A DNA stretch of 64,000 nucleotides from NCBI RefSeq assembly GCF_003333305.1, contig NZ_QOLD01000045.1:1-64000 (forward strand), read 5' to 3'. Below the pieces are notes generated by a model. That model ran no database searches and was not told where the DNA came from. It saw only the letters and a program-made list of their open reading frames with translations. The stretch comes from Candidatus Colwellia aromaticivorans (GTDB lineage: Bacteria > Pseudomonadota > Gammaproteobacteria > Enterobacterales > Alteromonadaceae). The translations under genes were made by a program, and so were the position numbers. Shown one piece after another: positions 1 to 64,000 of this stretch (position 1 is its first letter; every line of letters begins with the position of its first letter).

Positions 1-1
1 T

Positions 2-94
2 GAACATCCTGAGCGATGGTCAAAAAAAGAGAGAAACTGGCAGCCAATAGGCGCTGTGGAGTTAAATCCAGAGCAGCACAAAGAAGCTGCTTAA
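2..94 (+). CDS. 3' end of a gene, probably an IS3-type transposase OrfB
   Basis: An open frame enters from the left edge and ends at a TAA at 92-94, giving the last 30 residues of a protein. The tail contains HPERW, a basic stretch, then NWQPIGAVELNPE, which resembles the C-termini of IS3-group transposases (PERW...W...V.LNP). Only 30 residues are visible and no inverted repeat can be confirmed, so the family is an inference. No gene follows until position 308; the intervening 213 bases hold a TATAAT-like box at 172-177 that could serve the next gene. Confidence 0.45.
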   Translation, partial: EHPERWSKKERNWQPIGAVELNPEQHKEAA

Positions 95-307
95 CAATTT
101 AGGCGACAACTGCCTTGAAAAACGCCGTAATTGATTAATCTTGAGTATATCCCTTACATTTTTAATTCTTGTATAATTTATCGGCATAGAAATAGAAAAG
201 TTTAATTTTTGAACCTGATTATTATTTTAGTTTCGGATTAACCTTTTTACCCAAGGTAAACCTTGCTAAAATTCACATCATAAAATTTATAACCACTAGG
301 ACTTTTC

Positions 308-1240
308 ATGGCAATTAACTGGTTTCCCGGTCATATGCACAAAGCACAAAAAGAAATTAAAGAAATATTGCCACAAATAGATGTGGTTATTGAAGTGTGT
401 GATGCGCGATTACCCTTTAGTAGTGAAAATCCAATGATCACTGAAATAAGAGGCGATAAGCCACTTATTAAAATTCTCAATAAAAGTGATTTAGCTGATG
501 CGGAAAAAACAAAGCTGTGGTTAGCCTATTTAGAATCGCAACATAACGTTAAAGCGATTGCTTTAACGACAGAAAATACCGCTACCGCGAAAACTATTCC
601 TGATTTAATTCGCAAACTTGTCCCTAATAAGGATGAGGAAGGTAAACAAATAAATGCCATGATCATGGGAATTCCTAATGTAGGTAAATCAACGTTGATC
701 AATACCTTAGTAGGTAAAGCGAAAGCTAAAGTAGGTAATGAACCTGCAGTCACTAAAGGTCAACAACGTATTCGCCTTGAAGAAGGCTTATACCTTTTTG
801 ATACGCCAGGTATGTTGTGGCCAAAAATTGCGAATGAAAATAGTGGCTATCGTTTGGCCGTGTCAGGCGCGGTTAAAGATACCGCTTTTGATCATGATGA
901 CATTGCTTATTTTGCTGCAGAATATTTGTTAGCTAATTACCCTGAACGTTTAGTAGAACGTTATCAGCTTGATGAAACGCCGCAACATGAAGAAGATTTA
1001 ATTGAAGCGATTGGCAGAAGGCGTGGCTGTGTACGCAGTGGTGGTCATATTGACATGCATAAAGCCGCAGTGATTTTGATCAATGAAATAAGAGATAAAA
1101 CGCTAGGTGCAATTACCTTTGAAATACCTGATATTATTGATAAAGAGAATCACCATTTTAATGAATTAGAAGCCAAAAGAGTTGCTACTCGTGAAGCTAA
1201 AAAGCTGGCGAGAGGACGTGGTAGGAAAAATAAAAGGTAA
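308..1240 (+). CDS. rbgA: Ribosome biogenesis GTPase, YlqF/RbgA type
   Basis: This is a circularly permuted GTPase of the YlqF/RbgA family, known to act in assembly of the large ribosomal subunit. The motifs occur in permuted order: NKSD (G4) near residue 58, the P-loop GIPNVGKST near residue 120, and DTPG (G3) near residue 162. The N-terminus begins with the family signature NWFPGHM, which fixes the ATG at 308. The C-terminus is very basic (RGRGRKNKR), consistent with rRNA contact. At 310 residues it has the usual family length. The HIT-family gene starts five bases after its stop, so the two are probably cotranscribed. Confidence 0.93.
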   Translation: MAINWFPGHMHKAQKEIKEILPQIDVVIEVCDARLPFSSENPMITEIRGDKPLIKILNKSDLADAEKTKLWLAYLESQHNVKAIALTTENTATAKTIPDLIRKLVPNKDEEGKQINAMIMGIPNVGKSTLINTLVGKAKAKVGNEPAVTKGQQRIRLEEGLYLFDTPGMLWPKIANENSGYRLAVSGAVKDTAFDHDDIAYFAAEYLLANYPERLVERYQLDETPQHEEDLIEAIGRRRGCVRSGGHIDMHKAAVILINEIRDKTLGAITFEIPDIIDKENHHFNELEAKRVATREAKKLARGRGRKNKR

Positions 1241-1245
1241 TAATA

Positions 1246-1692
1246 ATGACTGAACAAACTGAAGCAACATTTACTTTACATCCACAACTAGCTAAAGACT
1301 GTTTTGAATTAGCAGAGTTTCCCTTGTGTAAGCTATTATTATGCAATGATAGCGCTTACCCTTGGTTTGTTTTGGTACCCAAAGTTAATGATATTACAGA
1401 TATCTATCAATTAGACTGGCAACAACAACAGCAATTACTTAATGAATCAAGCTTACTCAGTGAGTTAGTTATGCAAGCTTTTGTTGGTGATAAAATGAAT
1501 GTAGCTGCGCTTGGCAATGTAGTTGAACAATTACATGTACATCATGTGGTGCGTTTTAAAAACGATGTTAGTTGGCCTAAACCTATCTGGGGACAACAAC
1601 CGTTAACCCCCTATACCAAAATGGAATTAGCCGCGATAAAAGATAAAGTATTACCGAAATTGGCTGTTGTTTTAGAATCTATTACAAGCTAG
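1246..1692 (+). CDS. HIT-domain protein (nucleotide hydrolase/transferase family)
   Basis: The 148-residue protein carries the histidine triad motif as HVHHVV near residue 103 (general form H-x-H-x-H-x-x, here slightly deviant), preceded by VAALGNVVEQL, a typical HIT context. HIT proteins hydrolyse or transfer nucleotides on phosphoramidate, adenylate or dinucleoside polyphosphate substrates; the substrate of this one cannot be told. It starts only five bases after rbgA and probably shares its transcript. Its stop lies three bases from the stop of the convergent patatin-like gene. Confidence 0.85.
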   Translation: MTEQTEATFTLHPQLAKDCFELAEFPLCKLLLCNDSAYPWFVLVPKVNDITDIYQLDWQQQQQLLNESSLLSELVMQAFVGDKMNVAALGNVVEQLHVHHVVRFKNDVSWPKPIWGQQPLTPYTKMELAAIKDKVLPKLAVVLESITS

Positions 1693-1695
1693 AAA

Positions 1696-2481
1696 CTATT
1701 TTAAGGAGTGGTATAGGGCATATTTTTGCCTGGCGATTGTTGATTGCATGGCGTCAAAGGCTTGGTTAGCAATATTATAAGCTCCCCAATCTCGCGTTTT
1801 CAGAACCTTGGGGTTTTCTGATAAATCACGAATGAAGTTTTTGATTTTATTTTGAATTTTTCCTATTGGGCTTGTTAACTCAACTTTATTATCAAATGAA
1901 TTTGAAAAGTGATTGTCATGTTCAATGCTGACAGCTAAGTTAACAGCAATGGTTAGCTCTGTATCATCATTAAAAGAAGGAGCAATTGGAACAGGATTTA
2001 ATACACCACCATCAATTAAATGACTTCCTTTATAATTAACCGGAGTAAAAAATAAAGGTAAAGATATTGATGCTCTTACTGCATCAAATAATCGTCCAGA
2101 AGTTAGCCAAACTTCTTTTTCATTGTTAACATCTGCCGCTACAGCAGTAAAAGATATAGGCAAATCTTCAATTAAAATATCACCAACAATATCAATTAGT
2201 TTATTTATTATCCTATCACCCTTTACTATTCCACCTGAACTCCAAGAAATATCCAATAAACTCATTACATCAACTTTAGTTAGTTCACAAACCCATTCTT
2301 CAAAAGCATCTAGCTTTCCTGCTGCATAAACTGCTCCAATAAGCGCTCCAGCAGAGCAACCTGAAATAGATTGAATACTACATCCACTCTTTTCCAATTC
2401 ATAAATTATTCCAATATGAGCTAACCCTCTAGCCCCACCACTTCCTAGGACCAGAGAAACGCGTTTTCCTTTTAATTCCAT
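1696..2481 (-). CDS. Patatin-like phospholipase (RssA-type)
   Basis: This 261-residue protein has the oxyanion-hole motif GSGGARG at residues 13-19, the nucleophile elbow GCSAG around residue 41-45 (serine nucleophile), and DGG in DGGVLNP near residue 157, completing the Ser-Asp dyad of patatins. Length and layout match the short bacterial RssA/YchK type. No signal peptide is visible, so it is probably cytoplasmic or peripheral to the membrane. It is convergent with the HIT gene and separated from the next accessory cluster by 376 bases. The substrate is not known; bacterial members are usually assigned esterase or phospholipase activity. Confidence 0.88.
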   Translation of the reverse strand: MELKGKRVSLVLGSGGARGLAHIGIIYELEKSGCSIQSISGCSAGALIGAVYAAGKLDAFEEWVCELTKVDVMSLLDISWSSGGIVKGDRIINKLIDIVGDILIEDLPISFTAVAADVNNEKEVWLTSGRLFDAVRASISLPLFFTPVNYKGSHLIDGGVLNPVPIAPSFNDDTELTIAVNLAVSIEHDNHFSNSFDNKVELTSPIGKIQNKIKNFIRDLSENPKVLKTRDWGAYNIANQAFDAMQSTIARQKYALYHSLK

Positions 2482-2857
2482 TCATTGAATCCTAGTCAGT
2501 CTCAGAAAATATTAATTAATACACTACTATTGCGAATTGAATTAACTCAAGCGATCATAAGTGTCTGTATCAATAAATGACATATGACAGTGAAAACAGT
2601 AATCTAGCGATTTGGAATTTAGCCCAGGTGATGATAAAAAATCTAAAGTTAAAATTTTATTGAGTTTAAAGGATTGTCGAAAACTTTTCTCACGTGAGAA
2701 GGAAAAATAAAAAGAAGGCCGCTTAGTGCTAAATAAGTCTTTTTATTTCATTTGATTAAAGTCATTTTTTATATTTATATCATAATATTGTATTTGGTTG
2801 CTTTTTGAATAAAAAGCAACTATTACTAGGTATAGCTGCAATTTCAAAGGAATTTTA
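2482..2857. other. Intergenic region with a palindrome and a hairpin
   Basis: No gene is visible. Two ordered structures are present: a perfect 14-base palindrome TTCTCACGTGAGAA at 2687-2700, which could be an operator, and a perfect 10-bp hairpin at 2797-2820 described separately. The region is AT-rich and lies between the patatin gene (leftward) and the hydrolase gene (rightward), so it must contain both promoters, but no clear -35/-10 pair stands out. Confidence 0.5.
2797..2820 (+). promoter_or_regulatory. Leader hairpin before the hydrolase gene
   Basis: GTTGCTTTTT at 2797-2806 and AAAAAGCAAC at 2811-2820 form a perfect 10-bp stem with a four-base loop (GAAT). It sits 37 bases before the ATG at 2858. 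It has no T-run after it on the + strand, so it is not an obvious terminator in that direction; it could be a 5'-UTR structure. Function is unknown. Confidence 0.45.
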
Positions 2858-3658
2858 ATGCCTATATCTCCAGGAAATAGACCCGCTATTCTAGTTGTAC
2901 ATGGTGTTCAACTAGGCGAAGACAGCGAACTACACCAAGATGAATCTATTCGAGAATTAGTGTTATCAAGGCTTAACGGGACTCATTTTGACTTCGATGT
3001 AGATTTGTACAAATACGAAAATATTTCCGATGATAGCCAAGACAAATTCAAAAACCTTTCTAAGCTTCTTATCAGCTCCCCTATAGGAAAAGCTATCGCG
3101 CCATCTGTAATCGATATAGTTGGTGATGTGGTTATTTCGTTAGCCAATAATTCGACTGCCCACAAAATTAGAGAAGGACTAAAAGATAAAATTATTGAGT
3201 ATTACAATGCTGGAACGCCTTTATATATTGTTGCCCATAGTTTAGGAACTGTATACCTATTTGATGTAATAAATGAATTAATCAGTGATAGTGATTATTT
3301 TAATCGCGATGATTTATTAGAATGGCCAGTTCAAGGGATGATAACTATAGGGAGTCCTTTAGGGCTTGCAATGTTTAAAAATACAGGTCGAAAAACAGCA
3401 AAAAATTTAGGGGCAGGACGATATAACTTTAAATGGTTAAATTATTTCGATGTCAACGACCCAGTTGTTTCAGGCAATATTTTTGGTAAAACATTATCCA
3501 ATGTAAAAATTGCTGAAAAATACAAAAAAAAGGGTAACAATTTTGGATGGTTTATCAGAGATTTTCCTGTGGATACAGGGAAGACTTGGTTGCTAGCTCA
3601 TACCGCTTACTGGGATAGTGCGGTTGTTGGTGATGGACTTGTAAATATGATGGTTTAA
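2858..3658 (+). CDS. Predicted serine hydrolase (alpha/beta fold)
   Basis: The 266-residue protein opens with a beta-strand and oxyanion region, ILVVHGV (residues 11-17), then a nucleophile elbow AHSLG near residue 127. A later NDPV near residue 204 and LAHTAYW near residue 248 are good candidates for the catalytic Asp and His. Together these indicate a lipase/esterase-like alpha/beta hydrolase. No signal peptide is visible, although residues 70-100 are hydrophobic (SPIGKAIAPSVIDIVGDVVI). The lipoprotein gene starts nine bases after its stop with a good ribosome binding site, so the two form a likely operon. Codon use is AT-rich and it stands among orphan genes, suggesting transfer. Substrate unknown. 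Confidence 0.7.
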   Translation: MPISPGNRPAILVVHGVQLGEDSELHQDESIRELVLSRLNGTHFDFDVDLYKYENISDDSQDKFKNLSKLLISSPIGKAIAPSVIDIVGDVVISLANNSTAHKIREGLKDKIIEYYNAGTPLYIVAHSLGTVYLFDVINELISDSDYFNRDDLLEWPVQGMITIGSPLGLAMFKNTGRKTAKNLGAGRYNFKWLNYFDVNDPVVSGNIFGKTLSNVKIAEKYKKKGNNFGWFIRDFPVDTGKTWLLAHTAYWDSAVVGDGLVNMMV

Positions 3659-3667
3659 GGAAGAAAA

Positions 3668-4186
3668 ATGAAATATTTATTCATAGCTATATCAATCACA
3701 GCGCTAACAGCATGTACTAATCATTTATACCAAGGTAAAACAACATATCAAGATAATGGTAAAACCTGTGAAGCACTTGTCTATTGGAATAATACTACTC
3801 ATATATTCAATAGCGAAGGAAAATCCAGCTCTGTCGTTATTAGAAATGCGAGCAACCCCGGTAGCTTTACATTGAGCGACACAAGAGAAGAAAACCTCAT
3901 CTTAATGCTTCCTTCTGGTGAATATGAAGATGTTATCTATAACAGCCATAATGATACAGAGCTAGTGTGTGGTGTTTTTAGTGGGAAGGGGGCGCATCAA
4001 AAGGGAGAAGTTTCTCGTACAGAATTTAAGTTGTTTTGTAATAAAATACCAAACCCACTAAAACCGAATACAAATGGAATAAAAGCTAAATATAAGCCTT
4101 TTATCTTTGTGATGTTAGCGCCAAAATCAGAGTTTTCGTGGGCAGGCGAAGAGCTTAAAGCTGAAATATCTCTTAGCTGTAAATAA
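3668..4186 (+). CDS. Putative lipoprotein of unknown function
   Basis: The 172-residue product begins MKYLFIAISITALTAC, a short lipoprotein signal with lipobox LTAC and lipidated Cys at residue 16. AAGGAAG lies just before the ATG. The mature protein has four further cysteines (around residues 36, 101, 124 and 171), which could form two disulfides in the periplasm. I do not recognise the family. Its tight linkage to the upstream hydrolase suggests that the pair works together, for instance as enzyme and periplasmic partner or protector; that is inference only. Confidence 0.65.
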   Translation: MKYLFIAISITALTACTNHLYQGKTTYQDNGKTCEALVYWNNTTHIFNSEGKSSSVVIRNASNPGSFTLSDTREENLILMLPSGEYEDVIYNSHNDTELVCGVFSGKGAHQKGEVSRTEFKLFCNKIPNPLKPNTNGIKAKYKPFIFVMLAPKSEFSWAGEELKAEISLSCK

Positions 4187-4514
4187 CTAGTTAGTGAGCC
4201 TTTAATCTTTTCATGAGCTTATGTCTGTAATTAGTACAATGGACTCTTTCTAACAAACTTACTATTAGACCAAATATCACTTAAACTATTTGGTTGTTTA
4301 TTTATTTGCTCAAAAATCATCAGGAATCCCTCAAGCTATTTTAAAAAGGTATAGGTTAGAATCCTTTAACACCAAAAAATAACTATAAAGCGATACTGCT
4401 CATCTAAGGAAACAGGATAAGCGCTTCAATTGGAAAAAGTAGTTGGTTATAATGTGGTGTAGGTTTCTAAAACCGAAAACATTATTTTACTTACCAATTT
4501 ATATAGGAACAAAT
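4187..4514. other. Intergenic region, nothing recognised
   Basis: AT-rich spacer between the lipoprotein gene and the YtoQ-like gene. I see no convincing reading frame, RNA gene or strong terminator. An upstream in-frame ATG at 4443 exists for the next gene but lacks family support. Confidence 0.5.
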
Positions 4515-4958
4515 ATGGACTTGAATGTATACCTCTCAGGCGAAATACACACAGACTGGAGACAACGCTTAAAAGAGGGTTGCGATGCGCACAATTTATC
4601 CATTGTTTTCACTTCGGCTGTTACAAACCATGAGGCTAGTGATAGCGCGGGCGATATCCTTGGAAAAGAGGATGATAACTTTTGGCGTGATCATAAGTCG
4701 GCCAAAGTGAACGCAATACGAACCAAAACACTTATTGAAAACTGTGACGTAGCTGTAGTTCGCTTCGGAAATAAATACAAACAGTGGAATGCGGCTTTTG
4801 ATGCGGGATATTGTGCTGCAATGGGAACACCTTATATCACTCTTCATGATGAAGATATAGTTCATCCCCTAAAGGAAGTCGATTCGTCAGCTATGGCTTG
4901 GGCTACAACACCAGAGCAAGTTATTGAGATTTTAAAATATGTTCTCACCAAAGCATAA
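4515..4958 (+). CDS. YtoQ-family protein
   Basis: The protein is 147 residues from the ATG at 4515, which follows AGGAAC and starts MDLNVYLSGEIHTDW, matching the N-terminus of YtoQ proteins (VYL.GEIH..W). An in-frame ATG 72 bases upstream would add residues that the family lacks, so I prefer the shorter form. Other family hallmarks are NHEASD near residue 41, FGNKYKQWNAAFDAGYCAAMG near residue 94-114, and HPLKE. YtoQ is distantly related to nucleoside 2-deoxyribosyltransferase-like folds; its biochemical function is not established. It stands alone between long spacers. Confidence 0.8.
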   Translation: MDLNVYLSGEIHTDWRQRLKEGCDAHNLSIVFTSAVTNHEASDSAGDILGKEDDNFWRDHKSAKVNAIRTKTLIENCDVAVVRFGNKYKQWNAAFDAGYCAAMGTPYITLHDEDIVHPLKEVDSSAMAWATTPEQVIEILKYVLTKA

Positions 4959-5072
4959 TACTTAACAATAATTTAAAGCAGAACTTCTAACCGTTAATAG
5001 CGTTCCACTTTCGTATCACCTCTTAGCCAGCGACTTTGTGCGGTTAAGCGGGCGTTTTGTTTTTAGGATATT

Positions 5073-5339
5073 ATGAATAAAAATTCCATTCCACTGTTTA
5101 TTGGCGTAATTTTTAGCCTTGTAGCAATTTGGTTAGTAAATGATTATTTGTTGGTAGATCAATGCCTAGATAATGGTGGCAGCTTTGATTACAGTAAAGC
5201 CGAGTGTTTATTAGAGAATGGCGATGTAAAATCATCAGAGTTAGGCGCGTATTTCATGGCAATATATTTTTTTATGGGTGTATTGATTTCGTTATTTTTT
5301 TCATTTTCTATTCGAAAAATTTTCAATGTTGAGCAGTAA
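5073..5339 (+). CDS. Small membrane protein, unknown
   Basis: An 88-residue frame with two hydrophobic segments, residues 7-27 and 62-81, separated by a short polar loop holding two cysteines (CLDNGGSFDYSKAEC). The loop, Cys-(13 residues)-Cys, would lie outside the membrane if both termini are cytoplasmic and could form a disulfide. The start is preceded by TTTAGGAT, a fair ribosome binding site. I do not recognise a family. It is an orphan between two long spacers. Confidence 0.55.
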   Translation: MNKNSIPLFIGVIFSLVAIWLVNDYLLVDQCLDNGGSFDYSKAECLLENGDVKSSELGAYFMAIYFFMGVLISLFFSFSIRKIFNVEQ

Positions 5340-5718
5340 AAATTGTAAAGCGCTTAAACCATAAAAATACAGTTGTTACAGCTTGTTTCTCGCTATTTAC
5401 TGAAATTTGACAAGAAAATGATCGTCGTGATTTGTCACTAGACTTTTTTATAAAGTCATCTACAAAACCAGAGACTAAAGGAAGCACACCACTTCTATGT
5501 GTGCATATTCTATGCAGGAATATGTCGCCAATAAAGTACGAAATATGGACGACAATATAACAAAATACCTTGTTGCTCCTGTTGATATTATAGCGCTTAA
5601 AGTGTGGGACATATCATAAGGACTTAAACATAAGTATAAGAGAAACTGTGGCTAAATAATTTCAGCCAACAGTTGTTTAGCCACTAATAAGGGGGCATTA
5701 ATTTTTTGGAGAACTATT
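5340..5718. other. Intergenic region with small inverted repeats
   Basis: No gene is seen. GCACAC/GTGTGC at about 5485-5504 can form a short hairpin, and GTGGCTAAA at 5648-5656 pairs perfectly with TTTAGCCAC at 5676-5684, 35 bases before the thioesterase start. The hexamer GCGCTT within AAAGCGCTTAAA-like strings occurs near both ends of the gap. None of these can be assigned a function. Confidence 0.45.
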
Positions 5719-6120
5719 TTGGCAACTAAAGAAGAAATTGAAAATTTCATGATAACTGACTTTCCTCAAGCTAAGTGCATTGTCGAATCCGTTGGAGAAC
5801 AATCAGCAACGGTGAGGCATGCAATAGGGTTTGATGAATTAAGACCCGGTGGCACAGTCTCTGGACCCGTTTTAATGGCTGTTGCTGATTATGCTTTATA
5901 TGTGGCTATTTTAGGTGAGCTAGGAATGGTTTCACATGCAGTAACCACCAGTTTGACGATTAATTTTATGAGAAAGCCCTCACCAGCAAAAGATATTATT
6001 GGTAAATGTACGTTGCTAAAAATAGGAAAATCCCTCGTGGTTGGTGAAGTTTCTTTATATTCCGAAGATGATACCAACGCGGTAGCCCACGTGGTTGGAA
6101 CATATTCAATACCTAAATAG
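5719..6120 (+). CDS. Hotdog-fold thioesterase, PaaI family
   Basis: This 133-residue protein starts at a TTG preceded by TTTGGAGAAC. It shows the single hotdog domain of PaaI-type thioesterases: RPGGTVSGPVLMAVADYALY (residues 38-57) contains the Gly-rich turn and the acidic residue on the central helix, followed by TTSLTINFMRKP (residues 76-87) typical of the family's second beta element. Such enzymes hydrolyse acyl-CoA thioesters as tetramers. The substrate is unknown. The nearest ATG is at residue 11 and would cut the family N-terminus, which supports the TTG start. Confidence 0.8.
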   Translation: MATKEEIENFMITDFPQAKCIVESVGEQSATVRHAIGFDELRPGGTVSGPVLMAVADYALYVAILGELGMVSHAVTTSLTINFMRKPSPAKDIIGKCTLLKIGKSLVVGEVSLYSEDDTNAVAHVVGTYSIPK

Positions 6121-6183
6121 AGGTGAAGGTAATGTGCTTTTTGAGCCATTACCATTAACTAGTCAGATAAAAGACGGTGCAAT

Positions 6184-6687
6184 ATGAAAGTATATTTTTC
6201 GCACGGAAAAGAAAGCGGCTCTTGGGGACAGCAAAATAAAAAGGCTTGCAAATATTGCTAAAGAGCATAACTACAGCGTTGATAATATTGATTATTCAGA
6301 TATCTTTGAGCCAGATCTTAGAGTCGAACGACTACTAAAAGTATTAGAAAATGTAGAAGAAGATTTTTTGCTTGTGGGATCAAGCATGGGGGGGGATGTT
6401 TCTTTAGTTGCTTCAGAACAAGTTAATGTGAAAGGCGTTTTTTTATTAGCGCCAGCTCTATTTATGCAAGGGTATAAAAACAAACTTATAATCATAATGC
6501 TAATATAGAAATTGTTCACGGTTGGTCAGATGACATTATTCCACCAGAAAACTCCATTTTATTTGCTAAAAATAGTGACTGTTTATTGCATTTGATTTCT
6601 GGGGATCATCGGCTTAATTCTTCGATAACGGTTATTGAAAAATTATTTTCACAGTTTATTCTCTCTCAAGTAGATAACAAAGCATAA
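6184..6687 (+). pseudogene. Alpha/beta hydrolase with two frameshifts
   Basis: Reading from ATG 6184, the frame is MKVYFSHGKESGSWG, then an extra base near 6229 shifts the frame; the second frame runs through a nucleophile elbow GSSMGG to about 6480, where a base is lost and the first frame resumes as HGWSDDIIPPEN (Asp) and SGDHRL (His), ending at TAA 6685-6687. The start and the stop are in the same frame, so one insertion and one deletion compensate. The complete protein would have been about 167 residues with an intact Ser-Asp-His triad. A run of eight G at the elbow is prone to slippage. Sequencing error is an alternative explanation. Confidence 0.75.
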
Positions 6688-6877
6688 CAATGAGTTACTA
6701 CCGTTTACTATTTATTTGTAATTAGATAAATTTGAACAAACATGCAATTCATTATATCTGTATACTCACAAAAGAGTCCTTAATATCTTTTATTTTTTGG
6801 TTGTAGCGTAAAATTTCGCTTCGCTATATTCTAATTATTAATTATTAATTATTAATTTTTGAGTTATTGATATTCTG

Positions 6878-7689
6878 ATGAAATGTTTTTTTGAAAAGCT
6901 ATTATTATTCTTTCTTTTTGTTATTACCTCAGCATTATCTAGTTTTCCAAGCTATTGCCAAGCTTTAGACATAGCACAAGAAAATAATTCAGCATTAGGC
7001 TCTTTTGCCACCATCATTACAGAGTCAGAGAAAGTGAATTCAGCGGATGAAATATTAATAAAATTCCAGCAAGGAGGAGGTTATAAATCTAAAACAGTTA
7101 TTTAAGCTTTGGTATTAATGATGAGTTATTTTGAGCTTGATGTTAATTTTCCTGTCGAAGCAAGTGTCTTACTCATCAGAGTTGAATCACCTGACCCAAT
7201 GGTTATACCGTTTTATATTCGAAATATAGAAGAACGTTATCAGGTGTTAACGGTTGAAAGTTTTCGCTATGGTATTGTGTATGGTGCAATTATGGCTTTG
7301 ATACTCTATAACTTGTTCTTGGCTGTCAGTCTTAAGAGTAGTGAAAATTTATTATATTCACTTTATATATTTGCATGTATGTTGATGAATATCTCATCAT
7401 ATACAGGGCATCTCATTGCTGGGTTATTGTTTTTGTTGATGTTTTTACTTTTAAACAGCAACTTAAGAAACTGTACAACTTTGTGATGCTTTATGTTTTG
7501 TGGATAATTGCAACAGTTGGCTTAAGTATTTTATTCGATAATCATGCTATTTCAATTAAGCTAGCATTTATTAATATGTTTATATTCTCACTGCTAGTGA
7601 TGAGCCTTGGGGTGGTCGCAATTATTAAGAAACTTCAATCGGCCCATTATTTCTTCTTCGCTACATTAATGGGGTATGTGGAGCGTTAA
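6878..7689 (+). pseudogene. Broken 7TMR-DISM receptor protein
   Basis: A signal-peptide start (residues 1-30) is followed by a short region ending at an in-frame TAA (7103-7105); the same frame continues with a stretch resembling the end of a periplasmic 7TMR-DISM extracellular domain and first membrane helices (RYGIVYGAIMALILYNLFLAVS). Near 7450 the frame shifts and further helices follow in the frame ending at 7689. The usual extracellular domain is largely missing and no GGDEF, kinase or other output domain follows. In the family these proteins are membrane sensors. This copy has lost its sensor core and output and is a remnant. Confidence 0.7.
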
Positions 7690-7693
7690 TTAC

Positions 7694-7733
7694 CTGTTTG
7701 ACTGTTTGACTGTTTGACTGTTTGACTGTTTGA
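7694..7733 (+). repeat. Five perfect copies of an 8-bp repeat
   Basis: The octamer CTGTTTGA is repeated five times without error from 7694 to 7733. It starts five bases after the stop of the broken 7TMR-DISM gene. Eight is not a multiple of three, so copy-number change would shift a reading frame crossing it; no intact frame crosses it now. Confidence 0.95.
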
Positions 7734-7947
7734 GTTAATTAATTTAGCGGATAAGCAGCTATATACTACAAATGATTTAGGAAAAAACTGTGTTGCTTAT
7801 TAATCAAAATAACAGTCATAACCTAATATAGGATTACAAAAGATCAGCTTTCGTCGCTGAGTGTTCGTTAGCTGGATAATTTTGGTTCTAATAACCAACT
7901 TTAATTGCTAGATAATTACTCACGCAACATGCTCTTAGGGGATTACA

Positions 7948-8781
7948 ATGTCCAAACGAATAAAATTTTATAGTCATCACCTTCCGATAATACTATTGCT
8001 TGTGGTACTGCCAGTCACGGAACTGTATGCTGACGAGATTGATTTAAATGAAGTTTTACGTAATAGCTCCATGGGTAATTACAAAGGTTACGCTGAGTTT
8101 AAGATGGGCCATTATGGAAATGCCCGTAAAATTTGGGAGGCTCTTGCTCAGCGCGGCAATGCTGAAGCCAGTTTCAATTTAGGCATACTTTATGAAGATG
8201 GCTTGGGGGTCACCCAAGATTTGACTAAAGCGTTACTTTATTATGAGACAGCGGCTATTGGTGGAAGTTTTAAGGCTCAATACCGGCTAGGGTTGCTTTA
8301 TTTTGTCGGGAAGACGGTGCCTTTAAATAAGGTCAAAGCAAAACGTTGGTTGACAGAGGCCGCCGCAGGGGGTGATAGGGACTCGATAGAAATGTTGGCA
8401 ATGTTGAATGGTGCGAGTAACAGTCAACGAGATAGGGACTTTTTACGCGCCGAAACTGCCCATGCCTCCGCGGATTATATTCAAGCTGCCAACATATGGC
8501 AGCGCCTTGCCGATGACAATGATATTATTTCTAGAACCCGTTTAGCTTGGTTGTATGAAAAAGGTCAGGGTGTCAAACGGGATCTCAAACGCGCGGCAGA
8601 GCTATTTCGCCACTCAGCAATGGATGGTGATCCTGACGCCCAATATGCGCTTGCGGTAATGTTGCAAACGGGTATAGGGCAGGCGAAAGACCTTCAGGAA
8701 TCAGATATATGGTTACAAAGAGCTGCTGATTTAGGACATCGCGCTGCGGCCTTGGCCTTAGCTCAGACAGAAGAGAAGTAG
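7948..8781 (+). CDS. Sel1-repeat protein, exported
   Basis: The 277-residue product has a basic N-terminus and hydrophobic segment (residues 11-28, ending at an Ala-Asp junction) consistent with a signal peptide. The rest is built from Sel1-like repeats: units of about 36 residues such as AEASFNLGILYEDGLGVTQDLTKALLYY, KAQYRLGLLYFVGKT, SRTRLAWLYEKGQGVKRDLKRA and AQYALAVMLQTGIGQAKDLQES. These fold as alpha/alpha solenoids that bind partner proteins. The partner is unknown. Its codon use is richer in GC than that of the preceding accessory genes. Confidence 0.85.
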   Translation: MSKRIKFYSHHLPIILLLVVLPVTELYADEIDLNEVLRNSSMGNYKGYAEFKMGHYGNARKIWEALAQRGNAEASFNLGILYEDGLGVTQDLTKALLYYETAAIGGSFKAQYRLGLLYFVGKTVPLNKVKAKRWLTEAAAGGDRDSIEMLAMLNGASNSQRDRDFLRAETAHASADYIQAANIWQRLADDNDIISRTRLAWLYEKGQGVKRDLKRAAELFRHSAMDGDPDAQYALAVMLQTGIGQAKDLQESDIWLQRAADLGHRAAALALAQTEEK

Positions 8782-8878
8782 CGAGCTTGGTCTATCATGC
8801 TAATTTATCTAACTCATTAATTTTTAGTTAAAAATCATTAAGGCGTTATGTATTTAGTTAAATAGGAGTCGGAAAAAT

Positions 8879-9076
8879 TTGAATCAGTTAAATGAGAGAT
8901 CTATATTATGTCCATACTGTGGTGATACTATTGCAGTTCTCATTGATCCATCCGACTTGAATCAGCAGTATATTGAAGACTGCCAAGTCTGTTGTAAACC
9001 AATCACTTTTTTGGTTTCTGAGCGCGTTAATGGTGAGCTTAATGTTAGTGTTTATAGTGAAGATGAAACGTTTTAA
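8879..9076 (+). CDS. CPXCG-motif cysteine-rich protein
   Basis: A 65-residue protein starts at TTG 8879, preceded by TAGGAGTCGG. It has CPYCG at residues 11-15 and CQVCC at residues 36-40, a two-knuckle arrangement that fits a zinc-binding CPXCG-type protein. The family is common in marine gammaproteobacteria and has no known function. No ATG exists near the start, and the TTG with the AGGAG box is the best choice. Confidence 0.8.
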   Translation: MNQLNERSILCPYCGDTIAVLIDPSDLNQQYIEDCQVCCKPITFLVSERVNGELNVSVYSEDETF

Positions 9077-9512
9077 TAAATAGATAGAAAGTAAATGAAA
9101 TAGACTTCTAACTTTTAGCTAGGCTGTGTTTCACAACAGATTTTAGCCAATAATTATAAGTCCTTTATTTGGTTGTTATATACCCGTAATCATTCAAAAT
9201 ACTCGATTCAGAGTACTTGAGCAATGCCAGTTTGAGGCGCGTCAATTAAATTATGGTTATTCAGGAGAATATTCTCCTGAACAACCATTCCCTGCAATCA
9301 ATGCCTTGTCTAAATCGTTTTTTTCTCCCACTGAAACATGCATTTTGAATGGTCACGGGTATATCTGATATTTCACTTATTAATAACCAACTGTTTTTGT
9401 TAGCTGTCTTCGTATAGAATCCGCCATATAATTTTACTTATTAAATATTTCCAAAAGAGTAAAGTTTAACTAACGACACCTTATTATCCTTTTCTAAAAT
9501 GACAAAAAATAA
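9077..9512. other. Intergenic region occupied mainly by a MITE-like element
   Basis: The gap between the CPXCG protein and the MYG1-like gene holds the inverted-repeat element at 9179-9363. The remaining flanks are AT-rich and show no gene. The promoter of the MYG1-like gene is expected in 9364-9512 but no clear boxes stand out. Confidence 0.5.
9179..9363. repeat. MITE-like element with terminal inverted repeats and a central palindrome
   Basis: The left end reads TATACCCGTAATCATTCAAA and the right end, in inverted orientation, ATTTTGAATGGTCACGGGTATA minus its outermost bases, so the ends match over about 22 bases with two or three differences. A perfect 22-bp palindrome (arms TTCAGGAGAAT and ATTCTCCTGAA) lies at 9260-9281. 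The element is 185 bp, AT-rich, and has no reading frame. These properties fit a non-autonomous miniature transposable element or a large REP-like repeat. Confidence 0.75.
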
Positions 9513-10379
9513 ATGAATGATATAACTATAGCAACGCACAACGGTAATTTTCATGCAGATGATGTTTTCAGTATCGCTGCACTTAAGAGCATTTACCCTT
9601 CTTTTAAACTTATACGCACTCGTAATTTAGAGGTTATCGGCAAGGCAGACATTGTGATAGATGTCGGAGGTGAATATGATCCAGAAGCTGGCCGTTTTGA
9701 TCATCATCAACGTGGTGGTGCAGGTGAGCGAGAAAATGGTATTCCTTATTCCTCTTTTGGCTTAATTTGGCAGAAATATGGTTTACAAATATGCCAGGGT
9801 AACCAAGATGTAGCAAATGCTGTTGATGCAGGTCTAGTCTCAACGATTGATGCCATCGATTGTGGTCATGTTGAAGGTGTTTCTACAGGTATTAGTTTGA
9901 GCCAAACTATTTCAATGTTTAACCCAACGTGGCAAGAAGAGAGTCACTTTGATAGATGTTTTGATGAAGCTGTTGATTTCGCATTACGTGTTTTAACACG
10001 ATTTATCGCTTCTGCTGACGGTGGTATTAGCGCGAAAGAAATTGTAGCTAAAGCGATTGATAATGCAGAAGATCCAAGGATAATTGTATTAGAAAAATAT
10101 ACCCCGTGGAAAAGAACAGTTCATGCTTTATCTGCAGAGGCTTTATATATGATTTATCCATCTCAGACGGGGCAATGGCGAATTCAAACAGTACCAGTAG
10201 AACCAGGTTCATTTGAAGACAGAAAACCACTACCTAAACCATGGGCTGGTTTATCCGATAAAGCGCTTAAAGAAGTGACAGGGATTGATGATGCCATGTT
10301 TTGTCATAATGGATTATTTATTGCGGGTGCAGAATCATTTGAAAGTACTATGAAAATGGCATCTATAGCACTTCAATAA
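9513..10379 (+). CDS. MYG1-family protein (predicted metal-dependent phosphoesterase/exonuclease)
   Basis: The 288-residue protein matches the MYG1/UPF0160 family: ATHNGNFHADDVFS at residues 7-20, DVGGEYDPEAGRFDHHQ at residues 50-66, and a late HNGLFIAGAES near residue 269. The histidines and aspartates in HADD and DHHQ resemble the DHH phosphoesterase metal site. A eukaryotic member is described as a 3'-5' RNA exonuclease; bacterial function is unknown. The ribosome binding site is weak. The gene stands alone, with a MITE-like element upstream and mscS downstream. Confidence 0.88.
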   Translation: MNDITIATHNGNFHADDVFSIAALKSIYPSFKLIRTRNLEVIGKADIVIDVGGEYDPEAGRFDHHQRGGAGERENGIPYSSFGLIWQKYGLQICQGNQDVANAVDAGLVSTIDAIDCGHVEGVSTGISLSQTISMFNPTWQEESHFDRCFDEAVDFALRVLTRFIASADGGISAKEIVAKAIDNAEDPRIIVLEKYTPWKRTVHALSAEALYMIYPSQTGQWRIQTVPVEPGSFEDRKPLPKPWAGLSDKALKEVTGIDDAMFCHNGLFIAGAESFESTMKMASIALQ

Positions 10380-10542
10380 GAATAAAGTAACTATGGAAAT
10401 TAACCCCGTAATAATTCAGATTAACTCTAATTTTTTGTAGGCTTAACTTTTTTAAAGACAGTGTCACTCAGTATAAATTGAAATATTAAATAAACCCTAT
10501 AAACTTTATAAAAGTATATTTTTTGTTAAAAAAGGAAATTAA

Positions 10543-11379
10543 ATGAGCACACTAGGCATTTCTACCGAACAACTCGAAAATCTGTCATTAAAAGCGTATG
10601 AACTAGTAATAGAATATGCACCCAGATTAGCGTTAGCTATTCTCACATTACTCATAGGTTTGTGGATCATTAGTGGGATTACGAAACTCATTAAGTTATC
10701 TATGGAGCGCTCAAAAGTTGATCCTACGTTAATTCCATTTATGAGTAGCTTGGTTTCTTGGGTACTTAAAGTGTTATTGTTTATTTCTGTTGCTTCAATG
10801 ATAGGCATAGCAACCACTTCATTTATTGCGGTTTTGGGTGCTGCTGGCTTAGCTATTGGTTTAGCACTGCAGGGGAGTTTAGCGAATTTTGCTGGCGGTG
10901 TTTTAGTGATGGTTTTTAAACCTTACAAAGTAGGTGATTTAATTGAATCTCAAGGGCATTTAGGCGTAGTTAAAGAAGTACAAATTTTTAATACCATTTT
11001 AATTGCCCCACAATCTAAACAAGTCATTATACCTAATGGAGCCACCTCTAACGGTTCAATTGTTAACTATACAGTCGAAGGAAAAATACGGGTCGACCTT
11101 ACCGTAGGTGTTTCATATGATGCCGATATTGATAAAACAAAAGCCGTATTGATGGACGTGCTGGTTGCTAACGACAAAGTTATGCAAGATCCTGCGCCTT
11201 TCGTTGGTGTTTTAGAAATGGGTGATAGTTCGGTTAATTTTGCTGTTAGACCCCATTGCTTGCCAAAAGATTATTGGGATGTTTTCTTTAGTGTTAATGA
11301 AGCCGTTAAAAAAGCACTTGATAAAAATTCTATTGCTATTCCGTTCCCACAACGCGATGTACATTTAATTCAATCATAA
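10543..11379 (+). CDS. mscS: Small-conductance mechanosensitive channel MscS
   Basis: This 278-residue protein has the length and layout of MscS: three membrane helices (about residues 22-45, 60-85 and 88-120), with the pore-lining Gly/Ala-rich helix GAAGLAIGLALQGSLANFAGGVLVM at residues 97-121, followed by the Sm-like beta domain (GDLIESQGHLGVVKEVQIFNT, then VIIPNG). The heptameric channel opens on membrane tension during osmotic downshift and sits in the inner membrane. AAAGGAAA lies before the ATG. A rho-independent terminator follows directly, so it is probably a single-gene unit. Confidence 0.95.
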   Translation: MSTLGISTEQLENLSLKAYELVIEYAPRLALAILTLLIGLWIISGITKLIKLSMERSKVDPTLIPFMSSLVSWVLKVLLFISVASMIGIATTSFIAVLGAAGLAIGLALQGSLANFAGGVLVMVFKPYKVGDLIESQGHLGVVKEVQIFNTILIAPQSKQVIIPNGATSNGSIVNYTVEGKIRVDLTVGVSYDADIDKTKAVLMDVLVANDKVMQDPAPFVGVLEMGDSSVNFAVRPHCLPKDYWDVFFSVNEAVKKALDKNSIAIPFPQRDVHLIQS

Positions 11380-11401
11380 TAGCTTAAGTTATCATTTAAA
11401 T

Positions 11402-11434
11402 GGCGTTAATATTTAAGTATTAGCGCCTTTTTTA
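11402..11434 (+). terminator. Rho-independent terminator of mscS
   Basis: GGCGTTAAT at 11402-11410 pairs with ATTAGCGCC at 11419-11427 (one G-U pair), with a short loop, followed by TTTTTTATTT. It starts 22 bases after the mscS stop. Confidence 0.85.
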
Positions 11435-11541
11435 TTTATACTTTTTTGAATGGTTTAACGGTAGTGGTCAAGCTTAGAAATGTTAAACATTCGGATACTG
11501 ATTTATTAATTTCATGCTTAAATAATTATGACAATACTGAT

Positions 11542-12103
11542 AACATTACTTTAAGACGTTCGTGCTTGTACAATATGCGCTCCACACCTAGATCACGGAG
11601 TTCGACCTGTACTTCAAATTGACTCAAAGGCCAAAATTCTAATTGCAGGTGAGGATCCCGGCAGAAAGGTTCATGAGTCAGGCATACCATTCGATGATGC
11701 CAGTGGCGATCGCCTTCGACAATGGATGGGCGTTTCAAAAGATACATTTTATAACGCAAAAAAAATTGCAATATTACCGATGGGGTTTTGTTATCCTGGT
11801 AAAGGTAAAACAGGTGATTTACCTTCCCGTGCTGATTGAGCGGTAGCTTGGCGATCTAAGCTCTTGAAACAATTACCGCAATTACAACTTACGCTTGTCA
11901 TTGGGCTATATGCGCAGTCTTACCATATTGCTCAAAATAGATTGTCACTGACTGAAACCGTTAAAGCAGGGCATAAATATTGGCCGAGTGTTGTACCATT
12001 ACCTCATCCAAGCCCAAGAAATAATGGTTGGTTAAAAAAGAATCCATGGTTCGAAGATGAAGTTTTACCTAACCTTCGTAAACTAATTATTGAATTACTA
12101 TGA
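11542..12103 (+). pseudogene. Uracil-DNA glycosylase-like gene, frameshifted and interrupted
   Basis: From about 11561 the frame reads RACTICAPHLDHGVRPVLQ and then LIAGEDPGRKVHESGIPFDDASGDRLR, a pattern of the small uracil-DNA glycosylase-superfamily proteins. A TGA at 11837-11839 interrupts it just where the family has a conserved Cys-Ala (RAD*AVAW), then the frame continues to LPHPSPRNNGWLKKNPWFE, the family's second active-site motif, and ends at 12103. At the 5' end one extra base near 11560 separates the visible start of homology (frame of AAC 11542) from the main frame. The gene therefore has at least two lesions. Repair or nucleotide-related function is the family inference. Confidence 0.7.
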
Positions 12104-12342
12104 AGAATATAACAACTTCTTTATTCTCAACCATTATTATTTTAGTTACCAAGTATGTCCAGTAACAGTTTTCTCGGTTTTGCTTCGTTACGTTATTTAA
12201 ATCATCAATTTTTGCCCGCTAAAACGGGTACTATAAATCAAGGGAAGGTATGGAGTATGACAAAACTATCAGTATCAAGGTCAGTATTATTTACGTTGCT
12301 TAGCAAAGTGCTAGGTGTTTGACAAACTTATGAGTATTTATA

Positions 12343-12579
12343 ATGATTTCACGTAAACATCACAAAATAGTATTTTCATTTTTTATGGCATTGCTTATGT
12401 CAGGTATTATGTCTTTTGCTATAAGTGTTTTTAACGTAGGCATGGTGACAAATATTATTACGCTCTGGTTACAAGCGTGGGGCTTTGCTTTTATGGTTGC
12501 TTTTCCAACGATATTTATTGTTTCGCCCATTGTTCATAAACTTGTTTCGCTTGTCTTACATGAAGAAAGCAGCACTTAG
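12343..12579 (+). CDS. DUF2798 small membrane protein
   Basis: The 78-residue protein starts MISRKHHKIVFSFFMALLMSGIMSFAISVFN and has two membrane helices (about residues 9-29 and 45-66), with a WLQAWGFAFMVAFPTIF stretch typical of DUF2798 proteins. Function is unknown. It is a single gene between the broken glycosylase gene and a long gene-free stretch. A short hairpin CCGTC/GACGG followed by TTTTAT at about 12597-12621 may terminate it. Confidence 0.78.
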   Translation: MISRKHHKIVFSFFMALLMSGIMSFAISVFNVGMVTNIITLWLQAWGFAFMVAFPTIFIVSPIVHKLVSLVLHEESST

Positions 12580-13347
12580 TATCCACTCAAATGACCCGTC
12601 TTAGAATATATTGACGGTTTTATCTGAAAGAAAACACACCGTTTAATCCAATTTAAGTAGGATTTTTCGGTGTTTAGGCTGTAATGTTTTACACGGAATA
12701 TTTTCTGACGAGATTTAAAGAAGGTAAATTGGAGGTAGTCAATACTAAATGAAAAAGCGGTATATATCCATGTTACTACAATATGTCGGATTCAGCTGGA
12801 ATTAGAAACGCCTTTAGGCAAGGCTTTGATTGAAGAGAATGGTTGTTCCATTGTCGAAATCAATAACGTAGCATAAAGCGTTTCTAAACCAGCCCTACAG
12901 GGACCCCTGATCAAATCATGTTCTTCGTTGCATCTCTTTTTAAGGGAACAACCATTAATAAAAAGATGCGCCTTGATCATGAATCGTTCAGGTGTCCTGA
13001 AACGCGCATAATGAAGTATCATGGATATATATACGATGAATGTTTTTCTATAAAATGCCAACTTTTTTTGTCCTACTATATAATTCACAAAGTTATCACT
13101 TTGTTTTAGATAGTTTTTAAGTAATTAAAATATGGTGTGAAAATATAATTATTTGTAATTAAATAGGGCAATAAAAGTTCTAGTTTAACATTGTTCTCCT
13201 TTTATTTTTAGAACCAAGCTGTATTTTCACTGTAAAAAATTGAGATTTACCAAACAAAATCAAAAAGCCATAATATTTACTTTAGCTTTTAATTATCAAA
13301 GAAAAAAGTTTATATTAAATGTTCGATAATAAGCGTTAGTTGCTTAG
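12580..13347. other. Gene-free stretch with nested inverted repeats
   Basis: No convincing gene. Several inverted repeats are present: ACACCG/CGGTGT at about 12636-12676; GCTGGAATTAGAAACGC (about 12795) against GCGTTTCTAAACCAGC (about 12878); AATGGTTGTTCC at 12838-12849 against a perfect complement at 12945-12956; and GCATCTCTTTTTAA/TTAATAAAAAGATGC around 12930-12969. The stems interlock, so they cannot all form at once. Small frames on either strand here look like chance. Confidence 0.5.
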
Positions 13348-13628
13348 ATGAGGCTAATATTGGAATCACTTCTAAAAATATTACTGATAGTTGTAACTGT
13401 GACTGCTTGCTTCTATAGCTCTAGTGTTTTTGGAATAGGGTTATGGTCTGTAGCCATTTTACTTTTGAATTTATTGTTTTCATTGTCAATATTCATGTCT
13501 ATACCCGTTACACTTGGCTAGGTTTCGTTTTGCTACACCAATTTAGCCCATTATTTGGCGTTATTTATATAAAATTTAGCGGGTATTTATATTCTTACCC
13601 AATGTTGAAGCAAACTAATATTACTTAG
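13348..13628 (+). pseudogene. Small membrane protein gene, apparently frameshifted
   Basis: From ATG 13348 a 57-residue frame encodes two hydrophobic helices (LLKILLIVVTVTACFY and WSVAILLLNLLFSLSIFM) and stops at 13519. The overlapping next frame continues in similar hydrophobic style (TWLGFVLLHQFSPLFGVIYIKF) to a stop at 13626-13628, suggesting one ancestral gene of about 92 residues with a single shift near 13505. No family is recognised and there is no good ribosome binding site. Its end overlaps the stop of the convergent RND gene by eight bases. It may also be chance. Confidence 0.35.
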
Positions 13629-16600
13629 AAATTAGCTCTTGCTCGTGGTGCTGCGCTATTTCATCGATAATCGCTTGCTGCTTTTTTTCTTCAGATATTT
13701 TACGTTCCGTTAACCAGTAAAAGAATAATGGTACAAAGAATATCGCTAAAAATGTTGCCGCTATCATTCCACCCATAACACCCGTTCCAACACTATGGCG
13801 AGCACCTGCACCTGCTCCTGAGCTTAATGCTAAGGGAACAACACCTAAAATAAAGGCAAGCGATGTCATAATAATTGGCCTGAAGCGCAAGCGAGCGGCT
13901 TCTAATGCAGCAGCGCCCGTTGTCCAACCTTCTTGTTTTTTCATTAGGGCATATTCAACAATCAAAATGGCATTTTTACTGGCTAAACCAAGTAAAGTCA
14001 CTAAACCAATTTGAAAATAAACATCACTCGTCATGCCGGTAATCCAAACAGAAACCAAGGCACCAAAAATACCAAAAGGTAAAGCCAACAGTACTGATAG
14101 CGGCAGAGACCAACGTTCATATAAGGCAGCTAGAATCAAAAATACCATGATAACTGCCATACCTAATGCAAGCGCGGTAGATCCAGAGCTTCTTTTTTCT
14201 TGATAAGCTGTTCCCGTCCATTCATAACTCATGTCTGATGGTAATATTTCTTTGGCAATACGTTCGATCTCGGCGATCGCTTGGCCTGAGCTATACCCTG
14301 GGGCTGCGCTACCTAATAGTTTCACTGCAGATAAGTTATTATATCTGTCTAGACTGTCTGGGCCACTACTGTAGTTAATTTCTGCAAAGGCAGAGATAGG
14401 TATCATCTCGCCACTATTACTTTTCACATAGATACGACCGATGTCTTTAGGACTCATTCTAAATTCAGGCTCTGCCGACATTAATACCTGCCATGTTCGG
14501 CCAAACTTATTGAAGTCATTGAGATAATAGGTTCCCATAGTTCCTGCCAATGCGTTAAAGGCATTGTTGATAGGAATATTCATAGCGCGTGCTTGTTCAC
14601 GATCAATTTTTACGGTCAATTGTGGTGAATCTGAACGCCATAACGTTTGCACTCCGGCAAGTATAGGGCTTTGCTGAGCTGCTCCCATCATTGCCTGCAT
14701 ACTTTGTTTTAATTTCTCTACACCACCGTCTCCACGGTTTTGTAGGTAAAACTCAAAGCCACCAGTACTTCCTAGACCCGGTATTGCGGGTGGATTAAAG
14801 GCTAATACTAACGCTTCATTAATATTAGCGGTTTTCATGAATAACTCACCAACCAATTGCTGTGTACTTACCTCTCTATCATCCCAATGCTTTTGAGTAA
14901 CAAAAATCGTGGCAGCGTTGTTTTTATAGCCACCACCAAGAAAGTCGAAGCCAGTAAAAGAAATAACATTTTCATTCGCTGGATTTGATTTTATCGCTGC
15001 TATTACTTCCTCTACTACTTTTTTGGTTCGTTGCAATGATGCACCGTCAGGTAAAAAAACGGCTGAAATGTAATAGCCTTGGTCTTCGTCAGGTACTAAG
15101 GAACTTGGCGTTTTCAACCACATATTTGCTGTGATTACGACCATACCAATAACAAGCAACAGTGCTAATAATCCACGGCGAAGAAAGAAGCTTACGCCAG
15201 TAACGTAGTGCCCCGTTACTTTATTAAAAAATCGATTGAACCCGTTAAAAAAAAAGTTTGTTTTTTTGTCTTCATGCTTTAATACCAATACACATAAAGC
15301 CGGTGTCATGGTTAATGCAACTAAACCAGATAAGCTCACTGAGATAGAAATGGTGATCGCAAATTGGCGAAATAACTCACCAGTTAAGCCACCTAAAAAG
15401 GCAATAGGGACAAATACCGAACATAGTACTAATACAATGGCAACAACTGGGCCGCTTACTTCTTTCATCGCTTTTATTGCCGCATCACGAACCGATATAT
15501 CTTCTTCATGCATAATGCGTTCTACATTTTCAAGTACAACAATCGCATCATCAACCACGATACCAATAGACAAAACCATACCGAATAAGGTTAAAGTGTT
15601 AATGGAATAGCCCAGCATATAAAGGCCAGCAAAAGTGCCTAATAATGATACGGGTACAGCCATCAGAGGAATTAACGTAGCACGCCAATTTTGCAAGAAG
15701 AGAAACACCACTAAAAATACTAGTATCATGGCTTCGCCAAGTGTTTTTAATACTTCTCGAATGGATACCTTTACAAAACGGGTGGTATCGTAAGGGAGTA
15801 AATGTTTGAGCCCTGATGGGAATCGAGTTTTTAATTCGGCAATGGTTTCATTAACTTCATCGGCAACATCAAGCGCATTAGCGCCAGGCTGTAAAAATAT
15901 GCCTAATAATACCGCTTTTTTACCGTTGATACGTCCATCAAAGTCATAATCTTTTGAGCCTAATTCTACTCGAGCAATATCTTTCAACCGTAATGAACTA
16001 CCATCGGTATTCGAGCGAATAATGATATCTTCAAATTCTTTTGCTGTGGTTAATCGTCCTTGTACTTTTACACTGTAAACTAATGACTGAGGACTCACTG
16101 AAGTTGGTGTTGCGCCAATTCTACCGGCAGCATATTGTGAATTTTGTTCACGTACCGCATTGCTAATTTCTTCAACAGTAACCCCTAATTGGCTCATTAC
16201 ATCAGGGCGTAACCAAATACGCATGGCATAATCTTTTGCGCCAAAAATTTGTACACTGGTAGTGCCCGGAATTCGCTTGATTTTATCAATAATGTTTAAG
16301 GTAACATAGTTAGAAGTCCATAATGCTTCACGGCTATCATCAGGTGAATAAAAGGCATGAACATGTAAAAAGCTTGATGAACTTTTAGCAACTACAACAC
16401 CTTGGCGGCGTGTTTCTTCAGGTAAACGCGCTTCTACTTGTTTAACACGGTTGTTAACATTCACTGATGCTTGATCTGGGTCAGTGCCTATTTCGAACGT
16501 AACCGTGATCGTTGTTGCACCAGCACTGGTTGATGTTGATGACATATACATCATGCCCTCAACCCCGGTAATGGCATTTTCTAAGGGGGTAGCAACTGTT

Positions 16601-16779
16601 TGTTCTAATACTTCAGCGGACGCACCAGGATACACTGCTGTAACCTGTACAACAGGGGGAGACATTTCAGGATATTGCGCAATAGATAAACTACGCATAG
16701 CCGCCAATCCGGCCAAAACAATAAAAATAGAAATGACAAAAGCAAAGATAGGTCGATCAATAAAATAACGAGAAAACAT
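13621..16779 (-). CDS. RND multidrug efflux permease, HAE1 (AcrB/MexB) type
   Basis: The 1052-residue protein has the AcrB layout: N-terminal helix FFIDRPIFAFVI-like start, a large periplasmic loop, helices 2-6, a second periplasmic loop and helices 8-12. The paired aspartates of proton transfer are in SIGIVVDDAIVVLENVER (about residue 408) and the essential Lys is in ASKNAILIVEYA (about residue 938). It would sit in the inner membrane and expel drugs or toxic metabolites by proton antiport. The adaptor gene ends 11 bases upstream, so they are one operon. No outer-membrane channel gene is adjacent; a TolC-like protein elsewhere is expected to complete the pump. Confidence 0.95.
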   Translation of the reverse strand: MFSRYFIDRPIFAFVISIFIVLAGLAAMRSLSIAQYPEMSPPVVQVTAVYPGASAEVLEQTVATPLENAITGVEGMMYMSSTSTSAGATTITVTFEIGTDPDQASVNVNNRVKQVEARLPEETRRQGVVVAKSSSSFLHVHAFYSPDDSREALWTSNYVTLNIIDKIKRIPGTTSVQIFGAKDYAMRIWLRPDVMSQLGVTVEEISNAVREQNSQYAAGRIGATPTSVSPQSLVYSVKVQGRLTTAKEFEDIIIRSNTDGSSLRLKDIARVELGSKDYDFDGRINGKKAVLLGIFLQPGANALDVADEVNETIAELKTRFPSGLKHLLPYDTTRFVKVSIREVLKTLGEAMILVFLVVFLFLQNWRATLIPLMAVPVSLLGTFAGLYMLGYSINTLTLFGMVLSIGIVVDDAIVVLENVERIMHEEDISVRDAAIKAMKEVSGPVVAIVLVLCSVFVPIAFLGGLTGELFRQFAITISISVSLSGLVALTMTPALCVLVLKHEDKKTNFFFNGFNRFFNKVTGHYVTGVSFFLRRGLLALLLVIGMVVITANMWLKTPSSLVPDEDQGYYISAVFLPDGASLQRTKKVVEEVIAAIKSNPANENVISFTGFDFLGGGYKNNAATIFVTQKHWDDREVSTQQLVGELFMKTANINEALVLAFNPPAIPGLGSTGGFEFYLQNRGDGGVEKLKQSMQAMMGAAQQSPILAGVQTLWRSDSPQLTVKIDREQARAMNIPINNAFNALAGTMGTYYLNDFNKFGRTWQVLMSAEPEFRMSPKDIGRIYVKSNSGEMIPISAFAEINYSSGPDSLDRYNNLSAVKLLGSAAPGYSSGQAIAEIERIAKEILPSDMSYEWTGTAYQEKRSSGSTALALGMAVIMVFLILAALYERWSLPLSVLLALPFGIFGALVSVWITGMTSDVYFQIGLVTLLGLASKNAILIVEYALMKKQEGWTTGAAALEAARLRFRPIIMTSLAFILGVVPLALSSGAGAGARHSVGTGVMGGMIAATFLAIFFVPLFFYWLTERKISEEKKQQAIIDEIAQHHEQELISK

Positions 16780-16790
16780 TAATCTACCTC

Positions 16791-18002
16791 TTATTTCTTA
16801 GTTGTAGACATTAACTGATCATCAGCTAAACGTATCGGCATACCCGGGAAGAAAATACGTGCCATGCCATCAACAATGACTTGGTCGCCCGCTTTTAAGC
16901 CTTCACGAATTATCCAACCATTTTCTATACTCTTTGCTTCTGTTACCCATTCACCAACAACAACAGGTGCAGGTAATGCAACAGTAATACCTTTGTCATT
17001 TTTGGCCATAACATAGACAAACTTGCCAAGACCATTATCTAAAACCGCTCTTTGGGGGACTACAAATGCATTTTCACGTACAGCGCCTTCTAATACGATA
17101 CGAACAAATTGCCCAGGTCTTAATGAAAAGTTGGGATTTGGCGTAATCGCCTGTAATTCACTGGTTCCTGTTTTACCATTTATACGTATATCGCTGAAGT
17201 TCACTTGCCCGATTTGAGGATGGAGTGAACCATCAAACAATTTTATTTTGGTTTTCCAACGGCCTTCTTCTGGCAAGGTAAGTGAACCTGCCGCGGCATC
17301 ATTACGCATTTGTAATTGCTCACGTTCTGATAAACCAAAACGCACGCGAATAGGATCAATTTGGGTTAATTGTGTTAACAGTACTTCTGGGCCTGAAACA
17401 TAAGTGCCTTCAGACACTAATTCACGGCCAACAATACCGGTAACAGGAGATGTTACCTTGGTATAATCTAAACGTAATTGCGCTTGATCTAAGTTAGCTT
17501 GCATCGACTTAACATCAGCTAAGTTAATATCAACACTCGAAATTGCATTGTCTAACTCACGTTGTGAAATTGAGTTTTTCTCACGTAATGGTTTTATTCT
17601 GTTAACTTCACGTTGGGCTTGTTTGAGACGAACCCTAGCAGCATTTAAGTCGGCTTTACTCTTTGCCATTTCAGCGGCATAAGTTTTAGCATCTAAACTA
17701 AACAATGACTGCCCAGCAGTGACTTTATCACCTTCACTAAAATTCCGAGTTTGTAAAATCCCCGAAACTTGAGCACGAATTTCTACTTCTTTTGCACCAG
17801 ATAAAGTGGCAGGCAATTCAATACTAAAAGGGACTGATTGGGTTGTCATACTCATAACAGTCACTGCTGCAGGTTGCATCCCTGCAGGTGCAGACTGTTG
17901 TGCTTGTTCACAGCCTGTTAGTGATACGCTGGATGATAACAATAAAAGAGCACTAAAAAATGGTTTTAGCTGGCCACTTAACATAAAACGAAATGTTGAC
18001 AT
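16791..18002 (-). CDS. RND efflux periplasmic adaptor (membrane fusion lipoprotein)
   Basis: I take the ATG at 18000-18002, giving 403 residues beginning MSTFRFMLSGQLKPFF; the longer frame adds an improbable N-terminus. A lipobox LTGC (Cys about residue 31) shows lipidation. The layout is that of AcrA/MexA: barrel-sandwich strands (EIRAQVSGILQTRNFSEGDKVTAGQSLFSLD), an alpha-hairpin of coiled coil (about residues 90-155), then the second half lipoyl strand (DYTKVTSPVTGIVGRELVSEG) and the beta-barrel. It links the permease to an outer-membrane channel. The gene is the first of the pair and is read divergently from the TetR gene across two matching operators. Confidence 0.93.
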   Translation of the reverse strand: MSTFRFMLSGQLKPFFSALLLLSSSVSLTGCEQAQQSAPAGMQPAAVTVMSMTTQSVPFSIELPATLSGAKEVEIRAQVSGILQTRNFSEGDKVTAGQSLFSLDAKTYAAEMAKSKADLNAARVRLKQAQREVNRIKPLREKNSISQRELDNAISSVDINLADVKSMQANLDQAQLRLDYTKVTSPVTGIVGRELVSEGTYVSGPEVLLTQLTQIDPIRVRFGLSEREQLQMRNDAAAGSLTLPEEGRWKTKIKLFDGSLHPQIGQVNFSDIRINGKTGTSELQAITPNPNFSLRPGQFVRIVLEGAVRENAFVVPQRAVLDNGLGKFVYVMAKNDKGITVALPAPVVVGEWVTEAKSIENGWIIREGLKAGDQVIVDGMARIFFPGMPIRLADDQLMSTTKK

Positions 18003-18077
18003 AAAAAACCTATAAGTAAATGACCAAATACATAATAACAACAAGGATTACAGATTTAGCACAAATTGAAACAATAT

Positions 18078-18100
18078 GTAAACTAGTCGGTGTAGTTTAC
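18078..18100. promoter_or_regulatory. Operator 1 of the TetR/efflux divergent promoter
   Basis: GTAAACTAGTCGGTGTAGTT with its last three bases TAC forms an imperfect palindrome (GTAAACTA...TAGTTTAC). A near copy lies at 18117-18141. Both sit in the 168-base gap between the adaptor gene and the TetR gene, the usual place for an AcrR-like repressor. Confidence 0.75.
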
Positions 18101-18116
18101 ATATTTTTATTGATAA

Positions 18117-18141
18117 GTAAACTAGACAGTGTAGTATTTAC
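18117..18141. promoter_or_regulatory. Operator 2 of the TetR/efflux divergent promoter
   Basis: GTAAACTAGACAGTGTAGTA followed by TTTAC repeats the pattern of operator 1, with the same left half and an imperfect right half. Spacing between the sites, start to start, is 39 bases. The sites probably serve both the pump operon and autoregulation of the repressor. Confidence 0.72.
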
Positions 18142-18170
18142 ACATAATTTAAAACTTTAAAATTAGTCAT

Positions 18171-18791
18171 ATGATTAGTCGCATGGAAAAAGCATTAACT
18201 TTAACGGAACAAAAACGTTTAGACATTTTAGTTGCAGCACAAGAAGAGTTTAAAGAAAAAGGATTTTTAGGTGCTAGCATGGACTCATTGGCAAAAAGAG
18301 CTGAAGTATCAAAACGTACTGTCTACAACCACTTTCCTAGTAAAGAGGATTTGTTTCATAATATTGTAAAACAGCTTTGTGACTCATTTAGTCAAGCCGT
18401 TAATATTGAATACCAAAGCAGTATTCCCCTTGATGAGCAATTACATATTGCTGCGATGAATGAACTTAAGCTATTAGGATCTGAATGCTTTCTCGATTTA
18501 AACCGTATTACTCTTGCTGAATTCATTCGTTCTCCAGAATTATCCTCGAGTACCTTAGAGCATTTAGGTCAACAAAAAAATGGCTTACATAATTGGATAA
18601 ACGATGCGATAAAAGATGGCAGATTAAAAGCGGTGGATGCTAATTATGCTACTCAACAATTCTTAGGATTGATTAAGGCCAATGCTTTTTGGCCACAATT
18701 ATTAAGGAAGCAAGACTTTCCATCATCAGAGCAACAACAAACAATTGCTGATGACGCAGTGTTAATGTTTTTAGCTCGTTATGAAAGATAG
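18171..18791 (+). CDS. TetR/AcrR-family repressor of the adjacent efflux pump
   Basis: The 206-residue protein has the TetR N-terminal DNA-binding domain: ILVAAQEEFKEKGFLGASMDSLAKRAEVSKRTVYNHFPSKEDLF at about residues 19-62, with the helix-turn-helix in the middle. The remaining helical domain is the ligand-binding part and is not diagnostic. It is divergent from the RND operon with two TetR-style operators in between, so it most likely represses the pump until a substrate binds. Start is uncertain: ATG 18171 or the ATG four codons later at 18183. Confidence 0.88.
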   Translation: MISRMEKALTLTEQKRLDILVAAQEEFKEKGFLGASMDSLAKRAEVSKRTVYNHFPSKEDLFHNIVKQLCDSFSQAVNIEYQSSIPLDEQLHIAAMNELKLLGSECFLDLNRITLAEFIRSPELSSSTLEHLGQQKNGLHNWINDAIKDGRLKAVDANYATQQFLGLIKANAFWPQLLRKQDFPSSEQQQTIADDAVLMFLARYER

Positions 18792-18862
18792 CATTTAAAC
18801 GAAAAAACCTTGATTTTTATAAGAGCTCTAAATAGCATTTACAATGCAGGCGACCTAAAGGG

Positions 18863-19288
18863 TCAGGGTTTAGGTGAGTTAACCTTACTATAAAGCCAGC
18901 TAACAATGTCTCTCCATGTTAATATTCCTACAGGCTTATTATCACTATTTATAACAGGAAGACAGGATACTCCCGTATCATGAAAAATTTTTATCGCTTC
19001 ACTAAAAGAGGTGAATTGTTTAATTGCGACTAATTTTTTAGACACTATTTGATGGACTCGCTTATTTAACATTGCTAAATCTTTCTCACTAGCTGTTGGT
19101 AATTCTAGATTAGAGTTTGTTGCTTTTAAATAATCTCTTTCTGAAATAACGGCTACAAGTCCATTATTGCTATCTGTAACCATTAAGTGATGAAATTTAT
19201 GTTTAATAAACAACTCTCTAACAATAGATAATCTTTCATCTAAATCTATACAAGTGACATTTTCACTCATTATTTCTTCAACTTTCAT
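18863..19288 (-). CDS. Two-CBS-domain protein
   Basis: The 141-residue protein consists of a CBS pair: first VEEIMSENVTCIDLDERLSIVRELFIKHKFHHLMVTDSNNGLVAVISERDYL (residues 2-54), second VSKKLVAIKQFTSFSEAIKIFHDTGVSCLPVINSDNKPVGILTWRDIV (about residues 84-131). CBS pairs bind adenine nucleotides or S-adenosylmethionine and regulate partners; as a stand-alone protein its partner is unknown. It has no visible operon partner; the TetR gene is convergent. Confidence 0.88.
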   Translation of the reverse strand: MKVEEIMSENVTCIDLDERLSIVRELFIKHKFHHLMVTDSNNGLVAVISERDYLKATNSNLELPTASEKDLAMLNKRVHQIVSKKLVAIKQFTSFSEAIKIFHDTGVSCLPVINSDNKPVGILTWRDIVSWLYSKVNSPKP

Positions 19289-19872
19289 ATTTTATTATCT
19301 ATTTTGATTATTTATAAAAATAAGCCTTGAAATTCAAAACTAAAAAGGAAACATATTATCTACCATTGCTGCTCCTAAGGGGATAATAAGCTTTTCAATA
19401 AATCATGTCAAAAATGCGAACAAAGTACTCTTTCTGCTATTTTGTCGACTAATTTATCTTTTCTTCTAGGTTTTTATTGTTGTTTTCATAGTAAAAAAAG
19501 AAAGTAACATAGAGCAATAGCTATCGAAACAAAACTAATTTTTCTGGCTAAATAGGGCACTTAGCGCCTTATGTTTTCAACTTTAATTTAGATTCATTGT
19601 ACCTAAAAGGCATCAGCTATTGGTTGTTCATTAGTTCTTCTGAACCGACGTAACAGTCGTTAGTATCAATGATTATCCTATGACTCATGCTCGCTAACAC
19701 CGGACATATAGACTATATTTAGTTTGTCTCAAATGAGTATGAACCTGCTAGCTGAAGAATTCAGGTTATCCTCTTCCAAAATTTCACATTAAATGTGATT
19801 CAGATTAAGATTTAGATTATTTTTATATAATATTATTGAAGTAATTATTTATTTGTATACCGAGAAAGTACG
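19289..19872. other. Long intergenic region, nothing recognised
   Basis: 584 AT-rich bases between the divergent CBS and receptor genes. I find no convincing reading frame, tRNA or strong repeat. The promoters of both flanking genes must lie here; the last 60 bases before 19873 are particularly AT-rich. Confidence 0.45.
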
Positions 19873-22368
19873 ATGAATTTTTTTAGAGGGGTTATATTGC
19901 AGCAAGCACTTCTATTTATCACAATGCTTTTCTTGCCTTTTATAATTATGGCACAGAGTACTAGTATCGAAAAAATTGGCCTACAACTAGGATGGAAACA
20001 TCAGTTTCAATACGCTGGTTTTTATATAGCAAAAGAATATGGATTTTATCAAGACGTTGACTTGGATGTTAGTATAAAAGAATTTGACCACTCAATTGAT
20101 ATTGTTAACGAAGTCGTTTCAGGGCAGGTAAATTTTGGCATAGGTAAATCATCATTGCTAATTGAAAGATACAATGGAAAGCCAGTAGTTGCGTTAGGCG
20201 CTTTATATCAGACTTCTCCTTCAGTTCTTGTTACGACCAATCCATCATTTAAATCTCTTAAAGACATTCGTGGAAAGAGAATAATGGTTACTGAAGATGC
20301 AGTACGATCAGCATCAATTACTTCGATGTTACTTTCTAACGGTATAAGTGGAAATGATTTTGTTCGACAAAAGCATTCATTTAACTACAACGATTTGATT
20401 AAAGGTAATACTGATGCAATGGCTTGCTATCTATCTAATGAGGTGTTTTATTTAGCAAAGAAAAACATTCCATATAAAATTTTTAATCCCAAAGACTATG
20501 GTTATTACTTCTATGGTGATATTTTATTTACATCAGAAAATGAAATAGTAAGTTCTCCCGAACGTGTCAGAAAATTTTATGCTGCTTCCAAAAAAGGCTG
20601 GTTGTGGGCTTTTGAAAATATTGAAAAAACGGCTCAATTAATTTATGAGAAGTATAATACGCAGAACAAATCTCTTGAAAGTCTAATTTATGAAGGCAAA
20701 GTCTTAAAGAAATTGGCCTTCATAAAAGGGATTGATTTTGGTCATATCAGCATAAACAAGTTTAATCACATTGCCGAGGTTTTTCGCCTTGGTAATATGT
20801 TAGATAAAGTGGGCTCATTGAATATGTTTGTGGACCCATTAAATTTGAATAGAACTCAAGTTAAAATAGGCGTACTTGCTACACGTGGCATTGAAGCCAC
20901 GCTAAAGCGTTGGACGCCGTTAACTAAATATCTAAATACTAAATTAGATAACTACTATTTCACTGTAGTGCCTTTAGACTTTGATCAACTTAGTGTGGAT
21001 ATTGCCAATAATAAAATAGATTTTTTCATTACTAATTCCCTATATTACGTGCAGTTAGAACATCTATACGGTGCTTCTCGTATTGCCACACTCTTAAATA
21101 ATGATAGTTCAACACTGGATAAGTTTAGCGAGTTCGGGGGAGTCATTTTTACAAAAGTTGATAATAAAAATATTAATCACATCGAAGATATTAAAGGAAA
21201 ATCATTTGCTGCAGTTGATAAACATTCTTTTGGTGGATGGATTATGGCTTATGAAGAATTTATCAACCATGGAATGACCCAAGATGATATTAAATTAACC
21301 TTTTTAAAAACGCATGACGCCGTCGTCGAAGCTGTTTTAAAAGGGGATGTTGAATCAGGTACTATACGGACAGACACACTTGAACGATTGGTTAATGAAG
21401 GTAAAATAAAACTGTCGGATATTAAAGTTATTAATTTAAAGTCTCATAAAGGTTTTCCTTACTTAGTTAGTACTCAGCTTTATCCAGAGTGGCCCTTTTC
21501 AAAACTCAAGCACACTCCAAATAAATTGGCTAATGAGGTTTTGTCTGCACTGCTCAACATTTCGCCTGTTCATAAAGTGTTCAAAGAAATTAAAGCTGAT
21601 GAATGGACTGTTCCACTCGATTATAGTGCTGTACATGGTCTCCTTAAGAAACTGCATATATCGCCTTATGAATTTAATGAAATCAATCTAGTTGATGTAT
21701 TCAAAAAATATACATTGATAATTTATGCTGTTACGCTTGGATTGATATTGCTAATTTTTAGAGTGGTATACATAAATAAACTCAATAAGACTTTAGATAG
21801 CTATAATTTCATATTAGATAAAGAGGTAAAAGAAAGAACGATTAATTTGGAAAAAGCAAATAAAAGACTTAAAATTTTGGCCAAAACTGATCCACTCACA
21901 GGTATCAATAATAGAGGCTATTTTTTTAGTCAAGCAAACAAATATTTTAATATTGCTATTCGAAATAAAACACCATTGCATCAACTCATGCTTGATTTGG
22001 ATTTCTTCAAAGATATTAACGATAAATATGGTCATCATGCCGGGGATTTAGTACTGAAAGAGTTTACTCAAACCATAGAAAAAACGTTAAGAAACAGTGA
22101 TTTATTTGGACGTATAGGTGGTGAAGAATTTTCTATTATCCTACAAGATACAAGTATTGAAGGTGCTAAATTATTTGCCGAACGTATAATAGAAAATGTT
22201 GAAAATTTACAAATAATATCTGCTAATGAAGTCATAAAAATAACGGTAAGTGTTGGTCTGGTAACCTTGAAGGATGAAGATAGTATTCATGAACTACTAA
22301 AAAAAGCTGATGTGGCATTATATAAAGCTAAAACTAGTGGCAGAAACCAATATGTTTATATGAATTAA
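19873..22368 (+). CDS. Membrane diguanylate cyclase with two periplasmic binding domains
   Basis: An 831-residue receptor. After a signal peptide (residues 1-27) comes an NMT1/THI5-like substrate-binding domain (about 33-250: GLQLGWKHQFQYAGFYIAKEYG), then a second binding-protein domain of PhnD-like type (about 325-590: KIGVLATRGIEATLKRWTPL...YLNTKL), a transmembrane helix (about 613-635), a coiled coil (about 640-670) and a GGDEF domain ending the protein. The active site is GGEEF (about 749-753) and the inhibitory-site motif RNSD precedes it, so it should make cyclic di-GMP and sense its own product. The ligands, perhaps pyrimidine-like or phosphonate-like compounds, are not known. It is a single-gene unit. 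Confidence 0.9.
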   Translation: MNFFRGVILQQALLFITMLFLPFIIMAQSTSIEKIGLQLGWKHQFQYAGFYIAKEYGFYQDVDLDVSIKEFDHSIDIVNEVVSGQVNFGIGKSSLLIERYNGKPVVALGALYQTSPSVLVTTNPSFKSLKDIRGKRIMVTEDAVRSASITSMLLSNGISGNDFVRQKHSFNYNDLIKGNTDAMACYLSNEVFYLAKKNIPYKIFNPKDYGYYFYGDILFTSENEIVSSPERVRKFYAASKKGWLWAFENIEKTAQLIYEKYNTQNKSLESLIYEGKVLKKLAFIKGIDFGHISINKFNHIAEVFRLGNMLDKVGSLNMFVDPLNLNRTQVKIGVLATRGIEATLKRWTPLTKYLNTKLDNYYFTVVPLDFDQLSVDIANNKIDFFITNSLYYVQLEHLYGASRIATLLNNDSSTLDKFSEFGGVIFTKVDNKNINHIEDIKGKSFAAVDKHSFGGWIMAYEEFINHGMTQDDIKLTFLKTHDAVVEAVLKGDVESGTIRTDTLERLVNEGKIKLSDIKVINLKSHKGFPYLVSTQLYPEWPFSKLKHTPNKLANEVLSALLNISPVHKVFKEIKADEWTVPLDYSAVHGLLKKLHISPYEFNEINLVDVFKKYTLIIYAVTLGLILLIFRVVYINKLNKTLDSYNFILDKEVKERTINLEKANKRLKILAKTDPLTGINNRGYFFSQANKYFNIAIRNKTPLHQLMLDLDFFKDINDKYGHHAGDLVLKEFTQTIEKTLRNSDLFGRIGGEEFSIILQDTSIEGAKLFAERIIENVENLQIISANEVIKITVSVGLVTLKDEDSIHELLKKADVALYKAKTSGRNQYVYMN

Positions 22369-22759
22369 TTCGAACTTTAGCATAGGCTAATCCCCCTACG
22401 TTAGACATAGTTTTACCTCATGACTTCATCATTAGGTGAAAAGCATGATGAAAGAATTTAGTGTACCTTTTAAGTTAAATAATATATTTCTATTACAGTA
22501 GATATTCGACTTTTGATCCCGGTGAATTATAGATGCGTTATCGCTTAGCTGTGTATCTATGAAGACCCTCTGCTCACATAATTATTTCTATTTCTTCATA
22601 AGTACCTCGACTGATCGCAGTTGGCCTAAAGTGGGTATTCTATTAGTTTCCAAAACTGCTGGTTAGAGCTGTGATTTCAAATGGTCAGTGCAACCTAGGA
22701 AGTTACCTCACTTTTTAAGGTATTTCAGGTTTATAGCAAGGGCTGCCATTTTAATATGC
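22369..22759. other. Gene-free stretch after the cyclase gene
   Basis: No intact gene. The region carries several stop-rich frames and no tRNA. It precedes the decayed small gene at 22760-22927 (read leftward), so part of it is the 3' flank of that remnant. Confidence 0.45.
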
Positions 22760-22927
22760 TTATTGGTAATCATCATTTTCTTCAACATATTTCATAGCTG
22801 ACTTAATTGAGCCAAAGTAACAGACCAACATCTTAAGGCGCTTATCTTTTACATGCTAAAGGGTGTCTTGATGCAGAATATCTAGCCATGTTTTGACTAA
22901 TGCCCACGGTGGAAGTTGCTGATTCAT
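22760..22927 (-). pseudogene. Small gene with an internal stop
   Basis: On the minus strand, AAGGATGATTAT precedes ATG 22927, and the frame reads MNQQLPPWALVKTWLDILHQDTL, then TAG, then HVKDKRLKMLVCYFGSIKSA and ends EENDDYQ at 22760. The two halves look like one helical protein of 55 residues broken by one nonsense codon. The composition (PPWALVKTWL, then a KRLKML helix) looks protein-like rather than random. Family not recognised. Confidence 0.45.
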
Positions 22928-23080
22928 ATAATCATCCTTGAATTTATTGAGTTACGGTATAACATTAGATGATGATAAAAGAACGAACCAATTACTTTTA
23001 TCGTATATGGCAACAGTTGCTTATGTGACAGATATCACAAGTGATCACTTATAAAATGCAGTAGGAAGGTTGAATTAGTT

Positions 23081-23254
23081 ATGTCTGAGAAAGCAATTAA
23101 ATTCGAATTTGAAAAGCACAATAAAAATAGTATTCGATATAAAGAAGTACCTGAAAACGGTATGCCACCTGTTTTAGGATCTATCTACGTGCAAAAATGG
23201 TTTGCGGGTGATAGTAAAAATATTGAAGTGACGATTAAGACAAAAGTGAAATGA
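23081..23254 (+). CDS. Small conserved-looking protein overlapping the deformylase gene
   Basis: A 57-residue frame starts ATG 23081, preceded by GTAGGAAGGT, and ends TGA 23252-23254, overlapping the ATG of the deformylase gene by four bases (ATGA). The overlap and the ribosome binding site indicate a real gene with translational coupling. The protein is mixed in charge with no signal or membrane helix; it contains GMPPVLGSIYVQKWFAG, which looks like a beta-hairpin. I do not know its function. Confidence 0.7.
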   Translation: MSEKAIKFEFEKHNKNSIRYKEVPENGMPPVLGSIYVQKWFAGDSKNIEVTIKTKVK

Positions 23255-23787
23255 ATCAATCTAAAAGCAGTACGTATTCCATTGCTCAATTAGGTAATGC
23301 AGTATTAAGACAAAAAGCGGCTGAGGTTCAAAATATACTTGCCGATGAATGCCAGAAAATAATTAGTCAAATGATGTTGGCGGTATCAGAAGCTGGTGGT
23401 GTAGGTATTGCCGCGCCACAAATTCATCACAGTGTGCGTATTTTTATTATGTGTTCTAAACCTAATACTCGTTATCCAGACGCACCATTAATGGCACCAA
23501 CAGCGATCATTAATCCTGAAATATTACATTATTCTAGTGATAAAGTTAAAGGCTGGGAAGGTTGTTTAAGTGTGCCTAGTATGCGCGGCTTAGTGCCAAG
23601 GCATAGTCAGATCGATGTACGTTATTTTGACCAACAAGGTAACGAGCAGAAAAAAGAATTAACGGGGTTTATTGCCCGTATCTTCCAGCATGAATTAGAC
23701 CATTTGAACGGATTAACTTTTATCGACCAATTAGAATCGACGAAAGATTTGATCAGTGAATTTGAATGGTATCAGCAGTTCGCTTAA
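23251..23787 (+). CDS. def: Peptide deformylase (second type)
   Basis: The 178-residue protein has the three deformylase motifs: GVGIAAPQ at about residues 50-57 (usual GxGLAAPQ), EGCLSVP at about 106-112 with the metal-binding Cys, and QHELDHLNG at about 149-157 with the HExxH metal site. It removes the formyl group from nascent proteins. The divergence of motif 1 and the location away from fmt suggest an accessory paralogue rather than the housekeeping copy. It is coupled to the small upstream gene by an ATGA overlap. Confidence 0.92.
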   Translation: MNQSKSSTYSIAQLGNAVLRQKAAEVQNILADECQKIISQMMLAVSEAGGVGIAAPQIHHSVRIFIMCSKPNTRYPDAPLMAPTAIINPEILHYSSDKVKGWEGCLSVPSMRGLVPRHSQIDVRYFDQQGNEQKKELTGFIARIFQHELDHLNGLTFIDQLESTKDLISEFEWYQQFA

Positions 23788-23973
23788 ATCATCTGTGTAC
23801 GCTTTTATTAGTTTGGGCTAAGTAGTTATATTAATTGAGTGACTTTAGAGCCTAAATATACACAAAGCATCATGATTAATTTGTTTATTGCTGACGTTAT
23901 ATTTAAGTACTGTTAGGCTGATTATCAGGTCTACAGCTCTAGCAGCTAAATAAAAACCCCTAGGAATTTAATT

Positions 23974-26160
23974 GTGATGAAAAATAATTATGTGATATTA
24001 ATCTTGTCTATTAGCTTAATGTTATGCCTAATTAGTGAAAGCTTTGCTAGCAATATCTCTGCTGGCGGTCAAACTGAACAGGCATGTATCAGTTGTCATA
24101 ATGATACTGTGCAAGCGTGGCAAAGCTCGGATCATGCCAAATCGATGGCATTACCAAATAAACACTCAGTATTAGCTAATTTCAATAATGTTAATGTTGA
24201 ACATTATGGCCAAAAAGCCTATTTTTTTATTAAAAATAATCAGTATCAGGTGACAATTTCTTATGACGATAATATTGATAATTACCCAATCAAGTACACC
24301 TTTGGTCATTTCCCCTTACAACAATATTTAGTTGAAACTGAAAACGGTAAGCTGCAAGTATTACCCTTTGCTTGGGATGCGAGAGCAAAAGCTGATGGCG
24401 GTCAGCGCTGGTATCATAACTACAGTCATGAAGAAATAAGACCTGAAGACAGGTTACATTGGCGTCAACCGTTACAAAATTGGAATGGTATGTGCGCTGA
24501 TTGTCATTCTGATGGCCTAAAAAGAAACTACAATGCTGACAATAATAGCTTTAACAGTAAGTTTGATAATATCAACGTAGGTTGTTTGTCATGTCATGGC
24601 GATATGTCTGAACATGTACAGCAAAGTACATCGCGAAATGTCGCAAATGACATAACCTCAGCCCAACATCCAACCGGGCAATGGTTGCGTGGTGCTAAAG
24701 ATAAAACTGCCCATTGGCAAGGTGAAAAACGTGATAATAGCTTTATGGATAACTGTTTTTCCTGTCATGCTTTACGCTCGCCTTTAACGGATGGCATTAC
24801 CGCTAATACGCCATTTTTAGATCAATTTATGCCGCAGTTACCTTCAGCGCCAGCATACTTTGTCGATGGACAAATAAAAGAAGAAGTGTATGTTTATGGC
24901 TCTTTTTTACAAAGTAAAATGTATGGCAAGGGAGTGAATTGTTTAGATTGTCATGACAAACATACGATGAAATTGAAAATTGAAGGTAATGGATTATGTT
25001 TGCAGTGTCATGGCTCTGAAGTATACAACGCAAAACCTCACCACCAACATCAAGAGGCTTCTACCGGAGCCCAATGTGTTAACTGTCATATGCCAACTAA
25101 AAGATACATGGGCGTTGACGACAGACGCGATCATAGCTTTAAAATTCCAAGGCCAGACTTATCATCACAATTTAATACGCCTAATGCTTGTACCCAGTGT
25201 CATGATAATAAAAGTAACCAGTGGGCAAGTGATAATTTAGAAAAATGGCATGGTAAGCCAAAAACGTTATTACAGAGTAAGCAGTTCTTAATGGCATTAA
25301 ATAATGGCCAAGCAATTAAGCTTGAAGATCACTTAAGTATTATTGCGGATACTAAACTTGATGTTATTAGCCGCGCTAGTGCTCTACAAATGCTTAGCTT
25401 TACCACACAAACAATTACTATTGAGATCTTAAAACCTTATTTAGAACATCAAGAAAATTTACTTAGGCTTAGCGCTGCAAATGCTGCGCTATTATTAACG
25501 CCAGAGGCAAGAGTTTTACATCTTAGTCCGTTATTAACAGATAAATACAAAGCCGTTCGCGTAGCTGCAGCAAGAAGCCTAGTAACCAGTAAAGTAACTG
25601 CTAACGATCAGCAAGCTTTTAATAATGCACTTTCTGAGTTATTTAACGGGAATGACATTAGCAGTTGGCGCGGTGAGGGCAGAGCTAACCAAGGTAGTTT
25701 AGCGATAGAAAATAATAACTTATTAGCTGCTGAAAAAGCTTTTCAAGGAGCAATAAAAGTTGAACCCTACTTTGAGATAGGCTTTATCAACTTAGCCGAT
25801 GTCTATCGAATTCAACAACAGCCGGAACAAGCAGAAGTAGTTTTAGTTAATGGGATGAAGAACTTACCGAAATCATCAGCCATTAAATACGCTTATGGTT
25901 TACATTTGGTTCGTCAGAAAAATCTTGCTAAAGCCGTTGTTTTGTTTGAAGAAGCAATGTTGTTATCCGCTGACAATGCGCAATATGCCTATACCTTTAT
26001 ATTAGCAATGGACGGAACAGGGCAGAGCACACAAGCGTTAAGCCAACTGAAACTGCTCATCGTAAATTATCCAGATAAAACACAATTGCGAGAGCTTGGT
26101 TTGTATCTATCGCAAAAGTTAAATAATAAAGCTGATTATGACTGGTTCATGACGTTCTGA
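23974..26160 (+). CDS. Octaheme cytochrome c with HEAT/TPR C-terminus
   Basis: The 728-residue exported protein has a signal peptide (residues 1-25) and eight CXXCH heme sites between about residue 38 (CISCH) and residue 409 (CTQCH): CISCH, CADCH, CLSCH, CFSCH, CLDCH, CLQCH, CVNCH and CTQCH. After them come HEAT-like helices (about 450-560) and TPR repeats (about 570-700: LAAEKAFQGAIKVEPYFEIGFINLADVYRIQQQPEQAE). It is expected in the periplasm as an electron carrier or reductase with a scaffold end. The start may be GTG 23974, nearer to AGGA, or ATG 23977. It has no obvious partner genes beside it, so the acceptor is unknown. Confidence 0.9.
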   Translation: MMKNNYVILILSISLMLCLISESFASNISAGGQTEQACISCHNDTVQAWQSSDHAKSMALPNKHSVLANFNNVNVEHYGQKAYFFIKNNQYQVTISYDDNIDNYPIKYTFGHFPLQQYLVETENGKLQVLPFAWDARAKADGGQRWYHNYSHEEIRPEDRLHWRQPLQNWNGMCADCHSDGLKRNYNADNNSFNSKFDNINVGCLSCHGDMSEHVQQSTSRNVANDITSAQHPTGQWLRGAKDKTAHWQGEKRDNSFMDNCFSCHALRSPLTDGITANTPFLDQFMPQLPSAPAYFVDGQIKEEVYVYGSFLQSKMYGKGVNCLDCHDKHTMKLKIEGNGLCLQCHGSEVYNAKPHHQHQEASTGAQCVNCHMPTKRYMGVDDRRDHSFKIPRPDLSSQFNTPNACTQCHDNKSNQWASDNLEKWHGKPKTLLQSKQFLMALNNGQAIKLEDHLSIIADTKLDVISRASALQMLSFTTQTITIEILKPYLEHQENLLRLSAANAALLLTPEARVLHLSPLLTDKYKAVRVAAARSLVTSKVTANDQQAFNNALSELFNGNDISSWRGEGRANQGSLAIENNNLLAAEKAFQGAIKVEPYFEIGFINLADVYRIQQQPEQAEVVLVNGMKNLPKSSAIKYAYGLHLVRQKNLAKAVVLFEEAMLLSADNAQYAYTFILAMDGTGQSTQALSQLKLLIVNYPDKTQLRELGLYLSQKLNNKADYDWFMTF

Positions 26161-26358
26161 TTGTTTTTCTAAGTCGCTGCACGGCACTTAGTGAGATAGA
26201 GCTTTATCCTTAATTTGGATTATCTACTCGCATAGTCAACCTTACTATGTTGATAAAAGTAGGTTAGTTTGAGGCTAAAATTGTCTTAATGGAAATTAAG
26301 AACGTCAGATATCTCCAGACTTTACTTGCGTTAATATTGAGCGGAGTCTAAGTTTATT

Positions 26359-27270
26359 TTAGGACATTTTTCTACTTATTTGGCTAGTAAAATACTCTTT
26401 CAAAAAATTAAGCAGTAACCTAAGTTTTTTAGAGTTGGCTGTGCCCGGCGGGAAAACGCCATAAACATTTATATCGTTAAAGACATAGTCATTAAGTACC
26501 GTTTCTAAGGTGCCAGCCTTTATTTTTGGCCAAGCATCGTAAGTAGGAATACGGGCTAAGCCATGTCCAGCTTCAACAAATGCGGTACGTGCAGCCGCAT
26601 TATTAGTACTAATACTTCCTTTGGTGGCAATACTGAATGATCGACTGCCTTTCTTTAGGGTTAAAACCCCTGAAGTCAATTTGTAGATCACCCATTGATG
26701 TTCACCTAAATCCGCAGGTTTAGCTGGACGTCCATATTGAAGAAAGTACTCAGGGGCACCACAAAGACACGTTTCTAGGGTGGCAAGTTTAGTTGCTTGT
26801 AAACCTGAGTCAGGTAATGGTGCACCACGGATCGCTAAGTCTATTCCCTCTTTCATAATGTTCACCACTTCATCAGTCAACATAACATCAAGCTCAATTT
26901 TGGGGTAGATTTTCTTAAACTCATTTAGTGCTGGCACAACAGTCTGCAAACCAACATTTACCGGACAGGTTATTTTAAGTAATCCGATGGGCTCATTTTT
27001 AAAGTTTTCAATTTGCTGGTTGGCGACACTCGCTTGCTCGGCAATAACGCGACAGCGTTCAAAATAGGCTTGTCCTGCTTCAGTAAGATTAATAGAACGC
27101 GTTGAACGATTAAGCAGTTTTACCTCAAGTTGTGCTTCTAGCTTTTTCAGGTGATAACTGACTACCGCTCGAGATAGCCCTAAATGTTTCGCTGCCGCGC
27201 TTAAGCTTCCTTGTTCAATGACTTGAGCAAAAACAACCATACTCTTGAGTCGTTCAAATGAAACATTCAT
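26359..27270 (-). CDS. LysR-family transcriptional regulator
   Basis: The 303-residue protein has a LysR winged helix-turn-helix (QVIEQGSLSAAAKHLGLSRAVVSYHLKKLEAQLEVKLLNRSTRSINLTEAG, about residues 16-67) and a C-terminal periplasmic-binding-like effector domain with LLKITCPVNVGLQTVVPAL. It resembles the many LysR regulators placed divergently from the genes they control. Here the divergent neighbour is the DJ-1/PfpI protein gene, 175 bases away, so that gene is its probable target. The inducer cannot be told. Confidence 0.9.
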   Translation of the reverse strand: MNVSFERLKSMVVFAQVIEQGSLSAAAKHLGLSRAVVSYHLKKLEAQLEVKLLNRSTRSINLTEAGQAYFERCRVIAEQASVANQQIENFKNEPIGLLKITCPVNVGLQTVVPALNEFKKIYPKIELDVMLTDEVVNIMKEGIDLAIRGAPLPDSGLQATKLATLETCLCGAPEYFLQYGRPAKPADLGEHQWVIYKLTSGVLTLKKGSRSFSIATKGSISTNNAAARTAFVEAGHGLARIPTYDAWPKIKAGTLETVLNDYVFNDINVYGVFPPGTANSKKLRLLLNFLKEYFTSQISRKMS

Positions 27271-27445
27271 AACACTACCTAGTAATTAGAAATACATGTC
27301 CAAGTAATCATTGTATCAATTATTAGTACAATGTTGTCAGTTTTATCTGCATTGTTCATTTGGATTTCTACACTTATACTAGCTTTATTGAAAATGAACA
27401 CACTCTCAAACGCACTTATACTAACTTCTACAGATAAATGGATGA

Positions 27446-28138
27446 ATGATAATGACTAAAAAAATATTGATGGTACTTACTTCACACGATGAGCTTGGTA
27501 ACACAGGCCAAAAAACTGGCTTTTGGGTTGAAGAGTTTGCAGCTCCTTATTACGCATTTATTGATGCAGGTATTGAAGTAACATTGGCAACACCAAAAGG
27601 TGGGCAAGCACCTATTGACCCGACAAGCACATTAGTAGACTTCCAAACCGCAGCTACGACACGTTATGATAGTGATGCTGCAGCACAAGCTAAAATTGCT
27701 ACCACGGTACAGTTATCTTCCCTTAACGAAAGTGATTTTGATGGCGTATTTTATCCTGGTGGTCATGGTCCATTATGGGATCTTACCGATAATACCGACT
27801 CAATCAGCTTGATTGAAAACTTTCTTAAAGCAGGTAAGGCCGTTGCGACAGTTTGTCATGCCAGCGCAGCCTTATTAAATGTAAAACAAGTATCTGGCGA
27901 ATTTGCAATCAAAGGCAAAGCTATTACAGGCTTTACTAATAGTGAAGAAGAAGCAGTGCAATTAACAGAAGTTGTGCCTTTTTTACTTGAAGACGAACTT
28001 ATTAAACGTGGCGGCGAATATCAAAAAGCAGAAGATTGGCATGCCTTTGCAATACAAGACGGCCTTATTATTACCGGTCAAAACCCAGCGAGTTCAGCAT
28101 TAGCGGCTGAAAAATTACTGACTCACCTATCAGCTTAG
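27446..28138 (+). CDS. DJ-1/PfpI-family protein (type 1 amidotransferase-like, Hsp31-type)
   Basis: The 230-residue protein matches the Hsp31/YDR533C branch: LTSHDELGNTGQKTGFWVEEFAAPYYAF (about residues 10-37) and the nucleophile elbow VATVCHASAALL (Cys about residue 132), with a glutamate in the WVEE region near the active site. Family members are glyoxalase III or deglycase-like or chaperones. It is divergent from a LysR gene. ATGATAATG gives two possible starts, 27446 or 27452. A broken curA-like gene follows directly, and a link to reactive carbonyl detoxification is plausible for both. Confidence 0.85.
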   Translation: MIMTKKILMVLTSHDELGNTGQKTGFWVEEFAAPYYAFIDAGIEVTLATPKGGQAPIDPTSTLVDFQTAATTRYDSDAAAQAKIATTVQLSSLNESDFDGVFYPGGHGPLWDLTDNTDSISLIENFLKAGKAVATVCHASAALLNVKQVSGEFAIKGKAITGFTNSEEEAVQLTEVVPFLLEDELIKRGGEYQKAEDWHAFAIQDGLIITGQNPASSALAAEKLLTHLSA

Positions 28139-28145
28139 ATCTTAA

Positions 28146-28625
28146 CTCGACCCTTATATGCGCGGTCGGATGAATGATGCCGAATCTTATGCTGATCCCG
28201 TTGCGTTAAATGCGGTAATGGTCGGTGGAAGTGTTTGTAGAGTAGAAGAGTCAAACCATAACGATTTTAAAAAGGTGATTGGGTTGTTGCTTTTGGTGGC
28301 TGGCAAGATTATAGCGTTATAAATGGCAGTGAATTACTTAAACTTGATAGCAACATGGCTAACCCATCACATGCTTTAGGTGTTTTAGGTATGCCAGGAC
28401 TAACGGCTTACATGGGCTTACTTGATATTGGCCAGCCAAAAGCAGGCGAAACGGTAGTCGTTGCTGCTGCCACAGGTGCTGTGGGCAGCTTAGTGGGTCA
28501 AATAGCTAAATTAAAAGGCTGTAAAGTGGTTGGTATTGCTGGTGGCGATACCAAATGCCAATATGCGTTTGAAACATTAGGTTTTGATTATTGTCTTGAT
28601 CATAAAAGTGATGACTTAGCTGAAC
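28146..28625 (+). pseudogene. Remnant of a CurA-like NADPH-dependent oxidoreductase
   Basis: The frame begins abruptly at LDPYMRGRMNDAESYADPVALNAVMVGG, which is residue 50 or so of the family, so the N-terminus is missing. A frameshift near 28275 follows; the next frame gives GDWVVAFGGWQDY and then a continuous part with NADP fold GLTAYMGLLDIGQPKAGETVVVAAATGAVGSLVGQIAKLKGCKVVG. It ends near 28625 in the family's nucleotide-binding half, where a GH3 tail begins. It probably encoded a zinc-free MDR reductase. Confidence 0.85.
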
Positions 28626-29214
28626 AATCAAACGTTGCGCTTAATATTAATAAAATTACTGATATTTTCTTAGGCAAAGCGATAGAGCCATGGGAAATGT
28701 TGTTGTTTTCTCAACAACAAGTAGCAGAAATAGAGTCGAGTAGTGAATCATTATCTGGAATTTTTTATCGAACAGTAGATAAACTAATACAAGAAGATTC
28801 TTTTCGCATTCAAACTACAGGAACAGCAATCACAGGAGTGAAATTTGTAAATAGTAATGGGTTTCGAGAAGATCTCTCTGCGGAACTTGAAAATAATGCG
28901 GCGTTAACGTTTACCGTAAAAAGAGATAGTGACGTCAATTCCCCATTTTTATCACGATGAATTGCGAGACTATTGGGGATACACAAGCCGATTGTCAGGC
29001 GAGTTATAATATTCAAGCACAATTAGCAGAGGTACCGTTAGGTGAATGGCACAATGTGTCCATTAGTTTACGTTGCTTTGCTGAAAAAGGTGTTCAACTT
29101 AACAAGGTTGCTGTTCCTTTTGAGCTTCGTACGCCTGGCACGATTAATTTATCTATTAATCATCTTCGTTTAGTCCCAAGTAATGCTGAAAGTTCGTTTA
29201 TAAATAGCCCTTAG
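28626..29214 (+). pseudogene. C-terminal remnant of a GH3 beta-glucosidase (exo-type)
   Basis: From about 28626 the frame of the curA remnant continues with sequence typical of the galactose-binding-like C-terminal domain of Alteromonadales family 3 glycoside hydrolases (EPWEMLLFSQQQ early, then AALTFTVKRDS). A frameshift near 28955 separates it from a last part reading CQASYNIQAQLAEVPLGEWHNVSISLRCFAEKGVQLNKVAVPFELRTPG, the usual end of these enzymes. The catalytic domains are absent, so this is a degraded tail joined to another gene by a deletion or recombination. An intact chimeric frame of 201 residues (ATG 28355-28960) crosses the joint. Confidence 0.75.
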
Positions 29215-29501
29215 TCAATTTGATTTTTAATAAAGGATAAACTTATTGCAAACGTGATGTTGGTTATTTTGTAATTAAAGTACAAAAAACAAACGTTTTA
29301 ATTTGATATTTATACTTTATGTAGTAATATTACCAATAGTTATAGCTATTAAAGTAAATTTCATGCGGTAATTTAATCTAACTATCGATAATGTGTTGTT
29401 TTATTTCATAGCCACAAGAGAATAAAAGCAACAAGATATTTTATTATTTGATAGCGCTTTATCGTTATCAGCCTAACAAATTTACAATATACGGATTATT
29501 A

Positions 29502-30596
29502 ATGACCAATTTAACAAGTTTAGTACCCCCTGGTGTAGTGAGTGGAGAACATTTAAATACCTTATATCGTGTTGCTCGTGAGCAGAATTTTGCTTTTCCA
29601 GCAGTAAATGTTGTTAGTACTAATTCGATTAACGCAGCGCTTGAAGCTGCTTATCAATGTCAATCGCCTATCATTATTCAGTTGTCACACGGTGGCGCAG
29701 CATTTTTCCTGGGTAAGGGCGCACCATTAAAAGATCATGAACCATCAATTGCTGGTGCTATTGCAGCTGCTAATTATGTACATGAGGTTGCAAAATATTA
29801 TGGTATACCTGTTGTTCTTCATACCGATCATGCAGCTAAAAAATTATTACCTTGGATCGATGGCTTATTAGATGCAGGGGAGGCGTATTATCATTTACAT
29901 GGTAAACCGCTATTTAGTTCACATATGCTAGATTTATCAGAAGAAAGCTTAACTGAAAATATTGAGACTTGTCAGCAATATTTAGCGCGTATGTCAAAAC
30001 TTGATATGGGCATAGAAATTGAACTTGGCTGCACTGGTGGTGAAGAAGACGGGGTTGATAATACAGATCTTGATACCTCATTACTTTATACACAACCCGA
30101 AGATGTTGCTTATGCTTATGAGCAATTAAGCCGAGTGAGTGATTCATTCACCATTGCTGCTTCATTTGGTAATGTACATGGTGTTTATAAGCCTGGTAAT
30201 GTTCAATTAACGCCAAAAATATTGAAAAAATCGCAAGCGTTTGTTTCACAAAAATATGGTTTAGAGCAGAACACTTTGAACTTTGTATTCCATGGCGGCT
30301 CTGGATCAGATCCAGCTGAAATTACTGAAGCAATTGGCTATGGGGTGATAAAAATGAATATAGATACCGACACACAATGGGCAAGCTGGCAGGGGGTTTC
30401 TAATTACTATAAAGATAATGAAGCATACCTTCAGAGCCAAATTGGTAACCCAACGGGTGACGATAGCCCAAATAAAAAATACTACGATCCACGTGTGTGG
30501 TTACGTAAAATAGAACAATCAATGACCGAGCGTTTAGCGCTTTCATTTAAAGAACTCAATTGCCTTGATAGGTATAAGGAAAAGGAAGAATTATGA
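29502..30596 (+). CDS. fbaA: Class II fructose-bisphosphate aldolase
   Basis: I take ATG 29502 (MTNLTSLVPPGVVSG), giving 364 residues, which fits the E. coli FbaA length and N-terminus (V.PGV..G); the in-frame ATG at 29448 adds 18 unsupported residues. Metal ligands are visible: His in VVLHTDHAAKK, Glu in EIELGCTGGEEDG, His in FGNVHGVYKPGN and in NFVFHGGSGS. The enzyme splits or forms fructose-1,6-bisphosphate in the cytoplasm. It overlaps fbp by four bases (ATGA), so both are in one operon in a gluconeogenic arrangement. Confidence 0.95.
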   Translation: MTNLTSLVPPGVVSGEHLNTLYRVAREQNFAFPAVNVVSTNSINAALEAAYQCQSPIIIQLSHGGAAFFLGKGAPLKDHEPSIAGAIAAANYVHEVAKYYGIPVVLHTDHAAKKLLPWIDGLLDAGEAYYHLHGKPLFSSHMLDLSEESLTENIETCQQYLARMSKLDMGIEIELGCTGGEEDGVDNTDLDTSLLYTQPEDVAYAYEQLSRVSDSFTIAASFGNVHGVYKPGNVQLTPKILKKSQAFVSQKYGLEQNTLNFVFHGGSGSDPAEITEAIGYGVIKMNIDTDTQWASWQGVSNYYKDNEAYLQSQIGNPTGDDSPNKKYYDPRVWLRKIEQSMTERLALSFKELNCLDRYKEKEEL

Positions 30597-31567
30597 AGCG
30601 TTTAATCCCCTGTTTAGAGCAGGATAATGTCGAAATTGAATTGATCTTGTTGATCAAAACCATACTAACGGCTTGTAAAGAAATATCATTTAGAGTGGGT
30701 CAGGGGGCATTGTCTAATGTGCTTGGCTCTACGCTAGATGAGAATATTCAAGGTGAAACACAAAAAAAATTAGACATCATCAGTAATCAGTTACTTAAAG
30801 ACATGTTATTAGAAAGTGGTAAAGTAAGAACTATTGCGTCTGAAGAAGAAGACTCTGTTGTTGCGGCGACTGAAGGTGCACCTTATATTGTTGCTTTTGA
30901 CCCACTAGATGGCTCTTCAAATATTGACATTAATGGTCAAATAGGCACCATTTTTACTATATATCGTGCAAAAGATGATGTACCTGCGGAAAGTGAATTA
31001 CAATTTTCACAAAAAGGGACAGAGCAAGTGTGTGCAGGCTATGTTTTATATGGCCCATCTACGATGTTGGCGCTGACAACGGGTGGACCATCGCGTTTAT
31101 ACACCTTAGATAAAACACAGGGTTGCTATTTACTGACCACCGAACAAATGGATATCCCGACAGAAACACAAGAGTTTGCTGTGAACATGTCAAACTTCAA
31201 TCAATGGTCATCAGGATTCACGCATTATATCAATGATCTTCTTTTAGGTAATGAAGGAACGCGTGCTAAAAAATATAACATGCGTTGGAATGGCGCAATG
31301 GTGGGTGATGTACATCGTGTGTTGTCTCGTGGCGGAATTTTTTGTTATCCCAATGATATTAAAAAACCTGAGCAACCGGCTAAATTACGTTTGTTGTATG
31401 AAGCAAACCCCTTAGCAATGTTAGTTGAAAATGCCAACGGTAAAGCCTTTACCGAGCAAGAACGAATCTTAGCTATTGCTCCGTCTCATATTCATCAACG
31501 TGTTGCCGTGATTATGGGCTCAACTCAAGAAGTAGATGAATGCTTAGGATATTTAAAAACCAACTAA
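30593..31567 (+). CDS. fbp: Fructose-1,6-bisphosphatase class I
   Basis: The 324-residue protein has the class I FBPase sites: ASEEED near residue 78-86, AFDPLDGSSNID at about 98-110 (metal and phosphate binding), and the late region RWNGAMVGDVHRVLSRGGIFCYP (about 232-256). It dephosphorylates fructose-1,6-bisphosphate to fructose-6-phosphate, the next step after the aldolase in gluconeogenesis. The start overlaps the aldolase stop by four bases, indicating coupled translation. pgi, which uses its product, follows after 347 bases containing a MITE. Confidence 0.95.
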   Translation: MKRLIPCLEQDNVEIELILLIKTILTACKEISFRVGQGALSNVLGSTLDENIQGETQKKLDIISNQLLKDMLLESGKVRTIASEEEDSVVAATEGAPYIVAFDPLDGSSNIDINGQIGTIFTIYRAKDDVPAESELQFSQKGTEQVCAGYVLYGPSTMLALTTGGPSRLYTLDKTQGCYLLTTEQMDIPTETQEFAVNMSNFNQWSSGFTHYINDLLLGNEGTRAKKYNMRWNGAMVGDVHRVLSRGGIFCYPNDIKKPEQPAKLRLLYEANPLAMLVENANGKAFTEQERILAIAPSHIHQRVAVIMGSTQEVDECLGYLKTN

Positions 31568-31914
31568 AAAGGTTAGGGTCTGCGGAACTTTTTAAATAAA
31601 GTTCAAGCGTGACTCTTTTATAAAACCTTTGATTAATAACGTTAACTAATCAGTTGTTATGATTAGTTAATATAAAAGACCGCTCATGTCTAATACCAAT
31701 CAGATTAATTAAGGGTTCAAATTTTAATGAAGATAAATTTTCAAGAACAAGGCGCTTGATTGAGCAATAGCTGGCTATTGGGATTGAAAGCAACGATGTT
31801 ATTGGATATTTAGACCATTTAAAAAGATCACTTAGTTAGTCTGATTGGTATAGATGTTGCTCTGCAAGGTTATCATTTAGATAGTCTCATTTTTTATCAC
31901 AGGATATAACGTGT
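31568..31914. other. Gap between fbp and pgi, containing a hairpin and a MITE
   Basis: After fbp a perfect 11-bp stem TTAACTAATCA/TGATTAGTTAA lies at 31642-31670, without a T-run. The MITE-like element at 31691-31852 follows. pgi starts 62 bases beyond it. Whether pgi is still cotranscribed with fbp cannot be told. Confidence 0.6.
31693..31852. repeat. MITE-like element with ends similar to the IS630-type element
   Basis: The left end reads TACCAATCAGATTAATTAAG and the right end, inverted, TCTGATTGGTATA, so the termini are complementary over 13 bases. The element is about 160 bp, has no frame, and includes an internal short inverted repeat. The ends closely resemble those of the IS630-type element at 33841-34828 (TATACCAATTACATTAATTA). 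It may be a non-autonomous relative moved by such a transposase. Confidence 0.7.
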
Positions 31915-33543
31915 ATGTTACCAAGTAGCCCAGAGTGGAAATCACTCGTCAATCATTATAATAAAAATGTATCTATACAAATGCGTGATTTATTTATTCA
32001 AGATACTGAGCGTTTTAATAATTTTTCTCTTTCTGCCGCTGGAATAATGCTAGATTATTCTAAGAACCGTGTTACTGACGAAACAATGCACTTATTAATG
32101 AATTTGGCACAAGCATCCGATTTATTGAATAAGCGTGACAAAATGTTTAATGGCTCAGCGATCAATACCACTGAAAACCGTCCGGTATTACATACCGCGC
32201 TGCGTAACTTTTCAGATAAACCCGTCTATGTTGATGGTGTTGATGTGATGCCACAAATAAAAACAACACTCGCTAAGTTAGAAAGTTTTGTCAATGATAT
32301 TTCATTAGGTAAAAAAGTAGGGTACACAGGTAAAGCGTTTACTGATGTGGTAAGTATCGGTATTGGCGGGTCTTTTCTTGGGCCTAAGATAATGTCAGAG
32401 GCGCTAAAATCTTATCAACAACCTCATTTAAAGGTCCATTTTATTGCCAATGTTGATGGTTGTCATATTCACGATGTGCTGTCTAAAGTAAACCCTGAAA
32501 CAACATTGTTTATAACGTCATCCAAAACATTAACAACTCAAGAAACATTACGTAATACGCTCACCGCACGGGATTGGTTTGTTGCAACAGCACCAGAAAA
32601 AGAGGTTAAATATCATTTTGCTTGTGTTTCATCTAATGTAGAAGCCGCGCAAAAATTAGGTATTGAGAAAGAAAATATTTTCCCTATGTGGGATTGGGTT
32701 GGTGGTCGTTACTCTGTGTGGTCTGCTATTGGTTTACCGTTGGCGTTAGCGATAGGATTTGATAATTACCGTGAGTTTTTACATGGCGCGTTTGAAATGG
32801 ATGAACATTTCACCCATGCGCCACTAGAAAAAAACTTGCCGGTTATTCTTGCTTTATTAGGTATTTGGTACCGAAATTTTCATGGCGCTCAATCGCAAGT
32901 ATTATTACCTTATTATCATTATTTACGAGGTTTACCTGCTTATATTCAACAACTGGATATGGAAAGTAATGGTAAATCAATTTCAGTTGATAATAAGTCT
33001 TTGTCTTATGATACTGGCCCAATAATTTGGGGAAGCGAAGGGACAAATGGTCAGCACTCGTTTCATCAACTAATCCATCAAAGCAAAACACCTATTCCAG
33101 TCGATTTTTTGATGCCTTTATCCCCCTCTCATGAAGTTGGAAATCATCATGATATGCTAGCGTCTAACTGTTTTGGTCAAAGTCAGGCATTAATGGCAGG
33201 GCAAAGTCTCGAAGAAGTTAAAGCGGCGATGAAAAAGGCTAACTGTGATGTATCAGAAATTCAAAAGCTGTCTACTCATAAAGTGATGGAGGGTAATAAA
33301 CCAAGTAATACCCTTTTATTTGAAAAACTGACTCCTAAGGTACTCGGTAGTTTAATTGCTATGTACGAGCATAAAGTGTTTGTTCAAGGTGTCATTTGGA
33401 ATGTGAATTCTTTTGACCAATGGGGTGTTGAATTAGGAAAGTCGCTAGGCAATAAAGTATTAACAAAAATATCCGACCCTACAGAGGTATTAGATATGGA
33501 TGGTTCAACCAATGAATTAATTAAACTGTATAGAGCTCGTTAA
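31915..33543 (+). CDS. pgi: Glucose-6-phosphate isomerase
   Basis: The 542-residue protein has the classic Pgi sequence layout: VSIGIGGSFLGPKIMSEAL (about residues 145-163), FITSSKTLTTQET, WDWVGGRYSVWSAIGLPLALAIGFDNYREFL (about 262-292), MESNGK, and HSFHQLIHQ plus the C-terminal QGVIWNVNSFDQWGVELGK with conserved active-site residues. It interconverts glucose-6-phosphate and fructose-6-phosphate. It follows fbaA and fbp, after a MITE insertion, and the three together form a gluconeogenic or reversed-glycolysis group. Confidence 0.96.
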   Translation: MLPSSPEWKSLVNHYNKNVSIQMRDLFIQDTERFNNFSLSAAGIMLDYSKNRVTDETMHLLMNLAQASDLLNKRDKMFNGSAINTTENRPVLHTALRNFSDKPVYVDGVDVMPQIKTTLAKLESFVNDISLGKKVGYTGKAFTDVVSIGIGGSFLGPKIMSEALKSYQQPHLKVHFIANVDGCHIHDVLSKVNPETTLFITSSKTLTTQETLRNTLTARDWFVATAPEKEVKYHFACVSSNVEAAQKLGIEKENIFPMWDWVGGRYSVWSAIGLPLALAIGFDNYREFLHGAFEMDEHFTHAPLEKNLPVILALLGIWYRNFHGAQSQVLLPYYHYLRGLPAYIQQLDMESNGKSISVDNKSLSYDTGPIIWGSEGTNGQHSFHQLIHQSKTPIPVDFLMPLSPSHEVGNHHDMLASNCFGQSQALMAGQSLEEVKAAMKKANCDVSEIQKLSTHKVMEGNKPSNTLLFEKLTPKVLGSLIAMYEHKVFVQGVIWNVNSFDQWGVELGKSLGNKVLTKISDPTEVLDMDGSTNELIKLYRAR

Positions 33544-33710
33544 TCTCTATAAGTTTATGAATAATTCGGTATTTAAATTTATTAGTATCAATGAAGTTGC
33601 CATCTGATAATCCGCAATATACATACGCTTTCATTTTTAGTACTTGATGAATAGATAAAACCAACATGTATTAAATAAACGGGCAGATTCAACTTTGAAG
33701 TACATAACGA

Positions 33711-33836
33711 TTAAGCCGCTATGGCCATCATGGGCTCAGCCATTAACTTGGCTGGTGTTTGATAATTTAGTTTCTTCCTCGGTCTCTCATTGAGCTGTAC
33801 TATTACATTTGGGTATAGTTCTTTTAAAGCGACGAC
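33711..33836 (-). pseudogene. C-terminal remnant of an IS30-family transposase
   Basis: On the minus strand a 39-codon frame reads LKELYPNVIVQLNERPRKKLNYQTPAKLM and ends at TAA 33711-33713. LNERPRK..NYQTPA is the conserved C-terminal signature of IS30 transposases. The rest of the gene is absent; the frame stops within nine bases of the IS630-type element's left border at 33841, so it is a tail left by an earlier insertion or deletion. Confidence 0.7.
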
Positions 33837-33840
33837 CTAT

Positions 33841-34828
33841 TATACCAATTACATTAATTAACTTCCCAAATTAAGCCAATCTCTAAAGCATATATTTTTC
33901 ACACGATTTATATCACTTCTGAAGCTATTCCATGCATCACTACAAGACTCAACAATATCGTCATAATCCTTAAAGCATTTATTCGCTAATTCACTTTGTC
34001 GTAACCATTGCCATACTTGCTCAATTGGATTTAACTCTGGCGAATAAGCCGGCAATTTGATAATGCTAACATTATCAAATTCATCAACAACATTCTCTGT
34101 ATGCCAACCCCTCCATCCATTATGACAACACTGTGCCTTCCTGTTGGAGTTGCTTGTGATATTTGTTCCATGTGCAGCCTCATACCCTCTTTATTTGAAA
34201 ATGGCACAACTAAAGCTTCTGTGTTTCCATTAGCTGGGCAAACAGCACCAAATAAATAAGCGTTTATAAATTGTTGCGGCTTAACTGCTCGCGGGCGGCT
34301 CCCTTTTACTGCCCAGAGCCTAGTAGTTGTATTCTGTTGACCAAATCTTGCTTCATCTTGAAACCAGATATCTACACTATCCAAGGCTTGATCCTCTGGG
34401 ATCTTGTCGATCAATGTCATTTTGAATTTTTTAAAATCTTCTTGAATTTCTTGAGATTGCTTGGGGTGGCGAGAGCGACTTGTTATCCATTAAAAATTAA
34501 GTGAATGCAATAATCTATAAATATTGGTTTTGCTGTATTTAACCCCAAACTTTTCATTTAAGCCTTCGCCGTTCCAGGCCATTTGTGAAGACTCTTTTAG
34601 TCCAATCATTGACAATTCTCCGGCTTACTTTTAAATATTTGGCCGCTTGAGCTCTATCAGCTCCGTCCTTGATGTGTGATAGTGCCAATAAACGAATTCG
34701 CATTCTGCCATTGGTTTCTTGAGCTATAAGTGCCTTTAAATTAATTGGCTCTAATTTCTCAGATAATTGTTTTTGAGTAATATATTTCATACCAGCAATT
34801 AGATCACAAAATTAGTGTAATTGGTATA
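33841..34828. mobile_element. IS630-type insertion sequence, decayed
   Basis: Terminal inverted repeats TATACCAATTACA lie at 33841-33853 and, inverted, at 34816-34828, and similarity continues inward (TTAATT against AATTAG). The outer bases are TA-rich as expected for an element that targets TA. The transposase on the minus strand is broken into at least three frames, so the copy is inactive. It lies between an IS30 tail and the tRNA array. Confidence 0.85.
33858..34790 (-). pseudogene. IS630-family transposase, frameshifted
   Basis: The 5' part (ATG 34790 to about 34557) encodes a helix-turn-helix region (RAQAAKYLKVSRRIVNDWTKRVF). A middle frame (34420 to 34031) gives WFQDEARFGQQNTTTRLWAVKGSRPRA and VIMDGG, the first and second acidic residues of the DDE site. 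The last frame (34055 to 33858) gives MPAYSPELNPIEQVWQWLRQ, with the third acidic residue in PELNPIE. At least two frameshifts separate the parts, so no active enzyme is made. Confidence 0.88.
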
Positions 34829-34911
34829 ATTCAATAGAGCTGGGGGGTTAAGTGATTTTGGCCACTAATTTATATTTTTGACTGTAGCCCTTTATGTATA
34901 AGGCTTGAAGA

Positions 34912-34987
34912 TGGTGGACGATACTGGGCTTGAACCAGTGACCCCCGCCTTGTAAGGGCGGTGCTCTCCCAACTGAGCTAATCGTCC
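34912..34987 (-). tRNA. tRNA-Val (anticodon TAC)
   Basis: The 76-base sequence folds as a cloverleaf with acceptor GGACGAT/ATCGTCC, D-arm TTAGCTCAGTTGGGAGAGC, anticodon loop CTTACAA (TAC) and T-loop GGTTCAAGC, and encodes its own CCA. It is identical in the mature part to copies at 35028-35103 and 35617-35692. Confidence 0.97.
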
Positions 34988-35027
34988 ATATATATCAGAT
35001 AGTGATATGAATCTAGGGATGTGATGA

Positions 35028-35103
35028 TGGTGGACGATACTGGGCTTGAACCAGTGACCCCCGCCTTGTAAGGGCGGTGCTCTCCCAACTGAGCTAATCG
35101 TCC
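35028..35103 (-). tRNA. tRNA-Val (anticodon TAC)
   Basis: Second copy of the 76-base tRNA-Val with encoded CCA. The spacer to the previous copy is 40 bases. Confidence 0.97.
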
Positions 35104-35136
35104 GACATATCATGTCTAACTTTATATAAACAAAAG

Positions 35137-35213
35137 TGGCGGAGTGGACGGGACTCGAACCCGCGACCCCCGGCGTGACAGGCCGGTATTCTAACCAACT
35201 GAACTACCACTCC
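35137..35213 (-). tRNA. tRNA-Asp (anticodon GTC)
   Basis: The 77-base sequence has acceptor GGAGTGG/CCACTCC, D-arm with GTTCAGTTGGTTAGAA, anticodon loop CTGTCAC (GTC), T-arm GCGGGTTCGAGTCCCGT and encoded CCA. It is the first of three copies. Confidence 0.97.
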
Positions 35214-35246
35214 GCAAAATCTTGCTTATATGTCGATAAATAAATG

Positions 35247-35323
35247 TGGCGGAGTGGACGGGACTCGAACCCGCGACCCCCGGCGTGACAGGCCGGTATT
35301 CTAACCAACTGAACTACCACTCC
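35247..35323 (-). tRNA. tRNA-Asp (anticodon GTC)
   Basis: Second of three identical tRNA-Asp genes, 77 bases with encoded CCA. The flanking sequence differs, so the duplication is confined mostly to the tRNA and a few surrounding bases. Confidence 0.97.
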
Positions 35324-35389
35324 GCAAAATCTATATATCTTAGAGTTTCACTAAAAAGCACGGTACTCTATACCGTTCATAAACAAAGT

Positions 35390-35466
35390 TGGCGGAGTGG
35401 ACGGGACTCGAACCCGCGACCCCCGGCGTGACAGGCCGGTATTCTAACCAACTGAACTACCACTCC
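35390..35466 (-). tRNA. tRNA-Asp (anticodon GTC)
   Basis: Third identical tRNA-Asp gene, 77 bases with encoded CCA. In transcription order it is the first of the three Asp copies. Confidence 0.97.
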
Positions 35467-35510
35467 ACGATATTTTGTTTACTAAGAGATTCTTTTAATA
35501 AAAAGAATAT

Positions 35511-35567
35511 TGACAATACTGGTGTTAAATCAGTGACTGGTGCGGGTTGTAAAGAGTAGAAGGTGCT
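35511..35567 (-). pseudogene. Decayed tRNA-Val remnant inside the tRNA array
   Basis: The + strand text from 35511 (GACAATACTGGTGTTAAATC) matches the tRNA-Val complement (GACGATACTGGGCTTGAACC) with several changes, and a later TTGTAA matches the anticodon region. The acceptor and D-arm no longer pair. It sits at the regular position for a tRNA between the third Asp gene and the first Val gene. It is a dead copy of tRNA-Val. Confidence 0.75.
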
Positions 35568-35616
35568 TGACCTTTATCTTTCCACACTAGCTTGTCTATA
35601 TACAATTAAATAAAAA

Positions 35617-35692
35617 TGGTGGACGATACTGGGCTTGAACCAGTGACCCCCGCCTTGTAAGGGCGGTGCTCTCCCAACTGAGCTAATCGTCC
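35617..35692 (-). tRNA. tRNA-Val (anticodon TAC), first gene of the array
   Basis: Promoter-proximal copy of the 76-base tRNA-Val, identical in the mature part to the two distal copies. A consensus promoter starts 17 bases upstream. Confidence 0.97.
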
Positions 35693-35708
35693 GTCTCCGT
35701 GGTGGCGT

Positions 35709-35736
35709 ATTATAGGCAGATCCAAAAAGCTGTCAA
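35709..35736 (-). promoter_or_regulatory. Consensus sigma-70 promoter of the tRNA array
   Basis: Read on the minus strand, TTGACA at 35731-35736 is followed after 16 bases by TATAAT at 35709-35714. Both hexamers are perfect. A GC-containing discriminator (ACGCCACC) follows, as expected for a stable-RNA promoter under stringent control. Confidence 0.9.
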
Positions 35737-35982
35737 CATAAAAACCATTAAATTTACTAATTTTTTTTAAATAAGTCGCTGTTTGATTTATTTTTATCCA
35801 CAACGACTGTTTTGTCTGCAATTACACCTGTCTACTAGCCGTTTAAATCCAAAATAGTAAAAACAAAGTTCTGTAAAAGGTGAATTAACTTAGCCACAGT
35901 GATAAAATGTCGCCAATTTTTTAAGACCTAATTATCGCATTGAGCTTAACTTGGCTCTATTGCGTACAAAATTGAGAATTTT

Positions 35983-37395
35983 ATGACTTTAACAACTCGT
36001 TTTGCTCCTAGCCCTACCGGTTATTTACATGTTGGTGGTGCTCGTACTGCTTTATATAGTTGGCTTTATGCACAAAAAAATGGCGGTGATTTCATTCTAC
36101 GAATCGAAGACACCGATATAGAACGCTCTACCCAAGCTTCAGTTGATGCCATTATGGATGGAATGAGCTGGTTAAACCTTGAATGGACTCATGGTCCATA
36201 TTTTCAAACCAAACGTTTTGACCGTTATAAAGAAGTAATCGAACAATTACTTGCTTCAGGTAATGCTTATCGCTGTTATAGCACTGGCGAAGAAGTTGAT
36301 GCGATGCGTGAAGAGGCGAAAGCAAAAGGCGAGATAGAAAAATATAATGGCTTATGGCGTGAACGTACCGATCACCCAACAGATAAACCGTTTGCTATTC
36401 GCTTTAAAAATCCGCTTGAGGGCGATGTTGTTATTAAGGATATGGTTAAAGGTGACATTACTATTAGTAATGAGCAGTTAGATGATTTAATTATTGCTCG
36501 CAGTGACGGTACGCCAACGTATAATTTAACGGTTGTGGTTGATGATTGGGATATGAAGGTTACGCATGTTGTTCGTGGTGATGATCATATTAGTAATACT
36601 CCTAAGCAAATCAATATCCTAAAAGCTTTAGGTGCTGATCTACCTGAGTATGCTCACATTCCTATGATATTAGGTGATGATGGTAAACGTTTGTCTAAAC
36701 GTCATGGCGCCGTTGGTGTTATGCAATACCGTGATGACGGTTACTTACCTGAAGCCTTACTAAACTATTTAGTAAGATTAGGTTGGTCACACGGCGATAA
36801 AGAAATTTTCTCTCGTGAAGAGATGATTGAATTGTTTGACTTAAAAGATTGTAACCGCGCACCATCAGGTTTTAATACAGAAAAACTTATTTGGGTTAAT
36901 CAGCATTATATGAAAACGCTTGCACCTGAGTATGTTGCTGAACATTTAGCATGGCATATGAATGACCAAGGTATTAATACTGACAATGGTCCAGCGTTAG
37001 CTGAAATAGTTAAAATACAAGCTGATCGTGTTAAAACATTAAAAGAAATGGCTGAAATATCGCGTTATTTCTATGAAGATTTTTCTGAGCTTGATGCAAA
37101 AGCAGTGAAAAAGCATTTACGTCCAGTAGTAAAAGAGCCTTTATTGTTAGTTAAAGCAAAATTAGCCGCGTTAACTGATTGGCAGCCTGAACTTATTCAT
37201 GCTGCTATTAACGATACAGCAGAAGAGCTATCAGTAGGTATGGGCAAAGTGGGTATGCCGTTGCGCGTTGCGGCAACGGGTGGTGGTAATTCTCCATCAC
37301 TTGATATTACCCTAGCCCTGTTAGACCAAAATAAAGTATTAGCAAGAATTGATCAAGCCATCGTAGTAGTAGAAGCAAGAATTGCAGCTGGTTAA
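35983..37395 (+). CDS. gltX: Glutamyl-tRNA synthetase
   Basis: The 470-residue protein has the class I signatures [11 protein letters not shown] near residue 17 (HIGH-type) and [11 protein letters not shown] near residue 238 (KMSKS-type), and the GluRS helical C-terminal half. It charges tRNA-Glu. It is transcribed divergently from the tRNA array. ATG 35983 is preceded by GAGAATTTT. The gene ends 78 bases before the helicase gene. Confidence 0.96.
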
Positions 37396-37473
37396 TGATA
37401 TTTCTAATGAAAAGCCTAATGATAAGTTTAACGATTAGTTTAACCACTTTATGTAAACGTAGGAGAATGCCTA

Positions 37474-38823
37474 GTGCAATTTAGTGATTTTGGTTTAGAT
37501 AATAGCTTAATGAATACTGTAGCTCATCTTGGTTTTAGCGAGCCAACACAAATTCAGCAACAAGCTATTCCCGCGGCGATGGCGGGGCATGACTTAATTG
37601 CTTCATCGAAAACAGGATCAGGTAAAACATTAGCTTTTATCATTCCTGCGTTGCAGCGTTTATCTAAAAACCGTGCTTTGTCAAAGCGAGATCCACGTGT
37701 TGTTATTTTAACGCCAACACGTGAATTGGCTAAACAGGTATTTAGTCAATTACGTTTGTTTACGTCGAACACTCAATTTAAAGCGGTATTAATTTTAGGT
37801 GGTGAGAACTTTAACGACCAAGTTAAAGTGTTAGAGAAAGATCCACATTTTATTGTTGCCACGCCAGGTCGTTTGGCTGATCATTTAACGCAAGGACACT
37901 TTTATCTAAATGGTTTAGAGCTACTTATTTTAGATGAAGCAGACCGCATGCTTGATTTAGGTTTTAGCAAAGAGTTAGGCCAAATTAATAAGGCGGCTGA
38001 TCACCGTAAACGTCAAACTTTACTGTTTTCTGCAACATTAGATCACGCACAAGTTAATGAGTTTGCGACTGAATTACTGCGAAAACCTAAGCGAATTGCA
38101 ATTGAAGCAGGGCATACTGAACACATTGATATTTCGAAACGTTTTTACCTTGCTGATAACCTTACACAAAAAGAAGCACTATTACATCACTTCTTAGCGA
38201 CAGAGAAATCTCAACAAATTATTATTTTTACTGCAACAAGAAGTGATACTGATCGTTTAGCTAAGCTACTCACGGATACAAATCTTAATGCGGTTGCTTT
38301 AAGTGGTGAGTTAAACCAAGGCCAACGTAATCAGATCATGGAGAGCTTTGCTAAAGGTAAGCATAAAATATTAGTGACTACCGATTTAGCCTCACGTGGC
38401 CTTGATTTGATCAACGTATCGCACGTGATTAATTTTGACATGCCAAAGCATACTGAAGAGTTTGTTCATCGTATAGGACGAACGGGCCGTGCAGGAACCC
38501 AAGGTGATGCTATTTCGTTAGTGGGTCCTAATGACTGGCTAAGCTTTAAAAATGTCGAAGCTTTTTTACAGCAAAAAATCAGCTTTACTAAAGTGGAAGG
38601 AATTAAAGTTAAGTTTAAAGGCTTAAAACCGAAAAAAGCTAAAGTAGTTAAAGCAAAATCTGATACGGTCAAAAGTAAAAGACCTGCTGATACTAGACCA
38701 AGAAAAGTGATTAAAAAAACTTTTCTTGATATTGAAGATGCGGGTGCAATGAAAATTATTAAACGTAAAAAACCGTTAACGCCAGAGCAAATTGAAGATG
38801 CGACTAAAAAAGAACAGGACTAA
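37474..38823 (+). CDS. DEAD-box RNA helicase (RhlE/SrmB-like)
   Basis: The 449-residue protein starts at GTG 37474, preceded by GTAGGAGAATG. Helicase motifs occur in order: Q motif (GFSEPTQIQQQAIP), ASKTGSGKT (I), PTRELAKQ (Ia), ILDEADRMLDLGF (II), FSATL (III), VTTDLASRGLDL (V) and HRIGRTGRAG (VI). The last 90 residues are rich in Lys, suited to RNA binding. Such helicases help ribosome assembly or RNA decay, often at low temperature. The product family cannot be assigned to a single E. coli homologue from motifs alone. A strong terminator follows. Confidence 0.9.
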   Translation: MQFSDFGLDNSLMNTVAHLGFSEPTQIQQQAIPAAMAGHDLIASSKTGSGKTLAFIIPALQRLSKNRALSKRDPRVVILTPTRELAKQVFSQLRLFTSNTQFKAVLILGGENFNDQVKVLEKDPHFIVATPGRLADHLTQGHFYLNGLELLILDEADRMLDLGFSKELGQINKAADHRKRQTLLFSATLDHAQVNEFATELLRKPKRIAIEAGHTEHIDISKRFYLADNLTQKEALLHHFLATEKSQQIIIFTATRSDTDRLAKLLTDTNLNAVALSGELNQGQRNQIMESFAKGKHKILVTTDLASRGLDLINVSHVINFDMPKHTEEFVHRIGRTGRAGTQGDAISLVGPNDWLSFKNVEAFLQQKISFTKVEGIKVKFKGLKPKKAKVVKAKSDTVKSKRPADTRPRKVIKKTFLDIEDAGAMKIIKRKKPLTPEQIEDATKKEQD

Positions 38824-38872
38824 CACACCGGCGTAAAATAGCGATAAAAATGAAAAAAGCAACCTATAGTTT

Positions 38873-38908
38873 AATGCCGGTCAGTTAACACTGACCGGCA
38901 TTTTTTTT
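38873..38908 (+). terminator. Rho-independent terminator after the helicase gene
   Basis: TGCCGGTCAGT at 38875-38885 pairs perfectly with ACTGACCGGCA at 38890-38900 (loop TAAC), followed by eight T. The preceding A-run is short. Confidence 0.95.
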
Positions 38909-38970
38909 AGTATCTTTTTGAAGCTTCAGCTTAACCGTTCGTAGTTTTGTTCCTTACTTGGTATGAACAC

Positions 38971-39063
38971 ATGCATTTATTGAGAAAGAAAGTTGAATGT
39001 GATCCAGATAACCCACATTGGATCATAACGATTAAAGGCGTTGGTTATAAATTACATATATGA
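38971..39063 (+). pseudogene. C-terminal fragment of an OmpR-family response regulator
   Basis: Thirty codons end in TGA 39061-39063 and read LLRKKVECDPDNPHWIITIKGVGYKL, the last recognition-wing region of an OmpR/PhoB winged helix (RLRKKLE..P..P..I.TVRGVGY). No upstream part of the receiver or the DNA-binding domain is seen in any frame. It is a leftover from deletion of a two-component gene. Confidence 0.75.
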
Positions 39064-39411
39064 ATTTTTTCTCATAATGTATCATTGGTCTTAGAATAGC
39101 AATGCCGATCAATTAAGAAAAACATATTGTTTTTAGCTAAGCCAGATCAAATACCGATATTTATTTAACATCATTTGTTATGCCTTTTCATTACAGTTTT
39201 TACATCTGAATATTTTAATTTCTTACTGAAGTGTTATCATCTAATTTAATTGATAGGTGCCTTAAATGGTCAGGCATTAAAGCTTAAATTACCTTTTTTA
39301 TAGTGATAGCAGTTCATTACGTTAATCATTGAATGATAAATCACTCTATAAAACTTGTCATATGTAATTAGTGATAAATTATTGGTAATTATTCACCATA
39401 CCCAGCGTGCA

Positions 39412-39538
39412 CGTCATTCCGGTTGTGTCTTTGCCTACAGGACGTAGGGTCTAGCTTTGGTCTGGAACTACAAAGCTGAAGCCGGAATCTGCCTGTTTTA
39501 AAGATTAGACTCCCGATTAAAACATCTCGGGAGTGACG
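39412..39538. repeat. Intergenic inverted-repeat element
   Basis: The outer ends are CGTCATTCC and, inverted, GGAGTGACG. Inside are AGCTTTG/CAAAGCT (about 39452-39475) and a perfect stem ACTCCCGA/TCGGGAGT at 39509-39534. No frame is present and GC content is higher than in the flanks. It resembles the palindromic intergenic repeats widespread in marine gammaproteobacteria. Confidence 0.6.
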
Positions 39539-39643
39539 ATAGGTGAGTAGTTACATTAAATCTAGTATAAATTGAGGCACTAATTCAGCCTTAATTCTAA
39601 TCGAGATTAATTAGCACAAAGATAGTCGCCTCTTAGTTTAACA

Positions 39644-40483
39644 TTACTCAGCAATTAACTGCTTAAGCGTATAGTTACTCTCATTACTACCCAATTTAGT
39701 TTTCATATAAGGTAATATTTCTTCAAGCTGTTGCGATAGTTGCCATGGCGGGTTAACGATAAATAATCCTGTACCGGTCATACCGTATTCATCCGTATCA
39801 CTTTCTAGGCAAAATTCTACCTGTAATAGGTTTTTGACTGAACTCGTGGTGAAGTCATCACTCATTTGATCAATTAATTCGCGCTTAACAACAGGGTACC
39901 AAAGGATATAAGTGCCTGTAGAAAACTTTGTATAGGCCTTTATTATTGTTTTAACTGCTTTTTGATAATCTTCTTTAAGCTCGTAAGGCGGATCGATGAG
40001 TACCACACCACGACGACTTGGCGGCGGTAATAAACCGAGTACACCTTGATAACCATCAGACTGTTTAACAAACACTTTACGCCAGCGTTGGCAAAAATCT
40101 TCTAAGTGTTGAATATCAGTAGGATGTAATTCAAATAAATGGCTACTGTCTTGGCGACGTACAAAGGCTTTAGCTATCCCAGGAGAGCCAGGGTAAACTT
40201 CAAGGTCATTGTTGAGGTTAAGGCTGTTGATTAGCGATAAATAACACTCAAGTGACTCAGGTGCCTCGTCATCGTTAATGATTTTTGCGATACCGTCTTT
40301 ATATTCCCCTGTTTTTTGTGCATATTCATCAGCCAATTGATACATACCAGCCCCTGAATGGCTATCTATATAGCAAAATCCTTTTTCTTTACGGGTCATA
40401 TAATCTAAAACAAGTGATAAGACACTATGTTTTAATACATCAGCAAAATTGCCAGCATGAAAAGCGTGACGGTAACTTAACAT
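39644..40483 (-). CDS. rlmJ: 23S rRNA (adenine(2030)-N6)-methyltransferase RlmJ
   Basis: I take ATG 40481-40483, giving 279 residues beginning MLSYRHAFHAGNFADVLKHSV, the conserved RlmJ N-terminus; the in-frame extension to 40579 is formed by repeat DNA. SAM-binding and catalytic regions are visible: DSHSGAGMYQL (about residue 43-53) and VLIDPPYELKEDY (about 161-173), the last corresponding to the catalytic (N/D)PPY motif. It methylates A2030 of 23S rRNA. It is an apparently single gene preceded by a tandem repeat. Confidence 0.94.
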   Translation of the reverse strand: MLSYRHAFHAGNFADVLKHSVLSLVLDYMTRKEKGFCYIDSHSGAGMYQLADEYAQKTGEYKDGIAKIINDDEAPESLECYLSLINSLNLNNDLEVYPGSPGIAKAFVRRQDSSHLFELHPTDIQHLEDFCQRWRKVFVKQSDGYQGVLGLLPPPSRRGVVLIDPPYELKEDYQKAVKTIIKAYTKFSTGTYILWYPVVKRELIDQMSDDFTTSSVKNLLQVEFCLESDTDEYGMTGTGLFIVNPPWQLSQQLEEILPYMKTKLGSNESNYTLKQLIAE

Positions 40484-40523
40484 ATAAATCCTTAGAAATT
40501 GTGGGTGTAGCACTTCGACTACT

Positions 40524-40636
40524 CGTACCTCGCGCTCAGTATGAACGGAATAAATAACCCGTTGGCCCGTACCTAGCACTCAGTGTTAACGGAGTAATCC
40601 GTTAACACTGACGTACCTCGTGCTCAATATGAACGG
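40524..40636. repeat. Three copies of a 25-bp repeat spaced exactly 44 bp
   Basis: Copies start at 40524, 40568 and 40612. The first begins CGTACCTCGCGCTCAGTATG and ends AACGG; the others differ at two to five positions. The middle copy lies within a perfect 12-bp inverted repeat, CAGTGTTAACGG at 40581-40592 and CCGTTAACACTG at 40599-40610, so a cruciform or hairpin is possible. It separates rlmJ and ybiT. Confidence 0.85.
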
Positions 40637-40648
40637 TTATTAGTATCC

Positions 40649-40687
40649 GTTTGTCCTGAGCCCTGAGCTTGTCGAAGGGTCGAAGGG
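40649..40687. repeat. REP-like sequence next to the ybiT stop
   Basis: CCGTTTGTCCTGAGCCCTGA followed by GCTTGTCGAAGGG resembles the common REP-like unit CTTCGACAAGCTCAGG...ACAAACGG in inverted orientation. GTCGAAGGGT is partly repeated again just before the ybiT stop. It may influence mRNA 3' stability. Confidence 0.6.
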
Positions 40688-42280
40688 TTATGCCTTACTG
40701 GCTAAATATTCATCGTAAGTGCCAGCAAAATCAATATAACCGTCTTTGGTTAATTCGATAATACGTGTTGCGATTGTTGAAACAAACTCTCGGTCATGAC
40801 TAACGAATAATAAGGTGCCTTCGTAACTTTCAAGTGCCATATTTAACGATTCAATTGATTCCATATCCATGTGGTTGGTTGGCTCATCAAGAACTAAAAT
40901 ATTTGGCTGTTGCATCATTAGTTTACCAAATAACATCCGACCTTTTTCACCACCAGAAAGTACATGAATTGATTTTTTAATATCATCAGCAGAAAAAAGT
41001 AAACGACCTAAATAACCGCGAACAGCTTGTTCATCATCGGTTGGTTGACGCCACTGACTCATCCATTCAAATAACGTCATGTCAGTTTCAAATTCGTATT
41101 CATGATCCTGTGCGTAATAGCCAATATTAACATTTTCAGACCAAGTAACGTCGCCAGAGCTGGCTTCATAACCGACTTCATTCATTAATGAACGTAGCAT
41201 AGTCGTTTTACCAATACCGTTTTCACCAATGATAGCGATACGTTCACCGACTTCAATTAAGGCAGAAATGTCTTTTAAAATATGGGCATCATCAAAGCTT
41301 TTATTGAGGTTTTCAATGACTAGCGCATTACGAAATAATTTCTTTTCTTGCTCAAAGCGAATAAATGGGTTGCTACGGCTAGAGGCTTTTACTTCATCAA
41401 GTTGAATTTTGTCGATTCGTTTAGCACGAGATGTTGCTTGTTTCGCTTTTGATGCATTAGCAGAAAAACGTGCAACGAAGGCTTGTAGTTCCCCTATTTG
41501 TGCTTTTTTCTTGGCATTATCAGATAATAAACGTGCTCTTGCTTGTGTAGCAGCCAACATGTATTCGTCGTAGTTACCAGGGAATACACGTAATTCACCG
41601 TAATCTAAATCAGCCATGTGTGTACAAACACTGTTTAAAAAATGTCTATCATGCGAGATGATAATCATAGTTGAGTCACGCTCATTCAAGGTATCTTCTA
41701 ACCATTGAATAGTATGAATATCCAAGTTGTTGGTTGGCTCATCAAGTAATAAAATATCGGGGTCTGAAAATAAAGCTTGAGCAAGTAGAATACGTAATTT
41801 AAAACCGGGGGCTATTTCGCTCATTAAACCGTAGTGTTGCTCAACAGGTATACCAACACCCATTAATAACTCACCAGCACGACTCTCAGCAGAATAACCA
41901 TCCATTTCAGCGTATTCAGACTCTAAATCGCCCACTTTCATACCATCAGCTTCACTCATCTCAGGTAAAGCATAAATACGGTCACGTTCCTCTTTTACCG
42001 CCCATAACTCGGTATGTCCCATTATTACGGTATCAATTACGTTATACTCTTCAAAGGCAAATTGATCTTGACGTAATTTACCTAAACGCTCACCAGTATC
42101 AAGGCTAACATTGCCAGAGGTTTGCTCTAAATCATTACCTAAAATTTTCATGAAGGTAGATTTACCACAACCATTAGCACCGATTAAACCGTAACGGTTA
42201 CCACCGCCAAATTTTTGTGAAATGTTTTCAAACAAAGGCTTAGCGCCGAATTGTTGAGTAATGTTGTTTGCTGCTAGCAT
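40688..42280 (-). CDS. ybiT: ABC-F family ATPase YbiT
   Basis: The 530-residue protein has two ABC domains joined by a linker, with no membrane segment. Domain 1 has [12 protein letters not shown] and LDEPTNNLD, domain 2 has [21 protein letters not shown] and [10 protein letters not shown]-terminal and linker regions ([26 protein letters not shown]) match E. coli YbiT closely, including length. ABC-F proteins act on ribosomes; YbiT's exact role is not settled. The start is ATG 42280. Its 3' end adjoins a REP-like repeat. Confidence 0.95.
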
Positions 42281-42481
42281 AAGGCTTCCGTAACAATAGT
42301 AAGAACTGGGTAAATAATGGGGCGCATTATACTTAAATGGCTTTGATATTACTATCTATGGCTTTTAATTGTCAGTGTTTATCAGAGGGAGAGAGTTTAG
42401 GTGTTTGAACAGTTACTTGAGTTGGCGGTTAAGTAGTACCGCCGAAGAACAGTATTTCATGTTAGTTGTGTTGTTGATGTA

Positions 42482-43138
42482 TTAGCGTTTTAAATATTGA
42501 TTGAAATCTATATCACTACAGCCGACAACAACTTTTACACGATTGGACGCGCCTAATTTTTTTAAGATAGAAGAAACATGTGATTTTACCGTCGTTTCAG
42601 AAATATTTAAGTTAAAAGCTATTTGTTTATTTGCTTCACCTTTAGTTAAGTGTTGTAACACCATTAATTCTCTGCGTGTTAATAAAAATATTTTTTCTGG
42701 TGATACTTCGAATTCTTTTGCTGGGTTAACGCTTGTTTGTGAACGAATAATATCTGCCGGTAAATAAACATTACCTTCAAATATACTTTTAAGTGCTTCA
42801 CCGATAATATTTTTTGCGGATGATTTTGCAATAAAACCAACAGCGCCGTAAGCAATAGTTTGTAGGATAACTTGTTTTTCAGTTTCTGCAGAAATAATAA
42901 CCACTGGAATTGTTGGGTATTGATTACGTAAATCAAGTAAGCCGGCAAGGCCTGACATACCAGGCATGTTCAAATCTAGCAGAATAAGATCGATATCATT
43001 AGTTTCTTTTGCAACGGCAAGCGTTGATTCAATGTCTTTGGATTCAAAAATTTCAGACTCAGGAAAAGTTTGAGAAATAATATTTATTACGGCATCCCTA
43101 AATAAAGGGTGATCATCAGCGACTAAAATTTTATACAT
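42482..43138 (-). CDS. NarL/LuxR-type response regulator (ExaE/ErdR/AgmR-like)
   Basis: The 218-residue protein has a receiver domain with acidic pocket DDHP (residues 7-10), phosphorylated Asp in LILLDLNMPGMSG (about 55), and Lys in AKSSAKN (about 105), followed by a LuxR HTH (LTRRELMVLQHLTKGEANKQIAFNLNISETTVKSHVSSILKKL). The type is that of regulators of PQQ-linked alcohol oxidation and acetate use (ExaE, ErdR, AgmR, CrbR). It lies at the 3' edge of the PQQ block, next to the porin gene. A candidate site CATCCCTTAGTGGTA lies at 43201-43215 upstream of it and recurs upstream of the porin gene, suggesting autoregulation. Confidence 0.85.
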   Translation of the reverse strand: MYKILVADDHPLFRDAVINIISQTFPESEIFESKDIESTLAVAKETNDIDLILLDLNMPGMSGLAGLLDLRNQYPTIPVVIISAETEKQVILQTIAYGAVGFIAKSSAKNIIGEALKSIFEGNVYLPADIIRSQTSVNPAKEFEVSPEKIFLLTRRELMVLQHLTKGEANKQIAFNLNISETTVKSHVSSILKKLGASNRVKVVVGCSDIDFNQYLKR

Positions 43139-43200
43139 GGTATTACCTATTGATATTATTGCACTTCTACACTCTAACAGAGTGAATTTAATTATTTAAT

Positions 43201-43215
43201 CATCCCTTAGTGGTA
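43201..43215. promoter_or_regulatory. Candidate response-regulator site, copy 1
   Basis: CATCCCTTAGTGGTA lies 63 bases before the response-regulator start. A near-identical 15-mer occurs at 44623-44637 in the same orientation upstream of the porin gene. Both are in gene-free DNA. Confidence 0.5.
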
Positions 43216-43299
43216 AGAATCTCATCTTTAAGTTATAAAATATACCATTATAATGTTTCTCTGTTAAATAATGCGTATTTGTTTGATTTATAAGAAGCA

Positions 43300-43331
43300 A
43301 AAAGGAGCAGAAATAAATTTCTGCTCCTTTT
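43300..43331 (-). terminator. Strong hairpin terminator of the porin gene
   Basis: A perfect 15-bp stem (AAAAGGAGCAGAAAT and its complement) with a two-base loop lies 30 bases after the porin stop. It ends in a T-run (CTTTTTGC read on the minus strand) formed by the A-rich arm. Confidence 0.9.
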
Positions 43332-43361
43332 GGTATGTTGTAAATTTATAAGATTACAAAT

Positions 43362-44516
43362 TTAGAAGGTTACAACAGCACCAATTGAGAATACGTTATT
43401 CTCTTCTGCTGTTAGATTTGAAGTACTATTATTGTCTATTTCAGTTTTATTTAATTCAGCTACAAGGGTAACTCCAGGAACAACAGTTCTGAAATAAGAA
43501 ACGTTAGTGTTGCTACTTTCTGTCTCCATTGTACCGTTATCGATCGTAGATTCACCGTAAGAAGCTACAAAACGATTATCACCCATAGTATAAGATGCTT
43601 GTACTAGGTAACCATCAGTCTCAGTAGTTTCATCAGTTACGATGTGATCTAAACCTCCAAAATGACCTACACCTTCAGCGTCAAAACCAGAAGCCGTTAG
43701 TGATACACCTGAGAATTTAACGTTAACACCATAGCCAACACCAGATTGATCTTGATCAGCACCAGCATATTCACTTGATTGTGACATACCGTTAACCCAA
43801 CCTTTTACTGAGCCGCCATCAAAAGTTGTGTCGTAGGTTAATTCCGCTTCAAAACGCGGCATATCTTCATCTGAATCTTTATGAACTTTATTAGGATCCA
43901 TAATACCAACCGCTAATTTAAAGCCGCTCATATCAGGGGTTCTATAGGTGATTTGTGCTTTTGGAAAAGCATAGGTATAACCGGTAGCAATATTACCGAA
44001 AGACACATTACCGCCATCCACTAAACCGAGCGCGTTAGAAGTTTGGCCGTAACCAAGTAATAACTCATCACCAAAAATATTAGAACGGTTAAACAGACCA
44101 AAATCTTTACCTAGTAATACTTCACCAAAGTCGCCGCTTACTGTGGCATAAAACTGACGAATATCAATTTGTGAGTGAGTTCCAAAACCTTGTCCACCGC
44201 GTTCAACGTCTGGATCACTTAAAGAAACCCAAAATGAAGAACGGGTAGCTACTGTATAGTCACCTACTTTATTACTAGAATTCAAACCAATGTAGCTTGG
44301 TAAGAAACCTGTTCTTACACGTGCTTGTTTGCTGTTTGTCTCTACACCAGCGTCATCAGTCATGTCAGTATCGCTGCTAGAATAAAATATGTTTATTAGA
44401 CCATCTGCAGTGAACGTCATGCCTTCATCGTTATTATACAATTCAACAGCGGCACTGGCGTTAAATGCTGTGGTACAGGCAAGGGCGATTGCGGCTAATT
44501 TAAATTTTGTAGTCAT
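43362..44516 (-). CDS. Outer-membrane porin (Gram-negative porin type)
   Basis: The 384-residue protein has a signal peptide (MTTKFKLAAIALACTTAFNASA, cleaved near residue 22), alternating beta-strand pattern, and a terminal phenylalanine (GAVVTF), the outer-membrane assembly signal. It resembles neutral/anion porins of about 16 strands. Its position next to a PQQ-type regulator and ABC importer suggests that it admits an alcohol, aldehyde or small organic substrate; that is inference. It has its own terminator and a candidate operator far upstream (44623). Confidence 0.85.
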   Translation of the reverse strand: MTTKFKLAAIALACTTAFNASAAVELYNNDEGMTFTADGLINIFYSSSDTDMTDDAGVETNSKQARVRTGFLPSYIGLNSSNKVGDYTVATRSSFWVSLSDPDVERGGQGFGTHSQIDIRQFYATVSGDFGEVLLGKDFGLFNRSNIFGDELLLGYGQTSNALGLVDGGNVSFGNIATGYTYAFPKAQITYRTPDMSGFKLAVGIMDPNKVHKDSDEDMPRFEAELTYDTTFDGGSVKGWVNGMSQSSEYAGADQDQSGVGYGVNVKFSGVSLTASGFDAEGVGHFGGLDHIVTDETTETDGYLVQASYTMGDNRFVASYGESTIDNGTMETESSNTNVSYFRTVVPGVTLVAELNKTEIDNNSTSNLTAEENNVFSIGAVVTF

Positions 44517-44622
44517 GTTTTGTTTCCTTTATGTTTTATAGGTTTTATCGGTTTTATTGTAATTACAATAATGATAAAAAACTCTACAGTTAAGCGGTAT
44601 TGGTAATGATAGTGAAAAAAAA

Positions 44623-44637
44623 CATCCCTTAGTGCTA
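44623..44637. promoter_or_regulatory. Candidate response-regulator site, copy 2
   Basis: CATCCCTTAGTGCTA lies about 107-121 bases before the porin start, identical in 14 of 15 bases to the copy upstream of the response-regulator gene. A palindromic TACTTAAGTA follows at about 44652-44661, nearer to the porin gene direction. Confidence 0.5.
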
Positions 44638-44697
44638 CACCAAATGCGTAGTACTTAAGTAGGAGAAAATAAAAAAAGGATGAGGTAGGGAAATTTT

Positions 44698-45447
44698 TCA
44701 ATCGGTATTGATACTGCCAGAAAGGATTTTAGGATACTGACTCATTAGTTTTGCCTGCCAAGCAAGTTCAGTGCTGCCTGACTCTTTTCTCGGCTTAGGT
44801 AAGTCAACATTAACTTGATGAATGATTGAACTGGGCGAATTGCTCATAAAAATAATACGGTCAGCTAAGTTAATAGCCTCACTTAAATCATGAGTAACGA
44901 AAACAACGGTGCTATCACAGTTTTTACACAAGTTTACTAGTAGTAACCTTAGTTTAGCTGCCGTTGGCGCATCAAGAGAGTTAAAGGGCTCATCAAGTAA
45001 AATCAGCTCAGGGTTAACAGCAAAAGCTCTTGCAATAGCAACTCGTCGTTGCATGCCGCCAGATAATTGCTTAGGGTAATAGTTACCTTTGCCAGCTAAG
45101 CCAACTTGCGCTAACAATGTTTCTATTTTTTCCTCTTGTGGTGTAAGTAACACTAGCTGTATGTTTTCATTAACGGTTAGCCAAGGCATTAACCTTGGTT
45201 GTTGAAAAACGTAACCTAGTTGGTACTCTTTACAGTCATTGAGTGCTTTTGAATTACATAACAGTTTTTGCCCTGTGGCATCTTCAAGCCCAGAGAGCAT
45301 GTTTAGTAATGTCGTTTTACCAGAGCCAGAAGGGCCAATAATCGCAGTAAACTCACCTGGCTTAACCGTAAACTCAATATCTTTTAGTACTACAGCATCG
45401 CTATTTGCATAGTGTTTATCTTTAATGGCAATATCAAGTTCTATCAT
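44698..45447 (-). CDS. ABC importer ATPase (nitrate/sulfonate/taurine type)
   Basis: I take ATG 45445-45447, which follows GAGGTG; the longer frame starts GTG 45456. The protein of 249 residues has GPSGSGKTT (Walker A, about residue 36), QLSGGMQRRVAIARA (signature), LILLDEPFNSLD (Walker B) and VTHDLSEA (H-loop). Sequence type is SsuB/TauB. Its start overlaps the permease end, so translation is coupled. It energises the importer together with the permease and the binding protein upstream. Confidence 0.9.
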   Translation of the reverse strand: MIELDIAIKDKHYANSDAVVLKDIEFTVKPGEFTAIIGPSGSGKTTLLNMLSGLEDATGQKLLCNSKALNDCKEYQLGYVFQQPRLMPWLTVNENIQLVLLTPQEEKIETLLAQVGLAGKGNYYPKQLSGGMQRRVAIARAFAVNPELILLDEPFNSLDAPTAAKLRLLLVNLCKNCDSTVVFVTHDLSEAINLADRIIFMSNSPSSIIHQVNVDLPKPRKESGSTELAWQAKLMSQYPKILSGSINTD

Positions 45448-46258
45448 GGTGAACACCTCTAGCGATTAATTTATCTAATGGCCTAAAAATTAAGTTCTCA
45501 ATCACTAACACGATAGAAATAAAAGCAAAGGTATAAGCGAGAATCCCAGCAATATCAAAAAACTGAAATAAGGTGTTTAAGGCAAAGCCAACGCCGTCAC
45601 TTCGTCCTAACAGTTCAACCACTAAGACAATTTTCCATATTAAAGATAAACCTGCGCGTGCTGACGCCATAATGTAGGGATAAAGTTGTGGTAAAAATAC
45701 TTTAAAAAAAGTTTTACTTAAAGATAATTTATACACTTTCGCAACATTGAGTAAATCTTCATCTACCACACGGGCGCCTTCTCTTATCATGACAACAACG
45801 GTGGGTATTTTATTAATAACTACCGCAGTTATTGCGGCTGATTCAACCAAGCCAAACCAGATATAACACAGTAAAATAGTCACTAGGGCAGGGATATTAA
45901 GGGCGATGATGAGCAAGGTGTCGGTTAACTGATTAAGTCGCTCACTGGTACCCATTAAAATACCGATAAAAACACCTAAAATCATCGCTATGGTAAAGCT
46001 GATTAATACACGAGTTAAGGTAACCGCGAGATTGGCTAGCATATCACCTTGAAAAAAATGATAAATAAAGCTTTCTAATACAATGAATAATGAAGGGAAA
46101 TCAGCGCTATTGACGAACCAAGCGATACTTTGCCACGCGCTAGCGATGATTATTAACATTAATAATCGGCCATATACTGGTGATGTCAATATGGACATTA
46201 ACAATGTAAATAACCGGCTTGTTAATGCTTGCTCGTTAGAATGTGTGTTAATAGTCAA
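45434..46258 (-). CDS. ABC importer permease (SsuC/TauC type)
   Basis: The 274-residue protein has about six membrane helices and the inner-membrane EAA loop region (VYKLSLSKTFFKVFLPQLYPYIMASARAGLSLIWKIVLVVEL, around residue 175-215), typical of BPD_transp_1 permeases. The start is TTG 46258 with AGGA four bases before it; it lies five bases after the binding-protein stop. It is the inner-membrane channel of the three-gene importer. Confidence 0.88.
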   Translation of the reverse strand: MTINTHSNEQALTSRLFTLLMSILTSPVYGRLLMLIIIASAWQSIAWFVNSADFPSLFIVLESFIYHFFQGDMLANLAVTLTRVLISFTIAMILGVFIGILMGTSERLNQLTDTLLIIALNIPALVTILLCYIWFGLVESAAITAVVINKIPTVVVMIREGARVVDEDLLNVAKVYKLSLSKTFFKVFLPQLYPYIMASARAGLSLIWKIVLVVELLGRSDGVGFALNTLFQFFDIAGILAYTFAFISIVLVIENLIFRPLDKLIARGVHHDRT

Positions 46259-46263
46259 TTATC

Positions 46264-47319
46264 CTATTTAAGCGGACATGTTATTTGATGACCTATTAAG
46301 TCGTCGGCAATCTTTTTGTCAAAAGATGGATTCACTTTATTTGTTTTCCAAAAAGTACCTTCTGCCAATATTGTTGCTTTACCCACTAAATTTCTGCCAC
46401 CTTGCTCTGCTAAAACAGAGAATATTTGCTTACTTGCCTTAATTTCTTCAGGTCCAAATTTATCTAGTAATCGAATTCTGTATTCATTTTTTAGGGCTAG
46501 AAAAACTTTGTCATTTTCTGCTTTGATTAAAGGGCGTATTCTTTGCCACTCATCATCACAGTATAGTAATAACTGTTGGGCTTCTTTAGAGGCTTGTAGA
46601 AAACTGGTTAATTTTTGCTTGTGTTCAATCGCCCATGCTTGCTCGAACACCCATCCCAGTAATGGCACTTTATTGGTTATGCCTAACTCAGCTAGCATTT
46701 CTGGCACACTTACCAATAGTTTGAAGCCATTAGCACTTAATCTAGCATTGTAATGCCAAAAGTTGATTGCTGCATCTACAGCATCTCGTTCCATTAAGCG
46801 GTTTAGTAATGGCGGTGTTGCGAACACCATTTCAGCACTATCTTTAATGTTCAGCTGATATTTTTTTTGTGCATACGATTGTAATAGTAACCAATTTTTA
46901 TCAACTGATCCGCCAGCTACGCCAATTTTAGTTTGAGTTAGGTCATTTAGTGATTTTGCAGTAGAGTCACCGGCAACGTACAAGCCGCCAGAGGCAATTG
47001 ATGTGGGAACTAAGGTATAATTTTTATCATTAAAGCGTTGTCGATTTACCCATAACCAATCACTGAGAATAATATCAACCGCTTTACTTTGCAGTGCCAC
47101 TGCAGAGGCATTTTTATTACTTAACGGCATTACCTGTAGATTGAAATTATATTTTTTATCTAATTGATAATGTTTTATTACCGCTATTTCCCAATTAACG
47201 GTGCCATACTTTAATACCCCTACACGTACTTTTGGCAAGTCTGCATAAGTATTGGCATTAATTGTGAGACAGCTAAAGCAAATAATAAAGAATAATAAAC
47301 GAATAGGGGAAGTATACAT
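46264..47319 (-). CDS. ABC importer periplasmic binding protein (NMT1/SsuA-like)
   Basis: From ATG 47319 (an upstream GTG at 47328 is possible) the protein has a signal peptide (about residues 1-25, LLFFIICFSCLTINANTYA) and an SsuA-like binding fold: VRVGVLKYGTVNWEIAVIKHY, then ALQSKAVDIILSDWLWVNRQRF and GVAGGSVDKNWLLLQSYA. Ligand is not known. Its neighbours are the permease and ATPase downstream and a TonB receptor upstream, which suggests that this system and the receptor import the same compound through both membranes. Confidence 0.85.
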   Translation of the reverse strand: MYTSPIRLLFFIICFSCLTINANTYADLPKVRVGVLKYGTVNWEIAVIKHYQLDKKYNFNLQVMPLSNKNASAVALQSKAVDIILSDWLWVNRQRFNDKNYTLVPTSIASGGLYVAGDSTAKSLNDLTQTKIGVAGGSVDKNWLLLQSYAQKKYQLNIKDSAEMVFATPPLLNRLMERDAVDAAINFWHYNARLSANGFKLLVSVPEMLAELGITNKVPLLGWVFEQAWAIEHKQKLTSFLQASKEAQQLLLYCDDEWQRIRPLIKAENDKVFLALKNEYRIRLLDKFGPEEIKASKQIFSVLAEQGGRNLVGKATILAEGTFWKTNKVNPSFDKKIADDLIGHQITCPLK

Positions 47320-47346
47320 TAATAACACCAGATAATTAAAAGAAGG

Positions 47347-47379
47347 AGAGATATTTGCACTAAACAGGCAAATATCTCT
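47347..47379. terminator. Hairpin between the TonB receptor and the importer
   Basis: AGAGATATTTGC at 47347-47358 pairs perfectly with GCAAATATCTCT at 47368-47379. On the minus strand the following bases are CCTTCTTTTA, a modest T-tract. It lies between the receptor stop and the binding-protein start and probably reduces but does not abolish read-through. Confidence 0.55.
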
Positions 47380-47385
47380 TTATTA

Positions 47386-49698
47386 CTAGAACTTGTAATT
47401 AACACCTACTGAGAAGGATCTCGGTCTAGCAGGTCCAACAAAGTATGGCTCTTCAACGTCGGGATAAAAATCTTCTAACACTTCATCGGCTTCGCCATAA
47501 GTACCAAATGTTTCATATTGATGATCAAATACATTATCTACTTTCGCAGATAAATTTAATTGACTCGTTATTTGGTAAGAAAAATACACGTTAACTAAAG
47601 AATATGCTGATATTTTTTTGTTTTCATTGGCTTCATCACCACGATAGTAAGAATCAGAAGAATATAATAATTCTGTACCTACACTGATGTCTTGATTAAT
47701 TTGCCAATCCGCATGCAGCTTAAACTGATGTTGTGGTTGACCAGGAATGACATCTCCAGGGCTAACTTGACGATTTGCGCCAAGTGGGTTTACTGGGCTA
47801 AATGATACAAAAGGTGACTCAAAAGTTGCCTTTAAGTAATTATAGCTAGTGCCTACAGTAACTTCATCAAATGCTACTGAGTATGCTAACTCTACCCCTT
47901 GGCGTAGTACTTTATCAATATTGACAAAATAACCCTCTGAAGACGTTGAGCCCGCTTGTTGGAAAATTATGTCATCAATCGTTTTCGTTGAAAACAAAGT
48001 AGCGATGGCTGATACCGAATCAGTATTATATTGTATTGATGCTTCAACTGTTTTAGCCACAACTTGTTCAAGCGGAGGATCAGCAACAAAGCCGTTGGGT
48101 AATTTACACGGGTCATCTTCATCAGCACAACTTAACTCAGCAGGGCTAGGTACGCGCGAAGATTCGCTGTAACTAAGTTTGGCACTAAACTCATTGTTTA
48201 TTTTATAATCAAGACCGACAGCAGGGTTAAAGCGATTAAATTTATGGTTTCCATCAAGAGAGCCTTCACCGTCATCGATAATATCATTCATAATAATGTG
48301 GCTATTATTGTAACGACCAGCAATATTTAGCGTTAGCCCATAGTTAAAAGCCATTGAATAAGAGGCAAAGGCATATTGTTGCTTAGTGGTAACATCTAAG
48401 CGTACTTGTGACTCGCTATCAAAAAAGCCGGTTGCTGATACTGAACGATCATCTTCAGCAGAATCGTTATTAAGAATGCCAAATTGAGTATTACTATTAA
48501 AGCTTATATCGGCTTTATCCATTCCTAAGCCAAAAATAAATTCTTGTTCAAAATTATCAAAGCTTGTTACATGGATCAATTGAGTAGCAAAACCATAGCT
48601 GGTATTATCGGTAGCTCCATCATTGAGTGTGCCATCAACTTCATCTGGGTCAATAGTTGAAATATCACTAAATAAAGTCCCTTCATCGTAACCGACAAAA
48701 TCAACCATGGTTAACGAGCCGTCGTCTTCATCTTCTTCACAAAGCGTTTCACCAGCGCCAAAGTCGCAATCTTCATAATCACTGTCATCACCATTGATGG
48801 AATTGATTTTATTTTGGCGATAATATGCATTGGCTTGCACAGATAAATTGTCATTAATGACAGAGTCGCTAGAAATACTAATTAATTGATAATCGTTGTT
48901 AGTTCTGTCTGGGTGAGTATAAACTGTTTCACGGCCTTCAATAGCTATTAGTTCTTCAGGTGCTGCGCCATTGCCAGTCATCTCATTATCATTCGCAGCA
49001 AGTAATAACTCAAAATAATTATCGTCGTCTTGAAAGCTAAATGAGGCTAATGCTTGTTTTAATTCACTTTGAGAAAAATCACGCCAACCATCTTCTTTGT
49101 AGCTGTTAGCAATAAAATAATATCCCCAGTTACCGTTGTTACCGCCTGATTGTACTGTGTATTGTTGTTGACCAAAGCTGCCAAAACGAACATCAGCTTC
49201 ATTTGTCGTATAGTTAAAGCCGTTTTTAGTTTTCAGTGATAAGGCACCACCTAAGGTGTTTTGCCCGAAAGCTGGGTTAGAACCAGAGTACAAAGCAACA
49301 CTATCTAGCGCAGCTAAAGGAATTAGATCCCAGTTAACGGTATCGCCAAAAGGTTCATTAAATCTTACCCCGTTTAAATAAACAGAAATACCTTGTGGCA
49401 AGCCTAATAGAGGTGAAGCAGTGAAGCCGCGATATTGAACATCAGGTTGGAAAGGGTTATTTTGCACATCACTGATAGTTACACTGACCAATTGATTTCT
49501 CATGTGATCAGCAAGTGATGTAGCTTGGGCACGAGTGATGTCTTCAGTGCTTATAAACTGCGCGCTACCGATGATATTTGCATCTGTAGCTATATTGCTT
49601 GATAGCGGTGTTTGTCCAATAACGCTGATTTTTTCAATATCATCAGCTAATACGGGTAAGGCACAAAGTAAACTCGTTAGAGCAAAAATGCGGTTCAT
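47386..49698 (-). CDS. TonB-dependent outer-membrane receptor
   Basis: The 770-residue protein has a signal peptide (residues 1-18), a plug domain with the early QYRGFTASPLLGLPQGISVYLNGVRFNEPFGDTVNWDLIP region, and a beta-barrel ending in YKF. A TonB box resembling EKISVIG lies at residues 22-28. An extracellular loop at about residues 300-327 is extremely acidic (GDDSDYEDCDFGAGETLCEE, then DEDDGS) with two cysteines. It imports a scarce ligand with energy from TonB. The acidic loop could favour cation or cation-complex binding; the ligand may be a metallophore, a lanthanide complex or PQQ itself. It stands just upstream of an ABC importer, with a partial terminator between. Confidence 0.88.
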   Translation of the reverse strand: MNRIFALTSLLCALPVLADDIEKISVIGQTPLSSNIATDANIIGSAQFISTEDITRAQATSLADHMRNQLVSVTISDVQNNPFQPDVQYRGFTASPLLGLPQGISVYLNGVRFNEPFGDTVNWDLIPLAALDSVALYSGSNPAFGQNTLGGALSLKTKNGFNYTTNEADVRFGSFGQQQYTVQSGGNNGNWGYYFIANSYKEDGWRDFSQSELKQALASFSFQDDDNYFELLLAANDNEMTGNGAAPEELIAIEGRETVYTHPDRTNNDYQLISISSDSVINDNLSVQANAYYRQNKINSINGDDSDYEDCDFGAGETLCEEDEDDGSLTMVDFVGYDEGTLFSDISTIDPDEVDGTLNDGATDNTSYGFATQLIHVTSFDNFEQEFIFGLGMDKADISFNSNTQFGILNNDSAEDDRSVSATGFFDSESQVRLDVTTKQQYAFASYSMAFNYGLTLNIAGRYNNSHIIMNDIIDDGEGSLDGNHKFNRFNPAVGLDYKINNEFSAKLSYSESSRVPSPAELSCADEDDPCKLPNGFVADPPLEQVVAKTVEASIQYNTDSVSAIATLFSTKTIDDIIFQQAGSTSSEGYFVNIDKVLRQGVELAYSVAFDEVTVGTSYNYLKATFESPFVSFSPVNPLGANRQVSPGDVIPGQPQHQFKLHADWQINQDISVGTELLYSSDSYYRGDEANENKKISAYSLVNVYFSYQITSQLNLSAKVDNVFDHQYETFGTYGEADEVLEDFYPDVEEPYFVGPARPRSFSVGVNYKF

Positions 49699-49839
49699 TA
49701 TTATTCCTAAATTATAAATTCACTCATAATGTAACGTGAATAACTAAGTAATGGTATATTTCAAAGACTTTGCCATACAAAACAAATCCATATAATACCT
49801 TATAAAACAAATGGTTGGTTGGTGTGTGCTGCAAGACCC

Positions 49840-49855
49840 TCCTACTAAGGTAGGA
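49840..49855. promoter_or_regulatory. Perfect inverted repeat upstream of the TonB receptor gene
   Basis: TCCTACTAAGGTAGGA at 49840-49855 has 6-bp arms with a four-base centre. It lies between the end of the histidine kinase gene and the start of the TonB receptor gene, 142 bases before the latter. It shares CCTACT with the site upstream of pqqA. It could be an operator or a weak terminator of the kinase gene; no T-run follows. Confidence 0.4.
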
Positions 49856-49906
49856 AGACTTTACAACTAATTTTATCAAGAGAATACGGTACAGTCCCCC
49901 TGATAG

Positions 49907-52456
49907 TTACCGTAACAAATGTAACATGGTTGTTTTTAGTTTCATTGGTTTTACTGGTTTATTTAGCAGTAAAACACCTGCCTTTGCTACTTCGTTTTTC
50001 AGTGATTTACTATAGTTTGCGGTGATCATTAATGTAGGTATTGATAATGCTCGCCCCTTATTAATAACGTTAGCAGCAGAAAAACCGGTTTCATCGTTAT
50101 CTAAATGGTAGTCGACAATTAAAATATCAGCATGATCTTGAACAATGTCGACTTGTTGCTTAAGGTGATCAAGGCTTAGCGCGGTTATTACAGTACAATT
50201 CCACCCGCCAAGTAAACGAGCCATACCATCACATATATTGGCATCATTATCGATAACCCAAATAGTGCGCCCTGCTAAATCAGTGTTTTGTAATATTTGG
50301 GAAGGAAGAGAATCATCAGCACAGAGCTGATCAATTGTTCCTATGGGTACTTGAATTGAAAACATCGATCCTTTGCCCTGAACGGAATCAACTTTAATCT
50401 GATGATTTAGTACTTTAGCTATTTTATCTACGATAGCTAAGCCTAAGCCTAAACCATTTCTAAAGGCTACTTTGGATGATTTAAGTCGTTTGAATTCTTG
50501 AAAAATCTCGTTGATTTTCTCTTTAGCTATACCAACACCATTATCCCACACTTCAATTGAAACTGTGTCACCTTGTCTTCTACAGCCAAGTAATACCTTG
50601 CCATTTTCTGTGTATCTAAAGGCATTGGAAAGAAAATTACGTAATACGCGCGCTAATAAAACACTATCACTATGTACTATTATATCAGTAGTGACGTAAT
50701 GTAAATTTACATCATACTCATGTGATTGTTGTTGATATTCATTGGCTAAGTTATCAAGTAAGTCAGCCAATTTAAAAGAAGATTTATCTGCTCGAACAAC
50801 ACCGGCATCAAGCTTAGAAATATCGACTAAGGTACAAATTAAATTTTCTAAGTCACTGAGCGAAGCGTCAACAGAGTTCACAATAGGTTCTAAACTGGTG
50901 TTTAGTACTTGCTCTGATAGGGAGCTATTAAATAATTGCGCAGCATTTAAAGGTTGTAATAAATCATGGCTAACGGCAGCGAGAAATTTTGTTTTAGACA
51001 TGTTAGCTTCGTCTGCTTGTTTGATTGCTGTGACTAAACTAACTTGTGCTTGTCGGTGGCCTTCTATTTCTGTCTGCAATTGGGAGGTACGCTCTTGTAC
51101 GCCAACTTCTAATAAATCATGTGCTTTTTGTAGAGCCAAGGCATTCTTTTTTCGCTCGGTAACATCACGTATAAGCACAAAGAAACCAAGTACTTTACCT
51201 TCAATATCAATATTGGGTACATAGGACTTAAATAAATAACAAAGCTCGCCTGCTAGGTTTTTTTCTTCGGTTTCAAAACTAACACTTTTTCCGGAAAGTG
51301 CCTTACTAACGTATCGCTTTACTTGACTAAAATCAAAATTAGTTCGTTCTTGGTGATCTTCTAACCCATAAAGTTCTGATGCAGAATGACCATACCAATT
51401 GAGATAAACTTTGTTAGTAAATTGAAATTTAAGATCTGCTCCTACGTAAGCAATCATAGCGGGCACGTTATCTGTGATTAAGCGCAACCAACGTTCACTC
51501 TTTTTCAATGACTCAGCATAACGATGTCGCTCAGTAATATCAGTGTATGTTTTGATTGATTTACCGTTCTTTAAGTGATGCTCTCTTATTTCTACAACCG
51601 TACCATTTGATAACGTTTGTACATGGTAAGCGTGTTCTTTTTTGGGCTCTAAATCAAGTTCAGTTAAATTACTGAGATTTGATAAATAGGGTTTCTCATT
51701 GAGTAAAATTGGCGATAGTTGACTTATTTGTGCAAAGCGATTGTTCCACACTTCGATGTATCGCTGACTACTAAGTAACACGACACCTTGAGAAAGGTTA
51801 TTAACTAAACTTTGTAATAAGAAAGAGGTGTTGGCCATGCCTTCTTCATATCGAACATTCTCGGCGGTTTTTAATGCTGTAACATCGCTATAAAGCATTA
51901 CCCAACCACCTTCCATCGTGCGGCGCTCATTTAATTGAAACCATCGACCATTTGATAATTTATAGATAGGATTACTATTATGGGCATCACCGGGATAAAC
52001 ATGGCGAATAATGCCACGATTTTTTGCTCTGTCTTTTAAGTCTTTAAGGTTCACACCAACATCAGTAGATAGGCCTAAACTTTGCCAAAAAGAAGAAAAA
52101 TTACTATTTTGTAAAATGATTCTGCCATCACTATCTAGCAAAACAAATGCTTCAGAGATACTCTCAATGGCATCAATAAAGCGTTGTTTAAATATGTTGG
52201 CAGTATTATTTGCTTGTGTTAACGCGCGGTTACTACGTTCTAATTTTGCTAAGGTATTTTTTAGTTCATGGGTTTTTTGTCTGACCTGTTGCGATAAGTT
52301 TACTGAGTGTTCAAAGGCATCGTAAGGGGCAAAATGATTACCATGGTTTTCTACCCGTTCCATCAAGGCATGGTTGATTTTTTTTAATTGTCTATTTTGT
52401 TCTTTGAGTTGTGCTATTTGATCAACTAATGAGTCTTCTTTATAGATGTCATTCAT
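49907..52456 (-). CDS. Hybrid histidine kinase with PAS domains (NahK/ErcS'-like)
   Basis: I take ATG 52454-52456, which follows AAGGAGG at ideal spacing, giving 849 residues. A coiled coil and N-terminal PAS domains (about residues 95-440; three units, including FIDAIESISEAFVLLDSDGRIILQNSNF and RWLRLITDNVPAMIAYVGADL) precede the kinase core. The phospho-acceptor His is in FLAAVSHDLLQPLN (about 492), followed by HATPase (VWDNGVGIA, GLGLGLAI) and a C-terminal receiver (LIVDYHLD, Asp about 781). No membrane segment is seen. The gene overlaps the FIST-domain gene by eight bases, the arrangement of nosP-nahK (PA1975-PA1976) in Pseudomonas aeruginosa, where this kinase is tied to ethanol oxidation and NO sensing. 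Confidence 0.9.
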   Translation of the reverse strand: MNDIYKEDSLVDQIAQLKEQNRQLKKINHALMERVENHGNHFAPYDAFEHSVNLSQQVRQKTHELKNTLAKLERSNRALTQANNTANIFKQRFIDAIESISEAFVLLDSDGRIILQNSNFSSFWQSLGLSTDVGVNLKDLKDRAKNRGIIRHVYPGDAHNSNPIYKLSNGRWFQLNERRTMEGGWVMLYSDVTALKTAENVRYEEGMANTSFLLQSLVNNLSQGVVLLSSQRYIEVWNNRFAQISQLSPILLNEKPYLSNLSNLTELDLEPKKEHAYHVQTLSNGTVVEIREHHLKNGKSIKTYTDITERHRYAESLKKSERWLRLITDNVPAMIAYVGADLKFQFTNKVYLNWYGHSASELYGLEDHQERTNFDFSQVKRYVSKALSGKSVSFETEEKNLAGELCYLFKSYVPNIDIEGKVLGFFVLIRDVTERKKNALALQKAHDLLEVGVQERTSQLQTEIEGHRQAQVSLVTAIKQADEANMSKTKFLAAVSHDLLQPLNAAQLFNSSLSEQVLNTSLEPIVNSVDASLSDLENLICTLVDISKLDAGVVRADKSSFKLADLLDNLANEYQQQSHEYDVNLHYVTTDIIVHSDSVLLARVLRNFLSNAFRYTENGKVLLGCRRQGDTVSIEVWDNGVGIAKEKINEIFQEFKRLKSSKVAFRNGLGLGLAIVDKIAKVLNHQIKVDSVQGKGSMFSIQVPIGTIDQLCADDSLPSQILQNTDLAGRTIWVIDNDANICDGMARLLGGWNCTVITALSLDHLKQQVDIVQDHADILIVDYHLDNDETGFSAANVINKGRALSIPTLMITANYSKSLKNEVAKAGVLLLNKPVKPMKLKTTMLHLLR

Positions 52457-53615
52457 TAACGTTATCCTCCTTAGTCTCATTTTCTGCAATAAAAACGCCT
52501 GCAAAAGTTTGGTTTAAGTGAATGCCATTAATATGTTCACCATAGCTGTTAAAACCTGCGATGTTATATTTGGTATATAAGGCTTTTGCTTGCTCGCCTA
52601 ATTCTTTTTGTTCGATTTCTATACGACGTAAAAAGCAACAGCAGCCAAGCACTAACTCAGATTTTCCTAAGCGTTGGGTAATATTTTCTAGCTTATTGTT
52701 CAATGAATTAAAAATATCGTCCATTTCAACTGCAGTAAGCACAATACCAACATCAATCGCACAATAAAAAGTTAAACTAAAATCGTCTACATTGACCTTT
52801 TGTATAGAACGAATATAGTATTGCCCGCCTACTTTTACCGCAACGGGGTGAAGGGAAAACACTTCCGGTGTTAAATCATTTATATCTATGTTGAGTAATT
52901 TAGCGTATTCAATTGCTGCAGGCATTGCATTGAGTTCGTATACTGTTCTATTTTCAACATCGGCTTCGGTTACCACGAGTTTTTCTGTAGGGCATTTAAT
53001 ATGATTGCAATTAAATACTTCAAAGTCACATTTTGTATTAACCAAAATGACAATGGCAGCCTGTTGATGAAATGTATTTTGGTAAAAAACGTGCGTGTTG
53101 GCTAAATTAACATCATCACCCGCTGAGCCGCCGAAATGTGGAATACCATAAGTAGCAGAATTTAAAGTCTGTAAAAACTGTTCTTCTTTTGTTGATAATC
53201 CATCGAGTAAAGTGAGTAGAAAGCTATTTTTTTGTATGGGCGCAAATTCTTTCAAGCAGCACTGTTCAGTGAGTTCATTCATCGTGGTTTGTGCATCAAC
53301 AATATCAAAATCCCCTATAGACTCGATTGCTTTAGCACTAATGGTAAAGTATTTACCAGAAAAACCTATGGCTACAATTGAGTTTTGTTCACAGCCATCA
53401 CGGGTAAATTCACCTGCAGTGGTGCACCCTACAATATCGATATTCTTAAAGCATTGCGTCATTGCTGCTGCTAATTCATCTAACTGATAGACAGCTGAAC
53501 AGTAAAATAGTACAAAGTCTATATCAGGATGATTTAATTGTTGCCGCAGTTCTTTACTGGCTTGTAACGCATTAATTGATTTACTAACAGCGACTATTGT
53601 TTTTATATTTGTCAT
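52449..53615 (-). CDS. FIST-domain sensor protein (NosP-like)
   Basis: The 388-residue protein has the FIST N domain, with VGCTTAGEF (about residue 62-70) and the FGGSAGDD motif (about 158-165), then the FIST C domain. NosP of Pseudomonas and Vibrio is a haem-binding FIST protein that senses nitric oxide and controls the linked kinase. The overlap with the kinase gene points to the same role. The haem ligand cannot be identified from sequence alone. The NosR-like gene ends 156 bases upstream, so it may be the first gene of its own unit. Confidence 0.88.
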   Translation of the reverse strand: MTNIKTIVAVSKSINALQASKELRQQLNHPDIDFVLFYCSAVYQLDELAAAMTQCFKNIDIVGCTTAGEFTRDGCEQNSIVAIGFSGKYFTISAKAIESIGDFDIVDAQTTMNELTEQCCLKEFAPIQKNSFLLTLLDGLSTKEEQFLQTLNSATYGIPHFGGSAGDDVNLANTHVFYQNTFHQQAAIVILVNTKCDFEVFNCNHIKCPTEKLVVTEADVENRTVYELNAMPAAIEYAKLLNIDINDLTPEVFSLHPVAVKVGGQYYIRSIQKVNVDDFSLTFYCAIDVGIVLTAVEMDDIFNSLNNKLENITQRLGKSELVLGCCCFLRRIEIEQKELGEQAKALYTKYNIAGFNSYGEHINGIHLNQTFAGVFIAENETKEDNVNE

Positions 53616-53771
53616 GACTCTGCCTAATAGGGTTACGTTTTTACATGTCTAAGTAAATTAATCGGGAAAAACTTACTATTGACAAGGAAAGTCATTTTAA
53701 TGGTCTTTTAGGCTTAAAGTCCACTTTTAAAGATAATAGCCTTTTGGCAAAAGAGGTCGAAGATACTGCTA

Positions 53772-55907
53772 CTAGGCTACTTTTTTTATTTTAATAGGCC
53801 GAGTACTGTATTTATGAACAACGCATAATTTAGGGCTTTCAATGGTAACTAAACACTCCAAACACTGAATACATTCACCGTAATCAATTGAACCATTTTG
53901 ATTGATAGCGTCAATATCACATTTTTTGTTACGACATAATTGACAAGGGCTACCACACTCTTTTCTTCTTCTTAACCATTTCAATAGGGGAAAACGACCA
54001 ATAATGGCTAACCCTGCACCTAAAGGACAAAGATAACGACAATAAAATTTATGAATTTTTAAACTTAATAATAATAAAAGTACAGAATAGAGTACAAAAG
54101 GCCAATAGCGAACAAAATTTAAGGTGATACTGGTTTTAAAAGGCTCAATTTCGGCAAGTTTTTCTGCTAAAGAAAGAGAGTAAAATGATGTGCCAACCAA
54201 GAGAAATAAAATAATGTACTTAATTTTCTGTGCATATTTATGATGCTTAGGTGATATTTTTATTTGTCTAATACTGAGTTTTTTTGCCAACAGCCCCATC
54301 ATTTCTTGAAGGGCACCGAAAGGGCATAACCAACCGCAAAACAAGCCTCGTCCGAAAAGAAATAGACTAATGAATACAAATACCCACAAAATGAAAATAA
54401 CCGGGTCTAATAAAAACACTTCAAGTCTAAAGCCATTAACTAATGACAATAATAATGTATAAATATTAACAACAGACAGTTGGCCTTGAGTGTAGTATCC
54501 GATGTAAAAAATAGTAAAAATTAGCATTGTGAAACGTATTCTATGGGTAGCATTAACGTGGCTAGCAAGTTGCTTTTGTTTCAAAAACAGTAAGGATAAA
54601 ATAATTAGGTATAGTGAGAGTACCGCTATTTCAACAGTACGGCTTAGCCATATTCTTACCCATAAAGGTTGTTTTTTTACGATAACAACTTTGGGTGTGT
54701 AAAATAATTTTTCAGGTAAAACTAAGTTGGTGGTGAATTGGTGTTGCTGTGTGGACAAAAATGACTGGCTATAATTAACAGCAAGTGAAACTTCAAAAGC
54801 TTGACTTATTTCAAAGCCAGATTGAGATTTTATTCTGAATATATTTTGTTGTTCAAAATCTGGGATTTGTATATTGAAAGAAGGATCATAGTAACTATAA
54901 AAATCAATATCACGAATATCTACCGGAAACTCGCCTTGAACAACGCTTAGTCTGGCTGGAACAGTTTGGGGAATGAAATCTTCACTGGCATAAGAATAAG
55001 CGCCACGATTGAATATCATTAATGCATGTTCACCGGGTTTTAGACTTTCAAGTAATCGCTGATATTCTTCTTCGCCTAACAGATTTTTACCGATAACAGG
55101 AATATTAACAAAAGCAAAATACAACTCAATAAAGTCGCTAATATCTACAGTGTCATTGTCTTTGGCTAATTCTTCAATAGCGTTTACTAATTCATTAGAA
55201 ACGTCGGAAGCAAGTTTTAAGCTTTGTTCTTTGCTTACTTGCCAGTGTGATATATGGCCTTGTTCTATCAGTTGTATAAAGCTGAGTTTTTCGAAAAAAT
55301 CTGTGTCAATTTTTACTGTTGTTGCAGCGGCAAAACCTTCTAGCTTAGCTCTTGCGACTTGTAGGGCTGAGGCAATAATTGTATCGTTAATCACCATTAC
55401 TGATACAGTTGCTCTTGTTACACCATCAAAGTTAGTAATACCAGGGGTACTGGTGTCCTTAGCATTTATTATAAAACGCTCTTTTATAGAGTGCCCTTTA
55501 TACTGGTCGATAAAGTCAAACATAGACTGTTCGCCAAGACCATGTAAAAAAATAGGTTCGTGATGATTGAGTACTTTAAAGCCTGCGAATACGCCATTGA
55601 TATCAATACCAATCAATACATTGATTGTTTCACCTGAAAATCCAATAAAATTAGTAAAATCGTCAGATTCAAAAACGTAGCCTAATAATTGACTAAGCTG
55701 GTAAACAGGGGTTGTTGCTAAGTTAGGATCAGTTTGGCCAATACGGGTAGCGCTTGGAAAAATTTCTTTAATATCTGCGGGAATAGCCGTTACTTCACTA
55801 TTTTTAAAAGAGTTTGACTCATCAAAAGCAAAAGCGGGTTTTAGGGAAATACAAAGGAATAAGAAGAGTAAATAAAAATGGAGTCGTAATACGTCAACTA
55901 TGTTCAT
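53772..55907 (-). CDS. NosR/NirI-like flavin and iron-sulfur membrane protein
   Basis: The 711-residue protein has a signal peptide (about residues 1-27), a periplasmic FMN-binding domain (about 90-190) with a threonine attachment-type motif in FDGVTRATVS, several membrane helices (about 425-640), and cysteines for [4Fe-4S] clusters: CGWLCPFGALQE, CRYLCPLGAG and the ferredoxin-like CGSPCQLCRNKKCD plus CIQCLECLV at the C-terminus. Family members feed electrons from the quinone pool or cytoplasm to periplasmic oxidoreductases. Here no nos or nir genes are adjacent; it precedes an aldehyde dehydrogenase and a PQQ block, so it may serve periplasmic oxidation of alcohols. GGAG lies before the ATG. 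The hairpin TAGCCCTT/AAGGGCTA lies at 55933-55960 upstream. Confidence 0.87.
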   Translation of the reverse strand: MNIVDVLRLHFYLLFLFLCISLKPAFAFDESNSFKNSEVTAIPADIKEIFPSATRIGQTDPNLATTPVYQLSQLLGYVFESDDFTNFIGFSGETINVLIGIDINGVFAGFKVLNHHEPIFLHGLGEQSMFDFIDQYKGHSIKERFIINAKDTSTPGITNFDGVTRATVSVMVINDTIIASALQVARAKLEGFAAATTVKIDTDFFEKLSFIQLIEQGHISHWQVSKEQSLKLASDVSNELVNAIEELAKDNDTVDISDFIELYFAFVNIPVIGKNLLGEEEYQRLLESLKPGEHALMIFNRGAYSYASEDFIPQTVPARLSVVQGEFPVDIRDIDFYSYYDPSFNIQIPDFEQQNIFRIKSQSGFEISQAFEVSLAVNYSQSFLSTQQHQFTTNLVLPEKLFYTPKVVIVKKQPLWVRIWLSRTVEIAVLSLYLIILSLLFLKQKQLASHVNATHRIRFTMLIFTIFYIGYYTQGQLSVVNIYTLLLSLVNGFRLEVFLLDPVIFILWVFVFISLFLFGRGLFCGWLCPFGALQEMMGLLAKKLSIRQIKISPKHHKYAQKIKYIILFLLVGTSFYSLSLAEKLAEIEPFKTSITLNFVRYWPFVLYSVLLLLLSLKIHKFYCRYLCPLGAGLAIIGRFPLLKWLRRRKECGSPCQLCRNKKCDIDAINQNGSIDYGECIQCLECLVTIESPKLCVVHKYSTRPIKIKKVA

Positions 55908-55969
55908 ACTAGACTCCGAAAGTAACTGAATTTAGCCCTTCAAGGGAAGGAAAAGGGCTAATGCACTAT

Positions 55970-57490
55970 TTAGAAGAAACCTAATGGGCTAGTGCTATAG
56001 CTTACTAATAAGCACTTAGTTTGTTGGTAATGATCAAGCATCATTTTATGCGTTTCACGACCAATACCTGACTTCTTATAACCACCAAATGCAGCATGAG
56101 CAGGGTATAAATGGTAACAGTTAGTCCATACACGACCAGACTCAATACCACGACCCATACGGTAAGCTTGGTTAGTGTCACGTGTCCAAACACCAGCACC
56201 TAAACCAAAGGCAGTATCATTAGCGATTTCTAAAGCTTCTGCAGCGTCTTTAAAGGTAGTAACAGAGATTACAGGACCAAAAATTTCTTCTTGGAAAACT
56301 CGCATTGAGTTGTTGCCTTTTAAAATAGTTGGTTGGATGTAATAACCTGATCCTAGTGGGCCGTCTAATTTTTCAGCTGCGCCACCAGAAAGTACCGTTG
56401 CACCTTCATCTTTACCTATTTGTAGGTAATCTTGAATTTTTTCGTATTGCTGTTGAGAAGCTTGTGCGCCAACCATAGTGTTAACATCAAGCGGGTTACC
56501 GCGAACAATATTTCTAGTTTTTTCAAGTACTTTTTCCATGAACTCTTCAAAAATATCTTCTTGAACTAGTGCACGAGAAGGACATGTACATACTTCACCT
56601 TGGTTAAAGAAACCTAATGCGAAACCTTCAGCACATTTGTCTATGTAGTCATCTTCTTGATTCATGATATCACTAAAGAAGATGTTTGGAGATTTACCAC
56701 CAAGCTCTACAGTAGAAGGAATTAAGTTTTCAGCAGCACATTTCAAAATGTGTTGACCAACAGGTGTTGAACCAGTAAAAGCAATTTTACCAATACGTGT
56801 GCTTGTTGCGAGTGCTTCACCAGCTTCTTTACCGAAACCATTAACAATGTTTAAAACACCATCAGGTAATAAGTCAGCAATCAATTCCATAAATACAAGA
56901 ATACTTGCAGGAGTTTGCTCAGCAGGCTTAAGAACAATACAGTTACCAGCAGCAAGTGCAGGAGCTAATTTCCATGCAGCCATAAGCATAGGAAAGTTCC
57001 AAGGGATAATTTGACCAACAACACCAATAGGTTCATGGAAGTGATAAGCAACAGTATCGTCATCTATTTCTGAATGTGTACCTTCTTGAGCTCGGATACA
57101 ACCAGCATAATAGCGGAAATGATCTACAGTTAGCGGAATATCAGCATTAAGTGTTTCACGTACGGGCTTACCATTATCCCATGTTTCTGCAACAGCGATG
57201 GTTTCAAGGTTAGCTTCAACACGGTCAGCAATTGCTAATAATATGTTTGAACGGGCTTGTACTGAGGTTTTTCCCCATGCCGCTTTTGCTGCATGAGCAG
57301 CATCAAGTGCTAATTCAATATCTTCAGCACTTGAGCGTGGAATTTCACAAATTGCTTCACCTGTAACAGGGGTAGTGTTAGTAAAGTAATTTCCTTTTAC
57401 CGGAGCAACCCATTTACCACCGATAAAATTTTCATATCTTGATTTAAATGTAACTACAGAGTTTTCGCTTCCAGGATTTGCATAGATCAT
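55970..57490 (-). CDS. exaC: NAD-dependent aldehyde dehydrogenase, ExaC/AldA type
   Basis: The 506-residue protein matches the ExaC/AcoD branch in length and sequence. Visible sites are [10 protein letters not shown] (early), the nucleotide-binding FTGSTPVG, the catalytic Glu in VELGGKSPN and the catalytic Cys in NQGEVCTC (about residue 301). It oxidises acetaldehyde or related aldehydes to acids in the cytoplasm using NAD. In Pseudomonas exaC lies beside pqq genes and follows quinoprotein ethanol dehydrogenase; the same association holds here without the dehydrogenase. GAGGTGAATT precedes the ATG. exaC is used by analogy. Confidence 0.9.
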
Positions 57491-57639
57491 AATTCACCTC
57501 ATATGTTAGACCCACCAAAATTTGATCTTTTTTGGGAGCCTTGAATTTTTTATCGTGTTATTAATTAAACAGTATTTGTCTATAGATATAATAGGATTTT
57601 ATTGGCAAGTTAAACCATGCTCCCTTGGCATAAAAAAAC

Positions 57640-59142
57640 TCATACTTTAGGATGGGGGTTGTTGGCCAGTACTTGTAAGTAGTTAGATATATCTGTGGCG
57701 GTTATGTTTATTACTTGGTTACTTTGCGCTTGGTATGCTCGACAGTATTTAATTTTAGCAAGGGCTAAGCTCATACTAATAAAGCGTTTATCTTGGCTTA
57801 ATTGTAATAAACAAAGCGGCACTTCTTTTAATCGAGTGTTGGGATTAACATCAAAAGCACTATATATAGCGAGGTAAGCTGAGTTTTCAATCGTTAATGC
57901 TTGAGTTGCGTAGCAAAGACCTTGACACCGAGGTACTAAAAACAGTGGGTATGCACTTATAATGTAACTAGTAATATTAGCGAGTTTTTTTTCAGTAACA
58001 CCAATAGCCGTTAACCATAAAGCATTACGTTGATCACTTGTGTACGCCGAATATCTTTGATGATTTAACTCATTACTAATTGACTTATTGTCAGTTAATT
58101 GGTTCTTAGCTTGTTGGCATAGCTTGGTAAATAAGTTGGGTAGTAAGGTTTTATTTGCAGATATTTTTATTTCAATGTTTTTTATAGCAAGACCAATCGC
58201 TTGCTTGTTATTTGCCTTTTTTACTAGTTTATTAGATAAGGTAATCAAAGGGGGAATTAAGTTGCTATTGGAAAGTACTGGTAAGGTGTCAGTATCTGTT
58301 ATTAATGGTTTGTTCGAATTTTCAATTTCTTTGTAGTCATCAATTTCTTGATAGTAAGGGTCTTGCAGCCACAAATGATAGAGTGTTATAAGTTTGTTGA
58401 TTTCTTGAGAATATTTTTTTTGATGGTTCTCGGTATTTTCACTATCTAGTGCATTCTCTTGCGCATTAACTTGTAACTGTGTTCTGTATTTACCTAGCTC
58501 TACTTTTATCTGAGTAGACTGCTTGGGTAATAATGTAATCAAGTCTGCTATTTTTTCCATATCCGCATTAGCGGTAACTAAGGTGATATTACTTGCATGG
58601 TAAAAGCGTTGATGGAAAGCTGTTAAGTCGTTAAGCGTTAATTCACCAATTGATGTGCTAATGCCACCATAGCAAAATTCATTTTCATTAGTATCTTTAT
58701 TGCTTTCTTCAGTGCTTTTAGTACTTTCTTGATTGGCTTGCTCTACGCCAATTAATTCTTGATAAATTACACCTTTATTATTGCCATCATGAATTTCAAA
58801 TCGCAAATCATCAGCATTAAAAATGGGATTAAACAAACCATTTAGCAAATAATTAATAGCCAACATAAAGGTGTGTTCACACTGGCTTTGACAATGAAAG
58901 TAAGTGGTTTCAGTAAAGGTTGATGCATTAATTTTAGCATCGGTTAATGAGGTTAGTTGAAAGAGTGTTTCGGGGTGAGGAAAGGCTGTGCTACCACGAA
59001 ACACCATGTGTTCAACACCATGAGCAACACCACTATTATCAAATATGGGCGTATTAACGACAAAAAGTGCGCTAAAACCTTCATTATCGATAATATTAAT
59101 ATGTTTCAAACCATTTTTATGGCAATAAATATTTTCTGTCAT
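57640..59142 (-). CDS. M16-family metallopeptidase, PqqF-like (short form)
   Basis: The 500-residue protein begins with an M16 zinc motif HGVEHMVFRG (HxxEH, about residues 41-50), then a downstream GVIYQELIGVE (about 124-134) carrying the third metal ligand Glu, as in PreP/M16C peptidases. Most PqqF proteins have about 750 residues or more, so this is a short form lacking much of the C-terminal half. It starts 31 bases after pqqE and is likely cotranscribed. It may release PQQ precursor peptide from PqqA or clear it. An alternative is a general peptidase unrelated to PQQ. Confidence 0.7.
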   Translation of the reverse strand: MTENIYCHKNGLKHINIIDNEGFSALFVVNTPIFDNSGVAHGVEHMVFRGSTAFPHPETLFQLTSLTDAKINASTFTETTYFHCQSQCEHTFMLAINYLLNGLFNPIFNADDLRFEIHDGNNKGVIYQELIGVEQANQESTKSTEESNKDTNENEFCYGGISTSIGELTLNDLTAFHQRFYHASNITLVTANADMEKIADLITLLPKQSTQIKVELGKYRTQLQVNAQENALDSENTENHQKKYSQEINKLITLYHLWLQDPYYQEIDDYKEIENSNKPLITDTDTLPVLSNSNLIPPLITLSNKLVKKANNKQAIGLAIKNIEIKISANKTLLPNLFTKLCQQAKNQLTDNKSISNELNHQRYSAYTSDQRNALWLTAIGVTEKKLANITSYIISAYPLFLVPRCQGLCYATQALTIENSAYLAIYSAFDVNPNTRLKEVPLCLLQLSQDKRFISMSLALAKIKYCRAYQAQSNQVINITATDISNYLQVLANNPHPKV

Positions 59143-59173
59143 TTAGTCAGTTTTGTTAATTCTGAAGCCAAGA

Positions 59174-60352
59174 TCATACTTTTATACGTGCAATGTTTAA
59201 CGTAGTGTCTTTAGCATGCTTCATGGCTTTCTGGTTAACGCGCTTTACTATTGGTTTTGACGGATTAGTAGCACTTTCAATTGCTTGTTGAATTAAGTGG
59301 TGATCTTCAGATTTACTACAAACGGGATCGGTTTTATGCATATCGCCAGTCATCATAAAGGCCTGACAACGACAACCGCCGAAGTCTTTTTCTTTTTCAT
59401 CACAACCTTTACACGGTTGGGGCATCCAATCATCACCACGAAAGTAATCAAAAGAAAAATCTTGCTGCCAAATATCATCAATAGATTTATCTTTAACGTT
59501 TGGAAAAGTTAGTGGTAGCATTTTTGCACTGTGGCAAGGTAAAGCAGAGCCATCTGGCGTTACCGTTAAAAAGGTTGATCCCCAACCATTCATACAAGCT
59601 TTCGGACGGGTTTCAAAGTAATCAGGCGTTACAAAAATAAAATGTGGCCCTTTACCTTGTTGTTCATCTCTAAATTCATTAACAATACATTCAGCCTCAA
59701 TTAGCTGTTGTCGCGACGGTAATAAATGATCACGGTTTTGATACGCCCAACCATAATATTGTGCGGTTGCTAACTCTACATAATCAGCTTCTAACTCACA
59801 GCTGAGCTGCATGATTTCTTCAATTTGCTCAAGGTTTTGTTTTGATAAAACAAAGTTAAGCACCATAGGATAACCTTGAGCTTTAACCGATTTAGCCATA
59901 TCAAATTTTTGTTGGTAGGCATTACCACGACCGGCAATCGCATCATTTAGTTCAGGATCTGCACCTTGAAAACTTATTTGAATGTGATCTAAACCTGCTT
60001 CTTTTAGTTTTGCGATACGTTTTTCGGTTAGACCAATACCCGAGGTAATTAAATTGGTATAAAAACCTAGGTCTCTGGCATGCTTTACTAGTTCTTCTAA
60101 ATCTTTGCGTAATAAGGGCTCACCACCAGAAAAACCCAGTTGTACAGCCCCCATTTCTCTTGCTTCGGTAAATACCTGACACCATTGTTGTGTGGTTAAC
60201 TCATTTTTTGTTTCGCTCAAATCTGTTGGATTTGAGCAATAAGGGCAATGTAACGGACAATCATAAGTGAGTTCAGCAAGTAGCCAAAGTGGTGGACCCA
60301 CGAGGGCAGGTGAATCTTTCTTTGATATGTCAGTTACGGGTTGATTAGTCAT
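59174..60352 (-). CDS. pqqE: PQQ biosynthesis radical SAM protein PqqE
   Basis: I take ATG 60350-60352 ([10 protein letters not shown]), overlapping pqqD by eight bases, giving 392 residues; the upstream in-frame start at 60400 would overlap pqqD by far more. It has the radical SAM cluster C-x3-C-x2-C in [13 protein letters not shown] (about residues 27-39), then a SPASM-type C-terminal cysteine array ([26 protein letters not shown]). PqqE makes the carbon-carbon cross-link between Glu and Tyr of PqqA. The order pqqA-B-C-D-E is standard. Confidence 0.96.
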
Positions 60353-60641
60353 GATAAAGCCACTTCTTTTCAATTGCTGTGGTGATAAATTCATTAACAT
60401 CAGCGGTTAAGTCACCGGCATCAGGGAACTTTCTGTTCAGTTCAGTAGTAATTTGTTGTACGTTCTTTTGCCCATCAATAAGTTGCATAATTTCGCCAGC
60501 ACCGCCATTGAGTTTAACCATGCCTTCTGGAAATAATAACACAAAGCAGTCTTGCGCTTTTTCCCACTGAAAACGGAACATCCTATTAAGTGTTGGTGTC
60601 ATTGTTGGGCTTATGTTTGAGGGTGCTGTTGGTGTGCTCAC
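60345..60641 (-). CDS. pqqD: PQQ biosynthesis chaperone PqqD
   Basis: The 98-residue protein matches PqqD ([22 protein letters not shown] core, about 37-58). It binds PqqA and presents it to PqqE. The start is GTG 60639-60641, overlapping the pqqC stop (GTGA), and its end overlaps pqqE, so C, D and E are translationally coupled. An ATG at residue 14 is possible but the PqqD family usually includes more N-terminus. Confidence 0.93.
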
Positions 60642-61405
60642 TTAAATATACCTTTGTGATAAATAGGATTATTAATAGCTTCTTGTCCAAGTATCGCTTG
60701 ATAGGGCGCTCTACCTTGTTGATAAGCCAATGTCATTGAGTCTAACATGCTCCACAAAATATCCAGTTTAAATTGTAAAATATTTAAGGCATCTTCTTGT
60801 GCTTCGCGGCTAGTAAAATGATCTAAGGTTATTTGCAAGCCATGATTTACATCACGACGAGCTTGCGATAAGCGCATTTGAAAATATTCTAAACCTTCAG
60901 GTTTTATCCATGGGTAATTTTGTGGCCAGCTATCAAGACGGCTTTGATGTATTTCAGGCGCAAACATTTCTGTTAATGACGAACAGGCAGCTTGTTGCCA
61001 GTTAGCTCTGCGAGCAAAGTTAACGTAAGCGTCTACCGCAAAACGAACACCAGGAAGAACAAATTTTTCATCTAATAAGTCTTGTCTGTCTAAACCAACA
61101 GCTTCGCCTAAACGTAACCAAGCTTCAATACCACCTAAGGTTTTTTCACCGGCATTGCCATCGTGATCTAGAATACGCTGGATCCATAAGCGTCTAGTTT
61201 CCATATCGCGACAATTTGCCATAATTGCCGCATCTTTAATCGGTATATTTACTTGGTAATAAAATCGATTAGCCACCCAGCCTCTAATTTCCTCTTCGCT
61301 GCACTCTCCTTTGTGCATCGCAATGTGGAAAGGGTGGTGAATATGGTACAGTTCGCCTTTGCTTCTAAGTTTATGTTCGAACTGTTCTCTGGTCCAAGCT
61401 TGCAT
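60638..61405 (-). CDS. pqqC: Pyrroloquinoline-quinone synthase PqqC
   Basis: The 255-residue helical protein has PqqC family signatures: [42 protein letters not shown] (about residues 20-61), HDGNAG (about 81), and HQSRL and HGLQ later. It catalyses the final ring closure and oxidation of PQQ. It lies 23 bases after pqqB and overlaps pqqD by four bases. Active-site His and Arg residues are conserved by eye. Confidence 0.96.
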
Positions 61406-61428
61406 AAAAATGGATCCTATCAGTGAGG

Positions 61429-62346
61429 TTAAATCGTTATTTCCATGCCATCAGTGGCAATTTCAACACCGTTGTCTAAAACAAATTGATGCTGAGGAGA
61501 TTCTTCATTTAAAATGGGGTTAGTGTTATTAATATGTATAAGTATTTTTCTATCGATTGTAAATTTGTTCAATAGAGCGACTGTACCGAATTTACCATTG
61601 ACAGGCATATGGCCCATCTCAGAGCCTAATTTCGAACCAACGCCTTGGGCAATCATTTCATCATCTAGCCATAAAGTTCCGTCAATAAGTACACAGCTTG
61701 CTTCGGATAATATGCGTTCTACTTCTGGCGTGCTTTCAACAATACCCGGCAAATAAAACAAATATTTACCCGTACTTTTATCAATAATTTTTAAACCGAT
61801 ATTATTACCATCTACCACTTTATCGCGATAACGAGAATAAGGAGGAGCATTAGATTCAATAATAACAGGAACGAACTCTAAACCGTCAACGCCATTTACA
61901 TCGAATGGTTGTCGTTGTTCGGTATCAATTTTGGTAAAATTAAGACCTCCGTGCCAATGCTTTAACATAGGGAATAATGGGTAAGCGCTGGTCAAATCTT
62001 CATAGACAACATCACTACAATAGACATCAAGTGGTAGCCCTTCACGCAGGGTTATTAGCCCAGTGGTATGATCTATTTGGCTATCAGTTAAAATTGCTGC
62101 ACGAATGTTAGTACCACGACTACCTTCTTCAGGCCAAAGTTGTGGGGATTGATTTATTTGTTGACGAATATCGGGAGATGCATTGATCAATACCCAGTCT
62201 TTTCCATTAGGGCTGACGGCAATTGATGATTGGGTGCGAGCGGTTGCTTTAATTGTACCGTCGCGTAAGCCTTTACAGTTTGCACAGTGACAATTCCATT
62301 GAGGAAATCCACCACCAGCAGCTGAGCCTAGAACTAAAATTTTCAT
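61429..62346 (-). CDS. pqqB: PQQ biosynthesis protein PqqB
   Basis: The 305-residue protein starts [28 protein letters not shown], which is diagnostic of PqqB, followed by a degenerate metallo-beta-lactamase site ([11 protein letters not shown]) and a late TDGM.I end. The CxCxxC-like site (CHCANC) binds zinc. PqqB is thought to hydroxylate or carry an intermediate and is part of PQQ biosynthesis. It starts 133 bases after pqqA, with a stem-loop between. Confidence 0.96.
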
Positions 62347-62399
62347 ATGTGCCTCGAGATCAAGACAAAGGGGGAGTCAGAAATTGTCTAGTGATAACT

Positions 62400-62441
62400 A
62401 ATTACCTCAGTTTTTAAGCGTTGGCTATAACTGAGGTAATT
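62400..62441 (-). promoter_or_regulatory. Attenuator-like stem-loop between pqqA and pqqB
   Basis: AATTACCTCAGTT at 62400-62412 pairs perfectly over 13 bases with AACTGAGGTAATT at 62429-62441, with a 16-base loop. It lies between pqqA (ends 62480) and pqqB (starts 62346). No T-run follows on the minus strand. In other bacteria a hairpin here raises pqqA mRNA relative to pqqB; the same role is plausible here. Confidence 0.7.
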
Positions 62442-62479
62442 TATTCTTATTAATGTATTCTTATTTGAAATAAAAAAAA

Positions 62480-62551
62480 TTAACGGTTGCTGATGTATAG
62501 AGTTACTTCAAATCCTAAACGCATTTCTTCAAAGTTAGGCTTAATCCACAT
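62480..62551 (-). CDS. pqqA: PQQ precursor peptide PqqA
   Basis: A 23-residue peptide beginning MWIKPNFEEMRLGFEV and ending NR, with the Glu15-x3-Tyr19 pair that PqqE cross-links. It has the standard length and ends close to the family (usually ...TMYFANR). GCGAGGAATAAATT precedes the ATG (SD GAGGA). It is the first gene of the pqq group and too short for routine gene finders. Confidence 0.96.
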   Translation of the reverse strand: MWIKPNFEEMRLGFEVTLYISNR

Positions 62552-62645
62552 AATTTATTCCTCGCTGGTTAATAATATTGGTTTATAGTTTTGCTTTTTT
62601 ACTTAGTACCCATTAACTATATTTAATTTTCTTTTAATAAAACAT

Positions 62646-62656
62646 CCTACTTTAGG
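62646..62656. promoter_or_regulatory. Inverted repeat upstream of pqqA
   Basis: CCTACTTTAGG, arms CCTA/TAGG with a three-base centre, lies 95 bases before pqqA. The longer context CATCCTACTTTAGGG shares CATCC with the 15-mer upstream of the response regulator and the porin, and CCTACT with the repeat at 49840. It is a candidate regulator site; support is weak. Confidence 0.4.
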
Positions 62657-62799
62657 GGGAAAAGGATAGGGCGTAGGCATGAAGAAATTTTAGGCGCTTA
62701 AAGCTGGGGATTATTGAATTAATCAACTGCGATTATACAGGGTAGAAGAATGTTTATATAACTATCTGAGTGATGATACACAACTAGCTAAATACGCCG

Positions 62800-63084
62800 T
62801 TAATTATGAATTAAAGCACAAGCTTTACATATACATGCTTTATTTTTGGCTGTACTTGGGATTTTATCTAGTAAAGATTCGGGAAACTGTATTGCTTGAT
62901 CACTACACCAGCAACCTTGGCTTGAATCACAAGCAGATACATTTCCGCAGTTATTCTTTTGATTGCATAGTGGACAAAGACTCGGATTAATATTATCTGA
63001 ATCTATTTGTTGATTACTACATGAGTTTGTTTTTTTAATATTAATTTTCCTATGTAAAAGTACTTGTATGGATAATATACCCAT
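62800..63084 (-). CDS. Cysteine-rich CWC-family protein
   Basis: The 94-residue protein has the CWC pattern: CPLCNQKNNC (about residues 37-46), CDSSQGCWCS (about 52-61) and CICKACA (about 84-90). These cysteines could hold zinc. The family is found near tail-end metabolic genes in gammaproteobacteria; no function is known. The start is uncertain because the first 25 residues are not typical; no clear ribosome binding site lies before ATG 63084. Confidence 0.78.
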   Translation of the reverse strand: MGILSIQVLLHRKINIKKTNSCSNQQIDSDNINPSLCPLCNQKNNCGNVSACDSSQGCWCSDQAIQFPESLLDKIPSTAKNKACICKACALIHN

Positions 63085-63193
63085 TTTAATGGCTATAGAA
63101 ACCCATTTCGGGTAATTTGATATTAAGCCTTAAACAATAATGTTCGCTTTTATCATCGTATATACCTAATTTGTAAGCGGTGTTTAACTTTAT

Positions 63194-64000
63194 TTACTTA
63201 CATTTGGCAAAATCGTTAGTTGCCTTTACTAAAGCATCAATGATTTTGGGTTCACTTGCGACATGTCCTGCCATTTCAATGATTGATAATTCAGCTTCAG
63301 GCCAGTATTTTTTTAATTGCCATGCTTGTTCAAGTGGACACACCATATCATAGTGACCATGAATGATTTTTGTCGGTATATGTCGAATATTCTCTATATT
63401 TTCAAGTAACGGCTCTTTGGCAATAAAGCATTGATTCATTGAATAATACAGCTGAATAATAGCGGGGGCTTTATCGCTTTCTTTTATTGGATTTTCAATT
63501 GAGCTTTCTTCAAAGCTTAATGATTCTTGCCAATAGATAAGACTAGCTTCCCAGTGTTGTAATTTATTAAAAATAGCGTTTGATATTTTAGTGTCATCAC
63601 TGGTGAGTTGCTGATAGATTACTGATAGTGGTTGAGCTTGTTGCGAAAGTGGTAAGTCTTTAACTAGGTTATTCCAGGCATAAGGAAAAATTTTAGCTGC
63701 GCCATTTTCACTGTAAACCCAATCTATATCTTGTTGACGAGCAAGAAATACTCCCCGTAATATTAAGCCAGATACCTTTTCAGTAAAGTGGTTAGCATAA
63801 TATAAAGCCAGTGTTGCTCCCCAAGAGCCACCAAAAACTAACCACTTCTTAATACCGATATGTTGTCGTATTGCCTCCATATCTTGAATGATATGGGTTG
63901 TCGTGTTTTGTTGTAAAGTGCCATAAGGGCGAGATCTTCCACAGCCTCGTTGATCAAATAAAATTATATGATACAGCTGAGGATCAAAATAACATCGATG
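63194..64000 (-). CDS. pip: Prolyl iminopeptidase, 3' part (start beyond the window)
   Basis: The frame runs off the right edge and ends at 63194, so 269 residues are visible. It contains ILFDQRGCGRSRP (close to the DQRGxGxS signature of proline iminopeptidases), the nucleophile elbow FGGSWGATLAL, and later HGHYDMVCP (Asp) and MAGHVASEP (His). The enzyme removes N-terminal proline from peptides in the cytoplasm. The 5' end, about 50 residues, lies outside the window. Confidence 0.93.
   Translation of the reverse strand, partial: HRCYFDPQLYHIILFDQRGCGRSRPYGTLQQNTTTHIIQDMEAIRQHIGIKKWLVFGGSWGATLALYYANHFTEKVSGLILRGVFLARQQDIDWVYSENGAAKIFPYAWNNLVKDLPLSQQAQPLSVIYQQLTSDDTKISNAIFNKLQHWEASLIYWQESLSFEESSIENPIKESDKAPAIIQLYYSMNQCFIAKEPLLENIENIRHIPTKIIHGHYDMVCPLEQAWQLKKYWPEAELSIIEMAGHVASEPKIIDALVKATNDFAKCK

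Follow-up and report, generated by a model that had tools for sequence, protein, structure and literature searches.

The block of genes at positions 42482-62551, together with the 7.7 kb that follow beyond the window, probably constitutes one largely self-contained island for periplasmic lanthanide-dependent alcohol oxidation, a reading to which we assign a probability of about 70%. The window is the whole stretch of 64,000 nucleotides that was analysed (positions 1-64,000, forward strand) from Candidatus Colwellia aromaticivorans (RefSeq GCF_003333305.1), and represents the first part of the 71,702 bases of contig NZ_QOLD01000045.1. Gene content, the lanthanide-type active-site residue, co-occurrence and protein families were observed, and from these we infer metal use, transport substrates, the direction of electron flow and regulation. 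The island would work as follows: a PedH/ExaF-type quinoprotein, using PQQ and (as predicted) a lanthanide, would oxidise alcohols in the periplasm, and ExaC the resulting aldehyde; cytochrome c550 and, probably, a NosR-like flavo-iron-sulfur protein would pass the electrons to the respiratory chain; the lanthanide, free or chelated, would most likely cross the outer membrane through a TonB-dependent receptor and the inner membrane through PedA1A2BC; pqqA-E would synthesize PQQ and a PqqT-like ABC system recover it; and NosP, a NahK-like kinase and a LuxR-type regulator may control the set in response to NO, haem or an alcohol-derived signal.

Two papers describe as unsettled how P. putida, the model organism for PedH, gets lanthanides through its outer membrane (PMC12997753, PMC6839425), and a third states that the hunt for further lanthanide receptors wants binding-residue signatures (PMC11996626). 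The island brings to light a receptor family that can be recognised by its conserved acidic signature and accompanies the enzyme in 27/27 genomes of a single family sample; a NosR-like clade that goes with the dehydrogenase and is marked by an altered predicted flavin site; and, as a natural series, genomes that carry this enzyme either with pqqE or without it. The open-licence literature, as far as its texts were accessible, yielded no paper on the LutH-like receptor or the NosR-like protein in ped-type clusters of Colwellia or Alteromonas.

Gene content on both sides of the window edge

All genes of the block, as read within the window, lie on the minus strand, and every gene named in the original prediction is present (scores in bits, cut-offs after the slash where given):

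42482..43138 (-), LuxR-type response regulator, probable partner of the NahK-like kinase (Response_reg, GerE)
43362..44516 (-), porin (Porin_4, 84.7)
44698..45456 (-), ABC ATPase, PqqT-like importer (ABC_tran; sulfonate/nitrate-type models nearest, below cut-off)
45434..46258 (-), ABC permease, PqqT-like importer (BPD_transp_1)
46264..47328 (-), periplasmic binding protein, PqqT homologue (PDB matches 9b1u/9b1v, 9ooz)
47386..49698 (-), TonB-dependent receptor, LutH-like family, candidate lanthanide receptor (family; acidic, probably extracellular loops)
49907..52456 (-), NahK/ErcS-family hybrid histidine kinase (from ATG; frame open from TTG at 52504; NF041832)
52449..53615 (-), NosP (FIST) sensor protein (NF041558)
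53772..55907 (-), NosR-like membrane flavo-iron-sulfur protein, PQQ-dehydrogenase-linked clade (models, motif alignment, tree)
55970..57490 (-), ExaC acetaldehyde dehydrogenase (NF050026, 960/900)
57640..59142 (-), M16 peptidase-like protein of the pqq cassette (PF00675)
59174..60400 (-), pqqE (TIGR02109, 557/381)
60345..60641 (-), pqqD (NF002535, 124/101)
60638..61405 (-), pqqC (TIGR02111, 363/240)
61429..62346 (-), pqqB (TIGR02108, 394/245)
62480..62551 (-), pqqA, 23 aa with E-x3-Y (read from the sequence)
68261-68701, cytochrome c550, PedF (PedF model passed; beyond the window)
69723-71516, PQQ dehydrogenase, PedH/ExaF-type (TIGR03075; beyond the window)

The Pfam thresholds were also passed for FIST_N/FIST_C, Porin_4, the TonB barrel and plug, the ABC ATPase and the ABC permease. 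The M16 protein is a weak match (PF00675 32.8 bits against 22.3; PqqF model 29 against 320), and the E-x3-Y of the 23-aa frame is a motif that we take to mark pqqA.

The quinoprotein dehydrogenase and cytochrome c550 are absent from the 64-kb window, as had been noted, but the expectation that the user of PQQ lies elsewhere did not hold: the dehydrogenase is found on the same contig, 5.7 kb beyond the window edge, with PedF and PedA1A2BC, and it and all five accompanying models score above their cut-offs. It reaches 783 bits with TIGR03075 (cut-off 480) and has the second aspartate of the WD-x-D motif; its active-site motif, WDFDGVNE, is that of 6zcv, whereas ExaA (1flg) has WDFSGNNE, and WD[FY]DGVNE recurs in 33/33 extracted relatives. 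The lanthanide-type aspartate makes the enzyme a predicted lanthanide-dependent dehydrogenase, a dependence that had been overlooked. A whole-genome search with PQQ_2 recovered, besides this gene, only a 420-aa frame taken as BamB. The genome thus does hold a PQQ-dependent dehydrogenase, whose absence would have spoken against the predicted alcohol-oxidation unit.

The dehydrogenase, PedF and PedA1A2BC adjoin the block on the contig and the dehydrogenase carries the lanthanide-type aspartate, and the block therefore is an enlarged ped/exa cluster, in which these genes and the NosP/NahK-type pair, the set that defines membership, occur together. As far as the ped review was accessible (PMC12997753), the ped cluster of Pseudomonas putida KT2440 and the exa-pqq cluster of P. 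aeruginosa have in common with the island the PedH-type dehydrogenase, PedF c550, aldehyde dehydrogenase and PedA1A2BC, as well as the porin, NosP, the NahK/PedS1-type kinase, the LuxR-type regulator and the pqq genes; this match supports the predicted unit of periplasmic PQQ-dependent alcohol oxidation with a NosP/NahK-type pair. The Colwellia island differs in its extra NosR-like protein, LutH-like TonB receptor and PqqT-like ABC system. Only one methanol/ethanol-type PQQ dehydrogenase was found in the genome and there is therefore, unlike in Pseudomonas ped, no Ca-type PedE partner; YiaY and PedS2/PedR2 (the lanthanide-switch kinase-regulator pair) were not recognised among the genes read at the locus.

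The TonB receptor and the probable uptake of lanthanide and PQQ

Across 246 sampled genomes of the family, the dehydrogenase, the NosR-like protein and the TonB receptor were recovered from the identical 27 genomes (7 genera), absences resting on the best 3-5 candidates scored per genome for each of these searches. The receptor gene accompanies the dehydrogenase even at a distance of 42 kb (G100) or from a different large contig (G244). NosP was present in 26/27 dehydrogenase genomes and in 5 genomes without the dehydrogenase, and in one genome (G270) a PedH-like dehydrogenase occurs while the NosR-like protein is missing. The clustering greatly exceeds what chance would give, but the 27/27 counts are not independent, as an island's genes can travel as a unit. 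Variation of the FIST-kinase and ABC/TonB genes independently of pqq would have counted against the original prediction, and it was observed in part: such independence from pqq synthesis is seen for NosP and for the ABC/TonB genes, pqqE not being found in 9/27 dehydrogenase genomes, but the receptor stays with the dehydrogenase throughout (27/27 dehydrogenase genomes, 0/219 others). Many of the genes have counterparts in Pseudomonas ped, and flavinylated NapH-like proteins clustered with an ethanol oxidase were already known from 172 genomes (excerpts of PMC8238504), as would suit an ordinary ped/exa cluster with a stray NosR paralogue and a generic iron receptor; the exact co-presence of the NosR-like protein and the receptor with the dehydrogenase makes this very improbable, and the ped review, in the text available, has no occurrence of NosR and one of TonB, for LutH (PMC12997753).

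The TonB receptor is likely a lanthanide receptor, because a member of its family is encoded near a lanmodulin and because its marine relatives share acidic loops that probably face outward. It aligns at 337 bits to a receptor of Methylobacterium nodulans, against at most 54 bits for 19 other and 13 second-type receptors, and a lanmodulin homologue (P0020; match to 6mi5 at E 5e-38) is encoded one gene away from the M. nodulans receptor; homology to a receptor encoded near lanmodulin, one mark of the LutH type, was thus found via this member. The acidic signature consists of NGDDSD[YF] and a cysteine pair, with a poly-aspartate tract in many relatives. Among 72,556 plasmid records, 25 homologues were retrieved (E≤1e-30), most of which miss the acidic tract; the 15/25 neighbourhoods that were examined contained a lanthanide-type PQQ dehydrogenase (6), pqq genes only (3), lanmodulin one gene away with methanol-oxidation genes at ~11 kb (1) or no PQQ-related gene at all (5). 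The lut cluster of Methylorubrum extorquens is, from the accessible part of its description (PMC7391723), alike in combining a TonB family with a member near lanmodulin, ABC import and a lanthanide enzyme, the likeness to LutH running via the M. nodulans relative; Colwellia differs in the PedH-type enzyme, the acidic loop and the lack of lanmodulin among the genes read at the locus.

The receptor could instead be a PqqU-like PQQ receptor that feeds the PqqT-like ABC system, the block then serving PQQ synthesis and uptake and no lanthanide uptake. Its gene adjoins the PqqT-like gene, PqqU/YncD is the PDB entry that it matches best (66.6 bits), and no receptor above the PqqU cut-off was found in the Colwellia genome and the 9 pqqE-less ones (in 7/10 of which 49 of 62-84 candidates were scored). 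We nevertheless regard this as quite unlikely, since the receptor itself reaches only 102 bits with the PqqU model (NF041535, cut-off 1200), occurs in all 27 dehydrogenase genomes whether pqqE was found or not, including 5 without a PqqT-like protein, and belongs to a family with a lanmodulin-linked member, while 9/9 pqqE-less genomes, against 1/18 pqqE-positive ones by the same criterion, have another, dissimilar receptor within the cluster or close to it. Other TonB-like frames were seen in 3 further pqqE-positive maps.

The genes of the predicted TonB/ABC import system are present, with its function refined: for the receptor lanthanide uptake is the better reading, and for the ABC importer putative PQQ salvage. 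The only PDB matches of the binding protein at E≤1 are 9b1u/9b1v and 9ooz, and its homology to PqqT (9b1u/9b1v, E 3.6e-45) is clear; 9b1v is PqqT with PQQ and Gd according to the part of the source seen (PMC12828617). Its K144, invariant in 27/27, aligns with chain residue K115 of PqqT, which by an offset of 27 would be K142 of the full-length protein. The lysine of the DKN motif is thereby kept as in PqqT of Methylobacterium extorquens (available portions of PMC12124388, PMC12828617), whereas the Colwellia protein, a putative PQQ binder, is encoded with permease, ATPase and receptor in the dehydrogenase cluster. PqqT-like proteins occur in 9/9 pqqE-less against 13/18 pqqE-positive dehydrogenase genomes, a difference that is not significant (p 0.14).

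The NosR-like protein

The NosR-like protein resembles NosR of nitrous oxide respiration in its FMN-binding domain, a membrane part with NapH-like iron-sulfur motifs, and the 12 cluster cysteines, all retained. As NosR itself it was rejected, with 630 bits against a cut-off of 1000 (NF046105) and a gene that adjoins exaC and not nosZ; the genome's own NosR (1050 bits) is found by nosZ on contig 68. The clade, whose genes lie beside ExaC or PQQ dehydrogenase genes, is separated from the nosZ-linked NosR with 100/100 support, in a tree that warns of one long branch (L073), and has [KR]AT instead of [GS]AT at the predicted flavin-attachment site, the threonine being kept and glycine replaced by K/R in 46/46 aligned rows. 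A Variovorax member has KAT, and its gene has an FMN transferase gene as direct neighbour and a dehydrogenase gene close by. In the accessible text of PMC8238504, ApbE-flavinylated NapH-like proteins are described in general with an [S/T]GA[S/T]-like motif, and for those encoded with exaA it is likewise proposed that alcohol dehydrogenase electrons reach the respiratory chain by a flavo-iron-sulfur route; the proteins compared here (the 46 rows and the Variovorax one) differ by K/R for G, and the Colwellia island also has c550.

A role as redox sensor or regulator, or in sending electrons outward for maturation, and not in passing dehydrogenase electrons to quinone, seems rather unlikely to us: NosR is called a transcriptional regulator in NF046105 and, with c550 already providing one electron path, another is not indispensable, but the protein retains the cysteines and the threonine of the flavin site and the Variovorax gene has its FMN transferase and dehydrogenase neighbours. 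A more specific form of the electron-carrier reading, joined to one for the receptor, is offered tentatively and is in our view unlikely to hold in full: the acidic loops would take up the lanthanide directly, with no small-molecule lanthanophore, and the NosR-like clade would be flavinylated at [KR]AT and deliver dehydrogenase electrons to the quinone pool, through which alcohol oxidation could also support N2O respiration.

NosP, the kinase and the response regulator

NosP exceeds its equivalog cut-off (NF041558, 552 against 450). The kinase exceeds that of the wider NahK/ErcS C-terminal model (NF041832, 527 against 400) and stays below that of the stricter NahK/ErcS' exception model (NF041831, 918 against 1500); its H513 and D798 (numbered from TTG) are conserved in 40/40. 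The two genes overlap, by 56 bp if the kinase starts at TTG and by 8 bp if it starts at the in-frame ATG (52456). Among the models, ErdR comes closest to the response regulator, which scores far under the cut-off (170 against 390); D55 of the regulator is conserved in 33/33, and its gene adjoins the NahK-like gene in 22/26 other dehydrogenase genomes mapped.

The original prediction had NosP sensing NO or another haem ligand and setting the expression of the block via the kinase and the LuxR-type regulator. Besides the model scores and the presence of NosP with the dehydrogenase, this is favoured by H205, invariant in 47/47 NosP rows, by the nos cluster on contig 68 (recognised from ORFs, NosR by model) and by the ped review, which in the part available suggests that NosP-PedS1 could act through NO sensing (PMC12997753). 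According to the same partial text, the P. aeruginosa pathway ends at HptB/RsmA and biofilm dispersal, not at ped expression, and the ExaC-NosP-kinase-regulator set occurs in three genomes (G045, G216, G230) without a detected PedH-type dehydrogenase, both of which weigh against this putative circuit and leave it quite unlikely.

Gene content of the block and the dehydrogenase beside it

The block on the minus strand is a real, well-conserved and enlarged ped-type island, which we consider, with a probability of roughly 0.7, to work like a lanthanide-dependent alcohol oxidation system. That estimate takes into account the limited number of candidates scored per genome and the position of the Methylobacterium nodulans lanmodulin, which is separated from the receptor homologue by one gene. 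Two additions to the ped-type island are of interest: the TonB receptor and a clade of NosR-like proteins. Between 42482 (response regulator) and 62551 (pqqA), all genes named in the original prediction were recovered in order on this strand, and many of them pass the cut-offs of curated profile models. The NosR-like protein scores below the cut-off for NosR (630 vs 1000) and by that measure falls outside the family; the response regulator scores below that for ErdR (170 vs 390). The proposed NosP/NahK-like pair stands in the broad sense: one partner belongs to the NosP family and the other to the wider NahK/ErcS kinase family (527 vs 400), but the kinase remains below the strict NahK/ErcS' model (918 vs 1500). 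A small cysteine-rich CWC protein is encoded upstream of pqqA (62800-63084), and likewise upstream of pqqB in two other loci (L014, L015). A large protein with many CxxCH motifs, resembling a multihaem cytochrome (23974-26160), is apparently unrelated to the block.

The dehydrogenase and the cytochrome c550 had been described as missing from the window, and the user of PQQ was placed elsewhere. Both are indeed absent from the window, but they lie on the same contig just past its edge: the contig measures 71,702 bases, of which the window covers 1-64000 and region L010 the remainder.

Genes beyond the window edge, same contig
64226-65014, minus strand: PedC
65011-65739, minus strand: PedB
65752-66729, minus strand: PedA2
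66790-67992, minus strand: PedA1
68261-68701, divergent from PedA1A2BC: c550 PedF
68694-69581, divergent from PedA1A2BC: binding protein at the place of PedG, scoring far under the cut-off of the nearest quinoprotein model
69723-71516, divergent from PedA1A2BC: PQQ alcohol dehydrogenase (TIGR03075, 783 vs 480 bits)

The genome thus does hold a PQQ-dependent dehydrogenase: a whole-genome PQQ_2 search recovered only the enzyme at 69723-71516 and a 420-aa frame on contig 58 that, judged by its length, is taken to be BamB. The dehydrogenase is of the PedH type. Its closest solved structures are 6zcv and 6zcw, and in the alignment it carries WDFDGVNE, as does 6zcv, where ExaA (1flg) has WDFSGNNE; WD[FY]DGVNE was found in all 33 dehydrogenase relatives that were extracted. 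The second aspartate of this motif is a mark of lanthanide use. PMC11996626 also applies this criterion, and gives 6ZCW as PedH with praseodymium.

Conservation around the dehydrogenase

ExaC adjoins the NosR-like gene in all 16 named loci that contain the latter, and NosP with the kinase follows directly in 15 of these, the pqq genes being in between in L025. The patterns that retrieved the 16 loci derive from the NosR-like protein of this genome, which biases them to close relatives, and some loci and sample genomes come from identical or almost identical organisms (L019 and G228 have identical NosR-like proteins). Matches below 50 bits (16 named loci) or 60 bits (class orphan loci and family maps) were left out of the gene maps.

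In the family sample of 246 Alteromonadaceae genomes we scored the best few candidates per genome (at most four for the NosR-like protein and the TonB receptor, five for the dehydrogenase, and three in one search), with E limits of 1e-150 (NosR-like), 1e-100 (dehydrogenase), 1e-40 (NosP), 1e-90 (pqqE), 1e-30 (PqqT) and 1e-120 (TonB). The dehydrogenase, the NosR-like protein and the TonB receptor each occurred in 27 genomes, and the three sets were identical. The dehydrogenase set comprises 26 proteins over 1000 bits and one terminal fragment of 227 residues that abuts a contig edge (G118, 436 bits), which was scored as present; matches of 39-42% identity (G161, G169, G177 and second matches in four other genomes) were left out of the PedH-like count. 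G100 has an additional dehydrogenase of 55% identity. NosP was found in 31 genomes (26 of the 27 and five others; in G118 it is probably missing because the contig ends), pqqE in 20 (18 of the 27 and two others) and the PqqT-like protein in 22, all inside the 27. Among the matches listed, six genera (g1, g3, g5, g8, g10, g25) contain genomes with the trait as well as genomes lacking it, which means that it comes and goes; much of the co-occurrence would be explained if a single island moved as one unit.

The TonB receptor is kept with the dehydrogenase even where the two are unlinked (42 kb off in G100, on another large contig in G244). At the E limit of 1e-90, pqqE was not found in nine dehydrogenase genomes (G089, G117, G141, G226, G118, G181, G121, G164, G183), among which G117, G141 and G164 are about 100% complete in one or two contigs. 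The three identical sets, the unlinked receptors and these nine genomes together argue that the dehydrogenase, and not pqq, is what the block is built around. The original prediction had tied the import genes to pqq, and this coupling is loosened: the nine genomes keep the TonB receptor, and the PqqT-like protein is present in 9/9 of them vs 13/18 of those with pqqE (Fisher p 0.14). The receptor does follow the dehydrogenase, in 27 of 27.

TonB receptors and the importer

The TonB receptor of the window (47386..49698) is best read as a candidate lanthanide receptor. That it would instead be a PqqU-like receptor for PQQ was judged less likely: although PqqU is its best, if weak, match in the PDB, it reaches 102 of the 1200 bits demanded by the PqqU model. 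Among 72,556 plasmid records the receptor gave 25 matches at E<=1e-30, and 15 neighbourhoods were read (three of them, unannotated, by tblastn). A lanthanide-type PQQ dehydrogenase was present in six (two Sphingobium, two Novosphingobium, Variovorax, Burkholderia multivorans) and pqq genes only in three (two Paraburkholderia, one Caballeronia); five (Methylocalor, Ideonella, two Caballeronia, Agrobacterium) contained no dehydrogenase, pqq, lanmodulin or methanol-oxidation genes. On Methylobacterium nodulans plasmid pMNOD02 a single response-regulator gene separates a lanmodulin homologue (L139, 15056-15460) from the receptor homologue, and genes for methanol oxidation are found about 11 kb off. 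For M. extorquens, PMC7391723 gives lutH as p1785 and lanmodulin as p1786. The window receptor matches that of M. nodulans at 337 bits vs at most 54 bits for 19 other and 13 second-type receptors, and it is only through this homology to a lanmodulin-linked receptor that it is a putative member of the LutH type.

Common to the 33 aligned receptors (own included; one partial relative, from L025, was left out) are the motifs NGDDSD[YF] and AELSCAD-x-x-DPC along with two conserved pairs of cysteines. Their densest 30-residue stretch contains 10-24 acidic residues (14 in the window's own, 10 in G140 and G088) vs 7-10 among 19 control receptors and 8-12 among nine second-type receptors; L119, also taken as a control region, contained no ORF of 550 aa. 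In the more distant plasmid homologues the cysteine loop is retained and the acidic loop is mostly absent, which speaks against a family-wide need for the acidic tract. An AlphaFold2 model from seven sequences had a mean pLDDT of 41, and its hairpin pattern alone was noted; the acidic stretches fall in long loops between hairpins joined by short turns, which suggests a position on the outer face. Poly-aspartate tracts of very variable length (Asp-His in G090) occur inside the acidic loop of L024 19012-21345 and of the relatives in G090, G227 and G100.

The ABC binding protein is a PqqT homologue: in the PDB it is related to 9b1u/9b1v and 9ooz alone, and PMC12828617 identifies 9B1V as PqqT. In each of the nine genomes in which pqqE was not found, the cluster or its vicinity contains a second TonB receptor that is dissimilar to the first and is a candidate PQQ receptor. 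That these form a PQQ-specific family is weakened by receptors elsewhere, in this genome and in G141, that are 62% and 60% identical to the second receptor of G141, so that only the place in or near the cluster, not the family, goes with the absence of pqqE. In G121, G164 and G183 two further receptors each lie near the cluster, not adjoining the PqqT-like gene, and other TonB-like frames were seen in the mapped stretch of the pqqE-positive G088, G149 and G100. No receptor in this genome or the nine exceeded the PqqU cut-off (49 candidates scored in seven of the ten).

Regulatory genes and the NosR-like clade

In 22 of the 26 other dehydrogenase genomes mapped, kinase and regulator are neighbouring genes; four of 44 rows, shorter than 700 aa, were left out of the kinase alignment. 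Three genomes (L108, L111, L112 in G045, G216, G230) have ExaC-NosP-kinase-regulator without a detected PQQ dehydrogenase, NosR-like protein or TonB receptor of the window's type, so that the pair's tie to alcohol/aldehyde use is no weaker than its tie to PQQ. NO as the signal is treated as a possibility in a ped review (PMC12997753). In L109 and L110 (G086, G114) no NahK-like or ExaC gene was matched in the vicinity of NosP.

This genome also carries an ordinary NosR beside nosZ (1050 bits). The stretch (contig 68, L011 2439-10614) reads as nosR-nosZ-nosD-nosF-nosY-nosL, NosR by model and the others from ORFs, and the organism can probably respire N2O. A 64-row tree separates the 46 NosR-like rows (43 beside PQQ enzymes or ExaC, and three orphans) from the 18 nosZ-linked rows with 100/100 support; L073 drew a long-branch warning. 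Before the AT of the flavin-attachment site, K or R stands in all 46 and G or S in the 18; neither group has lost any of the 12 cysteines, one truncated row excepted. A Variovorax member with KAT joins the NosR-like clade (SH-aLRT 99, long branch); an FMN transferase gene adjoins it, and close by are a dehydrogenase and a TonB receptor of the family to which the window's receptor belongs. PMC8238504 proposes a route that leads away from exaA-type enzymes through flavinylated NapH-like proteins; it counts 172 genomes with ethanol-oxidase clusters and describes the associations as having originated several times, so the idea of a dehydrogenase link is already in print; new here is the NosR-like clade with an altered flavin-attachment site.

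That every genome with a PedH-like enzyme has a NosR-like protein was rejected at class level: one of the 80 genomes examined, out of 369, has the enzyme without it (G270). Orphan NosR-like genes with [KR]AT were noted in L054, L055 and L056, with no PQQ gene within about 8-10 kb but a PedH-like dehydrogenase elsewhere in the genome. The 20 kb read around each of the orphan genes in G406, G589 and G389 contained no dehydrogenase, and in all three of these genomes a PedH-like dehydrogenase is encoded elsewhere.
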